Of a stretch of DNA of 46,600 bases, positions 1-46,600 are shown in pieces. Source of the DNA: Lachnospiraceae bacterium (GTDB lineage Bacteria; Bacillota; Clostridia; Lachnospirales; Lachnospiraceae); assembly GCA_017619975.1 (NCBI GenBank), contig JAFZRH010000046.1, forward strand, positions 1 to 46,600, written 5' to 3'. Position 1 is the first letter of the stretch, and every line of letters begins with the position of its first letter. A model generated the notes under the pieces. It saw only the letters and a program-made list of their open reading frames with translations. It made no database searches and had not been told where the DNA came from. A program made the position numbers and the translations under genes.

Positions 1-2
1 AA

Positions 3-713
3 GTCAACTCCGAGACCGACTTCGTCGCGAAGAACGCGGAGTTCCAGCAGTATGTCTCCGACGTGGCCGATCAGGTCATGAAGAGCGAAGCCGCGACCAT
101 CGAAGAGCTCTTAGCCGAGCCGTGGGCGCTGGATCCGAGCCTGACCGTCGAGCAGGAACTGTCCGAGAAGATCGCCCGCATCGGCGAGAAGCTTTCCATC
201 CGCCGCTTTGCGAAGGTGGAAACGAGCGGTGCCGTGGTGATCTACATCCATGGCGGCGGCCGTATCGGCGTGCTGGTCGAGGCCGACACCGATGCTCCTG
301 AAAACGAAGCAGTCAAGGAAGCCCTGAAGAACGTTGCCATGCAGATCGCAGCCCTTCGTCCTCAGTACGTCAGCCGTGCGGACGTGCCCGGCGACTTCAT
401 CGAGAAGGAAACCGAGATCCTGCGCGCGCAGATCATGAACGATCCCAAGGAAGCCGCGAAGCCCGAAAAGGTGATCGCCGGCATGATCCAGGGCCGTATC
501 GCCAAGGAGATGAAGGAATTCTGCCTGACGGATCAGATCTACGTAAAGGCCGAAGACGGCAAGCAGACCGTCGGCCAGTACCTGCAGCAGGTTGCCAAGG
601 CCGCCGGATGCAGCCTGAGTGTGAAGAACTTCGTCCGCTTCGAGACCGGTGAAGGCATCCAGAAGAAGGAAGAAGATTTCGCCGCCGAAGTTGCCAAGCA
701 GATGGGAATGTAA
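3..713 (+). CDS. tsf: Translation elongation factor Ts (3' part)
   Basis: EF-Ts is the guanine-nucleotide exchange factor that regenerates EF-Tu-GTP in the cytoplasm. The reading frame is already open at the left edge (first full codon at base 3), so the start and roughly the first 70 residues lie outside the window. The first visible residues, VNSETDFVAKNAEF, are the conserved EF-Ts TDFVA segment that follows the N-terminal UBA-like domain. Two core dimerisation subdomains follow, the second beginning near the VIYIHGGGRIGVL segment. The C-terminal motif VKNFVRFETGEGI is also typical of Clostridia EF-Ts. The gene normally follows rpsB, which would lie to the left. A strong terminator follows 20 bases after the stop, so this is the end of its operon. 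Identification is secure. Confidence 0.96.
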   Translation, partial: VNSETDFVAKNAEFQQYVSDVADQVMKSEAATIEELLAEPWALDPSLTVEQELSEKIARIGEKLSIRRFAKVETSGAVVIYIHGGGRIGVLVEADTDAPENEAVKEALKNVAMQIAALRPQYVSRADVPGDFIEKETEILRAQIMNDPKEAAKPEKVIAGMIQGRIAKEMKEFCLTDQIYVKAEDGKQTVGQYLQQVAKAAGCSLSVKNFVRFETGEGIQKKEEDFAAEVAKQMGM

Positions 714-732
714 AAAATCATCCTCAACGGAA

Positions 733-761
733 GAGGAGCCCCGGACAGGGGGCTCCTTTTT
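733..761 (+). terminator. Rho-independent terminator of tsf
   Basis: A perfect stem GGAGCCCC (735-742) / GGGGCTCC (749-756) with a 6-base loop is followed by five T (757-761), 20 bases after the tsf stop. Confidence 0.93.
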
Positions 762-775
762 CGTGTCAAAGGGTA

Positions 776-804
776 GTGCCAAAGGGGACGGTTCCTTTTG
801 GCAC
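776..804. repeat. REP-like palindrome (GTGCCAAAGG ... CCTTTTGGCAC)
   Basis: An imperfect inverted repeat with arms GTGCCAAAGG and CCTTTTGGCAC around the core GGACGGTT. Palindromes with this GGGACGGTTCC core are, from general knowledge, widespread in bacterial intergenic regions and resemble REP units mobilised by RAYT (Y1) transposases. No transposase is present in this window. Confidence 0.55.
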
Positions 805-807
805 CCT

Positions 808-880
808 TGCCCTCCCCCTGAAGAGGGGGAGGGTGCCTGCGAAGCAGGCAGGAGGGGGCGACTCGCCACCTCCCCCCTCA
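808..880. repeat. Compound hairpin repeat
   Basis: Three hairpins sit side by side: CCCTCCCCCT/AGGGGGAGGG (810-819/824-833, perfect), TGCCTGC-gaa-GCAGGCA (834-850, perfect) and GAGGGGG/CCCCCTC (852-858/873-879). The block looks like a dispersed intergenic repeat and ends directly before the next promoter. The 714-982 interval contains no gene. Confidence 0.6.
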
Positions 881-888
881 AAAACTCC

Positions 889-917
889 TTGACTCTCCCC
901 GGGTTTCATGGCATAAT
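889..917 (+). promoter_or_regulatory. Sigma-A promoter of the SPT-like/SDR operon
   Basis: TTGACT (889-894), 17-base spacer, CATAAT (912-917). The leader that follows contains a perfect 12-base palindrome GGCCCCGGGGCC (951-962) just ahead of the ribosome-binding site GGGAG (973-977). Confidence 0.8.
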
Positions 918-982
918 GAAGCCGCTGTTTATAAATTTTTTAGAATTATCGGCCCCGGGGCCTGAAGAAAAAGGGAGTCCCT

Positions 983-2170
983 ATGGATCTGTTTGAAAAA
1001 TGTTTTAAGCCGTCGGCTGCCGACGAGGCCCGCGCCCGCGGCGTATACCCCTATTTCCACGCGCTCGAATCCCGCCAGGATACGGAAGTTATCATGGAGG
1101 GCAGGCGCCGCATCATGCTGGGCTCCAATAACTATCTGGGCTTAACGACCAATCCGGACGTGATCGCGGCCGGCGTCGCGGCTTATGAAAAGTACGGCTC
1201 GGGCTGCAGCGGCTCGCGCTTTTTAAACGGCACGCTGGAGCTGCATCTGGAGCTGGAGGCGGAGCTGGCGAAGTTCCTCGGCAAGGGCGGCGTCATGACC
1301 TTCTCCACGGGTTTCCAGACGAACCTCGGCATTATCAGCGCGCTGGTCGGCAAGAGCGACTACGTGATCATGGACCGCGAAAACCACGCGAGCCTGTATG
1401 ACGGCTGCAAGCTGTCCTACGGCACCATGCTCCGCTACCGTCATAACAACATGGAAGAGCTGGAAAAATGCCTGCAGCGCGTGCCCGAAACGGCCGGCTG
1501 CCTGATCGTGACCGACGGCGTTTTCTCCATGGGCGGCGATATCGCAAAGCTCCCGGAGATCTGCGCGCTCGCGGAAAAATACGGTGCCCGCGTGATGGTG
1601 GACGATGCCCACGGTCTGGGCGTCATCGGCAAGGGCGGACGCGGCACGGCCAGCTATTTCGGCCTGGAGGACAAGGTCGATATCTACATGGGCACCTTCT
1701 CCAAGTCGCTGGCGTCGCTGGGCGGCTATATGGCGGCAGATGCGCGCGTGATCGATTACGCGAAGCACTGCTCGCGCCCCTTCATTTTCTCGGCGTCCAT
1801 GACCCCCGCCAGTGCGGCGGCGGCGCTCACGGCGCTGAAGATCCTGGAAAACAATCCTTCCCTGCCCGAAAAGCTGCAGGAAAACGCCCGCTACATGCGG
1901 CAGCGTCTGCGTGACAAAGAAATCAAAATGCGTTCCGGCGGCGGCGAGCAGATCCCCATCATCCCGATCTACACTTACGAAATGTTCCGTACCCTTCAGG
2001 TGACAACGGAACTGTACGAGAAAGGCGTTTACGTGAACAGCTCCCTGCCGCCGGCCGTAGGCCCGAACGAGTGCCTGATCCGCACCTCACTGATGGCGAC
2101 GCACACCCACGAGCTGATCGACGAGGCAGTGGATATCATCGCGGAGGTCTTAAAGGAGCAGGGCGTATGA
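983..2170 (+). CDS. Serine palmitoyltransferase-like alpha-oxoamine synthase
   Basis: A PLP-dependent enzyme of the alpha-oxoamine synthase family (serine palmitoyltransferase, KBL, BioF), which condenses an amino acid with an acyl-CoA and releases CO2. The 395-residue length suits the family. The PLP lysine is K241 in MGTFSKSLASLGG, and the cofactor-binding VDDAHGLGV segment lies near residue 207. The GTFSKSLASLGG context, the N-terminal GVYPYFHALES, the GSGCSGSRFLNGT segment and the C-terminal LIRTSLMATHTHELID all resemble the bacterial (Bacteroides-type) serine palmitoyltransferase as I remember it, more than BioF or KBL. The gene overlaps the next one, a short-chain reductase, by 4 bases (ATGA), which fits 3-ketosphinganine formation followed by its reduction. 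No biotin or threonine-degradation gene is adjacent. The family is certain; the SPT assignment is a strong inference. Confidence 0.82.
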   Translation: MDLFEKCFKPSAADEARARGVYPYFHALESRQDTEVIMEGRRRIMLGSNNYLGLTTNPDVIAAGVAAYEKYGSGCSGSRFLNGTLELHLELEAELAKFLGKGGVMTFSTGFQTNLGIISALVGKSDYVIMDRENHASLYDGCKLSYGTMLRYRHNNMEELEKCLQRVPETAGCLIVTDGVFSMGGDIAKLPEICALAEKYGARVMVDDAHGLGVIGKGGRGTASYFGLEDKVDIYMGTFSKSLASLGGYMAADARVIDYAKHCSRPFIFSASMTPASAAAALTALKILENNPSLPEKLQENARYMRQRLRDKEIKMRSGGGEQIPIIPIYTYEMFRTLQVTTELYEKGVYVNSSLPPAVGPNECLIRTSLMATHTHELIDEAVDIIAEVLKEQGV

Positions 2171-2952
2171 GAAAGGTCGCACTGGTAACGGGGGGCAGCT
2201 CCGGCATCGGCCGCGAGACGGTAAAAGCCCTGGTGGAAGCCGGCTGCCGCGTATTTTCGGTCAGCCGCCGGCCGGTGGACCGGGCGGATCACATCTGCGC
2301 GGACGTCACCGACGAAGCCGCCGTTCAGGCGGCGGCGGCGCAGGTCCTGGAAGAAGCCGGCCGCATCGATATCCTGGTCAACTGCGCGGGCTTCGGCATC
2401 TCCGGCGCGGTGGAATTCACCGAGCTAAAGGAGGCGAAGCGTCAGTTTGACGTCAATTTCTTCGGCATGGTCAACGTGAACAAGGCCGTGATCCCCGTCA
2501 TGCGCGGACAGGGCGCAGGGCGGATCGTCAATATCAGCTCGGTTGCGGCGCCGGTCCCGATTCCCTTCCAGACCTATTACAGCGCCTGCAAGGCGGCGGT
2601 GAATTCCTATACCATGGCGACCGCCAATGAACTGAGACCTTACGGCGTCACGATGTGCGCCGTCCAGCCCGGCGATATCGCGACCGGTTTTACGGACGCG
2701 CGGGCCAAATCCATTGCCGGCGACGACGTCTATGGCGGACGGATCTCCCGGAGCGTGGCCGTCATGGAAAAAGATGAGCGCGGCGGCATGCAGCCCTCGG
2801 TCGCGGGTCGCTATATCGCGAAGATCGCGCAGAAAAAGAAGGTCAAGCCGCTCTATGCGATAGGCTTTTCCTACAAGGCGGTCTGCTTTCTGATGAAGAT
2901 CCTGCCCTGCGGCCTGGCCAACCGGATCGTAGGGATGATATACGCGAAGTGA
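2167..2952 (+). CDS. Short-chain dehydrogenase/reductase, probable 3-ketosphinganine reductase
   Basis: A 261-residue classical SDR. The nucleotide-binding motif TGGSSGIG is at residues 8-15, the NCAGFG strand near 72-77, and the catalytic triad is visible as S125, Y138 and K142 (Tyr-x3-Lys in TYYSACKAA). The ATG at 2167 overlaps the upstream stop (ATGA), so translation is almost surely coupled; this start also gives the usual short N-terminus before the Rossmann glycines. Because it is coupled to a serine-palmitoyltransferase-like enzyme, the best guess is reduction of 3-ketodihydrosphingosine to dihydrosphingosine with NADPH. The C-terminal 40 residues are hydrophobic with basic residues, compatible with membrane association. 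A generic SDR acting on another ketone cannot be excluded from sequence alone. Confidence 0.78.
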   Translation: MRKVALVTGGSSGIGRETVKALVEAGCRVFSVSRRPVDRADHICADVTDEAAVQAAAAQVLEEAGRIDILVNCAGFGISGAVEFTELKEAKRQFDVNFFGMVNVNKAVIPVMRGQGAGRIVNISSVAAPVPIPFQTYYSACKAAVNSYTMATANELRPYGVTMCAVQPGDIATGFTDARAKSIAGDDVYGGRISRSVAVMEKDERGGMQPSVAGRYIAKIAQKKKVKPLYAIGFSYKAVCFLMKILPCGLANRIVGMIYAK

Positions 2953-2970
2953 GTTTGGAGCAAGTCGCCC

Positions 2971-3020
2971 TCATCCGTCGCGGCAGGGCCGCGACACCTT
3001 CCCCCGCGTCCGGGGGAAGG
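2971..3020. repeat. Intergenic double-hairpin repeat
   Basis: Two adjacent hairpins: GTCGCGGC-agg-GCCGCGAC (2977-2995) and CCTTCCCCC/GGGGGAAGG (2997-3005/3012-3020). The sequence style (CTCATCCGTCGCGG...) is typical of dispersed intergenic repeats. It may also act as the 3' end of the SDR transcript, although no T-run follows. Confidence 0.55.
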
Positions 3021-3084
3021 CAGGGGCAGGTGCAACATTTCGCAGTTTTTCTCAAAAAACCTTTAAAAGTTTATTAAAATTATC

Positions 3085-3113
3085 TTGCCAAAAAGCGCCG
3101 TTTGCCATATACT
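3085..3113 (+). promoter_or_regulatory. Sigma-A promoter of the oxaloacetate decarboxylase operon
   Basis: TTGCCA (3085-3090), 17-base spacer, TATACT (3108-3113), about 50 bases before the first gene. An AT-rich stretch at 3061-3084 could serve as an UP element. Confidence 0.82.
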
Positions 3114-3163
3114 GGAAATGGCGCATTTTCAGCGCAAAAAACGCATGAAGAGGTGAGCGTGAT

Positions 3164-3490
3164 ATGCTTAATTTCGTAGTCGCCGCCAGTGACATCAGTA
3201 TTGGCGAGGCTCTTGGAAACATGGTCGTCGGTCTCGGCGTCGTGTTTGCAGCCCTGCTTTTCCTGTGCGGCATCATTTCCCTGTTCAAGTTCATCGCGAA
3301 ATGGGACAAGTCTTCTTCCAAGGCTCCTGCCAAGGCACCGGTGAAAGCCGCCCCTGCAGCGCCTGCCGTAAAGGCTGCCCCGAAGGCGGAAGAAGGGATT
3401 GACGGCACGGTACTGGCCGTGATCTTAGCCGCTGTTGCGGAAAAGTGCGGGCCGAACGCCCGGATCACATCCATCCAGAAAAGCAAATAA
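3164..3490 (+). CDS. oadG: Oxaloacetate decarboxylase gamma-type subunit (OadG-like)
   Basis: A 108-residue protein with one N-terminal membrane helix (about residues 18-43, ending FKFIAKW), an Ala/Pro/Lys-rich linker (about 50-80) and a short conserved C-terminal helix (VLAVILAAVAEKCG). This is the architecture of the gamma/delta subunit of Na+-translocating decarboxylases, which anchors and assembles the complex. The family diverges fast, so the call leans on position: it is the first gene of a run encoding a biotin carrier and the beta subunit. The ATG follows GAGGTGAG with normal spacing. Confidence 0.82.
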   Translation: MLNFVVAASDISIGEALGNMVVGLGVVFAALLFLCGIISLFKFIAKWDKSSSKAPAKAPVKAAPAAPAVKAAPKAEEGIDGTVLAVILAAVAEKCGPNARITSIQKSK

Positions 3491-3533
3491 CTTTATCTAA
3501 AATCAAAAGGAAATTTCCAGGAGGAATTCAAAA

Positions 3534-3947
3534 ATGAGCAACTACAAGATCACTGTCAATGGCGTAACCTACGATGTAACCGTAGAAGGCGGCAATTCCG
3601 GCCTCTTCTCCGCTCCGATGATGAGCGCTCCCGCTGCGTTTGCTCCGGCTGCTCCCGTGTTCTCCGCTCCGGCTCCTGCTGCCGCTCCGGCTCCCGCTGC
3701 CGCTCCCAAGGCTGCCCCGGCTCCCGCTGCCGGCGGTGTCAACGTGGAAGCTCAGGTTATCGGCAAGATCTTCAAGGTCATTGCCAAGGTCGGCGACACC
3801 GTTTCCGCCGGTGACGAGATCGTTATTTTAGACTCCATGAAGATGGAGATCCCGGTTGTCTCCCCTGCGGACGGCACCGTGGCCAGCATCAATGTAAAGG
3901 AAGGCGACGCCGTAGAAGTCGGCGACGTAATCGCGACCTTAAACTAA
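3534..3947 (+). CDS. Biotin carboxyl carrier protein of Na+-pumping decarboxylase
   Basis: A 137-residue protein. Residues 1-22 form a small N-terminal strand region (YKITVNGVTYDVTVEGG), residues about 30-68 are a Pro/Ala swinging linker, and residues about 70-137 form a biotinyl-lipoyl domain. The biotinylated lysine is K103 in LDSMKMEI. This stand-alone carrier shuttles carboxyl-biotin from the alpha carboxyltransferase to the membrane beta subunit, replacing the C-terminal biotin domain found in classical OadA; the alpha subunit here lacks that domain. The ribosome-binding site AGGAGG is ideal. The gene sits 43 bases after the gamma subunit and 26 before the beta subunit. Confidence 0.93.
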   Translation: MSNYKITVNGVTYDVTVEGGNSGLFSAPMMSAPAAFAPAAPVFSAPAPAAAPAPAAAPKAAPAPAAGGVNVEAQVIGKIFKVIAKVGDTVSAGDEIVILDSMKMEIPVVSPADGTVASINVKEGDAVEVGDVIATLN

Positions 3948-3973
3948 GCCCAGCCTAAAAAGGAGTAACTGCC

Positions 3974-5392
3974 ATGTTGTTAAGTATCGGTGAGACATTC
4001 TCGAACCTGGCTCAGCAGACGGCCTTTGCTTCGCTGGACTGGAAGAACTACGTGATGATCCTGGTCGCGTGCCTCTTCCTGTATCTGGCTATCGCCAAGG
4101 GCTTTGAACCGCTGCTGTTAACGCCTATCGCGTTCGGAATGCTTCTTGTAAACATTTATCCGCAGATCATCGGGGCACCGACCACGTCCTATCTGGACCC
4201 TTACGGGAACGAGCTCGCGGTCGTGGAATTTGACGGGGAAGACCTTTATGCCGCGATGAATGTGGCCGGAGACGTCCAATATCTGGACGATGAAGCGCAG
4301 ATCTTCGATGCATCCGGTGTCGTCGTAGCCAAGATCCGGATCGGCGGCAACGCGAAGGAATCGCTGGAAGCCATGGGCGCACCTGCCGAGGTGAATACCA
4401 GAAACGTTACCAGCCTTCTTTACTATCTGCTGGAGAACTGCGTCTACACCACCAAGGAAAATGCCGGCGGCCTGCTGCACTATTTCTACATCCTGGACGA
4501 ATGGGCCATCCTGCCCTGCCTGATCTTCATGGGCGTCGGCGCGATGACGGACTTCGCTCCGCTGATCGCGAACCCCATCAGCTTCCTTCTGGGTGCGGCC
4601 GCGCAGTTCGGTATCTATGTCGCCTATCTGGGCGCCATCTTCTTAGGCTTTAAAGGCTCCGAAGCCGCTGCCATCTCCATCATCGGCGGCGCCGACGGCC
4701 CGACCTCCATCTTCCTGGCATCCCGTTTGGGACAGTACCACCTGATGGGCCCGATCGCCGTTGCGGCGTATTCCTACATGTCCCTGGTCCCGATGATCCA
4801 GCCGCCTATCATGAAGCTGATGACCACCGAGAAGCAGCGGAAGATCAAGATGGGTCAGCTGCGTCCCGTTTCCAAGCTGGAACGCATCCTGTTCCCGGTC
4901 ATCATCACCATCGTCGTGGCGATGATCCTGCCGTCCACCGCTCCGCTGATCGGCATGCTGATGCTCGGCAACCTCTTCCGTGAATGCGGCGTGACCCGCC
5001 AGCTGCAGGAGACCGCTTCCAACGCGCTCATGTACATCGTGGTCATTCTGCTGGCCATCTCCGTCGGCGCGACCACCAGCGGCGAAGCCTTCCTGCGTGT
5101 TGAGACGCTGAAGATCGTTGTTCTGGGTCTTGTGGCCTTCGCCTTCGGTACCTTCGGCGGGTGTCTCCTGGGCGTCATCATGTGCAAGGCGACCAAGGGC
5201 AAGATCAATCCGCTGATCGGCTCGGCCGGCGTTTCCGCCGTTCCTATGGCCGCGCGCGTGTCCCAGAAAGTGGGCGCGCAGGCTGACCCGACCAACTTCC
5301 TGCTGATGCACGCCATGGGCCCGAACGTGGCCGGCGTTATCGGCACGGCTGTTGCGGCCGGCGTCTTCATGGCCATCTACGGCGTATTCTAA
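3974..5392 (+). CDS. oadB: Na+-translocating oxaloacetate decarboxylase beta subunit (with insertion)
   Basis: An integral membrane subunit that decarboxylates carboxybiotin and couples this to Na+ export. The family motif ISIIGGADGPTSIF is present, with D241 in GGADGPT matching the essential Asp of characterised OadB proteins. At 472 residues it is longer than usual. A roughly 100-residue hydrophilic stretch (about residues 60-165) separates the first membrane segments (ILVACLFLYLAIAKGFEPLLLTPIAFGMLLVN) from GLLHYFYILDEWAILPCLIFMGVGAMTDF; in standard members these are almost contiguous. The insertion contains short beta-prone repeats (VVEFDGEDLY, QIFDASGVVVAKIRIGG). The remainder is typical multi-helix sequence up to the C-terminal membrane segment. 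A terminator follows. The substrate is probably oxaloacetate, judging by the alpha subunit. Confidence 0.93.
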   Translation: MLLSIGETFSNLAQQTAFASLDWKNYVMILVACLFLYLAIAKGFEPLLLTPIAFGMLLVNIYPQIIGAPTTSYLDPYGNELAVVEFDGEDLYAAMNVAGDVQYLDDEAQIFDASGVVVAKIRIGGNAKESLEAMGAPAEVNTRNVTSLLYYLLENCVYTTKENAGGLLHYFYILDEWAILPCLIFMGVGAMTDFAPLIANPISFLLGAAAQFGIYVAYLGAIFLGFKGSEAAAISIIGGADGPTSIFLASRLGQYHLMGPIAVAAYSYMSLVPMIQPPIMKLMTTEKQRKIKMGQLRPVSKLERILFPVIITIVVAMILPSTAPLIGMLMLGNLFRECGVTRQLQETASNALMYIVVILLAISVGATTSGEAFLRVETLKIVVLGLVAFAFGTFGGCLLGVIMCKATKGKINPLIGSAGVSAVPMAARVSQKVGAQADPTNFLLMHAMGPNVAGVIGTAVAAGVFMAIYGVF

Positions 5393-5412
5393 ATCATTGT
5401 CATAACCCGACA

Positions 5413-5440
5413 GGGCGGATGCATGCATCCGCCCTTTTTT
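5413..5440 (+). terminator. Rho-independent terminator after oadB
   Basis: Palindromic stem GGGCGGATGCATGCATCCGCCC region (arms GGGCGGATG/CATCCGCCC, 5413-5421/5426-5434) followed by six T (5435-5440). Confidence 0.9.
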
Positions 5441-5455
5441 CAAAAAATTGAGAAC

Positions 5456-5568
5456 ATCGTGTCATCCTGAGCCACCGCGCGAACGGTATCGTGTCATCCT
5501 GAGCGACGACGCAAACGGTATCGTGTCATCCTGAGCGACGACGCGAAGCGTCGGAGTCGAAGGATCTT
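5456..5568. repeat. Tandem GTGTCATCCTGAGCG intergenic repeat (three units)
   Basis: Three head-to-tail units begin at 5456, 5488 and 5520, each starting ATCGTGTCATCCTGAG. The first two are exactly 32 bases; the third runs on to the usual ending GTCGAAGGATCTT. The same element occurs singly at 7222-7259. It lies between the oadB terminator and the oadA ribosome-binding site. Confidence 0.85.
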
Positions 5569-5586
5569 AAACCAGAAAGGACCCCC

Positions 5587-7206
5587 ATGTCAGAATTCAA
5601 AGCAAAACCCGTAAAAATCACCGAAACCGTCCTGCGTGACGGCCACCAGTCCCTCATCGCCACCCGCATGACCACCGAGCAGATGCTGCCCATCCTGGAC
5701 AAGATGGACCAGGCCGGCTACTACAGCGTGGAATGCTGGGGCGGCGCCACCTTCGATGCCTGCCTGCGCTTTTTAAGCGAGGATCCGTGGGAGCGCCTGC
5801 GCAAGATCCGGGCCGGCATGAAGAATACCAAGCTGCAGATGCTTTTCCGCGCGCAGAACATCCTGGGCTACCGCCACTACGCGGACGACGTAGTGGACTA
5901 TTTTGTCAAGAAATCCCTGGACAACGGCATCGATATCATCCGTATCTTCGACGCGCTGAACGACCTGCGCAACATGCAGACCGCGGTCAAGGCAACCAAG
6001 GCCTACGGCGGCCACGTGCAGACCGCGATCTCCTATACGCTCGGCGAACCGTACACGGTCGAATATTTCGTGAACCTGGCCAAGGCAATGGAAGATATGG
6101 GCGCCGACTCCATCTGCATTAAAGATATGGCCGGCCTGCTGATCCCGTATGAAGCCGAAAAGCTGGTCAAGGCCATCAAGGAAGTCGTTTCCGTCCCGCT
6201 GCAGCTGCACACGCACTATACCAGCGGCGTAGCCTCCATGAGCTACTTAAAGGCCGTGGAAGCGGGCTGCGATATCCTGGATACCGCCATGAGCCCCTTC
6301 GCGCTCGGCACCAGCCAGCCGTTCACGGAAGTCATTGCCAAGACCCTGTCCGGCACGCCGTTCGATACCGGCCTCAACGAAGCGATCCTCCTGGAGATCG
6401 CCGACTATTTCCGCCCGATCCGCGAGCAGGCGCTCGCCAGCGGTCTCATGAACCCGAAGGTGCTGGGCGTGGATATCAATACCCTGAAGTATCAGGTGCC
6501 CGGCGGCATGCTGAGCAACCTGGTCAGCCAGCTGAAGGATCAGCACGCGGAAGACAAGTTCTACGATGTGCTGAAAGAAATCCCGCGCGTGCGCGAAGAT
6601 CTGGGCATGCCGCCGTTAGTTACGCCGTCCAGCCAAATCGTGGGGACGCAGGCCGTTATGAACGTCCTCTTCGGCGAACGCTACAAAGTTACGACCAAGG
6701 AAACGAAGGCCCTTCTGCGCGGCGAGTACGGCAAGACCGTCAAGCCTTTCAATGCGGAAGTGCAGAAGAAGGTCATCGGCGACTTTGAGCCCATCACCTG
6801 CCGTCCGGCGGATCTTCTGGAGAATGAACTGCCGAAACTGCGTGAGGATATCAAGGAATACAGCATTCAGGACGAAGACGTGCTGACCTACGCGCTGTTC
6901 CCGCCGGTCGCGATCGACTTCTTCAAGGAGAGAAAGGCCGGCTTCCCGAAGCTGAAAGCCGCCGAGGAAGCGAAGAAGGCGGAAGAAGAAGCAAAGAAAG
7001 CCCCGAAGGCAGCTCCCAAAGCGGAAGCGCCTGCCAAGGAAAAACTGGTTCCGCTGCCCGCTCCGTTCCTGGGCTCCTGGCCCGGCGTGGTCGGCGAGGA
7101 AGCCGCGAAGTTCGTTTCCCATGCGCCGAAGGCCGGCGACAAGATGGAAGGCAGCGTGAAATTCGGCAGCGCCGACGTCAAATACACTATCGACTGCCTC
7201 GGCTAA
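5587..7206 (+). CDS. oadA: Oxaloacetate decarboxylase alpha subunit (carboxyltransferase, no biotin domain)
   Basis: Transfers the carboxyl group of oxaloacetate to the carrier biotin, giving pyruvate. The TIM-barrel domain covers about residues 8-290: metal-binding D18 in LRDGHQSL, carboxylated-lysine motif IKDMAG with K179, and metal ligands H208 and H210 in LQLHTH. The conserved PYC/OADA C-terminal domain follows to about residue 455. Then comes a Lys/Ala/Glu linker (about 460-490) and a short terminal domain (about 490-539) that has no MKM biotin site, so the separate carrier at 3534 must supply it. The gene is cut off from the other subunits by a terminator and repeats, and I see no promoter in the gap; expression may depend on read-through. 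Length 539 versus about 590-600 for biotin-bearing OadA. Confidence 0.93.
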   Translation: MSEFKAKPVKITETVLRDGHQSLIATRMTTEQMLPILDKMDQAGYYSVECWGGATFDACLRFLSEDPWERLRKIRAGMKNTKLQMLFRAQNILGYRHYADDVVDYFVKKSLDNGIDIIRIFDALNDLRNMQTAVKATKAYGGHVQTAISYTLGEPYTVEYFVNLAKAMEDMGADSICIKDMAGLLIPYEAEKLVKAIKEVVSVPLQLHTHYTSGVASMSYLKAVEAGCDILDTAMSPFALGTSQPFTEVIAKTLSGTPFDTGLNEAILLEIADYFRPIREQALASGLMNPKVLGVDINTLKYQVPGGMLSNLVSQLKDQHAEDKFYDVLKEIPRVREDLGMPPLVTPSSQIVGTQAVMNVLFGERYKVTTKETKALLRGEYGKTVKPFNAEVQKKVIGDFEPITCRPADLLENELPKLREDIKEYSIQDEDVLTYALFPPVAIDFFKERKAGFPKLKAAEEAKKAEEEAKKAPKAAPKAEAPAKEKLVPLPAPFLGSWPGVVGEEAAKFVSHAPKAGDKMEGSVKFGSADVKYTIDCLG

Positions 7207-7221
7207 AAGGCGTATAACACC

Positions 7222-7259
7222 GTGTCATCCTGAGCGAGCGAAGCGAGTCGAAGGATCTT
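7222..7259. repeat. GTGTCATCCTGAGCG intergenic repeat (single copy)
   Basis: Same family as the tandem array at 5456; here GTGTCATCCTGAGCGAGCG is followed by AAGCGAGTCGAAGGATCTT. It again stops just before the ribosome-binding site of the next gene. Confidence 0.85.
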
Positions 7260-7283
7260 ACCCTCAAACAAAGGAGAATCTCT

Positions 7284-8261
7284 ATGCAGACAGATGTCCG
7301 TCCGGCCGAAATGGCCCGCATCAACACCCCCGAACTGGCAAACGCCTTTATCGAAGAGCAGATCCGAGCCCTCCGGGCACAGATCGGTGACGGCAAGGTA
7401 CTCCTCGCTCTCTCCGGCGGCGTGGATTCCTCCGTGGTCGCCGCGCTTCTCATTAAAGCCGTCGGCAGACAGCTGACCTGCGTGCACGTCAATCACGGCC
7501 TGCTCCGCAAGGGCGAGCCCGAGCAGGTCATCCGCGTCTTCGGCGAAGAGCTCGGCGCGAACCTGATCTATGTGGACGCCACGGACCGCTTCCTGGACAA
7601 GCTGGCCGGTGTGACTGATCCGGAGCGAAAGCGCAAGATCATCGGCAAGGAATTCATCGACGTTTTTGCGGAAGAAGCCCGGAAGCTGGAAGGCATCCGG
7701 TTCCTGGCGCAGGGGACCATCTACCCGGACATCCTCGAATCCGTCGCCGGCGTCAAAGCGCACCACAACGTGGGCGGCATGCCGGAGGAATTCGACTTCG
7801 AACTGGTGGAGCCGGTCAAGCTCCTCTATAAGGACGAGGTCCGCGTGGTCGGCAAGGCCCTGGGCCTGCCGGATTCCATGGTCTACCGTCAGCCCTTCCC
7901 GGGCCCCGGCCTGGGCGTGCGCTGCCCCGGCGCCATCACCCGTGACCGCCTGGAAGCGCTGCGCGAGGCCGACGCCATCGTCCGCGAGGAGATCGAGACC
8001 CTGCCCGAGCTGCCCTGGCAGTACTTCTGCGTGGTCCCGGACTTCAAGTCCACCGGCATCCGCGACGGCAAGCGCACCTTCAGCTGGCTCTGCATCATCC
8101 GCGCCATCAGCACCGTGGACGTGGTCGAAGTCAGCCCCGTCCACCTGCCGAAAGAGCTTATCGACCGCATGGTAAAGCGCATCACGACCGAAGTTCCGGC
8201 CATCTCGCGCGTCCTGGTCGACTACACACCGAAGCCGCCTGCAACGGTAGAATATGAATAA
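7284..8261 (+). CDS. guaA: GMP synthase ATP-pyrophosphatase subunit (no glutaminase domain)
   Basis: Converts XMP to GMP with ATP and ammonia. The PP-loop SGGVDSS is at residues 44-50, followed by TCVHVNHGLLRKGE, the HHNVGG motif, the RQPFPGPGLGVR signature and the dimerisation domain ending KPPATVEYE. At 325 residues it matches only the C-terminal two domains of ordinary bacterial GuaA (about 510-525 residues); the N-terminal class-I glutamine amidotransferase domain is absent. No stray glutaminase sequence is visible upstream, and the gene has its own start and AGGAG site, so it appears to be a genuine separate subunit like the archaeal arrangement rather than a recent truncation. The glutaminase partner should be encoded elsewhere. 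The last codons are repeated at 10276, upstream of a second repeat element. Confidence 0.93.
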   Translation: MQTDVRPAEMARINTPELANAFIEEQIRALRAQIGDGKVLLALSGGVDSSVVAALLIKAVGRQLTCVHVNHGLLRKGEPEQVIRVFGEELGANLIYVDATDRFLDKLAGVTDPERKRKIIGKEFIDVFAEEARKLEGIRFLAQGTIYPDILESVAGVKAHHNVGGMPEEFDFELVEPVKLLYKDEVRVVGKALGLPDSMVYRQPFPGPGLGVRCPGAITRDRLEALREADAIVREEIETLPELPWQYFCVVPDFKSTGIRDGKRTFSWLCIIRAISTVDVVEVSPVHLPKELIDRMVKRITTEVPAISRVLVDYTPKPPATVEYE

Positions 8262-8264
8262 GCT

Positions 8265-8399
8265 TTGAGCCATGCACTGAGGAGAAAACAGGCCCGTCGA
8301 ATGCTTGCATTCGGGCGGGCCTGTTTTTGCCGAAGTATACGGCGAATGCCGTCAGCGCGGGGCCGCCCTGCGGGCGGCCCCGCGCTGAGCATGGCTCAA
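8265..8399. repeat. Inverted-repeat element, copy 1 (MITE-like)
   Basis: A 135-base element bounded by TTGAGCCATGC (8265-8275) and its inverse GCATGGCTCAA (8389-8399). Inside are three hairpins: the terminator-like stem at 8285-8328, a small ACGGC-gaat-GCCGT hairpin (8339-8352) and a perfect 15-base stem AGCGCGGGGCCGCCC/GGGCGGCCCCGCGCT (8354-8368/8372-8386). It starts 3 bases after the guaA stop. A diverged second copy lies at 10295-10434. Confidence 0.85.
8285..8328 (+). terminator. Terminator-like hairpin inside repeat copy 1, ends guaA
   Basis: Arms AAAACAGGCCCG-t-CGAATGC and GCATTCG-gg-CGGGCCTGTTTT with a two-base loop, followed by a T-run (8324-8328). It likely terminates the guaA transcript; the A-run on the left arm makes it potentially bidirectional. 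Confidence 0.8.
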
Positions 8400-8445
8400 G
8401 TGTCGCATGCTGATTTGTTACCGAACCGATCTTGTGAAAAAAGCC

Positions 8446-8474
8446 TTGACAAAATAGGATATACCCCATATACT
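8446..8474 (+). promoter_or_regulatory. Consensus promoter of the toxin-antitoxin pair
   Basis: TTGACA (8446-8451), 17-base spacer, TATACT (8469-8474). The expected transcript start falls almost on the ribosome-binding site GGAGG (8481-8485), giving an unusually short leader. Confidence 0.88.
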
Positions 8475-8491
8475 GTTGACGGAGGTGAGAT

Positions 8492-8851
8492 GTGGCGTAC
8501 TTTGAAGTTGAATTCTACGAGAAAGCAAACGGAGAGCAGCCGGTAAAAGAATTCCTGAATAGTCTGGATAAAAAGATGCGGGCGAAAATGGTGAGCACGA
8601 TCACAATCCTTCAGGAAAACGGATACGAACTTCGCGAACCTTATTCAAAGCACTTAAAGGAAGGCATTTTTGAACTACGCGCAAAGGTGGGAACAGACAT
8701 CACGCGGGTTCTGTATTTCTTTTTTGTCGGGAACAGAATCGTTCTGACAAACGGGTTTATAAAAAAGACACAGAAAACGCCGGTTAGTGAGATTGAAAAA
8801 GCCCGGCAATACAGAGCAGATTATTTGAGACGAAAGGAGAGTGCGCAATGA
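8492..8851 (+). CDS. HigB/RelE-type toxin (Gp49-like family)
   Basis: A 119-residue basic protein with the pattern of phage-derived Gp49/HigB-like toxins, ribosome-dependent mRNA interferases: N-terminal FEVEFYEKANGEQPVKEFL, then LKEGIFELRAKVGTDITRVLYFFF, then ILTNGFIKKTQKTP. The start is GTG at 8492, fixed by GGAGGTGAG six bases upstream and by the family N-terminus; the overlapping ATG at 8490 is in another frame. The stop overlaps the next gene by 4 bases (ATGA), the usual coupling of toxin and antitoxin in higBA order. The pair lies between two copies of an inverted-repeat element, a typical accessory position. Confidence 0.87.
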   Translation: MAYFEVEFYEKANGEQPVKEFLNSLDKKMRAKMVSTITILQENGYELREPYSKHLKEGIFELRAKVGTDITRVLYFFFVGNRIVLTNGFIKKTQKTPVSEIEKARQYRADYLRRKESAQ

Positions 8852-9144
8852 GCAACAGATTCAATGACTATCTGAAAGAACAGCTTCAGGATTCTGAATT
8901 TCAAAGGGAATATGAAGCCCTACAACCGGAGCGTGCTGTTATTCAGGCTATAATCGATGCAAGACGCCAGTCCGGAATGACTCAAAAGGAGCTCTCGGAT
9001 CGGACCGGTATTGCGCAGGGAGATATCAGCAAGTTGGAAAACGGAAATGCCAATCCTTCTATCAGAACATTGCAGCGTTTGGCAAGCGGCATGGGAATGA
9101 CTCTCCGTGTAGAATTCCTTCCCGGGAATGCGGCAAGAGGATAA
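8848..9144 (+). CDS. HigA-type antitoxin, XRE-family HTH
   Basis: A 98-residue protein with a Cro/C1-type helix-turn-helix at about residues 35-85 (SGMTQKELSDRTGIAQGDISKLENG, here split for length: SGMTQKELSDRTGI then AQGDISKLENG), plus a short N-terminal arm and a C-terminal strand LRVEFLP. It should neutralise the upstream toxin and repress the shared promoter at 8446. Translation is coupled through the ATGA overlap. No separate operator palindrome is obvious around the -10 region, although short TATAC direct repeats flank the spacer end. Confidence 0.88.
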   Translation: MSNRFNDYLKEQLQDSEFQREYEALQPERAVIQAIIDARRQSGMTQKELSDRTGIAQGDISKLENGNANPSIRTLQRLASGMGMTLRVEFLPGNAARG

Positions 9145-9288
9145 TTCTGGCAACAATATGGCAACAAAAATCTGACAGCCTATGTTTGGAGCAGAATATC
9201 CGTCCCTGTCGAGTAAATCCGCCAAAAAATTATGGTTTTACCGTGAATACATCAGAGGAAAAAGTCATTCAGCAGAGGGAGTTATCGT
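9145..9288. other. Spacer with TGGCAACA direct repeats
   Basis: A 144-base gap. TGGCAACAATATGGCAACA (9148-9166) contains two direct copies of TGGCAACA. The segment GGCAACAAAAATCTGACAG (9160-9178) recurs with a one-base insertion at 12601-12620. No convincing promoter for the lipoprotein gene was seen. Confidence 0.4.
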
Positions 9289-10146
9289 ATGAAGCGACAA
9301 AGCTCATCATTTTCGAAAACAACTAAATGCAGAGTCTTATTCTGCAGCATCATATTTTGTCTTCTTGTCCTGACTCTGACTGCATGTGGAACACAAACCA
9401 GGCAGGAAACCTCTGAAGAAGCAGTCAGCAGCCTATCGACGCCCTCGCTGACAGAAAACCCTCAGAAGGATACAATTCCTGACGAAACTTCGACTGTTGC
9501 TCAGACAGAAATGAATGTTAATAGTGAAACAATTCTTGATATCCCGGTATATTCCGAGGCGGATCTGTTTTTTAATGTGGACAATGATGGCTTTTACCTG
9601 GGGCGGGATGTTGCGTGCTATTATAACCTGGATGCAGGCCAAAATTCGACAGAAGGGATCCAGAAAAGAATTCCCACTTCCGCGATTCGCGTGAAAGACA
9701 ACGGGAACATGTACTCGATTCATGAAACAGACAGCGGCTATCGCCTGTATCTGTTTTATGATCAGAGCCTCGATTATGCATTCACGATTGGATTCCCGGT
9801 CGTGGTAAAGGAACTACTGTCGATTTCCGACTTCTCCGAGTTAAAAGAAGGAGACAGCATAGAAACCGTGGAGACTGTTGACCCGGTTGCGGGGCTCTAC
9901 AAGAAACTGCTTACCGAGGTCTGGCAGATAGATGCGAAAGGGGCAAAAGGTCAGGCGGAACATGGATATCCCTGCACCAGCATCCATTATTTATCGGATG
10001 GTCTGCTGAGGATTGAGTATGATATGCCGGAAGACGGGGTCCTTGTGATATCAAGAATCGAATTCGCACCGGACTATATCTTAACGGACCCTATAGGAAG
10101 AAGGGTCGATTATAAGATAGAGGAAATAGACTTGCCGGAGCAATAA
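9289..10146 (+). CDS. Lipoprotein of unknown function
   Basis: A 285-residue exported protein. A basic N-terminus (KRQSSSFSKTTKCR) and hydrophobic core are followed by the lipobox LTAC with Cys at about residue 33, so it should be lipid-anchored outside the membrane. A Ser/Thr/Glu-rich spacer (about 35-70) leads into a soluble domain with no family I recognise. The acidic phrases FNVDNDGFYLGRDV and SIHETDSGYRLYLFYD suggest a beta-rich fold. Codon use is more AT-rich than that of guaA or the ABC exporter, consistent with the accessory setting beside a toxin-antitoxin pair. A small stem GTTATCA-atcc-TGATAAC (10151-10168) follows the stop without a T-run. Confidence 0.8.
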   Translation: MKRQSSSFSKTTKCRVLFCSIIFCLLVLTLTACGTQTRQETSEEAVSSLSTPSLTENPQKDTIPDETSTVAQTEMNVNSETILDIPVYSEADLFFNVDNDGFYLGRDVACYYNLDAGQNSTEGIQKRIPTSAIRVKDNGNMYSIHETDSGYRLYLFYDQSLDYAFTIGFPVVVKELLSISDFSELKEGDSIETVETVDPVAGLYKKLLTEVWQIDAKGAKGQAEHGYPCTSIHYLSDGLLRIEYDMPEDGVLVISRIEFAPDYILTDPIGRRVDYKIEEIDLPEQ

Positions 10147-10275
10147 GGCTGTTATCAATCCTGATAACAAAATGATAGCACCAGCAGTGACAGGCTGAAT
10201 AATATGGACATATTAAATAAACAAAGGAATACAGACAGGACAAGACATATTTCCTAAACGAAATTGATTAAGTCC

Positions 10276-10434
10276 TGTCGAACATGAATAAGCTTTGAGC
10301 CATGCACTGAGGAAAAAACTAACAGCACCCGCCGAATGCTTGCATTCGAGCGGGGCTGTCTGTTTTTGACGAAGTATACGGCGAATGCCGTCAGCGAGAG
10401 CGCGCGGAGCGCGGTTGAGCGGAGCATGGCTCAA
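10276..10434. repeat. Inverted-repeat element, copy 2, preceded by a guaA-end-like sequence
   Basis: Element proper at 10295-10434 with ends TTGAGCCATGC and GCATGGCTCAA as in copy 1. The hairpin arms ACAGC-a-CCCGC-CGAATGC / GCATTCG-a-GCGGGGCTGT remain paired although both arms differ from copy 1. Similarity to copy 1 begins earlier, at GTCGAACATGAATAAGC (10277-10293), which mirrors the last codons and stop of guaA (VEYE-stop versus VEHE-stop). The rest of 10147-10543 holds only a short stem and the downstream promoter. Confidence 0.82.
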
Positions 10435-10508
10435 ATCTTTTGCGGTCTGCGCATGGCTCAGAGCTTCCCTGCAACTCTGAAAAAGGAGTACTTTTCCCGG
10501 CGGGAGTA

Positions 10509-10517
10509 TGCTACAAT
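10509..10517 (+). promoter_or_regulatory. Extended -10 promoter of the ABC exporter
   Basis: TG-c-TACAAT (10509-10517) forms an extended -10; the -35 region (about 10489-10494, TACTTT) is weak. The ribosome-binding site AGAGAGG follows, 7-8 bases before the ATG at 10544. Confidence 0.6.
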
Positions 10518-10543
10518 ACAAGACACAGAGAGGAATAAGCTTT

Positions 10544-12298
10544 ATGAACACCCCGTCAGCCACGCTCTTAAAACGTTTTATCGCTTATTACAAACCGCAC
10601 AGAAAGATGCTGGCGCTGGACCTTCTTGCCGCGCTGCTGATCTCCGTCACCGGGATGATCTACCCCGTCGTGACGAACCGGATGCTGAACGAGTATATTC
10701 CGAACCGGATGTATCGGACCATCGTGATCGCCGGGCTGATCGTGCTGGGACTGTATATCGTCCGCTTTTTCCTGCGCTATTTTGTCCAGTATTACGGACA
10801 TGTGATCGGCGTGCGCATGCAGTCGCGCATGCGGCAGGATCTGTTTGCGCACCTGGAAACGCTGCCCTTCCGCTTCTATGACGATCATGAGACCGGCAAG
10901 ATCATGACACGCATCACGAGCGATCTGTTCGAAGTCTGCGAGCTGGCGCATCACGGTCCCGAAAACCTGCTCATCAGCTCGGTCATGATCGTGCTGTCGT
11001 TCATCTATCTTCTGACGATCGACCCCATCCTGACGCTGATCATTTTCGCCTGCGTGCCGATCCTGATCTTCGTGTCCGTGCATTACCGCCGGGAGATGCG
11101 AAGCGCGTTCGACGACCGCCGCAGGAGCAATGCGAAGATCAACGCGGCGGTGGAGAGCAGCGTGACCGGCATCCGCGTGACCAAAGCCTATACGAACGCG
11201 GAGCGGGAGATCGAAAAGTTTGCCGTGGGCGATACCGAATTCGTGGACGCTTCCAAGCGCGCCTACCGGGCCATGGCCCGTTTCTTCTCCTCTACGGCCT
11301 TCATCACGGACGTTTTCAACGTGATCATCCTGATCGCGGGCGGCCTCTTCCTCTATGACGGCCGCATCAATTTCGGCGACTATTCCACGTTTATCGTTTC
11401 CGTGAACCTGTTCATCAATCCGGTGAATACCCTGATCAACTTCATGGAGCAGTACCAGAACGGCGTTTCCGGCTTCAAGCGCTTCGTAGAGATCATGGAC
11501 GAGGAGCCGGAAAAGGACGCGCCGGACGCGGAGCCGTTAACAAACGTTGAGGGGGAGATCGAATTTAGGGACGTGAGTTACTCCTACCCGTCCTCGGACG
11601 AAGTGCTGCACCACGTGAATTTAAAGATCCGCAAAGGGGAAAAGCTGGCACTGGTCGGCCCCTCCGGCGGCGGCAAGACCACGCTCTGCCACCTGCTGCC
11701 GAATTTCTATGAGCTGGAAGAGGGCAGCGGCCAGATCCTGATCGACGGCAGGGACATCCGTCATCTGACCCGAGAATCCGTCCGGAAAAACATCGGGATC
11801 GTGCAGCAGGACGTCTTTTTGTTCTCCGGCAGCATCCGCGACAACATCCTGTACGGCCGGCTGGACGCGACCGAGGAGGAGGTCGTGGAGGCCGCCAAAC
11901 GGGCGCATATCCACGATTACGTCGTTTCGCTGGAGAACGGCTACGATACGCAGATCGGAGAGCGCGGCATCAAGCTTTCCGGCGGTCAGAAGCAGCGGCT
12001 CTCGATCGCCCGGGTCTTTCTGAAAGATCCGGCGATCCTGGTCCTGGACGAGGCGACAAGCGCGCTGGACAATACCACGGAGGTCCTGATCCAGCAGGCG
12101 CTGGACGAACTGTGCGAAGGCCGCACGACGCTGGTGGTAGCGCATCGTCTTTCCACGATCCGAAATGCGGACGAGATCGCGGTCGTGGTGGGCGGCGAGA
12201 TCAAAGAGCGGGGCACGCATGAAGCGCTGATGCAGGCAGACGGCCTGTACCGAAAGCTGTACTCCCTGCAGTTTCGGGAAAACGACCTGATCGGCTAA
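10544..12298 (+). CDS. ABC exporter, fused permease and ATPase
   Basis: A 584-residue half-transporter of the MsbA/LmrA-type exporter class. Six membrane helices occupy about residues 1-310, with the NBD at about 335-584: Walker A GPSGGGKT at 372-379, signature LSGGQKQR, Walker B ILVLDEATSALD, and the H-loop AHRLST. It probably works as a homodimer, since no partner lies beside it. The cargo (drug, lipid or peptide) cannot be told from sequence. I chose the ATG at 10544 because an in-frame ATG at 10508 lies inside the -10 element, while 10544 has AGAGAGG at good spacing and the usual LLKRFIAYYKPH start of the permease. Confidence 0.92.
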   Translation: MNTPSATLLKRFIAYYKPHRKMLALDLLAALLISVTGMIYPVVTNRMLNEYIPNRMYRTIVIAGLIVLGLYIVRFFLRYFVQYYGHVIGVRMQSRMRQDLFAHLETLPFRFYDDHETGKIMTRITSDLFEVCELAHHGPENLLISSVMIVLSFIYLLTIDPILTLIIFACVPILIFVSVHYRREMRSAFDDRRRSNAKINAAVESSVTGIRVTKAYTNAEREIEKFAVGDTEFVDASKRAYRAMARFFSSTAFITDVFNVIILIAGGLFLYDGRINFGDYSTFIVSVNLFINPVNTLINFMEQYQNGVSGFKRFVEIMDEEPEKDAPDAEPLTNVEGEIEFRDVSYSYPSSDEVLHHVNLKIRKGEKLALVGPSGGGKTTLCHLLPNFYELEEGSGQILIDGRDIRHLTRESVRKNIGIVQQDVFLFSGSIRDNILYGRLDATEEEVVEAAKRAHIHDYVVSLENGYDTQIGERGIKLSGGQKQRLSIARVFLKDPAILVLDEATSALDNTTEVLIQQALDELCEGRTTLVVAHRLSTIRNADEIAVVVGGEIKERGTHEALMQADGLYRKLYSLQFRENDLIG

Positions 12299-12372
12299 AG
12301 CGGCGCAGCTTTCGGGGTCTTGTTAAACAAAGAAAGTGCAAAACCATGATCAAAAGAGAAAAGAAAGAATAA

Positions 12373-12591
12373 TCGGTAATTTTATCTGGCCGGATAAATG
12401 ACCATTTAAGTGATCTGGAACAGGCTGTACTGGGTTGCCTGCGAGAGAACCCTGAAATAACCAGTGCAAAAATGATCATAAAGACAGGTAAATCTCAGCG
12501 CACGACCGCCCGCGTTCCGGCAGCATTTAAAAGGAAAGGCCTGATCACCCGTATTGGATCCAAAAAGGCTGGATACTGGCAGGTGAAATAG
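12373..12591 (+). pseudogene. Fragment of an AlbA/RecG-like ATP-binding regulator (C-terminal winged helix)
   Basis: An open stretch without start codon or ribosome-binding site, closed by a stop at 12589-12591. It encodes LSDLEQAVLGCLRENPEIT, then SQRTTARVPAAFKRKGLITR, then IGSKKAGYWQVK, which reads as the C-terminal winged-helix domain commonly found at the end of divergent-AAA (RecG-like) ATP-binding proteins. An in-frame stop at 12370 cuts it off, and the upstream ATPase domain is missing. It is best explained as the tail of a deleted gene. The rest of 12299-12651 holds nothing else I can support. Confidence 0.6.
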
Positions 12592-12651
12592 CCATTCCCC
12601 GGCAACGAAAAATCTGACAGTCTGCACCAGGGGCAGAAAGAAGGGGGAATC

Positions 12652-13581
12652 ATGGGTAAAAGAAACAATATCCGTTCTCACAGGGGTTCTACAACGCAAA
12701 GAGCATTGAAAATAAAAAAGCAAATAAAAGATCTGCGGCCGGCGCATTTCCTTTTCCTGACGGTTGCCGGCATCATAAACGCATTCGGCGTGACGATCTT
12801 TCTGTATCCCGTCAAGCTATATGACAGTGGGATATCGGGCACTTCCATGCTGCTGGATCAAATCACGCCGGAGTATTATGAGCTCTCACTGTTCCTGCTG
12901 CTGTTGAACATACCGATCTTTCTGTTCGGGTTAAAAAAGCAGGGCTTTACATTCACCGTGTACTCGATCTATGCGATCAGCATCTATTCTTTCATGGCTT
13001 TCCTGATCATGAAAGTGCTGCCGATCAACGTCGAATTTGTATCCCCTCTGGCAGGCTCTGATCTGCTGCTCTGCGCGATATTCGGCGGTGTGATCTCCGG
13101 CGTAGGGAGCGGGTTAACGATCCGATTCGGAGGCGCAATTGACGGAATAGACGTGTTGTCGGTAATCTTCGCAAAGAAAATGGGAATTTCGCTTGGTACC
13201 TTTGTGATGATCTACAATACAGTTCTTTATATCATTTGCGGGATCGTGATCGAAAGCTGGATCCTGCCGCTGTATTCCATCGTTACATACTTTGTCGGAG
13301 CGAAGACAGTGGATTTTGTTGCGGAGGGCTTTGACCGGTCTAAATGCGCCATGATCATAACCACGAAAGCAGACGAGATCTCGAAAGCACTTTCCCAGGG
13401 GTTTCAGGCCAGCGGTACCATTGTCAGCGCTACGGGGGGGTACTCTAAGAACAGCAAGCAGATCCTTTACTTCATCGTCAATCACTTCCAGATCAACAAG
13501 CTGAAGACGATCGTGCTGGCAATCGACGAGCAGGCATTCATTTCACTTCAGGACGTCTCTGACATCATCAGAAAGCGATAG
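12652..13581 (+). CDS. YitT family membrane protein
   Basis: A 309-residue protein of the YitT/DUF161 family. About five membrane helices span residues 35-225, including the family phrases GIINAFGVTIFLYPVKLYDSG, GGVISGVGSGLTIRFGGAIDGID (each a conserved block) and SIVTYFVGAKTVDFVAEGFD. These are followed by a cytoplasmic DUF2179 domain (about 230-309: AMIITTKADEISKAL, TGGYSKNSKQIL). The molecular role is unknown in most members. The N-terminal 35 residues are basic and hydrophilic. The start has AAGGGGG upstream. The stop overlaps a possible GTG start of the next gene, so the two are probably cotranscribed. Confidence 0.92.
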   Translation: MGKRNNIRSHRGSTTQRALKIKKQIKDLRPAHFLFLTVAGIINAFGVTIFLYPVKLYDSGISGTSMLLDQITPEYYELSLFLLLLNIPIFLFGLKKQGFTFTVYSIYAISIYSFMAFLIMKVLPINVEFVSPLAGSDLLLCAIFGGVISGVGSGLTIRFGGAIDGIDVLSVIFAKKMGISLGTFVMIYNTVLYIICGIVIESWILPLYSIVTYFVGAKTVDFVAEGFDRSKCAMIITTKADEISKALSQGFQASGTIVSATGGYSKNSKQILYFIVNHFQINKLKTIVLAIDEQAFISLQDVSDIIRKR

Positions 13582-13613
13582 TGCAGGGATCCCGACCATT
13601 TAAGAAGTTTATT

Positions 13614-15584
13614 ATGAGATTACAGCTGAGAAATATTACCGTAAAATACGAAAACAACGTTATTCTTGACCGAATCAATTTTGAGATTCGCGACAGTGAA
13701 AAAATCGCCGTCGTGGGCCGGAACGGCTGCGGGAAAACCACGCTCTTAAAGGCCATCACGGGAGAAGTCGAAACCGCCAACCTTTCCAGCGACGAAGACT
13801 CGGGCATCTTTCTCTCCGGAAAGCAGAGCATCGGCTGCCTCAAGCAGGTGAGTTTTGAGGACGGCAGCATCTCGGTCGGAGACGAGATCCGGAAAGTGTT
13901 TGCGCCTGTTTTCGAAACGGAAAAACGGATGCACGAAATAGAGGACCGGCTTACCGGCCAGGATGAAAAACTCCTGGGAGAGTATCACAATCTCCAGAAA
14001 AAGATGGAATCACTGAGCGGCTACACCTGGAAACAGGACATGGAGATCATGTTCCAGAGCTTCGGCTTTGCCCTGTCGGACCTGGAACGGCCGATCGGCA
14101 CTTTTTCCGGCGGACAGCAGACGAAGGTGGCTTTTATCAAGCTCCTGCTTTCCCGCCCGGACATCATGCTTCTGGACGAGCCGACGAACCACCTGGACCT
14201 GCCTGCCATCGAATGGCTTGAGAAATACCTGAAAAAATATGACAAGGCGGTGGTGATCGTTTCCCACGACCGGATGTTCCTGGACAATGTCACGGACGTC
14301 ACGTATGAGATCGAGTATCATCACATGAAGCGCTATCCGGGGAACTATTCGGCTTTTGTGAAGCAGAAAGAACTGGCTTACGAAAAGCAGGAAAAGGATT
14401 ACGAAGCCCAGCAGAAAGAGATCAGGCGCCTCACGGAGTGGATCGAGAAGTGGAAAAACACGCCCACGAAGGTCGCCGCCACCCGTTCGAAGCGCATGGC
14501 GATCGAGCACATGGTGAAAGTCGAAAAGCCGCAGCGCTTCGACACCCGGACCTTCAAAGCCCTCTTCACGCCGAAATGCGAAAGCTATCACGACGTGCTG
14601 GACGTGAAAAAACTGGTGATCGGCTACGATAAGCCGCTTGCCGAAGTATCCTTCCTCCTCACGAAAGGCGAGCGGCTTGCCGTGATCGGGGAAAACGGAA
14701 AAGGAAAATCCACCCTGCTGAAAACGCTGATCGGCGAGATCCCCCCGTTAAGCGGGAAAGCACGCTTCGGGATCAACGTTCAGTTCGGTTACTATGACCA
14801 GCAGCGCGCCGTGGTGAACGACGGGGATCCGAATGAAAGTATCCTGCAGAACTTCTGGAATGCCTATCCTGACCTGTACCGGGAGGAGGTGCGTTCGGCG
14901 CTCGGCGCGTTCCGCTTTACCGGGGAAGACGTGGAAAAGGCGATGGGACTTCTTTCGGGCGGGGAAAAAGTGCGGCTGGAGCTCTGCAAAATGTTCTACG
15001 CCAAGCCGAATCTCCTGATCCTGGACGAACCGACCAACCACATGGACATCAAGGGGAAAGAAGCGCTGGAAGACATGCTGAAAGCCTATGCCGGCACCGT
15101 CCTCTTTGTCTCCCACGACCGGTATTTTATCCGGCAGGCGGCGACCGGCATCCTGGAATTTGATACAAACGGCGTCCGCAAGTATGCCTGCTCCTATGAC
15201 GAATACCTGGCAGAAAAGGAAAAACGGGACAAGGGAATCATTACGGACGGGCCTGCCGAAAAGAAAAAAGCGCCCGCTCCCGTCCCGACTCTGGATGACG
15301 TATTTGACAAGCGGACGTATTACAACCCCGGGAAGATCCGTTCCCGTCTGGAGACACAGCTAAGCACCTTGGAACGGAAGCTTTCGGAAAGCGAGGAAAG
15401 GGCCGCAGAGCTGAAGATGCGGCTTGCCGACCCGGAGATTGCTTCGGACTATAAAAAGCTGATGGAGCTCGAGGAACAGCTTTCACAGGAAGAGCAGGAG
15501 CAGGAAACGATTCTGGAACGGATGCTGGAAGCAGAAACGGAGCTTGACGAGCTGAATGAAAAAGCTCCGAAGAAAAAGCCGTAG
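13614..15584 (+). CDS. ABC-F family ATPase
   Basis: A 656-residue soluble protein with two ATP-binding domains and no membrane segments. NBD1 has Walker A GRNGCGKTT (about 35-43), signature FSGGQQTKVAF and Walker B LLDEPTNHLD. A long charged linker (about 250-320) follows, the P-site tRNA interaction motif region of ABC-F proteins. NBD2 has GENGKGKST, LSGGEKVRLEL and LILDEPTNHMD. A C-terminal coiled coil (about 575-650) recalls Uup. ABC-F proteins act on the ribosome; some confer antibiotic protection, others are translation factors, and motif reading cannot separate these. I prefer the ATG at 13614; a GTG at 13581 would add 11 residues and overlap the YitT stop. Both sites have weak Shine-Dalgarno sequences. 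Confidence 0.92.
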   Translation: MRLQLRNITVKYENNVILDRINFEIRDSEKIAVVGRNGCGKTTLLKAITGEVETANLSSDEDSGIFLSGKQSIGCLKQVSFEDGSISVGDEIRKVFAPVFETEKRMHEIEDRLTGQDEKLLGEYHNLQKKMESLSGYTWKQDMEIMFQSFGFALSDLERPIGTFSGGQQTKVAFIKLLLSRPDIMLLDEPTNHLDLPAIEWLEKYLKKYDKAVVIVSHDRMFLDNVTDVTYEIEYHHMKRYPGNYSAFVKQKELAYEKQEKDYEAQQKEIRRLTEWIEKWKNTPTKVAATRSKRMAIEHMVKVEKPQRFDTRTFKALFTPKCESYHDVLDVKKLVIGYDKPLAEVSFLLTKGERLAVIGENGKGKSTLLKTLIGEIPPLSGKARFGINVQFGYYDQQRAVVNDGDPNESILQNFWNAYPDLYREEVRSALGAFRFTGEDVEKAMGLLSGGEKVRLELCKMFYAKPNLLILDEPTNHMDIKGKEALEDMLKAYAGTVLFVSHDRYFIRQAATGILEFDTNGVRKYACSYDEYLAEKEKRDKGIITDGPAEKKKAPAPVPTLDDVFDKRTYYNPGKIRSRLETQLSTLERKLSESEERAAELKMRLADPEIASDYKKLMELEEQLSQEEQEQETILERMLEAETELDELNEKAPKKKP

Positions 15585-15613
15585 ACAGGTCCGTCCGGAC
15601 CCGGACAGAAAAG

Positions 15614-15666
15614 AAAAGCCCCAAAAGCCTTTTTCCGGAGAGAATCAGTGCTTTTCGGGCTTTTTT
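15614..15666. terminator. Bidirectional terminator between convergent genes
   Basis: Arms AAAAGCCCCAAAAGC (15614-15628) and GCTTTTCGGGCTTTT (15650-15664), one mismatch, with T-runs on the right and A-runs on the left. It serves the ABC-F gene and the convergent dehydrogenase. Confidence 0.75.
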
Positions 15667-15685
15667 GGGGCAGAAACGCCGGCCG

Positions 15686-16846
15686 TCAGAACGCGGCCTG
15701 ATAGATTTTGACGATATCTTCTTTCTTCAGCGGTACGTAGCAGCCTTCGCAGCCGGCGGCCGCCTTTTCGGCCATAATCTCAAATTTCTCCTGTGTGGTG
15801 ATGCCGACCTCGCGCAGCGTCATCGGGATCTCAAGCGCGTCTTTGAAAAAGCGGCGCGTGCGTTCGATGGCTTCGCGTGCGTTCAGCCATTTGTCGGCTT
15901 TGGGATCAAGATCCCAGACGTTGACGCCGTATTCGGCGAATTTGTCCACCGTGTCCGCGGAGAGCACATATTCCATCCAGTGCGGTGTGAGGATCGCGAG
16001 TCCCTGACCGTGGGTAATGTCGTAGAAGGCGCTCAGCTCGTGCTCCATCGGGTGGACGCACCAGTTTACACCGCAGCCGGCATTTAAGGTCCCGTTGATG
16101 GCCCAGCTGGAGGCCCACATCAGATTGGCGCGGGCTTCGTAATTTTCGGGATCTTTCAGGGCGACGGGGCCGTAATGAATGCAGGTCTTTAAGACCGCTT
16201 CGCAGAAGCGGGCCTGCAGGAAGCCTTCCTCGGTGGTGAAATAGTTTTCAAAGGTGTGGCTCATGATATCCGCGGTGCCGGCCGCCGTCTGCCGACGGGA
16301 GACCGAAAAGGTGTAAGAGGGATCCAGGATGCTCATCTTCGGCGTGAACAGAGGCGAACCGGTGCCCCATTTTTCATTGCGGGACAGATCGCTGATAACG
16401 GCAAAGGAATCCATCTCGGAGCCTGTGGCGGCGATCGTCAGCACGGCATAGACGGGCAGAGCGGCTGTGATCTTCGACGGGTCGATGACCAGATCCCAGG
16501 CGTCTCCGTCGTATTTCGCACCGGCCGCGGTGACCTTCGCGCAGTCGATCACGCTGCCGCCGCCGACGGCCAGCACCATATCGATGCCGTTTTCTCGGCA
16601 GAGGCGGACGCCTTTTCTGACGGATTCGATGCGGGGGTTCGGCTCCACGCCGGAAAGCTCAAAGACGCCGAGCCCGGCTTCGCGCAGGATCTTCAGGACG
16701 TCGTCATAGAGTCCGGAGCGTTTGATGCTGCCGCCGCCGTATACCAGCAGGACCTCGGATCCGCTTTCTTTGAGCTCGCGCAGCCGTTTCAGCTGGCCCT
16801 GACCGAAGTGGATGCGGGTCGGTATTTCAAAGGTGAAATTGTACAT
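15686..16846 (-). CDS. Iron-dependent alcohol dehydrogenase (YqhD/butanol-dehydrogenase type)
   Basis: A 386-residue group III alcohol dehydrogenase that reduces aldehydes with NAD(P)H. The nucleotide-binding GGGSVID is at about 95-101 and YGGGSIKRSGLYDDV near 36-50. Metal ligands are D193, H197, H265 and H279 (GTADIMSH, CVHPMEH, ITHGQG); their spacing matches YqhD-type enzymes. The start at 16846 is set by GGAGGAATACCC directly upstream on the minus strand. A longer open frame upstream of it has no ribosome-binding site and no homologous sequence. It is the only minus-strand gene in the window and is divergent from the YhhN gene. Confidence 0.93.
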   Translation of the reverse strand: MYNFTFEIPTRIHFGQGQLKRLRELKESGSEVLLVYGGGSIKRSGLYDDVLKILREAGLGVFELSGVEPNPRIESVRKGVRLCRENGIDMVLAVGGGSVIDCAKVTAAGAKYDGDAWDLVIDPSKITAALPVYAVLTIAATGSEMDSFAVISDLSRNEKWGTGSPLFTPKMSILDPSYTFSVSRRQTAAGTADIMSHTFENYFTTEEGFLQARFCEAVLKTCIHYGPVALKDPENYEARANLMWASSWAINGTLNAGCGVNWCVHPMEHELSAFYDITHGQGLAILTPHWMEYVLSADTVDKFAEYGVNVWDLDPKADKWLNAREAIERTRRFFKDALEIPMTLREVGITTQEKFEIMAEKAAAGCEGCYVPLKKEDIVKIYQAAF

Positions 16847-16880
16847 GGGTATTCCTCCGGAAGCGATGATTCTTATGCAT

Positions 16881-16909
16881 AGCTTACCGCCCCCGGCAAA
16901 CCTTGTCAA
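16881..16909 (-). promoter_or_regulatory. Promoter of the alcohol dehydrogenase
   Basis: On the minus strand: TTGACA (16909-16904), 17 bases, TAAGCT (16886-16881). The -35 is consensus; the -10 is weak, suggesting activation or tight control. Confidence 0.6.
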
Positions 16910-16921
16910 GAGGCCGCTTTC

Positions 16922-16946
16922 CGGGATCCGGCTGCGGCGGATCCCG
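16922..16946. promoter_or_regulatory. Inverted repeat between divergent promoters
   Basis: CGGGATCCG-gctgcgg-CGGATCCCG: perfect 9-base arms centred between the -35 boxes of the two divergent promoters. Possible operator, or a chance hairpin. Confidence 0.4.
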
Positions 16947-16954
16947 CATAATTC

Positions 16955-16983
16955 TTGCAATAGATCCGGAAATATGGTATTTT
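16955..16983 (+). promoter_or_regulatory. Promoter of the YhhN/lipid-kinase operon
   Basis: TTGCAA (16955-16960), 17-base spacer, TATTTT (16978-16983). Confidence 0.7.
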
Positions 16984-17006
16984 AGGCAGGAAAGGAAGAC
17001 GCGGAT

Positions 17007-17666
17007 ATGGTTTTTCTCAAATACGGGTTGCTTTGCCTCTTTTTTCTGTCGGCGGGCATCCATTTATACGCTTCGGCCAGACAGGATAAAAAGCTGCGGA
17101 ATCAAACCAAACCTTTTATCCTCCTGTTTCTGCTGGGCTTTTACTGCTGTGCGGCGGATCCCGTCATGGCGACCGTTGTATTGGCGTTATTGTTCTCCTG
17201 GCTCGGCGATCTGCTGCTGATCAAAAAAGGCACAAAGTGGTTTGCGGCCGGCGGGGTCGCCTTCATGATCAGTCATATTTTCTTTATCGTCAGTTATCTG
17301 AAGCAGACCGATTTCGGATCGGTTCCGGTTTTGGCGGCCGTTCTGCTGATCGCGGCTTTTGTAACGGCCGCGCTGATCCTGTTTCACTATCTGCGGCCGC
17401 ATCTGCCGAAAGCGCTGTTTTATCCGATGCTGGCCTATCTGATCCTGAACGGCCTGATGAACTGCTTCGCCTGGTTCCGCTCTCTGACGATCGGAGGTCT
17501 GGCAGGGCTGATCACCGCCGTCGGGGCGCTGCTGTTCTTTGTTTCCGATTCTTCGCTTTTCTTTGTGCGTTTCCACAAGGAAAGCCGGCTGAAAACACAT
17601 TTTCTGGTCATGCTGACCTATTCCCTCGGCGAATTTCTGATCGTCCTGGGGCTGATCATGGGATAA
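17007..17666 (+). CDS. YhhN family membrane protein (lysoplasmalogenase-like)
   Basis: A 219-residue protein that is almost entirely membrane helices (about eight). Family landmarks are LLFSWLGDLLLI (about 70-81, with the conserved Asp), GGVAFMISHIFFI and VSDSSLFFVRFHKE near residue 175. YhhN/TMEM86 proteins include lysoplasmalogenases, which cleave the vinyl-ether bond of lysoplasmalogens; many anaerobic Clostridia make plasmalogens, so that activity is plausible but not proven. The gene is 12 bases upstream of a diacylglycerol-kinase-like gene, suggesting a lipid-metabolism pair. Confidence 0.88.
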   Translation: MVFLKYGLLCLFFLSAGIHLYASARQDKKLRNQTKPFILLFLLGFYCCAADPVMATVVLALLFSWLGDLLLIKKGTKWFAAGGVAFMISHIFFIVSYLKQTDFGSVPVLAAVLLIAAFVTAALILFHYLRPHLPKALFYPMLAYLILNGLMNCFAWFRSLTIGGLAGLITAVGALLFFVSDSSLFFVRFHKESRLKTHFLVMLTYSLGEFLIVLGLIMG

Positions 17667-17678
17667 GGAGGTCTCCCG

Positions 17679-18488
17679 ATGAAATATTATCTGTACAATC
17701 CGCTGGCCAATAACGGGATCCGGACGGAAGTCGCCGGCGCGCAGCTGATCGATGCGACCGGACTGGATTATGCGGCTTTCTTCCGGGATCTGAAGGAAGA
17801 AGACGAAGTCGTGCTGATCGGCGGCGACGGGACCGTCAATTATCTGATCAATCATGTCGACTGCGAAAAGCTGCGCAGCAAGGTTTATCTGCTGGCGAAC
17901 GGGACCGGCAACGATTTCCTGCGTGATATCGGAGAAAAGCCGGGCACGGAGATCCTGCTGAATCCGTATCTGACAAACCTGCCCACCGTTCGGGTAAACG
18001 GTCTGGAGCGGAAATTCATCAACAACATGGGCTTCGGCATCGACGGCTACTGCTGTGAAGTCGCGGACCGGATCAAGGCAAAGACGCCCAATAAAAAGAT
18101 CAATTATACCGGGATCGCGGTCAAGGGACTGCTGTTCCACTTTAAACCCTGTCATGCAGCGGTGGAAGTGGACGGTGTGACGCATGAATTTGATCATGTA
18201 TGGCTGGCACCGGCCATGAAAGGCCGCTTTTACGGCGGGGGCATGATGATTGCTCCGCAGCAGGACCGCGCCTCGGATCAGCTGAGCGTTGTGATCTACC
18301 GGAGCCGCTCGAAGCTGAAGGCGCTGATGAACTTCCCTTCGATCTTTGAGGGCAAACATGTGGAGAAGCCCGATCTGACCTGTGTTCTGACCGGGAAGAA
18401 GATCCATGTTAAATTTGCCCGCCCCTGCGCGGCGCAGATCGACGGCGATACGGTCCTGAACGTCACGGAATACACGGCCGAGCTGTAG
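17679..18488 (+). CDS. Diacylglycerol kinase-family lipid kinase
   Basis: A 269-residue cytoplasmic kinase of the DAGK catalytic family (DgkB/YegS-like). GGDGT is at residues 48-52 and GTGNDF at 75-80, the ATP and substrate-binding motifs; a C-terminal beta-sandwich domain follows (NNMGFGIDGYCCEVADR; APAMKGRFYGGGMMIAP). The N-terminus is short: MKYYLYNPLANNG replaces the usual longer first strand. AAGGAGG lies 8 bases before the ATG. It is likely cotranscribed with the YhhN gene. The substrate may be diacylglycerol or another lipid alcohol; the sphingoid-base product suggested by the 1-3 kb operon is a speculative alternative. Confidence 0.9.
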   Translation: MKYYLYNPLANNGIRTEVAGAQLIDATGLDYAAFFRDLKEEDEVVLIGGDGTVNYLINHVDCEKLRSKVYLLANGTGNDFLRDIGEKPGTEILLNPYLTNLPTVRVNGLERKFINNMGFGIDGYCCEVADRIKAKTPNKKINYTGIAVKGLLFHFKPCHAAVEVDGVTHEFDHVWLAPAMKGRFYGGGMMIAPQQDRASDQLSVVIYRSRSKLKALMNFPSIFEGKHVEKPDLTCVLTGKKIHVKFARPCAAQIDGDTVLNVTEYTAEL

Positions 18489-18544
18489 AACTGCTTTGGC
18501 TGAAGGACGGCATTGACCAGACGGATCAGAGAAAACGGCCTGTC

Positions 18545-18573
18545 TTGACAGACGCCGTCTGTTCCTGTATGAT
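18545..18573 (+). promoter_or_regulatory. Promoter of the Thr/Pro-repeat lipoprotein
   Basis: TTGACA (18545-18550), 17-base spacer, TATGAT (18568-18573). Confidence 0.82.
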
Positions 18574-18601
18574 AAAAAAGATCTGTTCATAATCAGCGGA
18601 A

Positions 18602-18621
18602 GCAGCCGCCTCTGCGGCTGC
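18602..18621 (+). other. Leader hairpin
   Basis: GCAGCCGC-ctct-GCGGCTGC, a perfect 8-base stem near the expected 5' end of the transcript, followed by a purine-only leader with GAAGGAG. It could protect the 5' end; it has no T-run, so it is not a terminator. Confidence 0.5.
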
Positions 18622-18655
18622 GGAAGAAGGAAGAAAGAAAAGAAGGAGAAGAAAG

Positions 18656-19660
18656 ATGAAGAAAGCAATTGCAATACTGACAGCCCTTGCCCTGGTAGTC
18701 GCGATGGCGGCCTGCGGCGAGAACGTGATTCCTACAAAAGCACCGACGGAACCGGAGACCACGGCGGCAGCGGCTCAGACGACCGAAGCTCCGAAGCCTG
18801 CTGAAACGACCGAAGCTCCGAAGCCTGTCGAGACGACCGAAGCTCCGAAGCCCGTCGAGACGACGGAAGCTCCGAAGCCCGTCGAGACGACGGAAGCCCC
18901 GAAGCCCGTCGAGACGACCGAAGCTCCGAAGCCCGTTGAGACGACGCCGGCGGAAACGACGCCCGAGGTGACGGTCCCGGCGGAAACGACGCCGGCCGCG
19001 CCGGTCGCCGGCAAAGAAGAGTATTACAAAACGTATCTGGGCAGTGAGGATATGAAGCCTCTCAGCGAAACGGTGCGGACTGCCATGCTGGTGGAAGGCG
19101 CAGAACTCTATGCGATGACTTACGGCACCGGTGTGGTAGTCATCGAAGCGGAGGGCGGCAAGCTTGAACTTTACGGAGAAGAAAGCAAGCTGTACGCGCA
19201 TATTTATTTGAAACCGCAGGACGGCAATGAAGGAGAAGACAACTGGTACGTCTGCGAGATCCCCGAAGGCGAGGATCCGTTCGACAGTTTCGGCGGCTCC
19301 GGAGATATCCTGACAGGCGTCGATCCCGAAAGCGCTGTCCTGACATATCTGGAAAGCTTTACCGAAAACGGCGTCGAATATGACCGCCTGCTGATGACAG
19401 CGCCGGAAGGTGCCGCGGATCCGGATTCGCCGCAGGAGGCGTATCTGACCGTTAAAGCCGATACGCATGAAGTCGTTCGCATGGAGATGGAAATGAACGA
19501 TCCGGAGAATCCCGATGTCGTACAGGGCGCTCTGATTGAGTTCCTGGAGGAGGGTTCGCTGGGGATCCCCGAAGGGATCACCCCGGAGGAAGGTGATTAT
19601 CAGACGATTCTCATGTCGGTGTTCATGGGCATGATGACGCTGATGAGTGACTTTATGTAA
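18656..19660 (+). CDS. Lipoprotein with TTEAPKPVE tandem repeats
   Basis: A 334-residue exported lipoprotein. The signal peptide ends in the lipobox AMAAC with C20. Residues about 40-95 are six tandem copies of the nonapeptide TTEAPKPVE (27-bp DNA repeats at 18779-18940), followed by further Thr/Pro/Glu-rich sequence to about residue 120. This probably forms an extended stalk through the wall. The C-terminal soluble domain (about 122-334) has no family I recognise; it contains EEYYKTYLGSEDMKPLSETV and an alternating acidic beta pattern that recalls small LolA-like or regulatory lipoproteins. It has its own promoter and terminator, so it is monocistronic. Confidence 0.87.
   Translation: MKKAIAILTALALVVAMAACGENVIPTKAPTEPETTAAAAQTTEAPKPAETTEAPKPVETTEAPKPVETTEAPKPVETTEAPKPVETTEAPKPVETTPAETTPEVTVPAETTPAAPVAGKEEYYKTYLGSEDMKPLSETVRTAMLVEGAELYAMTYGTGVVVIEAEGGKLELYGEESKLYAHIYLKPQDGNEGEDNWYVCEIPEGEDPFDSFGGSGDILTGVDPESAVLTYLESFTENGVEYDRLLMTAPEGAADPDSPQEAYLTVKADTHEVVRMEMEMNDPENPDVVQGALIEFLEEGSLGIPEGITPEEGDYQTILMSVFMGMMTLMSDFM
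18779..18940 (+). repeat. Six 27-bp in-frame tandem repeats
   Basis: Six units of ACGACCGAAGCTCCGAAGCC plus 7 more bases, differing mainly at synonymous third positions. Being a multiple of three, copy-number change would alter stalk length without breaking the frame. Confidence 0.93.
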
Positions 19661-19681
19661 AAAGCGTTCGGCGCTGATCCG

Positions 19682-19716
19682 GGCCTATTTCTCCTCTTTC
19701 GGAGAAATAGGCCTTT
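19682..19716 (+). terminator. Terminator of the repeat lipoprotein
   Basis: Perfect 13-base stem GGCCTATTTCTCC (19682-19694) / GGAGAAATAGGCC (19701-19713), six-base loop, then TTT. Confidence 0.88.
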
Positions 19717-19756
19717 CTAATTCCCTGCCGTGACCGCTTTATTTCCCCGGCCTTTC

Positions 19757-19765
19757 TGCTACAAT
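19757..19765 (+). promoter_or_regulatory. Extended -10 promoter of the TM2 gene
   Basis: TG-c-TACAAT (19757-19765), same form as at 10509; no clear -35. Confidence 0.5.
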
Positions 19766-19795
19766 GAGGGCAGAAAAAGAAAGGAGGAACTGGCC

Positions 19796-20188
19796 ATGAC
19801 AGGAAGATGCGTTATTTGCGGAGCCCCGCTGGAGGGCAGCGTCTGCAGCTATTGCGGGACCCCGGTACCGGGCAGCCGGAAGACGGCGGAGAACAGCCGC
19901 TTTGAACAGAGAGCGCGGCGGACGGAACCGAAGAGAGCTTCGGAAAAGACCGTGGCCAGCTCCCGGAATAAATGGGTGGCTCTTGTTCTGTGTCTGACCG
20001 TAGGGTGGCTCGGAATTCATCGCTTCTACGTCGGAAAGATCGGAACAGGGATCCTGTACTGGGTGACCAAAGGCTTTTACGGGGTCGGCGTGATCGTAGA
20101 CCTGATCCTGATCCTGACAGACAGATTTGAGGATGCGCAGGGACTGCCTTTACGGGCAGACGGCGCAGCGGCAAAAGAGGGGGCCTGA
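19796..20188 (+). CDS. Zinc-ribbon TM2-domain membrane protein
   Basis: A 130-residue protein. The N-terminal zinc ribbon has two CxxC pairs (CVIC at about 5-8, CSYC at about 17-20). A basic linker leads to a TM2 domain (about 60-115): KWVALVLCLTVGWLGIHRFYVGK with the conserved G-x-H-R-F-Y, and GILYWVTKGFYGVGVIVDLI. TM2 proteins are small two-helix membrane proteins of unclear function. The start at 19796 is fixed by AAGGAGG (19781-19787); the longer open frame upstream contains the promoter. The stop lies inside a hairpin GAGGGGGC/GCCCCCTC (20177-20184/20193-20200). Confidence 0.9.
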   Translation: MTGRCVICGAPLEGSVCSYCGTPVPGSRKTAENSRFEQRARRTEPKRASEKTVASSRNKWVALVLCLTVGWLGIHRFYVGKIGTGILYWVTKGFYGVGVIVDLILILTDRFEDAQGLPLRADGAAAKEGA

Positions 20189-20228
20189 AAAAGCCCCCTC
20201 GAAAACGGGACAGAAAGGAAACGGCAGT

Positions 20229-20897
20229 ATGATTTTCGGAAGAAAAGGGAGAAATGACGGTGTGATCCGTTTTACGGACGAAGGAAGAAATCTGGTCATT
20301 TATCGTTACGGATCGGACAGCCGGGATCTGCTGCTTTTGCCGGGGTCCCGGATCCGGGTCGAGGAAGGACAGGCCATCGCGTTTATGGCCGGCCATGAAC
20401 TGGCCGACGTTTTCGATAAAGGACTCTATCTCCTGACGCCGGAGAACTTCCCGATCCTGGCGGAAAAAAGTCCGTTCCGGATGCGGCCCGTCCGGCCGGT
20501 CCGGGCAGAGCTGTATTTCATCAATATGCAGCCGGTCACGGAAAGAAAATGGGCGACCCGGTCGCCGGCGCTGGTGCGGGAAGAGGGGAGGAACCTTCTG
20601 GTCCGCGCCTACGGAACGTACGATTTTCAGGTGACGGACGCGATCCCCTTCATGCTGGAGGTCTTCCGCAGCCGCGGCTTCCAGACGACGTATGAGATCG
20701 TAAGCTTCCTGCCGACCCTGATCGCGGGGGCTTTTGCCGCGACGGTCAGTGAACTGAGGATGCCGGTGCCGGAGATCATCAATCATCCCTGGGAGATCTC
20801 GTCCCTGGTCTGCCGCAAGGCCAATCAGTCAGCCGCGCCGCTGGGACTGGAGATCATGAACGTGATGATCGAAGGTGCCAGCCTGCCGGACGAATAA
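20229..20897 (+). CDS. SPFH-domain protein (virion-core-like family)
   Basis: A 222-residue protein without obvious membrane helices. The pattern LLLLPGSRIRVEEGQAIAFM, then LYLLTPENFPIL, then RAELYFINMQPVTERKWAT matches the bacterial SPFH proteins often annotated as virion core protein-like. Members of this family are usually longer and carry a C-terminal zinc ribbon or TM2-type partner; here a separate zinc-ribbon TM2 protein is encoded 40 bases upstream, so the two may act together at the membrane. The ATG at 20229 has AGAAAGGAAACG upstream. The hairpin in the 40-base gap may tune the ratio of the two products. Confidence 0.82.
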   Translation: MIFGRKGRNDGVIRFTDEGRNLVIYRYGSDSRDLLLLPGSRIRVEEGQAIAFMAGHELADVFDKGLYLLTPENFPILAEKSPFRMRPVRPVRAELYFINMQPVTERKWATRSPALVREEGRNLLVRAYGTYDFQVTDAIPFMLEVFRSRGFQTTYEIVSFLPTLIAGAFAATVSELRMPVPEIINHPWEISSLVCRKANQSAAPLGLEIMNVMIEGASLPDE

Positions 20898-20942
20898 GGC
20901 GGAGCCTGTTCCGCGGCCGGCGCCGCGGGAGAGGGAAAGACC

Positions 20943-21425
20943 ATGAAAGCAGTGCAGACGGAACAACAAAAAAAGAGACAGCTGATCCTGTTCCTGGCAC
21001 TGGATGTGCTGTGGATCGGCTTTATTTTCTGCCGTTCTCTTCAGACGGCGGACCGGTCTATGGCGGAAAGCGGCCGGATCCTCGCCCTGGTGCGGAAGAT
21101 CCTTCCGTTTATGACCTCGTTTCTGATCCGCAAACTGGGGCATTTCACGGAGTTTCTGATCCTGGGGGCCCTGTTTTGTCTGACCGGCCGCAGCGTGCGG
21201 CGCCTGCGGGACGGGAACGCTTTTCACCTCGGTTTTCTTTATCCCGCGCTGGCGGGACTTCTGGTCGCTGCCGGCGATGAAAGCATCCAGCTGGGGGTGG
21301 AAGGCCGCAGCGGCGAGATCCGGGACGTACTGATCGATTTTTCCGGGGTGCTTTGCGCGCTGCTGCTGGGGCTGCTGCTTGAGGCGCGGCGAAGGAAAAA
21401 GGCTGCGCCGCCGAAGAGCGGGTAA
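20943..21425 (+). CDS. VanZ-like family protein
   Basis: A 160-residue protein with about four membrane helices and the VanZ-like signature: [16 protein letters not shown] (about 61-76) and [25 protein letters not shown] (about 113-137; a D-E-x-x-Q...R-x-x-x-x-x-D pattern). The function is unknown in most members; VanZ itself gives low-level teicoplanin resistance, and an unrelated glycopeptide cluster is not present here. It follows the SPFH gene by 45 bases in the same orientation. Confidence 0.9.
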
Positions 21426-21463
21426 CGCGCTGCCGCACCGCGGAAACGGAGAAAGGAGTTATT

Positions 21464-22717
21464 ATGCAGGAAATCAAATGTCCCCACTGCGGGCAGGTTT
21501 TTACGATAGATGAGGCAAACTATGCTTCGATCGTGCAGCAGATCCGGGATCACGCGTTTGCCGAAGAGCTGGAACAGCGCAAAAATGAGGCGCTGCGCGC
21601 CATGCAGGCGGAAAACGAGACCAGACTGACGCAGCTGAAAGCACAGCTGGAGAATGCCGAAACGGAGAAGGAACTGGCGGTCCGGAATGCGCTGGCAAAA
21701 GAGCAGGAAAAAGCTCTCGGACAGACCCGCGAGCTGGAGATCCTTCGTTCGGAACTGGCGGCACAGCAGAAGATCGCCGAAGCCGAGCGGGCCGCGGCCG
21801 TTGAAGCCGAGCGGACCGCGCGGGAGAAAGCCGTGAGCGAACTGAAAAACCGGCTGATTTTGACGCAAAGCGCTTTCGAACAGGAAAAGCTTCGCTTAAG
21901 CAGCGAGAATGAACAGCGCATCCGGCAGAAGGACGAGGAGATCGCGTATTATAAAGATCTGAAGACCCGGCTCTCGACCAAGATGGTCGGCGAGTCGCTG
22001 GAGCAGCACTGTGAGATCGAATTCAACCGTCTCCGCATGAGCGCGTTTCCCCGTGCCGCGTTCGACAAGGACAATGACGCGCGCGAAGGCTCGAAGGGCG
22101 ATTACATCTTCCGGGACTATGATGAGGACGGGACGGAATATATCTCCATCATGTTCGAGATGAAAAACGAGATGTCCGAGACCGCGACGAAGCATAAAAA
22201 CGAGGACTTCTTCAAAAAGCTGGACAAGGACCGCCGTGAGAAAAAGTGCGAATATGCTGTGCTGGTCTCTGTGCTGGAGGCCGACAACGAACTGTACAAC
22301 ACGGGGATCGTGGATGTTTCCTACCGCTTCCCCAAGATGTATGTGATCCGGCCGCAGTTCTTCCTGCCGCTGATTTCCCTGCTGACAAACGCGTCGAAGG
22401 GAAGTCTGGAATACCGCCGCAAACTGCAGCTGGCCGAGCGCCAGAACCTGGATGTGGAGGATTTCAACCGGCAGCTGCTTGATTTTAAGGATAAGTTCTC
22501 CCGGAATTACCGTCTGGCAAGTGAGCGCTTCCAGAAAGCCATTGAAGAGATCGACAAGACGATCGACCACCTGCAGAAAACGAAAGACGCCCTGCTTTCT
22601 TCGGAGAACAACCTGCGCCTGGCGAACAGCAAGGCAGAAGAGCTTTCCGTGAAGAAGCTTACCCGGGGAAATCCGACCATGCGCCGCAAATTTGAGGACG
22701 CCGGAGTCGAACTGTAG
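21464..22717 (+). CDS. DUF2130 domain protein
   Basis: A 417-residue cytoplasmic protein. It begins with a minimal zinc-binding motif, [10 protein letters not shown] (Cys5 and Cys8). A long coiled coil follows (about 25-165, heptads rich in Glu, Ala, Leu, Arg), then the conserved DUF2130 domain (about 175-400): [44 protein letters not shown] and [19 protein letters not shown]. The acidic/Lys positions in the latter have been compared with restriction-endonuclease-like folds, but I cannot show nuclease activity here. The protein is intact and full length for the family. Confidence 0.9.
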
Positions 22718-22742
22718 ACGATTTGGGAGGGGAGACGTTCAG

Positions 22743-23978
22743 ATGAACACAGAAGCGTTTGCGGAAAAGGAAACGGCATTCCGGTACGATTTTACCTCTT
22801 TGATCGACCGGAGCGGCAAGGACGCGCTGGCAACGGAAGGGCCGGCCGTCGGTTTCGGTCCCTCGCTGCCCGAAGCGCCGTACGATTTTATCCCGATGTG
22901 GGTGGCGGATATGAATTTTCCGACGGCGCCTTCGATCGTCCGCGAGATCCGTGAGCGGGCGGCGCATCCGCTTTTCGGGTATTTCCTCGCTTCCGACGCT
23001 TATTACGAAGCCATTTTCCGCTGGCAGGAACGCCACGGCGTAAGCGGTCTTACGAAAAGCAATATCGGTTATCAGAACGGCGTGCTGGGCGGTGTGGCTT
23101 CACTGCTCAAAGTCTATACGCAGCCGGGAGAAAAGATTCTGATGCACAGCCCGGCGTATATCGGTTTTTCGCATGTGCTGGCAGATCTGGGCCGGCAGGC
23201 GGAGCTTTCTCCGCTGAAAAAGGATGAAAACGGCATCTGGCGCATGGACTATGACGATATGGAACGGCGGCTGAAAGAGGAGAAGATCCATTTTGCGATC
23301 CTCTGCTCCCCGCACAATCCGACCGGCCGCGTCTGGACAAAAGACGAGCTGTCAGCGGCCATGGCGCTGTTTGAAAAGTATGACTGCATCGTAGCCTCGG
23401 ATGAGATCTGGTCCGATCTGGTTTTGCCGGGACATGTCCACGTTCCGACGCAGAGCGTCGGTGAAGACGCGAAAAACCGCACGGTTGCCTTTTATTCCCC
23501 CAGCAAAGGCTTTAATTTATCCGGGCTGTGGAGCAGTTATCATATCGTATACAACAAAACGATCCGCGACCGGCTGGAACGGCAGGGCGCATGCACGCAG
23601 TACAACAATCTGAACGTTCTGTCCATGCATGCGACCGTCGGCGCCTACAGCGCAGAAGGGGCAGCCTGGCTGTCGGAACTGCTGAAGGTCATTCAGACCA
23701 ATGTGGATTACGTCTGCGATTTTGTCCGCCGTGAGCTGCCGGGCGTTGCGGTCAGCCGGCCGGAAAGCACCTATCTGGTCTTTCTGAGCTGCGATGCCTA
23801 TGTGCGGCATTCCGGGCGAAGCATGGATGAGATCCTTGCCGCCTGCTGGCGGGTGGGCGTCGGCCTGCAGGACGGCCGGCCGTTCTATGAGCCCTGCGGC
23901 CTGCGGATGAATCTGGCGCTGCCTTTTTCCCGGGTCAGGGAAGCGATGAAACGCCTGAAAGAGGAAGTTTTTCTGTAA
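22743..23978 (+). CDS. patB: MalY/PatB family aminotransferase (cystathionine beta-lyase)
   Basis: A 411-residue PLP enzyme of fold type I. The lysine is K255 in FYSPSKGFNLSGL, preceded by the ASDEIWSDLV strand. The N-terminal IPMWVADMNFPTAPSI and SPHNPTGRVWTKDEL segments are typical of MalY/PatB, which cleave C-S bonds (cystathionine, cysteine). There is a slightly extended N-terminus (about 25 residues). The start at 22743 has GGGAGGGG upstream. A terminator follows. A plain aminotransferase activity is the main alternative. Confidence 0.9.
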   Translation: MNTEAFAEKETAFRYDFTSLIDRSGKDALATEGPAVGFGPSLPEAPYDFIPMWVADMNFPTAPSIVREIRERAAHPLFGYFLASDAYYEAIFRWQERHGVSGLTKSNIGYQNGVLGGVASLLKVYTQPGEKILMHSPAYIGFSHVLADLGRQAELSPLKKDENGIWRMDYDDMERRLKEEKIHFAILCSPHNPTGRVWTKDELSAAMALFEKYDCIVASDEIWSDLVLPGHVHVPTQSVGEDAKNRTVAFYSPSKGFNLSGLWSSYHIVYNKTIRDRLERQGACTQYNNLNVLSMHATVGAYSAEGAAWLSELLKVIQTNVDYVCDFVRRELPGVAVSRPESTYLVFLSCDAYVRHSGRSMDEILAACWRVGVGLQDGRPFYEPCGLRMNLALPFSRVREAMKRLKEEVFL

Positions 23979-24003
23979 CAACGGGAGTCCGTAAGCAAGA
24001 CAG

Positions 24004-24030
24004 GCCCGGCCGAAAGGCCGGGCTTGCATT
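24004..24030 (+). terminator. Terminator after the aminotransferase
   Basis: GCCCGGCC-gaaa-GGCCGGGC (24004-24023), GNRA-type tetraloop, followed by TTGCATTT. Confidence 0.8.
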
Positions 24031-24052
24031 TGGGAAAAGATGATGTTATAAT
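24024..24052 (+). promoter_or_regulatory. Promoter of the surface-polymer locus
   Basis: TTGCAT (24024-24029), 17-base spacer, TATAAT (24047-24052). The -35 box begins on the base after the terminator stem. Confidence 0.85.
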
Positions 24053-24057
24053 GTAGC

Positions 24058-24103
24058 AAGCCTTCCGGACAGGAGGGCTAATAGGTTTTGCCTTTAAGGC
24101 AAA
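24058..24103 (+). promoter_or_regulatory. Structured leader of the LCP gene
   Basis: Two hairpins: AGCCTTCC/GGAGGGCT (about 24058-24079, one mismatch) and the palindrome TTTGCCTT-t-AAGGCAAA (24087-24103) just ahead of AAGGAG (24106-24111). The second could be an operator or a translational control stem. Confidence 0.4.
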
Positions 24104-24125
24104 TGAAGGAGTTCTGCATTTTTCT

Positions 24126-25868
24126 ATGACGACTTCTGACGGCAACAGGAAAAAATCGGCCTCCCGCAGTCGGGAAGCAGCTATAAAACGCAGGCTGACG
24201 ATGAGTCTGCCGGGCGTACTGGCAACCGCTGTTTATATGCTTGCCGCAGTCTGGTTTTATATCAGTCTGCTTCGGTCTAAACTTGTAGCAACGAAATATC
24301 TGGTTCTGATCGCTGCGGCGCTTCTTCTGCTGGGCGCGCTGACGGCGTTTCTTTGTCATAATCTCCGGAAAAAGATTCGCTTTGCCGCAGGCGCTTTGAT
24401 TGCGGTACTGGCAGCGGCCGGTCTGCTGTACGGCGGCAGCGTGGTGAATAAGACCAAGAAGACCATAGAAGATATGATCGTTACGGAGACGACGACCGCG
24501 GAAGAAACGGAGACGAGTTCGGAAGAAACACCGGTGCCGGTGCAGGTGCAGATCGGCGTCTTTGTCCTGAAAGACGACCCGGCGCAGGCGATCGACGAGT
24601 TGTTGCCCGGACCTTTTGCGGTGCTGAAGGAAAAAGACCGGGCAGAAACGAATCTGGCACTGGAACGGATCGCCGGAGAGCTTGGCGTCAGCTTTGCCGT
24701 CGGAGAGCAGATCCTGGAATATGAGACGCATTTCGAAGCTGTCCGAGCCCTGCTGCTCGGCGATGTCAAAGCCGTTCTGATGAGCGAAGAGGATCTGCTG
24801 GATGCGGAGGCATTTCTGATCGAACTGGAAGTGATCCAGGATTCGGAGTTCCGCCAGCTGACGACACTGCACGTGGAAAAAGTCGTGCAGGTCCCGACAA
24901 CAGCCTCCGAGCCGGATCCGACCGAAACTGTCAGCAGTGATACAACTGCCGTCCCGGATGAAACGACAGAAGATCTGTCGGCAGAATCACCGGCCGAAAC
25001 GGAAAAAGCTACGGCCGCCCCTACGGCAGCGCCGACAGCCGCCCCTACGGCGGCGCCGCGGCCGGCGGAGAATGTTCTCACGAGTCCCAATGCCAACCGT
25101 ATTTTTACGGTTTACATTCAGGGAATTGATAAAAAGGGCCTTTCTTATAAATCCCGCTGCGACGTCAATATCCTGGCGGTCGTCAACGTCAACAGCCGGC
25201 AATGTCTGCTGATCAGCACACCGCGGGACTATTATATTCATATCCGGGATCTCGGCTACCGTCGGGACAAACTGACGCATAACGGCTGGTTCGGCGTCTG
25301 GTCCGTCATGGACACCATGAAGGATCTGTACAATGTCCAGAATAATTATTATTTCCGCTGCGATTTCAACGGCTTCCCCCGGATCATCGACGCGATGGGC
25401 GGGATCACTGTCTGGTGTGACAAAGACTTTACGACGCGAGGCGGACAGTACAGTTTTACGAAGGGTGAAAACACCATGAACGGCTCACAGGCGCTGGCCT
25501 ATGCCCGGGAACGCTATGCTTTCGGCGGCGGAGACGCGATCCGGGGATATCATCAGATGGATATTATCAAGGCGGTGCTGAACAAAGTAAAATCCGGCGA
25601 GGTTCTCTCTAATCTCGGAGGCGTTTTGAGCTCGCTGTCCGGCGCATTTGAGACCAATATGTCCTACGATCTGATCGCTTCACTGGTGCGCGAGCTGCAG
25701 AGCGGCAGCTGGAACATAACCAGCTATACCGTAGGTGGCAGCGGATCCACCGAATACAGTCCGATGATCGGCGCCAATGCTTATGTGATGTGGCCGAATT
25801 ATGATCAGGTGGGATACGCCAAATCCATGATCCGCCGGATCTACAACGGAGAATGGGTCACACCTTGA
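24126..25868 (+). CDS. LytR-CpsA-Psr (LCP) family glycopolymer ligase
   Basis: A 580-residue membrane protein. LCP enzymes transfer undecaprenyl-linked polymers to peptidoglycan (or protein) outside the cell. Three membrane helices lie in residues about 28-112. An extracellular region of about 75 residues (QIGVFVLKDDPAQAI to VLMSEEDLLDAEAF) resembles the extra domain seen in some Clostridia LCP proteins. A Thr/Pro/Ala linker with repeated TAAP follows (about 262-318), then the LCP catalytic domain (about 325-575): VYIQGID, RCDVNILAVVN, STPRDYYI, KLTHNG and the Arg-containing ALAYARERYAFGGGDAIRGYHQ. It opens the polymer locus, which suggests it anchors that polymer. The Shine-Dalgarno to ATG distance (14) is long. 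Confidence 0.92.
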   Translation: MTTSDGNRKKSASRSREAAIKRRLTMSLPGVLATAVYMLAAVWFYISLLRSKLVATKYLVLIAAALLLLGALTAFLCHNLRKKIRFAAGALIAVLAAAGLLYGGSVVNKTKKTIEDMIVTETTTAEETETSSEETPVPVQVQIGVFVLKDDPAQAIDELLPGPFAVLKEKDRAETNLALERIAGELGVSFAVGEQILEYETHFEAVRALLLGDVKAVLMSEEDLLDAEAFLIELEVIQDSEFRQLTTLHVEKVVQVPTTASEPDPTETVSSDTTAVPDETTEDLSAESPAETEKATAAPTAAPTAAPTAAPRPAENVLTSPNANRIFTVYIQGIDKKGLSYKSRCDVNILAVVNVNSRQCLLISTPRDYYIHIRDLGYRRDKLTHNGWFGVWSVMDTMKDLYNVQNNYYFRCDFNGFPRIIDAMGGITVWCDKDFTTRGGQYSFTKGENTMNGSQALAYARERYAFGGGDAIRGYHQMDIIKAVLNKVKSGEVLSNLGGVLSSLSGAFETNMSYDLIASLVRELQSGSWNITSYTVGGSGSTEYSPMIGANAYVMWPNYDQVGYAKSMIRRIYNGEWVTP

Positions 25869-25905
25869 TGAGAGAAAAAGTATTTTGCTGTAGGGCGGCA
25901 CGTTT

Positions 25906-27873
25906 ATGAAAGAGACAAAAACCAAAAGGAAAAAGAAAAAACCGATAGAACACTGGCAATTCATTACGCTTCTGATGATGCTTTTTGGTATTGTGGCTAT
26001 TCACGCGGCATATTTTCTTGCCCTTTGGATGCGCTTTGACTTTACCTATTCGGCAATTCCGGCACAGTATCTGCTTGTTTTCACACAAACGATTACAGTT
26101 TATTCGATCGTTTGTGTAGTCGTTTTTCTGATTGTCAGATTGTATCGCAGTATTTGGCGTTTTGCCAGTTATATGGAACTGCTGATGACGATGGCTGCTT
26201 CTGCCTTTACGTCTGTTGTTTACGGGGTTGTGATCACGTCGTTTTTTCAGAAGATGCCGGTGTCCTATCATCTTTTAGGCGCTGCCCTGCAGTTTATTTT
26301 TCTGATTGGAATTCGTTTTTCCTACCGCTTGTATCTTTTGATCCGCCGTACATCCCGGGATAAAGAAGGTCCCGTGGAACGGGTCATGCTGATCGGAGCC
26401 GGTTCAGCCGGACAGATGATCCTGCGGGACATCAATCACGGCGGGGAGCGGCGCAGCCGGGTTGTCTGCCTGATTGATGACAATCCCAACAAATGGAACC
26501 GCTATATCGACGGCGTACCGGTCGTAGGCGGCCGGGATGATATCCTTCCCAATGCCGAAAAGTACCGGATCAACAAAATCTATTTCGCGATCCCGAGCGC
26601 ATCCAGCGCGGACAGACGGGAGATTTTAAATATCTGCAAGGAGACCGGCTGCGCTTTAAAGCAGCTGCCCCGTATGTATCAGGATTATGAGGGACAGGTC
26701 TCTACACTGGCGCTTCGCAGCGTCTCCATGGAAGACCTTCTGGGCCGTGAGCCGATCGAGACCAATATGAACGGGGTTTTCAAGCAGATCAAAGGAAAGA
26801 CCGTACTGGTCACCGGCGGCGGCGGCTCCATCGGCAGCGAGCTCTGCCGGCAGATCGCGGATCATCGGCCGGGCCGGCTGATCATTTTTGATATTTATGA
26901 AAACAATGTTTACGATATCCAACAGGAGTTGAAGAAAAAGCATCCGGAACTCGATCTGCGGGTCCTGATCGGTTCCGTCCGGGACAGCCGCCGGGTCTTC
27001 GATCTGTTTGAAACCTATCGGCCGCAGATCGTGTATCATGCGGCGGCGCACAAACATGTTCCCCTGATGGAGGACAGTCCCTGCGAAGCTATCAAAAACA
27101 ATACGCTGGGGACCTATAAAACGGCATACGCTGCCATGGTGCACGGATGTGAACGCTTCGTGCTGATCTCGACGGATAAAGCCGTGAACCCGACCAATAT
27201 CATGGGCGCCAGCAAACGGCTCTGTGAAATGGTCATCCAAAGTTTTTCTTCCATGATAAAAGAAGGCCGTGCCGCAGAGATCCCACAGCTTTTTACCCAT
27301 GAAGGAAATCATCGTACCGTGGATCCGAAACGCTTTGATTTCAGCAAGGTGAAGACGGAATTCGCGGCGGTACGCTTCGGCAATGTGCTGGGCAGCAACG
27401 GTTCCGTGGTGCCGCTTTTCCGCCGGCAGATCGAAAACGGCGGACCGGTCACCGTAACGCACCCGGATATCATCCGCTATTTCATGACGATTTCCGAAGC
27501 GGTCAGTCTGGTGATGCTGGCGGGAACGTATGCCAAAGGCGGCGAGATCTTTGTGCTGGATATGGGAAGTCCGGTCAGCATCGATTCGCTGGCCAGAAAC
27601 CTGATCAAGCTTTCCGGCTACCGCCCGGACGTGGACATCAAGATCGTCTACACGGGACTGCGCCCCGGCGAGAAGCTGTATGAAGAGAAGTTAATGGAAG
27701 AGGAAGGCCTGCAGAAGACGGAAAACGATCTGATCCATATCGGAGCTCCGATACCGTTTGACAAAGAACTGTTTTTCCGGCAGATGGCTTCCCTGATGCA
27801 GGCAGCCTATAACAATAAACGGAACATTGAAGAAATGGTGGCCGAGATGGTGCCGACGTATCATCTGGAGTAA
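25906..27873 (+). CDS. Membrane-bound UDP-HexNAc 4,6-dehydratase (PglF/CapD-like)
   Basis: A 655-residue protein. Four N-terminal membrane helices (about 20-150) are followed by a CoA-binding-like Rossmann domain (about 160-280, MLIGAGSAGQMILRDI) and the catalytic extended SDR domain (about 295-610). That domain has TGGGGSIG at 303-310, HAAAHKHVPLME, and STDKAVNPTNIMGASK, where D424-K425 takes the place of the usual Tyr-x3-Lys. This family converts UDP-GlcNAc to UDP-4-keto-6-deoxy-HexNAc. With the aminotransferase, phosphoglycosyltransferase and acetyltransferase that follow, it supplies a bacillosamine-like or AATGal-like sugar. Length and motifs are complete. Confidence 0.93.
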   Translation: MKETKTKRKKKKPIEHWQFITLLMMLFGIVAIHAAYFLALWMRFDFTYSAIPAQYLLVFTQTITVYSIVCVVVFLIVRLYRSIWRFASYMELLMTMAASAFTSVVYGVVITSFFQKMPVSYHLLGAALQFIFLIGIRFSYRLYLLIRRTSRDKEGPVERVMLIGAGSAGQMILRDINHGGERRSRVVCLIDDNPNKWNRYIDGVPVVGGRDDILPNAEKYRINKIYFAIPSASSADRREILNICKETGCALKQLPRMYQDYEGQVSTLALRSVSMEDLLGREPIETNMNGVFKQIKGKTVLVTGGGGSIGSELCRQIADHRPGRLIIFDIYENNVYDIQQELKKKHPELDLRVLIGSVRDSRRVFDLFETYRPQIVYHAAAHKHVPLMEDSPCEAIKNNTLGTYKTAYAAMVHGCERFVLISTDKAVNPTNIMGASKRLCEMVIQSFSSMIKEGRAAEIPQLFTHEGNHRTVDPKRFDFSKVKTEFAAVRFGNVLGSNGSVVPLFRRQIENGGPVTVTHPDIIRYFMTISEAVSLVMLAGTYAKGGEIFVLDMGSPVSIDSLARNLIKLSGYRPDVDIKIVYTGLRPGEKLYEEKLMEEEGLQKTENDLIHIGAPIPFDKELFFRQMASLMQAAYNNKRNIEEMVAEMVPTYHLE

Positions 27874-27915
27874 GATCATATAACAGCCTATAATCACCCG
27901 GAAGGAGATACCGCC

Positions 27916-29223
27916 ATGAATGCAGCAGAAATCCGAAAAGATACACGATTTGAAGGAATAGAACCGTTTCCGTCCCGTATCTGGCTTTCCAGCCCCACGA
28001 TGCACGGTGAAGAGCAATTCTGGGTAGATGAAGCTATCCGAACCAACTGGGTCTCCACTGTCGGAGAGAATATCAATGAAGTAGAGAAGCTTTGTGCAGC
28101 CAGAATCGGCCGGAAGTATGCCGTAGCGCTGTCCAGTGGTACGGCAGCCCTTCATTTATCTGTGAAACTGGCCGGTGAGCGCCTGTACGGACAGCCGAAA
28201 ACCGGGCATGGCACACTGGAAGGCCGCAAAGTTTTTTGCAGTGACATGACCTTTGACGCGACTGTGAATCCGGTCGCGTACGAAGGCGGTGAAGCCGTCT
28301 TTATCGACACCGAATACGATACCTGGAACATGGATCCGGAAGCTTTGAAGAAAGCATTCGAAATTTATCCGGAGGTGCGGCTGATTGTTGTGGCGCATTT
28401 ATACGGAACGCCCGGCAAGATCGATGAGATCCGAGCCATAGCGGATGCGCATGATGCGCTGATCGTGGAAGATGCGGCAGAATCTTTCGGCGCATCTTAC
28501 AAAGGTATTCAGACCGGCATGTTCGGTGATTACAGCATCATCAGCTTCAACGGCAACAAGATCGTAACCGGAAGTTCCGGGGGCATGTTCCTGACAGACA
28601 GCCAGGAAGACGCCAATAAAGCCCGAAAATGGTCCACGCAGAGCAGGGAGGACTCCGCCTGGTATCAGCACGAAGAATTGGGGTATAATTACCGGATGAG
28701 CAACATCATAGCCGGTATTGTCCGCGGCCAGTTGCCGTATCTGGAGAAACATATCGCACAAAAGAAAGCGATTTATGAACGCTATCGGGAAGGACTGAAA
28801 GGTTTGCCGGTCCGGATGAATCCGATCGACTTTGCCGTTTCAGAACCCAATTACTGGCTCAGCTGCCTGATCATAGAGGAAGCTGCTATGTGCCGGACCG
28901 TTCGGAGCGAAAAGGAGGCGCTGTATGTCAGTGATTCTGAAAAGAGCTGTCCGACGGAGATCCTGGAAGCCTTGGCAGCTTTTAATGCGGAAGGCAGGCC
29001 GATCTGGAAGCCGATGCATATGCAGCCGATATACCGGATGCATCCGTTTATTACCGTAAATGGCAGCGGCAGAGCCAGAAGCAATGCCTATATCAAGGAA
29101 ACAGGTTCCGTAGACGTGGGAGCGGATATTTTCCACAGAGGTTTGTGTCTGCCGAGTGACAACAAAATGACGGCAGAGCAGCAAGACCGAATTATTGAGA
29201 TTATCCGAAGATGCTTTCAATAA
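27916..29223 (+). CDS. DegT/DnrJ/EryC1-family sugar aminotransferase (PglE-like)
   Basis: A 435-residue PLP enzyme that should aminate the 4-keto sugar made by the upstream dehydratase. The PLP lysine is K215 in SFNGNKIVTGSSGG; the DAAESFGA strand (about 191) is the usual Asp-containing cofactor site. N-terminal WLSSPTMHGEEQFWVDEAI is typical of PglE/LegC-type aminotransferases. There is a short insertion with ALYVSDSEKSC near residue 335. The gene follows the dehydratase by 42 bases with AAGGAG upstream. Product: a UDP-4-amino-4,6-dideoxy-HexNAc. Confidence 0.93.
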   Translation: MNAAEIRKDTRFEGIEPFPSRIWLSSPTMHGEEQFWVDEAIRTNWVSTVGENINEVEKLCAARIGRKYAVALSSGTAALHLSVKLAGERLYGQPKTGHGTLEGRKVFCSDMTFDATVNPVAYEGGEAVFIDTEYDTWNMDPEALKKAFEIYPEVRLIVVAHLYGTPGKIDEIRAIADAHDALIVEDAAESFGASYKGIQTGMFGDYSIISFNGNKIVTGSSGGMFLTDSQEDANKARKWSTQSREDSAWYQHEELGYNYRMSNIIAGIVRGQLPYLEKHIAQKKAIYERYREGLKGLPVRMNPIDFAVSEPNYWLSCLIIEEAAMCRTVRSEKEALYVSDSEKSCPTEILEALAAFNAEGRPIWKPMHMQPIYRMHPFITVNGSGRARSNAYIKETGSVDVGADIFHRGLCLPSDNKMTAEQQDRIIEIIRRCFQ

Positions 29224-29275
29224 TCAGTACAATTAGCATTTGATGAATCAATCAGTTCAATAAAAGGCACAGGGC

Positions 29276-29905
29276 ATGAGTCATAGAAAAAGCTTTTACG
29301 AAAAGTTTATTAAGCGGCCGCAGGATCTGTTGTGTGCTTCGTTGGCGATTGTCGTTTTAAGTCCGGTGATGGCGATTACAGCGCTTCTTGTCCGGATTAA
29401 ACTCGGGAAACCGGTCCTGTTTATTCAGGAACGTCCCGGACTGAATGGCAGGATTTTTCGTTTATACAAGTTTCGAACAATGCTTCCTATTAATGACAAT
29501 ACCGATTGTCCGCCGAATGACGCGGATCGACTGACGCCTTTTGGGAAAAAACTGAGAGCCACGTCACTGGATGAATTGCCGGAGCTGTTCAATATTGTTA
29601 AAGGAGATATGGCGGTTGTTGGTCCAAGACCTTTACTGGTTCGGTATCTTGAGCGTTATTCGTCGTATCAGGCAAGACGGCATGAAGTAAGACCGGGCTT
29701 TACAGGCTTGGCTCAAATTCATGGTCGGAACGCGATTGACTGGGACGAGAAGCTGGATTGGGATGTTCGGTATGTTGATCATGTTTCGTTCCTGGGAGAT
29801 TGGAAGATAATCTTTAAGACAATAAAATTAGTTCTGAAGCACGAAGGAATCAATGCAGACGGGGAAGCAACGGCAGCGGAGTTTCTTGGAAGCCGGAAGG
29901 AATAG
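29276..29905 (+). CDS. Undecaprenyl-phosphate phosphoglycosyltransferase (PglC-like)
   Basis: A 209-residue monotopic phosphoglycosyltransferase that moves a phospho-sugar from UDP-sugar to undecaprenyl phosphate, starting the lipid-linked repeat unit. One re-entrant N-terminal helix (about 15-38) is followed by the catalytic core with RLYKFRTM, the D99-E100 dyad in SLDELPEL, and VGPRPLLVRYLERYSSYQARRHEVRPGFTGLAQ (split here: VGPRPLL; RHEVRPGFTGLAQ). The small size (no extra membrane domain) matches PglC, which uses diNAc-bacillosamine, and fits the neighbours. From here on the sequence is clearly more AT-rich than upstream. Confidence 0.94.
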   Translation: MSHRKSFYEKFIKRPQDLLCASLAIVVLSPVMAITALLVRIKLGKPVLFIQERPGLNGRIFRLYKFRTMLPINDNTDCPPNDADRLTPFGKKLRATSLDELPELFNIVKGDMAVVGPRPLLVRYLERYSSYQARRHEVRPGFTGLAQIHGRNAIDWDEKLDWDVRYVDHVSFLGDWKIIFKTIKLVLKHEGINADGEATAAEFLGSRKE

Positions 29906-29916
29906 GGAGTATCCAC

Positions 29917-30564
29917 ATGGAGGATATCATAATTATCGGTGCAGGCGGATTTGGGCGCGAAGTCGCCTGGATCATTGAAAGAATCAACCAGATTGAAAAA
30001 AAATGGAATCTGCTTGGATTCCTGGATGATTCACCTTCTGTTTGTGAGGATTCTTTAAACGGATACAGGCTTCTTGGTGGGACTGAAGAAGCGGTGCACT
30101 ATCCGGAAGCTCGTTTCGTCTGTGCCATCGCGTCACCGCTGATAAGAAAAAAAGTTGTTGAGTTATTGAAAAAAATACTGCCGGACTGTCGCTTCGCAAC
30201 AATCGTTGATCCTTCTGTTATAAAATCTGACAGAATCCGGATCGGGGAGGGGGCCGTCATCTGTGCAGCTGTCATTATGACTGTGAACATTTCGGTCGGA
30301 GAACATGTCATTATAAATCTGGACTGTACAGTGGGGCATGATGCGGTTCTTGAAGATTATGTAACGCTGTCACCCAGTGTCAATATCTCGGGCGGGACTC
30401 AAATCGGAACCTGCAGTGAGATCGGTACAGGTGCTTTTGTTCTTCAGTACAAAAATGTCGGTTCCTGTACCAAAATAGGAGCAGGTGCGGTGATTGTAAA
30501 TGATATCCCGGATTGTTGCGTTGCAGTCGGAGTCCCGGCGAAACTGTTGCCGGATCGAAGATAG
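29917..30564 (+). CDS. Sugar N-acetyltransferase (PglD/NeuD-like)
   Basis: A 215-residue left-handed beta-helix acyltransferase. The N-terminal Rossmann-like domain (IIIGAGGFGREVAWIIE, about 4-20; LLGFLDDSPS) binds the UDP-sugar; the C-terminal hexapeptide repeats (about 100-205) bind acetyl-CoA, including CTVGHDAVLEDYVTLSP with the catalytic His of this family (GHDA) near residue 138. PglD acetylates the 4-amino group to give UDP-diNAcBac. It follows the phosphoglycosyltransferase by 11 bases. An O-acetyltransferase role is the alternative. Confidence 0.9.
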   Translation: MEDIIIIGAGGFGREVAWIIERINQIEKKWNLLGFLDDSPSVCEDSLNGYRLLGGTEEAVHYPEARFVCAIASPLIRKKVVELLKKILPDCRFATIVDPSVIKSDRIRIGEGAVICAAVIMTVNISVGEHVIINLDCTVGHDAVLEDYVTLSPSVNISGGTQIGTCSEIGTGAFVLQYKNVGSCTKIGAGAVIVNDIPDCCVAVGVPAKLLPDRR

Positions 30565-30622
30565 AGGAAAGTTATTCCGTCGGGTCAGCAAGGAAAGCAA
30601 ATAGTAAGGAGCGAAAGTCTGA

Positions 30623-31540
30623 ATGGCAGATTCAACCTTTCAACCATATGTAATTGATGAAACGACATTTAAAAAAATGCAGGCAAAAATGTTGGAGATG
30701 CTGCTCTATTTCAGAGATTTTTGCCAGGAACATAAATTGATGTTTTATTTATGCGGCGGCGGTGCGATCGGTGCAATCCGGGAACACGGTTTTATTCCGT
30801 GGGATGATGATATTGACTGTTTTATGCCGCGGGCAGATTATGAACGTTTTCCTGCTTTGTGGGAACAGTACGGTGATAAAGACAGATTTGTTTTCTGCCG
30901 ATCCGATGACAAGGTGAATTATCATCATTCCTGTTCTTCTTTGAGAGACCCTTCCACTACGTTTATCTGTTCTTATAATCAGAATCTGGATATCTGCCAT
31001 GGTGTAGCCCTGGAGTTTGGACCGATAGACGGTTGCCCGAAATCCAGAATCAAGCGATATATCCAACTGTTTCATGCTTTTAATTTTGCTCTCTTCAACA
31101 CACAGAGACTTCCGAATAATAAAGGTAAATTATTTCGGGTAGCTGCGAGTATCATTTACAAACTTGTTCCGTCCGGTAAAACGCGGTATAAACTGTGGAA
31201 ACGGGCAGAGAAAAAGATGTCCCGGTACTCATGGGATGATTGTGACAGTGTTACCGAACTCATTGGCAGTGTAAAAGGAATGCTGCTTGTGCATCCGAAA
31301 GAGTGGTTTGCTTCGCAGATCTGGGTCGAGTTTGAGGGACATCAGGTTCCGGTCATGGCTGGATATCATCAGTATTTGACAAGGATATTTGGAGATTATA
31401 TGCAGAGACCGCCGGAAAGTGAACGCCATCCGAAACACGAACTTGAGTTTGTGGATATGGATCATCCCTATACATTCTATCGGGGAATCAAATATTTCCC
31501 GGACGGAAAGACAGAAAGACGAGGGAGACAGAATGGCTAA
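30623..31540 (+). CDS. licD: LicD-family phosphotransferase
   Basis: A 305-residue protein of the LicD family (nucleotidyltransferase fold). LicD enzymes transfer phosphocholine from CDP-choline, or ribitol/other phosphates, onto glycans. The core motif is GGGAIGAIREHGFIPWDDDID (residues 45-65), with metal-binding D61-D63 and D65; ALEFGPIDGCP and a C-terminal YMQRPPESERHPKHE complete the family pattern. The locus also encodes LicA- and LicC-type enzymes and a choline-type transporter 8-11 kb downstream, so phosphocholine is the leading candidate for the group it transfers. Its last 8 bases overlap the next gene. Confidence 0.9.
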   Translation: MADSTFQPYVIDETTFKKMQAKMLEMLLYFRDFCQEHKLMFYLCGGGAIGAIREHGFIPWDDDIDCFMPRADYERFPALWEQYGDKDRFVFCRSDDKVNYHHSCSSLRDPSTTFICSYNQNLDICHGVALEFGPIDGCPKSRIKRYIQLFHAFNFALFNTQRLPNNKGKLFRVAASIIYKLVPSGKTRYKLWKRAEKKMSRYSWDDCDSVTELIGSVKGMLLVHPKEWFASQIWVEFEGHQVPVMAGYHQYLTRIFGDYMQRPPESERHPKHELEFVDMDHPYTFYRGIKYFPDGKTERRGRQNG

Positions 31541-32252
31541 TATTGCGATTGTGTTCGCGGGCGGAACTGGTACACGTATGAATACCCGCTCGAAACCGAA
31601 GCAGTTTTTGGAATTGCACGGTAAACCTATTTTGGTATATACGCTGGAGGTGTTTCAGCATCATTCGGAAATTGAGGGAATCATTCTGATTGTTTTGGAA
31701 CAATGGATCTCATATTGCAGAGATCTGATTGCCAAGTATCAGCTGGACAAAGTCCGAGTGATTACGAAAGGCGGGGACACGGCATTTGCCTCTCAGTATA
31801 ACGGTTTATTGAAGGCAGCAGAGATTTATCCACCGGAATCGATCGTTTTGATTCATGACGGAGTACGCCCGTTGATTGATGCTGGTACAATTTCCGGAAA
31901 TATTGCAAGTGTAAAAGAACACGGGTCAGCCATAACCGTCACACCTGCTGTTGAAACGATAATGATTAAGTCTGATTCTGGTCAGATCGGACAGATTATC
32001 GAACGCTCTAAAGTAGAGATGGCACGCGCTCCGCAAAGCTTTTTCTTGCGGGATATTCTTTCCGCTCATGAAAAAGCCAGAAAAGAAAACCTGGTGTTTA
32101 TTGATTCTGCAAGCTTAATGCAGCATTATGGCTTTACCCTGTTTCCGGTTGAAGGAACACCGGAAAATATTAAGATTACAACGCCGAACGATTTTTATAC
32201 ATTCCGTGCGCTGGTAGACGCCAAAGAAAGTTCACAAATATTTGGGTACTAA
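31533..32252 (+). CDS. TarI/IspD-like cytidylyltransferase
   Basis: A 239-residue nucleotidyltransferase. The CTP-binding FAGGTGTRMNTRSKPKQFLE lies at about residues 8-27; the substrate motif HDGVRPLI and the C-terminal GTPENIKITTPNDFYT are typical of the IspD/TarI family. In a surface-polymer locus with LicD and a TarL/TagF-like domain, CDP-ribitol (or another CDP-polyol) synthesis is likelier than housekeeping IspD. The ATG at 31533 lies inside the end of licD in another frame (8-base overlap) with GAGGGAGACAG upstream; a longer open frame starting at 31389 merely overlaps licD. No TarJ-type reductase is adjacent; an SDR-type protein follows instead. Confidence 0.87.
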   Translation: MANIAIVFAGGTGTRMNTRSKPKQFLELHGKPILVYTLEVFQHHSEIEGIILIVLEQWISYCRDLIAKYQLDKVRVITKGGDTAFASQYNGLLKAAEIYPPESIVLIHDGVRPLIDAGTISGNIASVKEHGSAITVTPAVETIMIKSDSGQIGQIIERSKVEMARAPQSFFLRDILSAHEKARKENLVFIDSASLMQHYGFTLFPVEGTPENIKITTPNDFYTFRALVDAKESSQIFGY

Positions 32253-32262
32253 GGAAGAGATC

Positions 32263-33282
32263 ATGACGCAAAGCAGTCTTTTTTCGGATATACGGATGAT
32301 CGTTGCCAAACGGGACTTGTTTGTCCCTTTTCAGGGATGTCGTTTTTTTGTCACCGGAGCAACAGGAACGATCGGATCCATGCTGGTCAAGACACTTCTT
32401 GCCGCTAACCGGGAGTATTCATTCAATATGAAAATTGTCGGTCAGGTTCGTGATCTGAAAAAAGCGAAAGCTGTTTACGGCTCAATGTTCTCAGAGATGG
32501 AATTCGTCTCTTCCTATGAAACAGCGTGTGACTTTATCGTTCATACAGTTTCTCCAACAGCATCCCGCTTTTTTGTTGAGTACCCTGTAGAAACGATTCG
32601 TACTTCTGTAGAGAGTACTGCGGCAGTGCTGGAGTGTGCAAGACAGAATAATGCAGTCATGGTCTATCTCTCTTCTATGGAACAGTATGGGGTTCCCTAT
32701 AAAACAGGACAGATCATGACTGAAGACAAAGTGGGAATTATCAATCATCTGAGCGTCCGTGCCTCTTATGCGGAAAGCAAGCGACTCTGTGAATGCCTTT
32801 GTGCTGCGTATGCTTCAGAGTATAATATTAAGGTGATGATCGCTCGTCTGGCACAAACTTTTGGATCCGGAATGAATCTGAACGATAACAGGATGCCGAT
32901 GCAGTTTGCCAAAGCGGCAGTGGACGGAAGGGATATTATTCTTCATACGGCAGGAAAAAGCATGATAAATTTCGTCTATCTGACAGATGCTGTCGAAGGT
33001 ATCCTGTGTATTTTAAGTAAAGGCACAGCGGGAGAAGCATACAACATTTGTCATGACAGCGAAACACATACGGTTCGGGAGATTGCGGAACTGATCGCGC
33101 ATGTGATTATGCAGGATATGATCAGGGTTCGGATCGAAATTCCGGAGGAAAATCTGGGCTATGCGCCAGATTCGACAATGTATTTGAGTTCAGAAAAACT
33201 TACTGCGTTGGGATGGCTTCCGCAAATAGGTTTGACAGAAGCATACAGACGCTTAATTCGGTATATACAGGAAAGTCAATAA
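32263..33282 (+). CDS. NAD-dependent epimerase/dehydratase (extended SDR)
   Basis: A 339-residue extended SDR. NAD-binding TGATGTIG is at residues 31-38; the catalytic pair is Y169 and K173 (SYAESKRLCE), with SSMEQYGVP near 143. The N-terminal 25 residues precede the usual start of the fold. ATG at 32263 with AAGGAAGAG; a TTG 21 bases earlier overlaps the previous gene and lacks a site. It may epimerise, dehydrate or reduce a nucleotide sugar or CDP-polyol. Directly behind the cytidylyltransferase, it could make or use the same CDP product, but the substrate cannot be read from sequence. Confidence 0.86.
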   Translation: MTQSSLFSDIRMIVAKRDLFVPFQGCRFFVTGATGTIGSMLVKTLLAANREYSFNMKIVGQVRDLKKAKAVYGSMFSEMEFVSSYETACDFIVHTVSPTASRFFVEYPVETIRTSVESTAAVLECARQNNAVMVYLSSMEQYGVPYKTGQIMTEDKVGIINHLSVRASYAESKRLCECLCAAYASEYNIKVMIARLAQTFGSGMNLNDNRMPMQFAKAAVDGRDIILHTAGKSMINFVYLTDAVEGILCILSKGTAGEAYNICHDSETHTVREIAELIAHVIMQDMIRVRIEIPEENLGYAPDSTMYLSSEKLTALGWLPQIGLTEAYRRLIRYIQESQ

Positions 33283-33284
33283 AA

Positions 33285-34292
33285 GTGGGTGAGACAGTGG
33301 ATCAGAGAATTGATTTTGTTATTCCCTGGGTTGACGGACAGGATCCGGATTGGCAGCGGGAAAAACAGCATTATTCGGAGCAGAAGGCAGTTGAAGAAGA
33401 TGACAGAGAGATTCGCTTTCGGGATTGGGATACGTTAAAGTATTGGTTCCGAGGCGTCGAAAAATATACTCCGTGGGTCGGACAAATTCATTTTATTACC
33501 TGGGGACATTTACCGTCATGGCTGAATACAGAACACCCCAAGCTGCATATTGTCAATCACAAAGACTATATTCCCGAACAATACCTTCCGACTTTCAGTT
33601 CTCATGTTATAGAACTGAACATGCATCGTATCCCCGGTTTGAGCGAGCACTTCGTGTATTTTAATGATGATATCTTTATTCTGCGCCCCTTGTCAGAAAA
33701 GGATTTTTTTATAAACGGAACAGCCTGTGACCTGTGCGCCGCCAATGTAATCACCCCCCGGCTGGAAGAATTCTCTTCGATCCTTTTGCAGACAACGGCG
33801 TATATCAATAAGCATTTCAATAAAAAAACGGATATACGAAAGCATTTTTCAAAATGGTTTTCTCCGAAATATGGCAAACTTCTGATAAGAACTCTTTGCC
33901 TTTTGCCCTGGACGTATCATACCGGGTTTTATAATCATCATCTTGCTGTTCCTTATACCAAAGAACTGCTGGAGCGTGTCTGGGAAGAAGAACCGGACGT
34001 TTTATATCAGACTTGCAGTCATCGGTTCCGGAACGATTTGGATGTTAATCAATATATTTTCCGTTACTGGCGCCTGGCATCAGGGGATTTTGTCCCGCAT
34101 CGAAGTCTTGGCCGATATGTCAATATGGGCAAGGATAATACCGCTGTTTATGATACGATTAAAAAGCAGAAGGTAAAATTATACTGTATTAACGATAAAG
34201 AAACAAAACTGGATTTCAATCGTGAGAAGGAACTGTTGGTACAGGCATTTGAGACAGTGTTTCCCGATAAATCTTCGTTTGAAAGACAGTGA
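33285..34292 (+). CDS. Stealth-family sugar-phosphate transferase
   Basis: About 335 residues. The four Stealth conserved regions are visible: CR1 RIDFVIPWVDGQDPDW at the N-terminus; CR2 FRGVEKYTPWVGQIHFITWGH through HFVYFNDDIFILRPL; CR3 TGFYNHHLAVPYTKELLERV; CR4 near RFRNDLDVNQYIFRYW. Stealth proteins transfer hexose-1-phosphate to build phosphodiester-linked capsules. Start choice is uncertain: GTG at 33285 (GGAAAG about 9 bases upstream, 2 bases after the previous stop) or GTG at 33297, four residues later. Its presence says the polymer backbone probably contains sugar-phosphate links. Confidence 0.88.
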   Translation: MGETVDQRIDFVIPWVDGQDPDWQREKQHYSEQKAVEEDDREIRFRDWDTLKYWFRGVEKYTPWVGQIHFITWGHLPSWLNTEHPKLHIVNHKDYIPEQYLPTFSSHVIELNMHRIPGLSEHFVYFNDDIFILRPLSEKDFFINGTACDLCAANVITPRLEEFSSILLQTTAYINKHFNKKTDIRKHFSKWFSPKYGKLLIRTLCLLPWTYHTGFYNHHLAVPYTKELLERVWEEEPDVLYQTCSHRFRNDLDVNQYIFRYWRLASGDFVPHRSLGRYVNMGKDNTAVYDTIKKQKVKLYCINDKETKLDFNREKELLVQAFETVFPDKSSFERQ

Positions 34293-34319
34293 CGATGTTT
34301 CTGAAAGAGGACTGAAATA

Positions 34320-36869
34320 GTGCGTATTGACAGAAAGTATTTAAATAGTGAGAACTGCCTGTTTGTTTCTGTTGTTCTCCTTATCCTCCTGACGTGTCTG
34401 CCGATCACAATGTGTCTGCCGACGTTTGTTCGTCAGGCGCTGCAGATTCTGGCAGTCATACTTTTCTTTGCCGGTCTTTTGCTTTATAAAGACAAAAAAA
34501 TGCTTTTATACTTTTGTGTCATCGTTCTTGTTATGTTTTTTCGGGTTTATGAAATCTGGAAATTTAAAAAAAGCTTTTTTTCTTGTCTCTTCAGCGTGTA
34601 CACCGGATTAGCATTTGCTTTTTTCGGACTTATCAGCTATCGTCTGGAAGATAAACAGAAACAAAAAAACTTTTTGATTCTCCTTGTCGTTCTTACAACA
34701 GTAACGGCTTTGACGACATTGATCGGAATTGAAAAGTATCCTTTGGTGGTCAGAGAATTAGGAAGAAGCAATTTGTCTTATTCCGGTGTGCGGGACAATG
34801 ACTTTGCTTTGATGAAATGGGAGTACAGAATCGGTAATATTGCCGGGTGGAATCAGCTGTACGGAATGGTTTTTTTGATTCCGGGATTCCTGTATTTATT
34901 TAAAAAAAGCAGAAATGTGCTGGTTTTACTGGCGGCTGTTGTATGTGAATACTGTGTCTATAAATCTCAGATTACTTTTGCTATTTTGATTTCATTGCCG
35001 CTGATTGCTTTTTCCGTTATCCGGTTTAGAAAAAAGAGAAGCCACCAGATCATTAAATTGTTCCTGCTGATTGTGATGATTCTTCTTGTTCTGAACATGG
35101 ATTCTGTCATTTTGTTCCTGGCTGATTTTACGGCAAAAGGCAGTCTGAACATGGTGTCGGAAAAATTGTATGATTTTTACGCCATGCTGCACGGAACCAA
35201 TACCGGGGATGTGCAGGCGCGAATCGAGCGGTATGCATATAGTTGGGAAATTTTCAAACAGCACCCGATTTTCGGACAGGCATTTTGGGGTGTGAGCTCA
35301 CCATATATGTTTTCGAATCATTCAGATTTCTTCGATATGCTCGGGTTTTACGGAATCGTTGGCTGTTTGGCGCTGATAGTGGTCGCTGTGCGGTATGCTG
35401 GTTATATTATCGCAGTCGGGAGTTATGAAAAATGGTTAACTCTTGTTCTGGGTGTCGGGTTCGTTGCTATGTATGTATTTAATCCGATCTGGTATTCTCC
35501 GCAGATTTTTATCGGTGTATTTATGTTTCCGGCGTTATTATCCTGTGTATATCAGGGAAAAAGTCGCAGGAAATCTGCCGCCGGACAAAACCGGACAGCA
35601 ATCACTTCAGATAACAAACAGGAGAAAAAACAAAAAATGATAAAAGATTCTGTTAAAAAGATAATCGGACCGAAAGCAACAGAGCTTGTCGTACGGCTGA
35701 AATATTTGATTTATAATTTTATCTGTTCTTTTTATCCTATGCAGAAAGAGATCATTCTGGAGAGTTTTCCGGATTTTTCCTGCAATACTTTTGAGCTTTA
35801 CCGATACATGATCCGTCATGATATCCAAAAACAGTATAAGATTACCTGGTTGACGGATGGTACGACTAAACCGCTCCCGAAAGAAGAAAATGTCTTTTGT
35901 TTAAATATGTTTCCGAAGGGCTTTCGGGAAAAATTCAGGTACTACCTGCGTTGCAACCGGGCGCAGATTGTTATTACCTGCAACAGGCATATCACAAAAA
36001 GACGTGTGTCCCGCAGACAGCTAAATATTTATTTGGATCATGGTTCTCAATTGAAAAGCGTATTGACGGAGAAGGGAAAACGGAAAGACCTTCAATGCGA
36101 CTATATGATTTGTCAATCGCCGTTTTTTGTTCGGTACAATACGGAACAGTATACCGTGTCTGAAGACCAGGTTGTCAGTACCGGCCTGCCAAGAAACGAT
36201 CAGCTGTTCTACACCTATCATAGTTTGGATGATCTGATCCCGGAGCACAGTTCCTATAAAAAAATAATCCTCTGGGTTCCCACCTTCCGGCAGCATCAGA
36301 ATAAGACGCGTTTAGACTGCAAGCACTCCTATCCGCTTGGTCTGCCGATTTTAAACTCGCCGGAAGATGCCGAGGCTGTAAATCGTGTCTTGAAAGATCA
36401 GAAGGTTCTGCTGCTGATCAAGCCCCACCCTGCGCAGAATCTCGAGGTCATCCGGGCATTGGATCTTTCCAATATCCGATACATATACAACAGTGATCTG
36501 ATGGAAAAAGGCATTCAAACCAATGAACTGCTGGCGCAGACAGATGCGATGATTACAGATTATTCGTCAATATATTATGACTATCTGCTTCTGCATCGGC
36601 CGATAGCACTGACTTTGGATGATTTTGATGATTATGCCCGAGACAAAGGATTTGTCTTTGACAAACCGTTGGAGATATTAAAGGGCGATTATCTGTATAC
36701 GGTTTCGGATCTTTGCCGTTTTATTGAAAATACAGCGCATGATAGGGATGAAAGGCGGACAGAAAGAGAAGAGATCTGTGATAAACTCCACGTATATCAG
36801 GATGCAAATTCGTCGGAGCGGGTTTGTCAGTTTATTATGGAAGAAGCCAGGAAACGTTTTAAGGAGTAG
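34320..36869 (+). CDS. Wzy-like polymerase fused to TagF/TarL-like polyol-phosphate transferase
   Basis: An uninterrupted 849-residue frame with two unlike halves. Residues about 1-415 hold around 10-12 membrane helices with a large loop (GSLNMVSEKLYDFYAMLHG, RIERYAYSWEIFKQHPIFG), the pattern of O-antigen/Wzy polymerases. Residues about 440-849 are a CDP-glycerol/ribitol phosphotransferase domain: LDHGSQLKSVL near 580, TGLPRNDQLF, ILWVPTFRQH, LLIKPHPAQN and TDYSSIYYDYLLLHRP. The joint (about 416-440) is hydrophilic and ends at M440 (ATG 35637), preceded by AGGAG at 35620-35624, so the second domain may also be translated separately. The GTG start at 34320 has AGAGGA 8 bases before it. Together the halves could polymerise units and add polyol phosphate. 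Confidence 0.88.
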   Translation: MRIDRKYLNSENCLFVSVVLLILLTCLPITMCLPTFVRQALQILAVILFFAGLLLYKDKKMLLYFCVIVLVMFFRVYEIWKFKKSFFSCLFSVYTGLAFAFFGLISYRLEDKQKQKNFLILLVVLTTVTALTTLIGIEKYPLVVRELGRSNLSYSGVRDNDFALMKWEYRIGNIAGWNQLYGMVFLIPGFLYLFKKSRNVLVLLAAVVCEYCVYKSQITFAILISLPLIAFSVIRFRKKRSHQIIKLFLLIVMILLVLNMDSVILFLADFTAKGSLNMVSEKLYDFYAMLHGTNTGDVQARIERYAYSWEIFKQHPIFGQAFWGVSSPYMFSNHSDFFDMLGFYGIVGCLALIVVAVRYAGYIIAVGSYEKWLTLVLGVGFVAMYVFNPIWYSPQIFIGVFMFPALLSCVYQGKSRRKSAAGQNRTAITSDNKQEKKQKMIKDSVKKIIGPKATELVVRLKYLIYNFICSFYPMQKEIILESFPDFSCNTFELYRYMIRHDIQKQYKITWLTDGTTKPLPKEENVFCLNMFPKGFREKFRYYLRCNRAQIVITCNRHITKRRVSRRQLNIYLDHGSQLKSVLTEKGKRKDLQCDYMICQSPFFVRYNTEQYTVSEDQVVSTGLPRNDQLFYTYHSLDDLIPEHSSYKKIILWVPTFRQHQNKTRLDCKHSYPLGLPILNSPEDAEAVNRVLKDQKVLLLIKPHPAQNLEVIRALDLSNIRYIYNSDLMEKGIQTNELLAQTDAMITDYSSIYYDYLLLHRPIALTLDDFDDYARDKGFVFDKPLEILKGDYLYTVSDLCRFIENTAHDRDERRTEREEICDKLHVYQDANSSERVCQFIMEEARKRFKE

Positions 36870-36893
36870 TTTGACTGCAGCTCAAAGAAAGAA

Positions 36894-38330
36894 ATGAAAA
36901 AAGGTCAGTTGCTTCAAAAATATAACTCTCTCAGCGTGCAGGCACGGGCAGCTTTTTGGTTTACCATGTGCAGCTTTCTGCAGAAGGGGATTTCTTTCAT
37001 CACGGTTCCGATATTTACCCGTCTGATGTCGACGGAACAATACGGGACCTATTCCGTATATCTTTCCTGGCTGCAGGTATTTACGGTTTTGTCTTCGCTT
37101 TATCTGTATCATGGAGTAACCGACAATGCGATGTCAAAATTTGAAGATGACCGGGACCGTTTTATTGCCTCCATGCAGGGATTAACCGTAACGATTACGA
37201 CCTTGGTAGCCGTTATACTCTTCCTGTCGTGGAACGGTGTAAAAAAACTGATCGGTTTGGCGCCGGTAATGATTTTTCTGATGTTTGCGGAAATCTACGT
37301 TACACCGGCATTGGCTTTCTGGTCCGCCAAACAGCGTTTTGAATATAAGTACCGGAAAATAGCGGCAGTTACACTGGTGAAATCCTTCCTGAATCCCTGC
37401 CTGGGGCTTCTTGCGGTATCCTTATCTGAAGAAAAAGATCTGGCAAGAGTTATTTCCACGGTTACTGTTGAGGTGCTGATCTGTGGAACGATTCTGGTGC
37501 TGCAGTTCATGCGTGGCAAGGTGTTTTTTCATTATCAATACTGGCGTTACGGTCTGATGCTTGCTGTTCCGATGCTGCCGCATTATCTGTCGGGAATTAT
37601 TCTGAATCAGGGAGACAGGATCGTTATCTCCCAATTGGTTGGAAAATCTGCTGTTGCCCTCTACGGGGTTGCGTACAGTATCGGTATGCTTGTTCAGCTT
37701 TTTGTCAGTGCCATTAATAATGCGTTGACTCCGTGGATTTACAGTAAATTGAGAACAGAAGATATCGAGGCAATCCAAAAACGTTCCCGCGGTGTGATTC
37801 TGTTTGTGTTTTTGGTTGCAGTGGGACTCATGCTGATCAGTCCGGAAGTGGTTCGAATCTTCGGATCCGAAAAGTATGCCCAATCCGTTTATGTGGTTCC
37901 ACCGGTTGCAGGGAGTGTTTTCTTTGTTTTCCTGTACGGATTCCTTTCTTTCCCGGAGTTTTATTACGAAAAGACTTCTTTTCTGATGATTGCTTCAATT
38001 ATTGCGGCGGCCTTGAACATTTTGCTTAATTTTATCTTTATTCCGAAGTATGGATTTGTGGCGGCTGCGTACACAACGCTTGCCTGTTATGTGATCTACA
38101 GCTTCGGTCATTACCTTGTTGGCAAAACGATCCTGAAAAAAAAGACCGGGAAAGGGCCGATGGTCGATCAATTATATACATTGATTCTGGCTCTTGCAAT
38201 CATCCCGATCAGTCTGTTGGCGCAGTGTCTTTTTGATCTGCCTTTCATTCGATATATCCTGATCGTATCAGGAATGGCTGTTGCTGTCTTGAAACGCGGG
38301 GCGATTCTTCGTCTGTTTACGGATAAATAA
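36894..38330 (+). CDS. Oligosaccharide flippase (Wzx/MOP superfamily)
   Basis: A 478-residue membrane protein with about 14 helices. The N-terminus ARAAFWFTMCSFLQKGISFITVPIFTRLMSTEQYGTYS contains the family signature (in short: FLQKGISFITVPIFTRLMS). It should flip undecaprenyl-linked repeat units to the outer face. The closest conceptual parallel in a choline locus is TacF of pneumococcus, a flippase that prefers choline-bearing units. The gene ends the AT-rich part of the locus; a new promoter follows. Confidence 0.9.
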   Translation: MKKGQLLQKYNSLSVQARAAFWFTMCSFLQKGISFITVPIFTRLMSTEQYGTYSVYLSWLQVFTVLSSLYLYHGVTDNAMSKFEDDRDRFIASMQGLTVTITTLVAVILFLSWNGVKKLIGLAPVMIFLMFAEIYVTPALAFWSAKQRFEYKYRKIAAVTLVKSFLNPCLGLLAVSLSEEKDLARVISTVTVEVLICGTILVLQFMRGKVFFHYQYWRYGLMLAVPMLPHYLSGIILNQGDRIVISQLVGKSAVALYGVAYSIGMLVQLFVSAINNALTPWIYSKLRTEDIEAIQKRSRGVILFVFLVAVGLMLISPEVVRIFGSEKYAQSVYVVPPVAGSVFFVFLYGFLSFPEFYYEKTSFLMIASIIAAALNILLNFIFIPKYGFVAAAYTTLACYVIYSFGHYLVGKTILKKKTGKGPMVDQLYTLILALAIIPISLLAQCLFDLPFIRYILIVSGMAVAVLKRGAILRLFTDK

Positions 38331-38366
38331 ATTATTCTTTTCAGTGATAAAAAGTAAAAGAACTGC

Positions 38367-38395
38367 TTGACAAACAGGTGAGAAAGGTGCATAAT
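38367..38395 (+). promoter_or_regulatory. Promoter of the phosphocholine module
   Basis: TTGACA (38367-38372), 17-base spacer, CATAAT (38390-38395); AGAAAGGTGATAG lies before the ATG at 38437. The 38396-38436 leader is the likely target if the encoded winged-helix domain autoregulates. Confidence 0.85.
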
Positions 38396-38436
38396 TTGCG
38401 CCGTGAGGTTCACGAAATATAGAAAGGTGATAGTTC

Positions 38437-40200
38437 ATGAACATTCAAGAATCGGACATTCTGAAAACACTGATCAATCATCCATATAGCAGTCAACGAA
38501 ATCTGGCGCTCTTTTCGGGATACTCATTGGGCGTCGTTAATCGTACTCTTCGTTCACTTCAGCAATCAGCGTATCTGACAAAAGACTATACCCTGACTTC
38601 GAAGGCACGGGAGGCAATCAGAAAAACAGTGCCCCGCAATGCGATTATTCTGGCAGCCGGTTTCGGGATGCGTATGGTCCCTATCAATCTGGCTGCACCG
38701 AAAGCGCTGCTGGAGGTGCACGGCGAACCGCTGATCGAACGGCAGATCCGACAGCTTCACGAAGTCGGAATCAGGGACATTACGGTTGTTGTCGGCTTTA
38801 TGAAGGAACGCTTCGAATACCTGATCGACGAATACGGCGTCGAACTGGCCGTCAATCCGGAATATGCGGCGAAAAACAATATCGCCTCGCTGGCCCTGGT
38901 CGCGGACAGGATCTCCAACAGCTATATCATTCCGTCCGACATCTGGTGTGAGAACAATCCGTTCAGCCGTCATGAACTGTATTCCTGGTACATGGTCAGC
39001 GACCGGATCGCGGCGGAATCGGACGTCCGGGTCAACCGGAAAATGGAACTGGTGCAGATCCCGGAAAAGGAAGGCGGCAATGCCATGATCGGGATCGCCT
39101 ATCTGCTGGAGAAAGATGCGGCGCGGATCCGTGAAAGCCTGAAAACAGGCGCGGTGAGCAGCAGTCAGGATTTCTGGGAGATTACGCTGTATGACAAAGG
39201 GAAAATGATCCTTCCGGCTAGACTGGTCAGGGCGGATGAGATCACGGAGATCAATACCTACGAGCAGTTAAGAGAACTGGACGGGGAATCCAATCATTTA
39301 AAGTCTGACGCGCTGGATGTGATCGCTTCGGTATTTGAAACGACGACCGATCAGATCTCCGATATAGCCGTTCTGAAAAAGGGGATGACCAACCGCTCTT
39401 TCCTTTTCACCGTGCGAGGGGAAAAATATATTATGCGGATCCCGGGCGAGGGCACCGATCAGCTCATCAACCGGCAGGAGGAAGCCACGGTCTTCCGCAC
39501 GATCTCCGGGAAGGGCCTCTGCGACGATCCGGTCTATATCAATCCGCAAAACGGCTATAAGATCACGAAATTTCTGGAAGGCGTGCGTGTCTGTGACAGC
39601 GAATCGCCGGAAGATCTGAAAAAATGCATGGAAAAGCTGCGGGCATTTCACGCGATGAAGCTGCAGGTTTTCCATACCTTTGACATTTTCGGACAGATAG
39701 ATTTTTACGAATCCCTGTGGAACGGACAGCGAAGCATCTATCGGGACTATGAAAAAACCAAGGCGAACGTCATGTCGCTCCGTGCTTATATCGACGCCCA
39801 GGAAAAGGACCGGTGCCTGACGCATATCGATGCAGTCCCCGACAACTTCCTTTTCTACACCGGGCCGGACGGAAAGGAAGCGCTGCAGCTGACCGACTGG
39901 GAATACGCCGGCATGCAGGATCCGCACGTGGATATCGCAATGTTCTGCATCTACAGCCTGTACGGCAAACGCCAGACCGACCGGCTGATCGATCTGTACT
40001 TTGAGGAGAAATGCAGACCGGCGGTGCGGGCCAAGATCTACTGTTATGTTGCGGCCTGCGGGCTGCTCTGGTCGAACTGGTGCGAGTACAAGAGTCATCT
40101 GGGCATTGAATTCGGGGAGTATTCCCTGCGTCAGTACCGCTATGCCAAAGACTTTTACCGCTATGCGAGAGCCGAAATGGAGGCGGCCGGTCATGAGTGA
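38437..40200 (+). CDS. Winged-helix / LicC cytidylyltransferase / LicA choline kinase fusion
   Basis: A 587-residue three-part protein. Residues 1-62 form a winged helix-turn-helix of MarR-like type (ILKTLINHPYSSQRNLALFS, SLGVVNRTLRSLQQSAYLTK). Residues about 67-285 are a LicC-type nucleotidyltransferase: ILAAGFGMRMVPINLAAPKA (71-90), VVVGFMKERFEYL, NPEYAAKNNIASLALV. Residues about 290-587 are a choline/ethanolamine kinase: LTHIDAVPDNFLF with D465, and LQLTDWEYAGMQDPHVDIAMF with D487. It should phosphorylate choline and couple it to CTP, giving CDP-choline in one polypeptide; the N-terminal domain may sense operon DNA. The stop overlaps the next gene by 8 bases. Confidence 0.92.
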   Translation: MNIQESDILKTLINHPYSSQRNLALFSGYSLGVVNRTLRSLQQSAYLTKDYTLTSKAREAIRKTVPRNAIILAAGFGMRMVPINLAAPKALLEVHGEPLIERQIRQLHEVGIRDITVVVGFMKERFEYLIDEYGVELAVNPEYAAKNNIASLALVADRISNSYIIPSDIWCENNPFSRHELYSWYMVSDRIAAESDVRVNRKMELVQIPEKEGGNAMIGIAYLLEKDAARIRESLKTGAVSSSQDFWEITLYDKGKMILPARLVRADEITEINTYEQLRELDGESNHLKSDALDVIASVFETTTDQISDIAVLKKGMTNRSFLFTVRGEKYIMRIPGEGTDQLINRQEEATVFRTISGKGLCDDPVYINPQNGYKITKFLEGVRVCDSESPEDLKKCMEKLRAFHAMKLQVFHTFDIFGQIDFYESLWNGQRSIYRDYEKTKANVMSLRAYIDAQEKDRCLTHIDAVPDNFLFYTGPDGKEALQLTDWEYAGMQDPHVDIAMFCIYSLYGKRQTDRLIDLYFEEKCRPAVRAKIYCYVAACGLLWSNWCEYKSHLGIEFGEYSLRQYRYAKDFYRYARAEMEAAGHE

Positions 40201-40942
40201 GCCGATGCATACCGTAAAACGGGCCGTGATCATGGCGGCCGGAATCGGGAAACGAATGCAGCCGCTGACCTTTGAGACCCCGAAGCCGCTCATTCGGGTC
40301 AACGGCACGAGAATGATCGATACGGTCGTCCGGGCTCTTCATGAGAACGGGATCCGGGAGATCTATGTTGTCGTCGGATATTTAAAAGAGCAGTTTTATG
40401 AGTGGGCGAAGAATCAGCCCGGGATTCAATTGATTGAAAACCCTTATTATGACGTCTGCAACAATATCTCGTCCCTGTATGCCGCGCGGCAGCATCTGCA
40501 GGACTGCATCATCCTGGACGGAGATCAGATCATCTATCATCCGCAAATCCTTGACCCGCATTTTGTTCGGTCGGGGTACAATGCCGTCTGGTGCGGCGGG
40601 AAGACGAAGGAATGGCTGCTGCAGACGGAGAACGGCATCATAAAAAGCTGTTCCCGCACGGGAGGCTCGAACGGCTGGCAGCTGTACTCCGTGTCCCGGT
40701 GGACTGCGGAAGACGGAGAAAAACTGAGCCGTTTTACGGCGCAGGAGTTTGAAGGCGGCAACCGGCAGATTTATTGGGACGATATTCCGATGTTCTGCTA
40801 TTTTGAGGCCTTCGAGCTGGGCATCCGGGAAATGAAGGCAGATGACATCGTTGAGATCGACAGCCTGGAAGAATTGGCCGGGACAGATCCCGGTTATCGA
40901 TATATTCTCAATACGCAAGAATCGGAGAGGAAACAATCATGA
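40193..40942 (+). CDS. licC: Second LicC-type phosphocholine cytidylyltransferase
   Basis: A 249-residue stand-alone nucleotidyltransferase with VIMAAGIGKRMQPLTFETPK (residues 12-31), EIYVVVGYLKEQF, NPYYDVCNNISSLYAA and ILDGDQII, closely following the LicC pattern (N-N-I-x-S-L). It duplicates the activity predicted for the middle domain of the upstream fusion. The ATG at 40193 overlaps the upstream stop, and its own stop overlaps the transporter ATG (ATGA at 40939), so three genes are translationally coupled. It may accept a different phospho-alcohol, or balance CDP-choline supply. Confidence 0.9.
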   Translation: MSEPMHTVKRAVIMAAGIGKRMQPLTFETPKPLIRVNGTRMIDTVVRALHENGIREIYVVVGYLKEQFYEWAKNQPGIQLIENPYYDVCNNISSLYAARQHLQDCIILDGDQIIYHPQILDPHFVRSGYNAVWCGGKTKEWLLQTENGIIKSCSRTGGSNGWQLYSVSRWTAEDGEKLSRFTAQEFEGGNRQIYWDDIPMFCYFEAFELGIREMKADDIVEIDSLEELAGTDPGYRYILNTQESERKQS

Positions 40943-42468
40943 AACAAGAAAGAAAGAAAAACAATCAGATTGACTGGATGATTACGCTGGTCCCCTTTAT
41001 TCTGATCGTTGGTCTGGCCGTCTATCTGTTCCTGTTCCCGGAGCAGGCCAACAAGGTAATTTCACAGGTGCGGTTTTTCTTTGGAGACACCCTGGGCCTG
41101 TACTATCTGGTGATCGGAGTGGGGATCCTTGTGATCTCGCTGTTCCTGTCTTTCTCCAAATACGGGGATATCGTTCTGGGAGATCCGGATGAAAAGCCGC
41201 GGTATTCTTTCTTTACCTGGGGCAGCATGATGTTCACCTGCGGCCTGGCTGCGGATATTCTGTTCTACTCTTTTGCGGAATGGGTCATGTATGCCGCCAA
41301 TCCGCATATCGCCGAGATGGGTTCCATTACCGAGTGGGCCGGCGTTTTCCCGCTGTTCCACTGGAGCTTCATCCCCTGGGCTTTTTATCTGGTGCTGGCG
41401 GTTGCTTTCGGCTTTATGCTGCATGTCCGCAAGAGAAACCGGCAGCGCTATTCGGAGGCCTGCCGGCCGGTGCTCGGAAAGCGGGCCGACGGTCTGCTGG
41501 GCCGCGTGATCGATCTGTTTGCGCTGTTTGCCCTGCTGGCCGGAACGGCTACGACGTTTTCCGTGGCGACACCGCTGATGGCCGGTATCATCGTGGATCT
41601 GTTCGGGGTTGCTTTAAGCCGTACGGCGGTCACGATCATTATTCTGCTGATCACCTGCGCGGTCTATACGTACGCCGTTCTGCACGGATTTAAAGGCATC
41701 AGCTGGCTGGCAAAGCTTTGCATCTACCTGTTCTTCGGTCTTCTGATCATCGTGCTGCTGATCGGCGGGCAGGGCCGCTTTATCATTGAGAACGGCTTCC
41801 AGTCGCTCGGCAAGATGTTCCAGCACTTTATCGAGCTCTCAACGTACGCGGATCCGACCCGGGCGAACAATTTCCCGCAGGACTGGACGATCTATTACTG
41901 GGCTTACTGGATGGTCTGGTGCATTGCGGCGCCTTTCTTTATCGGCAACGTCTCCCGCGGCAGAACGATCAAACAGACGATCCTGGGCGGGTATATTTTC
42001 GGTGTCGGCTCCACGATCGTCAGCTTTATTGTCCTGGGCAACTATTCGCTGGGCCTGCAGACCGGCGGCGCGGCGGATTTTATTGCGCAGTATGAGGCCA
42101 GCGGAGATCTGTATGATCTGATCCTGAATATCATCCATACGATGCCGGCATCGACCTTCATTCTGATCCTGACCATGCTGTGCATGATCGCTTTCTACGC
42201 GACCTCCTTTGACTCGATCGCCTACACGGCGGCCTGCTACAGCTACAAGAGGCTGGGCGAGAATGAAAAACCGAACGCCTGGATCACGCTTCTCTGGTGC
42301 ATTCTGCTGATTGCCCTGCCGATCGCGCTTGTCTTTTCGGAGAGCAGCATGAACAATATTCAGAGCGTCAGCATTATTTCGGCTTTCCCGATCGGGATCA
42401 TCATGATCCTGATGATCTGGAGCTTTATGAAGGATGCCGGACAGTATCTGAAAAACGGTTCAAAATGA
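40939..42468 (+). CDS. BCCT-family transporter, probable choline importer
   Basis: A 509-residue carrier with 12 predicted helices of the betaine/choline/carnitine family. The BCCT signature is seen as WTIYYWAYWMVWCIAAPFFIGNVSRGRTI (aromatic cluster from W316 onward). The cation-site loop reads MMFTCGLAADILFYSFAEW in place of the Gly-rich M-G-I-G of BetP, so it belongs to a diverged subgroup and may use H+ or exchange rather than Na+. It occupies the place LicB (a drug/metabolite-type choline permease) holds in pneumococcus and Haemophilus lic operons. The coupled start with licC strongly suggests choline as substrate. Confidence 0.9.
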   Translation: MKQERKKNNQIDWMITLVPFILIVGLAVYLFLFPEQANKVISQVRFFFGDTLGLYYLVIGVGILVISLFLSFSKYGDIVLGDPDEKPRYSFFTWGSMMFTCGLAADILFYSFAEWVMYAANPHIAEMGSITEWAGVFPLFHWSFIPWAFYLVLAVAFGFMLHVRKRNRQRYSEACRPVLGKRADGLLGRVIDLFALFALLAGTATTFSVATPLMAGIIVDLFGVALSRTAVTIIILLITCAVYTYAVLHGFKGISWLAKLCIYLFFGLLIIVLLIGGQGRFIIENGFQSLGKMFQHFIELSTYADPTRANNFPQDWTIYYWAYWMVWCIAAPFFIGNVSRGRTIKQTILGGYIFGVGSTIVSFIVLGNYSLGLQTGGAADFIAQYEASGDLYDLILNIIHTMPASTFILILTMLCMIAFYATSFDSIAYTAACYSYKRLGENEKPNAWITLLWCILLIALPIALVFSESSMNNIQSVSIISAFPIGIIMILMIWSFMKDAGQYLKNGSK

Positions 42469-42488
42469 GATTTTGCGGCTCGCCGGCA

Positions 42489-42516
42489 TTGACATCTGAT
42501 CCGAAAGACTTATAAT
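42489..42516 (+). promoter_or_regulatory. Promoter of the repeat-only wall-binding protein
   Basis: TTGACA (42489-42494), 16-base spacer, TATAAT (42511-42516): full consensus hexamers, so probably strong expression. Confidence 0.88.
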
Positions 42517-42567
42517 TAAACTGTAAAAACAGCCGCTTGGGTCGGTCTGAAAGCAAAGGAGATTCGA

Positions 42568-43746
42568 ATGAAACGGGGAATTCTGAAAGTGCTCGGTGCG
42601 GCTTTTCTGATCGCACTGGCGATGTTCTTCCTGCTGCCGAACAAAGCGATGGCGGAAGAAAAGAACGGCTGGGTCCAGGAAAACGGACGGTGGCGCTACT
42701 ACAGCGACGGGTATATGTACCGGAACCAGGGACTGGGCGAGTATAACGGCGACGAATATGCGAGCCTGTACTGGTTTGACGACGAAGGATATATGGTCAC
42801 CGGCTTTTACAAAACCGAAGGCGGGGACGGTTATTATCTGTCGTATTTCGGACCGGACGGAAAACGCTGGTCGAAAAACGGCTGGCAGAAGATGGACGGG
42901 TATTGGTATTACATCAGCAACGGATACGTCTGTGCCGGCAAAAATGGATACTTTATGTATGAAAAGAATTCATTGGGCTTGTATACGATCGACGGAGCCG
43001 TATACGGTTTTGATGAATTCGGTCATATGGTAACGGGCTGGGTCCTTGCGGAAATGACGGTATGGAAAACTGTTTATTACGGCGAGTATCAAGAAACTGT
43101 TCCGGTGTTTGATGAAAACGGCGAACAGCTGACGGAAAACCGCTGGTATTATTTTGAAGCGAACGGAAAAGCCGTTTCCGGATGGGTCAAGCGGGATGCT
43201 GACTGGTTCTATTTCTATCAAGGCAGGGCAACAGCCGGCGATGTCTATGAGATCGGCGACAAGAAATACTGCTTCGATGAAGAAGGCGTCATGCAGACCA
43301 ACAAGTGGATTAAGCATGAATCTTCTGACGGCACGATGAAATGGTACTATTTCGGCAGCAACGGCGCCATGGCCAAGGACTGCTGGATGAAGATCAGCGG
43401 AAAATGGTACTATTTTGAAGGCGAAAACTATGTGACCGGCTGGAAGAAGATCTCCGACAAGTGGTATTACTTCAACGCCGGCGGAGATATGGTGACCGGC
43501 TGGAAGAAGATCGGCAGCAAGTGGTACTTCTTTAAACCGTCCGGCGTGATGGCGGCTAAGGAATGGTACGACGGTTACTGGCTGGGTGCCGACGGAGCAT
43601 GGACCTATACCTATAAGGCTTCCTGGAAAAAGAATGCCAGCGGCTGGTGGTATGGTGATACCAGCGGCTGGTACGCAAAGAACTGCACGATCATGATCAA
43701 CGACAAACTCTATACTTTTAACGCGAACGGATACTGGGTGCCGTAA
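42568..43746 (+). CDS. Secreted choline-binding-type repeat protein
   Basis: A 392-residue secreted protein. The signal peptide (GILKVLGAAFLIALAMFFLLP) has likely cleavage after AMA, about residue 29. The rest is almost entirely cell-wall-binding (CW_binding_1/choline-binding) repeats of about 20 residues: GWQKMDGYWYYISNG, CWMKISGKWYYFEGE, GWKKISDKWYYFNAGGDMVT, GWKKIGSKWYYFF-type units, with Trp/Tyr pairs that form choline cages in pneumococcal proteins. No catalytic domain is recognisable. Some repeats have insertions (for example ALLY..VWKTVYYGEYQETVP near 165). Lying directly after choline uptake genes, it may coat or cross-bridge phosphocholine polymers. Confidence 0.88.
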   Translation: MKRGILKVLGAAFLIALAMFFLLPNKAMAEEKNGWVQENGRWRYYSDGYMYRNQGLGEYNGDEYASLYWFDDEGYMVTGFYKTEGGDGYYLSYFGPDGKRWSKNGWQKMDGYWYYISNGYVCAGKNGYFMYEKNSLGLYTIDGAVYGFDEFGHMVTGWVLAEMTVWKTVYYGEYQETVPVFDENGEQLTENRWYYFEANGKAVSGWVKRDADWFYFYQGRATAGDVYEIGDKKYCFDEEGVMQTNKWIKHESSDGTMKWYYFGSNGAMAKDCWMKISGKWYYFEGENYVTGWKKISDKWYYFNAGGDMVTGWKKIGSKWYFFKPSGVMAAKEWYDGYWLGADGAWTYTYKASWKKNASGWWYGDTSGWYAKNCTIMINDKLYTFNANGYWVP

Positions 43747-43792
43747 AACAGCTTATTTCGGCACCGGGCCGCCTCCGAAAAAGAAGGCGGTA

Positions 43793-43828
43793 AAAACGGA
43801 CGGGATGACGGATTTCCCGTCCGTTTTT
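43793..43828 (+). terminator. Terminator of the repeat-only protein
   Basis: AAAACGGACGGGA (43793-43805) / TCCCGTCCGTTTT (43815-43827), perfect 13-base stem with T-run; a second small stem CCGCCT/AGGCGG lies just upstream (43769-43790). Confidence 0.9.
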
Positions 43829-43850
43829 GTATGCCAAAACGTTCCTCTTC

Positions 43851-43879
43851 TTGATTTTCCGGCCGAAATACAGTATAAA
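43851..43879 (+). promoter_or_regulatory. Promoter of the papain-like protease
   Basis: TTGATT (43851-43856), 17-base spacer, TATAAA (43874-43879). Confidence 0.75.
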
Positions 43880-43939
43880 TATTTTACAGAAACATATTGC
43901 TCCCGATCAGAACAGGAAGAAGGGAAAACGGAGAACAGA

Positions 43940-46600
43940 ATGAAAAAAAGACTCTTGTCATGGCTGCTTTGCCTCTCCTTTGTTTTATGCATCATGCCCG
44001 TCCAAGCGAAGGCAGAAGATGACGCTGCCAAGGCGTCCTCGTTAACAGAATCGCCTGCCGTTGTTTTGGAATCGGATATTGAACCCTGTCCCGATGACGC
44101 GCTGCCGTCGGCGCTGCCGGACGCGCTGCCGGAAACGGCCCGGGAAGAGCAGGAGGATCCCGTCCCGGAATTTGTTCGCGGGTACATTCCGGAAGAGGAC
44201 GGGCTGATCTATCCGCAGACACTGTCTCTAAACCCCGACGCGGCTATCCTCCAGAACGATTCGGCTGCGATCCCTCCCAGATATACGGCTCAGTATACGT
44301 CGGTGAAGAATCAGGGTGTGAACGGCCTTTGCTGGTCGTTTGCGACGAATGCGATAATCGAAACCTGGCTGCTGAAAAATTACCCCGACTTAGACCCTGA
44401 GACAGTTGACTTTTCCGAAATGCATATGGCCTATGCGCTCAGTGATCACAGCGGCAATACCTACGGCTACGACCGTGCTCCGGGTGACGGCGGAAACCGA
44501 AATAAATCGTCCTCCTATCTGATGCGGGGCAATCCGCTCGATTCCTCCGGAAGCCGGCTCTGCATCGGCGGAGCCGTATTGGACAGCTATGATCGCTACA
44601 GCACCAGCGCACTGCCGGATCGGGCTTTAAGCACGACGCTTTATAATAAGCCGAAGACCATCGTGCCCAAAAACACCATCTTTATCGGCGGGAAAAAGGC
44701 GGAAGGCGAAGGGGCTTCCGATGCGCAGATCAAGGAAGCGATTCTGAAATACGGGAGCGTTGCGGCGGCTTTTTCCTGGGATAAATCAAATGCGACCGGC
44801 TCTACCGGAAACGGCAGTACGGATCACTACAATGCTTCGACCGCCTCCTACTATCTGAACACCACCGCTTTGGGAAACGATGCTCTCTATCTCAATCACA
44901 TGGTCCAGATAGTAGGCTGGGACGATAATTACTCCCGCACGAACTTCAACGCAAGCTGCCGCCCTTCCGGCAACGGCGCCTGGCGGATCAAAAATAGCTG
45001 GGGGACCAGTTGGGGCGATAACGGCTTCGCCTGGATCTCTTACGAAGACGCCGATTTCGCCTCCCTGGTCTGGGCAGTCGATAATGTCATCGGCTATGAC
45101 TGCAGCAAGCGTGAAACGCATGAGTGGGATTATCTCCCGAACGGTGCCTGGTGGAGGCCCTATATAGCGGATAACTATTACATCAGATATTTCCCTCTGA
45201 GCTCTCCGGAAGTGCTGACCTCTGTCCGGGTCTTTATTCCAAAAGCAGATTCCACCGTTGAGGTCGACGTGATTCCCGACTATCTCAATACCTCATTCGC
45301 GACGTCCGATTTCAGTGCTAAGGCCAGTCTGACGGTGGAATATCCCGGCTGGTATACGATTGATTTTGATGAGGATAAATTCGTTCTGTTGGACCCCACA
45401 AGCACGGACGGCAGCTGGTGGTTCGCCGTTGTCATCAAAAGCGAGAGCCCTTTGGGCTATGACACGAGTTTTGCCGGTAATTCCGCTTATTGGGATTACA
45501 ATCAGAAAGCCTGGCGCTATGACGACGGATTGGACCGTGCTTCCGTCGGCTGGTGCATCAAAGCCGTCACCTCCACCGATCCGGATTACGTTGCGATCTG
45601 GCAGGCCAAGACACAGATGGATCAGCCGGGCGCGCTCTGGAACTGGATCCGGGGCGGCAATACCGATGCGGCGCATATTCGCTGGGCTTTTGATAATTAC
45701 GGCCCTTACGGCACAACGATCACCTATACGCCGAATGATCTCTCGATCATGGATGAAAACGGCGGCATCTACCGTCCTCCTTACGGCAGTGATCCGGCGG
45801 CACTCTCCTTTACCGTGACTTTTACACGCGGGAATTCTTGGTTAAAATATCAATTAAGCAACATGGCAGTGGAGCCCTATCTGGGCCGGCTGACACTGAC
45901 GATGCCGCAGGAAACCTATTATCTGGGACAGACAATGACGCCGGTCCTGACAGTGGAGGGCAATCCCGGCGAGCTCTTCTGGTACTGGTTCGACGGACTG
46001 GATATTTTGAAAGAATCGATCGGATCGGCGGTACTGTCTCTGATTCCGAAAAAATACGGAACATATGAGTGCATGGTCTGCGCAGATGATGCCGTAGCTG
46101 CGTACCTCAATGTCTATGTCATGAACGAATACCTGGCCGGCTGGCAAAAGAATGCCAGCGGCTGGTGGTATCAGCATTCGGACGGGACGTATCCGAAGAG
46201 CCAGTGGGAAAAGATAGACGGCAAATGGTATCACTTCGATGCGAGAGGCTACATGCAGACGGGCTGGCTGAAACTGGAGGAAAAATACTACTATCTGGGC
46301 ACGAACGGCGCGATGACGACCGGCTGGCAGAAAGTCGGCGGAAAATGGTACTATCTGAACGGATCCGGGATCATGCAGACAGGCTGGCTGAAACTCGATG
46401 GACAGTATTTCTATCTGGATGCATCCGGCGCGATGACGACCGGCTGGCAGAAGATAAGTAGCAAGTGGTATCTGTTCAGCAAAGGCGGTGTGATGCAGAC
46501 CGGCTGGCAGCAGGTCGGGGACAAATGGTACTATCTGGATTCTTCCGGTGCGATGCAGACCGGCTGGATACAGCTGAACGGGAAATGGTACTATCTGGAT
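43940..46600 (+). CDS. Secreted papain-like (C1A) protease with choline-binding-type repeats (5' part)
   Basis: The frame is open for 887 codons to the window edge. The signal peptide (KKRLLSWLLCLSFVLCIMP, cleavage near AKA-ED) is followed by an acidic propeptide (to about 110) and a C1A peptidase domain with oxyanion Q125, nucleophile C131 (NGLCWSFAT), H320 (LNHMVQIVGWDD) and N352 (WRIKNSWGTSWG). Next comes a lectin-like domain (about 390-560, beginning WWRPYIADNYYIRYFPL) as found after the protease domain in Clostridia proteins such as Cwp84, an Ig-like segment (about 650-730) and at least seven 20-residue wall-binding repeats from about residue 733 (GWQKVGGKWYYLNGSGIMQT type). The ATG has GGAGAACAG upstream. 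It probably processes surface proteins while bound to the wall. Confidence 0.92.
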   Translation, partial: MKKRLLSWLLCLSFVLCIMPVQAKAEDDAAKASSLTESPAVVLESDIEPCPDDALPSALPDALPETAREEQEDPVPEFVRGYIPEEDGLIYPQTLSLNPDAAILQNDSAAIPPRYTAQYTSVKNQGVNGLCWSFATNAIIETWLLKNYPDLDPETVDFSEMHMAYALSDHSGNTYGYDRAPGDGGNRNKSSSYLMRGNPLDSSGSRLCIGGAVLDSYDRYSTSALPDRALSTTLYNKPKTIVPKNTIFIGGKKAEGEGASDAQIKEAILKYGSVAAAFSWDKSNATGSTGNGSTDHYNASTASYYLNTTALGNDALYLNHMVQIVGWDDNYSRTNFNASCRPSGNGAWRIKNSWGTSWGDNGFAWISYEDADFASLVWAVDNVIGYDCSKRETHEWDYLPNGAWWRPYIADNYYIRYFPLSSPEVLTSVRVFIPKADSTVEVDVIPDYLNTSFATSDFSAKASLTVEYPGWYTIDFDEDKFVLLDPTSTDGSWWFAVVIKSESPLGYDTSFAGNSAYWDYNQKAWRYDDGLDRASVGWCIKAVTSTDPDYVAIWQAKTQMDQPGALWNWIRGGNTDAAHIRWAFDNYGPYGTTITYTPNDLSIMDENGGIYRPPYGSDPAALSFTVTFTRGNSWLKYQLSNMAVEPYLGRLTLTMPQETYYLGQTMTPVLTVEGNPGELFWYWFDGLDILKESIGSAVLSLIPKKYGTYECMVCADDAVAAYLNVYVMNEYLAGWQKNASGWWYQHSDGTYPKSQWEKIDGKWYHFDARGYMQTGWLKLEEKYYYLGTNGAMTTGWQKVGGKWYYLNGSGIMQTGWLKLDGQYFYLDASGAMTTGWQKISSKWYLFSKGGVMQTGWQQVGDKWYYLDSSGAMQTGWIQLNGKWYYLD

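What the first reader, a model, noticed from the sequence alone, without database searches (positions are those of the whole stretch)
24126..46600. A linked system: bacillosamine-type glycan, phosphocholine decoration, and choline-docking exoproteins
Seen: in one direction lie an LCP ligase, dehydratase/aminotransferase/phosphoglycosyltransferase/acetyltransferase, LicD, TarI-like enzyme, Stealth, polymerase-TagF fusion, flippase, LicC-LicA, LicC, a BCCT carrier and two proteins with choline-binding-type repeats. Known: in pneumococcus, teichoic acid with an aminodideoxy sugar and phosphocholine is made by analogous steps and serves as anchor for choline-binding proteins. Inference: this organism has a self-contained, differently assembled version in which polymer synthesis, choline loading and docking proteins are encoded side by side.
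Basis: partly seen in the sequence, partly recalled or inferred. Interest (0 to 1): 0.82.

Follow-up and report, generated by a model that had tools for sequence, protein, structure and literature searches.

The report
Self-regulating choline-loading operon beside glycan genes
A gut-type bacterium carries genes that import choline and activate it for its surface, next to surface-glycan genes and proteins of the choline-docking type, and the main choline enzyme carries a DNA-binding head with a conserved matching DNA site at its own start codon, which suggests that it controls its own production.

Summary
The glycan part is a good bacillosamine-type set. The kinase half of the LicC-LicA fusion keeps 7 of 8 choline-pocket residues of pneumococcal LicA. 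Repeat-rich genomes track LicCA (7 of 11 against 0 of 50).

It is not one conserved unit. The portable core is licCA-licC-importer; repeat genes lie within 10 kb in 17 of 79 loci, and a same-genus relative has the core with no repeat match. The genome's only LicD is nearest to one in a LicD-IspD-SDR cassette, so the phosphocholine transferase is unproven.

New: LicCA has an N-terminal winged helix (75 of 77), and a palindrome starting GTTC sits at about -28 before licCA (58 of 77 against 16 of 868 control genes), often repeated across the start codon (27 of 77 against 0 of 868). In this genome the double site occurs once, at licCA, behind a promoter-like site. Best reading: an autoregulated kinase-cytidylyltransferase-repressor. 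DNA binding, surface phosphocholine and choline binding are untested.

The parts
24126..25868 (+). LCP (LytR-CpsA-Psr) ligase, 580 aa
   Evidence: Pfam PF03816 1.5e-33
25906..27873 (+). PglF-like nucleotide-sugar 4,6-dehydratase with membrane N-terminus
   Evidence: Pfam PF02719 1.1e-113
27916..29223 (+). PglE-like DegT aminotransferase
   Evidence: Pfam PF01041 9.1e-73; PDB 1o61/4ztc about 1e-60
29276..29905 (+). PglC-like phosphoglycosyltransferase
   Evidence: PDB 8e37 5.7e-62
29917..30564 (+). PglD-like acetyltransferase
   Evidence: Pfam PF17836; NCBIfam TIGR03570 197.9 bits, cut-off 160.8
30623..31540 (+). LicD family CDP-alcohol phosphotransferase; the only LicD found in the genome
   Evidence: PF04991 1.3e-38; 1 match in own genome; tree partner is a LicD beside IspD+SDR in G009
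31533..32252 (+). IspD/TarI-like cytidylyltransferase (frame open from 31389)
   Evidence: PF01128; a second, better IspD match lies at G000:C64
32242..33282 (+). extended SDR/epimerase
   Evidence: PF01370 2.4e-32
33213..34292 (+). Stealth-type phosphotransferase
   Evidence: PF11380 1.2e-45, CR1-CR4 regions found
34320..36869 (+). Wzy-type polymerase fused to TagF-type CDP-alcohol transferase, 849 aa
   Evidence: PF04932 and PF04464; no other fused match at 1e-30 in 116 genomes searched
36894..38330 (+). Wzx-type flippase
   Evidence: PF01943 4.8e-18
38367..38395 (+). promoter-like site TTGACA-17-CATAAT of licCA (11 of 12)
38408..38417 (.). operator-like copy 1, GTTCACGAAA (-29)
38433..38442 (.). 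operator-like copy 2, GTTCATGAAC, across the start codon
38437..40200 (+). LicCA: winged HTH (1-43) + cytidylyltransferase (about 66-250) + choline kinase (about 292-570)
   Evidence: Pfam; PDB 4r77 5.4e-33 and 1jyk 2.7e-28; pocket residues
40187..40942 (+). second LicC-like cytidylyltransferase
   Evidence: PDB 1jyk 1.3e-31
40939..42468 (+). BCCT-family carrier, probable choline importer
   Evidence: PF02028 9.4e-125; NCBIfam does not name the substrate
42489..42516 (+). promoter-like site TTGACA-16-TATAAT before repeat protein 1 (12 of 12)
42568..43746 (+). repeat protein 1, 392 aa, choline-type repeats only
   Evidence: PF19127 1.1e-35
43940..46600 (+). repeat protein 2: papain-type peptidase + choline-type repeats, cut by contig end (start codon chosen by eye; frame open from 43805)
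   Evidence: PF00112 4.7e-12, PF19127 7.9e-33

Best explanation
Three neighbouring modules. (1) 24126-38330 builds an undecaprenyl-linked glycan that starts with a bacillosamine-type sugar and receives alcohol-phosphate groups (LicD, Stealth, TagF-type domain); it is polymerised, flipped and attached to the wall by the LCP enzyme. (2) licCA-licC-BCCT imports choline and makes CDP-choline. LicCA is a three-in-one protein: winged HTH, CTP:phosphocholine cytidylyltransferase, choline kinase. Its winged helix most likely binds GTTC(A/G)(C/T)GAA(A/C) sites that lie just downstream of its own -10 box and across its start codon, so that the enzyme represses its own operon according to its state of substrate loading. 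(3) Phosphocholine put on the glycan, most likely by LicD, serves as anchor for secreted repeat proteins, two encoded next door and at least five elsewhere. Shown: domains, conserved pocket residues, conserved cis element and its unique place in the genome, co-occurrence. Inferred: every reaction, DNA binding, the effector, PCho on the surface, choline binding.
For: LicA pocket 7 of 8 (residues from PMC4364537), and those 7 positions plus Y506 are invariant in the 77-row alignment except V467, which the call does not list. Winged HTH in 75 of 77 LicCA longer than 560 aa plus two relatives. GTTC[AG] at -36..-20 in 58 of 77, control 16 of 868; GTTC right before the start codon 27 of 77, control 0 of 868; 74 of 77 upstreams under 75% identical. 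With the ORF caller's starts for both sides: TTCNNGAA in 52 of 80 licCA regions, other genes 89 of 855, shuffles mean 7.0 and at most 17. Double site once in 2.12 Mb, reversed control 0. Site present in 54 of 65 with the common recognition helix, 4 of 12 without (p 0.001). Promoter-like site just upstream. LicCA against 10 or more repeats p 7.6e-7 (2.5e-5 if the split gene of G035 is not counted). LicC2 in 64, BCCT in 62, LicB-like in 5 of 79 loci. LicD in 42 of 50 LicCA genomes.
Against: 8 of 50 LicCA genomes show no LicD, among them the repeat-rich G063, G072, G103 (drafts). 16 of 50 LicCA genomes show no PF19127 match. The window LicD groups with a LicD-IspD-SDR cassette from a genome without a LicCA orthologue. 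19 of 77 lack the upstream copy in the tested place. A slightly stricter double-site pattern hit 8 of 299 family genomes, only 3 before licCA, reversed control 2 genomes, so the bare pattern is not specific across genomes. The promoter scan as a whole is not above chance (7 found, 5.7 expected). No structure could be predicted.
Confidence: 0.6

Rival explanations
1. The window LicD moves the alcohol-phosphate made by the IspD-like and SDR enzymes, and phosphocholine is moved by another enzyme, for instance the TagF-type domain.
For: Tree: nearest row is a LicD beside IspD and SDR in G009, support 99/94, and G009 has no LicCA orthologue; the cassette order LicD-IspD-SDR is the same there (40, 32, 29% identical). 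L070, the locus most like the window, has TagF (52%), flippase, lic core and two repeat genes but no LicD within the fetched 10 kb; its genome has one divergent LicD elsewhere. The genome has a second IspD, so the window copy is spare for isoprenoids.
Against: It is the only LicD found, and its only NCBIfam match is a cholinephosphotransferase, far below cut-off (58.8 of 225 bits). TagF-type models matched near licCA are few (3 ORFs in 80 loci), so TagF is no general phosphocholine transferase.
Confidence: 0.4
2. The lic operon feeds membrane phosphatidylcholine, as the LicCA fusion of Treponema denticola does, and the repeat proteins are unrelated.
For: LicCA plus a cholinephosphotransferase makes phosphatidylcholine in T. 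denticola (PMC8590670, passage). Four CDP-alcohol phosphatidyltransferase matches in the genome, not assigned. LicCA without LicD in 8 of 50 genomes.
Against: Association of LicCA with repeat proteins and with LicD (p 7.6e-7 and 0.007); place beside glycan genes.
Confidence: 0.15
3. The GTTC..GAA element is not the site of LicCA's own winged helix: it belongs to another regulator, or works in the mRNA by pairing of the two copies over the start codon.
For: The two copies can pair at 8 of 10 positions in the window; positions 1-5 pair in 24 of 24 double sites. No binding was measured.
Against: Position 6 pairs in 9, position 7 in 13 and position 10 in 2 of 24; many loci have one copy only; the element goes with the recognition helix (54 of 65 against 4 of 12); two of the three loci with a shortened N-terminus show no strict site (L101, L120; L124 has one).
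Confidence: 0.2
4. The repeats bind another ligand (a carbohydrate), so there is no docking on phosphocholine.
For: The best summed PDB scores of the repeat region are clostridial toxin repeat domains, ahead of choline-binding protein J (1.4e-45) and LytA; family membership alone does not fix the ligand.
Against: 29 of 40 matched repeats in the 7 repeat proteins have Trp at the first aromatic of the W-Y-Y motif; PF19127 above cut-off; co-occurrence with LicCA.
Confidence: 0.2

Closest known systems
Streptococcus pneumoniae lic pathway and choline-binding proteins
   Same: Choline kinase, phosphocholine cytidylyltransferase, LicD family, aminodideoxy sugar in the polymer, repeat proteins (passages of PMC13385700).
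   Different: Kinase and cytidylyltransferase are one protein with a DNA-binding head; a second LicC; a BCCT carrier in place of LicB; acetylated bacillosamine-type set; polymerase-TagF fusion; repeat genes beside the lic operon.
Treponema denticola LicCA (CDP-choline pathway)
   Same: LicC-LicA fusion (PMC8590670, passage).
   Different: There it makes phosphatidylcholine. The passage names no DNA-binding head; a Treponemataceae relative found here (L138) does have one in the aligned place.
BirA and NadR, enzymes that are also repressors (recalled, no call)
   Same: Biosynthetic enzyme with a DNA-binding domain and sites at its own pathway genes.
   Different: Other fold combination, other substrate; site across the start codon; one double site in the genome.
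Lic-1 survey of 26 phosphocholine-expressing species (PMC10434233)
   Same: LicA-D homologues mark glycan-linked phosphocholine (abstract and section 5 read).
   Different: The terms Clostridi, Lachnospir, Firmicutes, fusion, choline-binding and BetT do not occur in its main text.

Membership tests
lic-type phosphocholine decoration | Choline kinase with aromatic choline pocket | tested here: met
   T318, D465, V467, Y490, W545, W548, Y562 match LicA residues; Glu213 is Tyr506
lic-type phosphocholine decoration | CTP:phosphocholine cytidylyltransferase | tested here: met
   Best PDB match of both domains is 1jyk; substrate not assayed
lic-type phosphocholine decoration | LicD that transfers phosphocholine | tested here: inconclusive
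   One LicD; tree partner is a LicD-IspD-SDR cassette
lic-type phosphocholine decoration | Choline importer | tested here: inconclusive
   BCCT, substrate not fixed by family models; in the lic block in 62 of 79 loci
lic-type phosphocholine decoration | Phosphocholine on the surface polymer | not testable with these tools
   needs 31P NMR or antibody
choline-binding proteins | Choline-binding repeats above family cut-off | tested here: met
   PF19127 in both window proteins and 5 others
choline-binding proteins | Binding to choline | not testable with these tools
   needs choline-resin assay
enzyme-repressors (BirA/NadR kind) | DNA-binding domain fused to the enzyme | tested here: met
   HTH_24 in 75 of 77, a set chosen for length over 560 aa
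enzyme-repressors (BirA/NadR kind) | Conserved site at its own promoter | tested here: met
   58 of 77 against 16 of 868; once in the own genome
enzyme-repressors (BirA/NadR kind) | Ligand-dependent DNA binding | not testable with these tools
   needs binding assay
bacillosamine pathway | Dehydratase, aminotransferase, acetyltransferase and PglC-type transferase together | tested here: met
CDP-ribitol (TarI) pathway | TarI-type rather than isoprenoid IspD | tested here: inconclusive
   Below all NCBIfam cut-offs; second IspD elsewhere in the genome

The most novel reading that the evidence does not exclude
In many gut Firmicutes, some Coriobacteria and Treponema relatives, surface choline loading is governed by one protein, a winged-helix choline kinase-cytidylyltransferase that reads its own substrate or product level and represses its operon through paired GTTCACGAA sites, one of which overlaps the start codon; the lic core with this switch spreads as a unit and is plugged into different glycan clusters and repeat-protein sets.
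Probability: 0.6. Interest if true: 0.7.

Novelty: new variant of a known kind. Interest (0 to 1): 0.62.

Why it matters
Phosphocholine on surface polymers is known mainly from respiratory and oral bacteria. If this reading holds, a choline-activating enzyme that is also its own repressor is widespread in gut bacteria, and gut choline supply would be tied directly to what these cells display and dock on their surface. The site is short and conserved, so the idea can be tested with one purified protein and one DNA probe.

Tried and rejected
One conserved super-operon: rejected, since repeat genes are within 10 kb of licCA in 17 of 79 loci and immediately next to the block in 9 (permutation mean 5.2, 161 of 5000 as high); the window's glycan models hit few ORFs in 80 loci (IspD 1, PglE 3, LCP 3, WzyTagF 3, PglD 4, PglC 7, PglF 13, Stealth none).

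A lic regulon over the repeat genes: rejected as far as seen; in the window the exact GTTCAYGAA sites are the two at licCA plus one at 6067 on the other strand, and the double site is unique in the genome.

A clade of phosphocholine-type LicDs that holds the window LicD: not found. A second winged LicCA-like protein (31% identical, G000:C46) has another helix sequence and no GTTC site in the 150 bases before it.

Paper searches for the winged LicCA or its operator found nothing fitting (open-licence library only).

Full report
Observation. Two things were missed: an SDR gene after the TarI-like gene, and a winged helix-turn-helix at the front of the LicC-LicA fusion.

Glycan module. The aminotransferase is nearest to 1o61 and 4ztc (that these are PglE is recalled), the phosphoglycosyltransferase to 8e37, the acetyltransferase passes the NeuD/PglB/VioB cut-off. 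The TarI-like gene passes no NCBIfam cut-off for either IspD or ribitol type, but the genome has a second, better IspD match (190 against 145 bits), so a polyol role for the window copy is likely. The Wzy-TagF fusion was not met again at 1e-30 in 116 genomes, where other matches cover only the TagF half.

Choline module. The kinase half aligns to pneumococcal choline kinase 4r77 and the middle to 1jyk. Of the eight residues that the LicA paper names round choline (passages of PMC4364537), seven are the same and Glu213 is Tyr506. LicC2 also has 1jyk as best match. PMC6697681 (passages) warns that LicC relatives may act on other substrates such as AEP, so LicC2 is not proven to use phosphocholine.

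How it travels. In 79 with a long LicCA the block holds LicC2 in 64, BCCT in 62 and a LicB-like carrier in 5. Some loci are cut by contig ends; 60 have a gene on both sides of the block. Repeat genes occur within the fetched flanks in 17, LicD in 15; LicD is next to the block in 8 (permutation mean 3.4, 34 of 5000 as high), repeat genes in 9 (5.2; 161 of 5000). L070 repeats the window's order TagF-Wzx-LicCA-LicC2-BCCT-repeat-repeat with 52-85% identity for the first five, TagF there being a separate gene. G020, G031 and G034 also have repeat genes near LicCA.

Genome-level association. Among 61 genomes, 11 have a LicCA orthologue (G000, G001, G020, G028, G031, G033, G034, G035, G046, G057, G058; drawn by me; G035 is split, G058 shows only the kinase part with a separate LicC gene). 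Seven of these have 10 or more PF19127 matches at 1e-6; none of the other 50 does (p 7.6e-7; with G035 moved, 2.5e-5). G001, G046, G057 and G058 have LicCA and 0, 0, 1 and 0 such matches. LicD is found in 9 of the 11 and 18 of 50 (p 0.007). In 50 of the 80 named LicCA genomes, taken in list order without L100, LicD is found in 42 and PF19127 in 34, 10 or more in 19. So LicCA is common without repeats; rich repeat sets were not seen without LicCA in the 61.

The transferase. The genome's only LicD pairs with a LicD of G009 (99/94), which lies in a LicD-LicD-IspD-SDR row in a genome without LicCA orthologue. It may serve the polyol donor, or LicD may take choline and the TagF domain the polyol. 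Both fit; I lean to LicD, as the only family with precedent for phosphocholine, at about 0.6.

The switch. Pfam HTH_24 is found in 75 of 77 LicCA. This set is 73 of the 75 with a frame over 560 aa (L119, a near copy of L114, and L142, cut upstream, were left out) plus the window, G001, G031 and G034; three shorter ones (L101, L120, L124) start without the domain, so the share is conditional on length. The upstream regions show a palindrome GTTC(A/G)(C/T)GAA(A/C): GTTC at -28/-29 in 53 of 77, GTTC[AG] at -36..-20 in 58 of 77 against 16 of 868 other genes, and GTTC directly before the start codon in 27 of 77 against 0 of 868. LicCA starts were set by alignment, control starts by the ORF caller; the comparison with the caller's starts for both is 52 of 80 against 89 of 855, shuffles 7.0 on average. 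Where two strict sites follow each other, the step is 24 or 25 bases in 16 of 24 cases. Some starts are GTG, giving the perfect palindrome GTTCGTGAAC. 74 of 77 regions are under 75% identical, so this is not recent common descent. The site goes with the recognition helix: 54 of 65 with SLGx(V/I)N, 4 of 12 without. In the window the copies are at 38408 and 38433, 12 bases after a TTGACA-17-CATAAT site. In the genome the double site is unique. Across 299 family genomes a related strict pattern hit 8, 3 of them before LicCA, with 2 genomes hit by the reversed control: the pattern alone is a weak detector, while its position before licCA is the strong evidence. Pairing of the two copies as RNA is less likely: three of ten positions pair poorly.

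Regulation units. licCA has its own promoter-like site, repeat gene 1 a perfect consensus one (42489-42516), and a terminator-like hairpin lies at 43807; the scans as a whole found 7 promoters (5.7 expected) and 10 terminators (6.0 expected), so single sites are weak evidence.

Verdict.

Noticed in passing
L051 (G046), L072, L078: licCA-licC-BCCT with an MttB-like methyltransferase gene inserted before BCCT (name by model built from L051 and by recall); in G046 corrinoid-system-like genes precede it. Suggests a tie to quaternary-amine metabolism.
   Followed up: no
G000:C46:11257-12993 (L059): Second LicCA-like protein, 31% identical, beside a Transp_cyt_pur permease; the pair recurs in G010 (L067). 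Substrate unknown.
   Followed up: partly
G000 contigs C14, C37, C69 (L060, L062, L063): BspA-type leucine-rich-repeat proteins ending in choline-type repeats and a shared C-terminal segment.
   Followed up: no
L184, L188, L190, L192, L199 (same genus): LicD next to a LicC-like gene whose match to LicCA begins in the winged-helix part but has no kinase: winged helix + nucleotidyltransferase may be a wider theme.
   Followed up: no
window 34320-36869: Wzy-type polymerase and TagF-type transferase in one frame, not met again at 1e-30 in 116 genomes.
   Followed up: partly
L123, L126: Three TTCNNGAA sites before licCA, the first two 24 bases apart.
   Followed up: no
window 3974-7206: Sodium-pumping oxaloacetate decarboxylase beta subunit and a carboxylase-type subunit, unrelated to the finding.
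   Followed up: no
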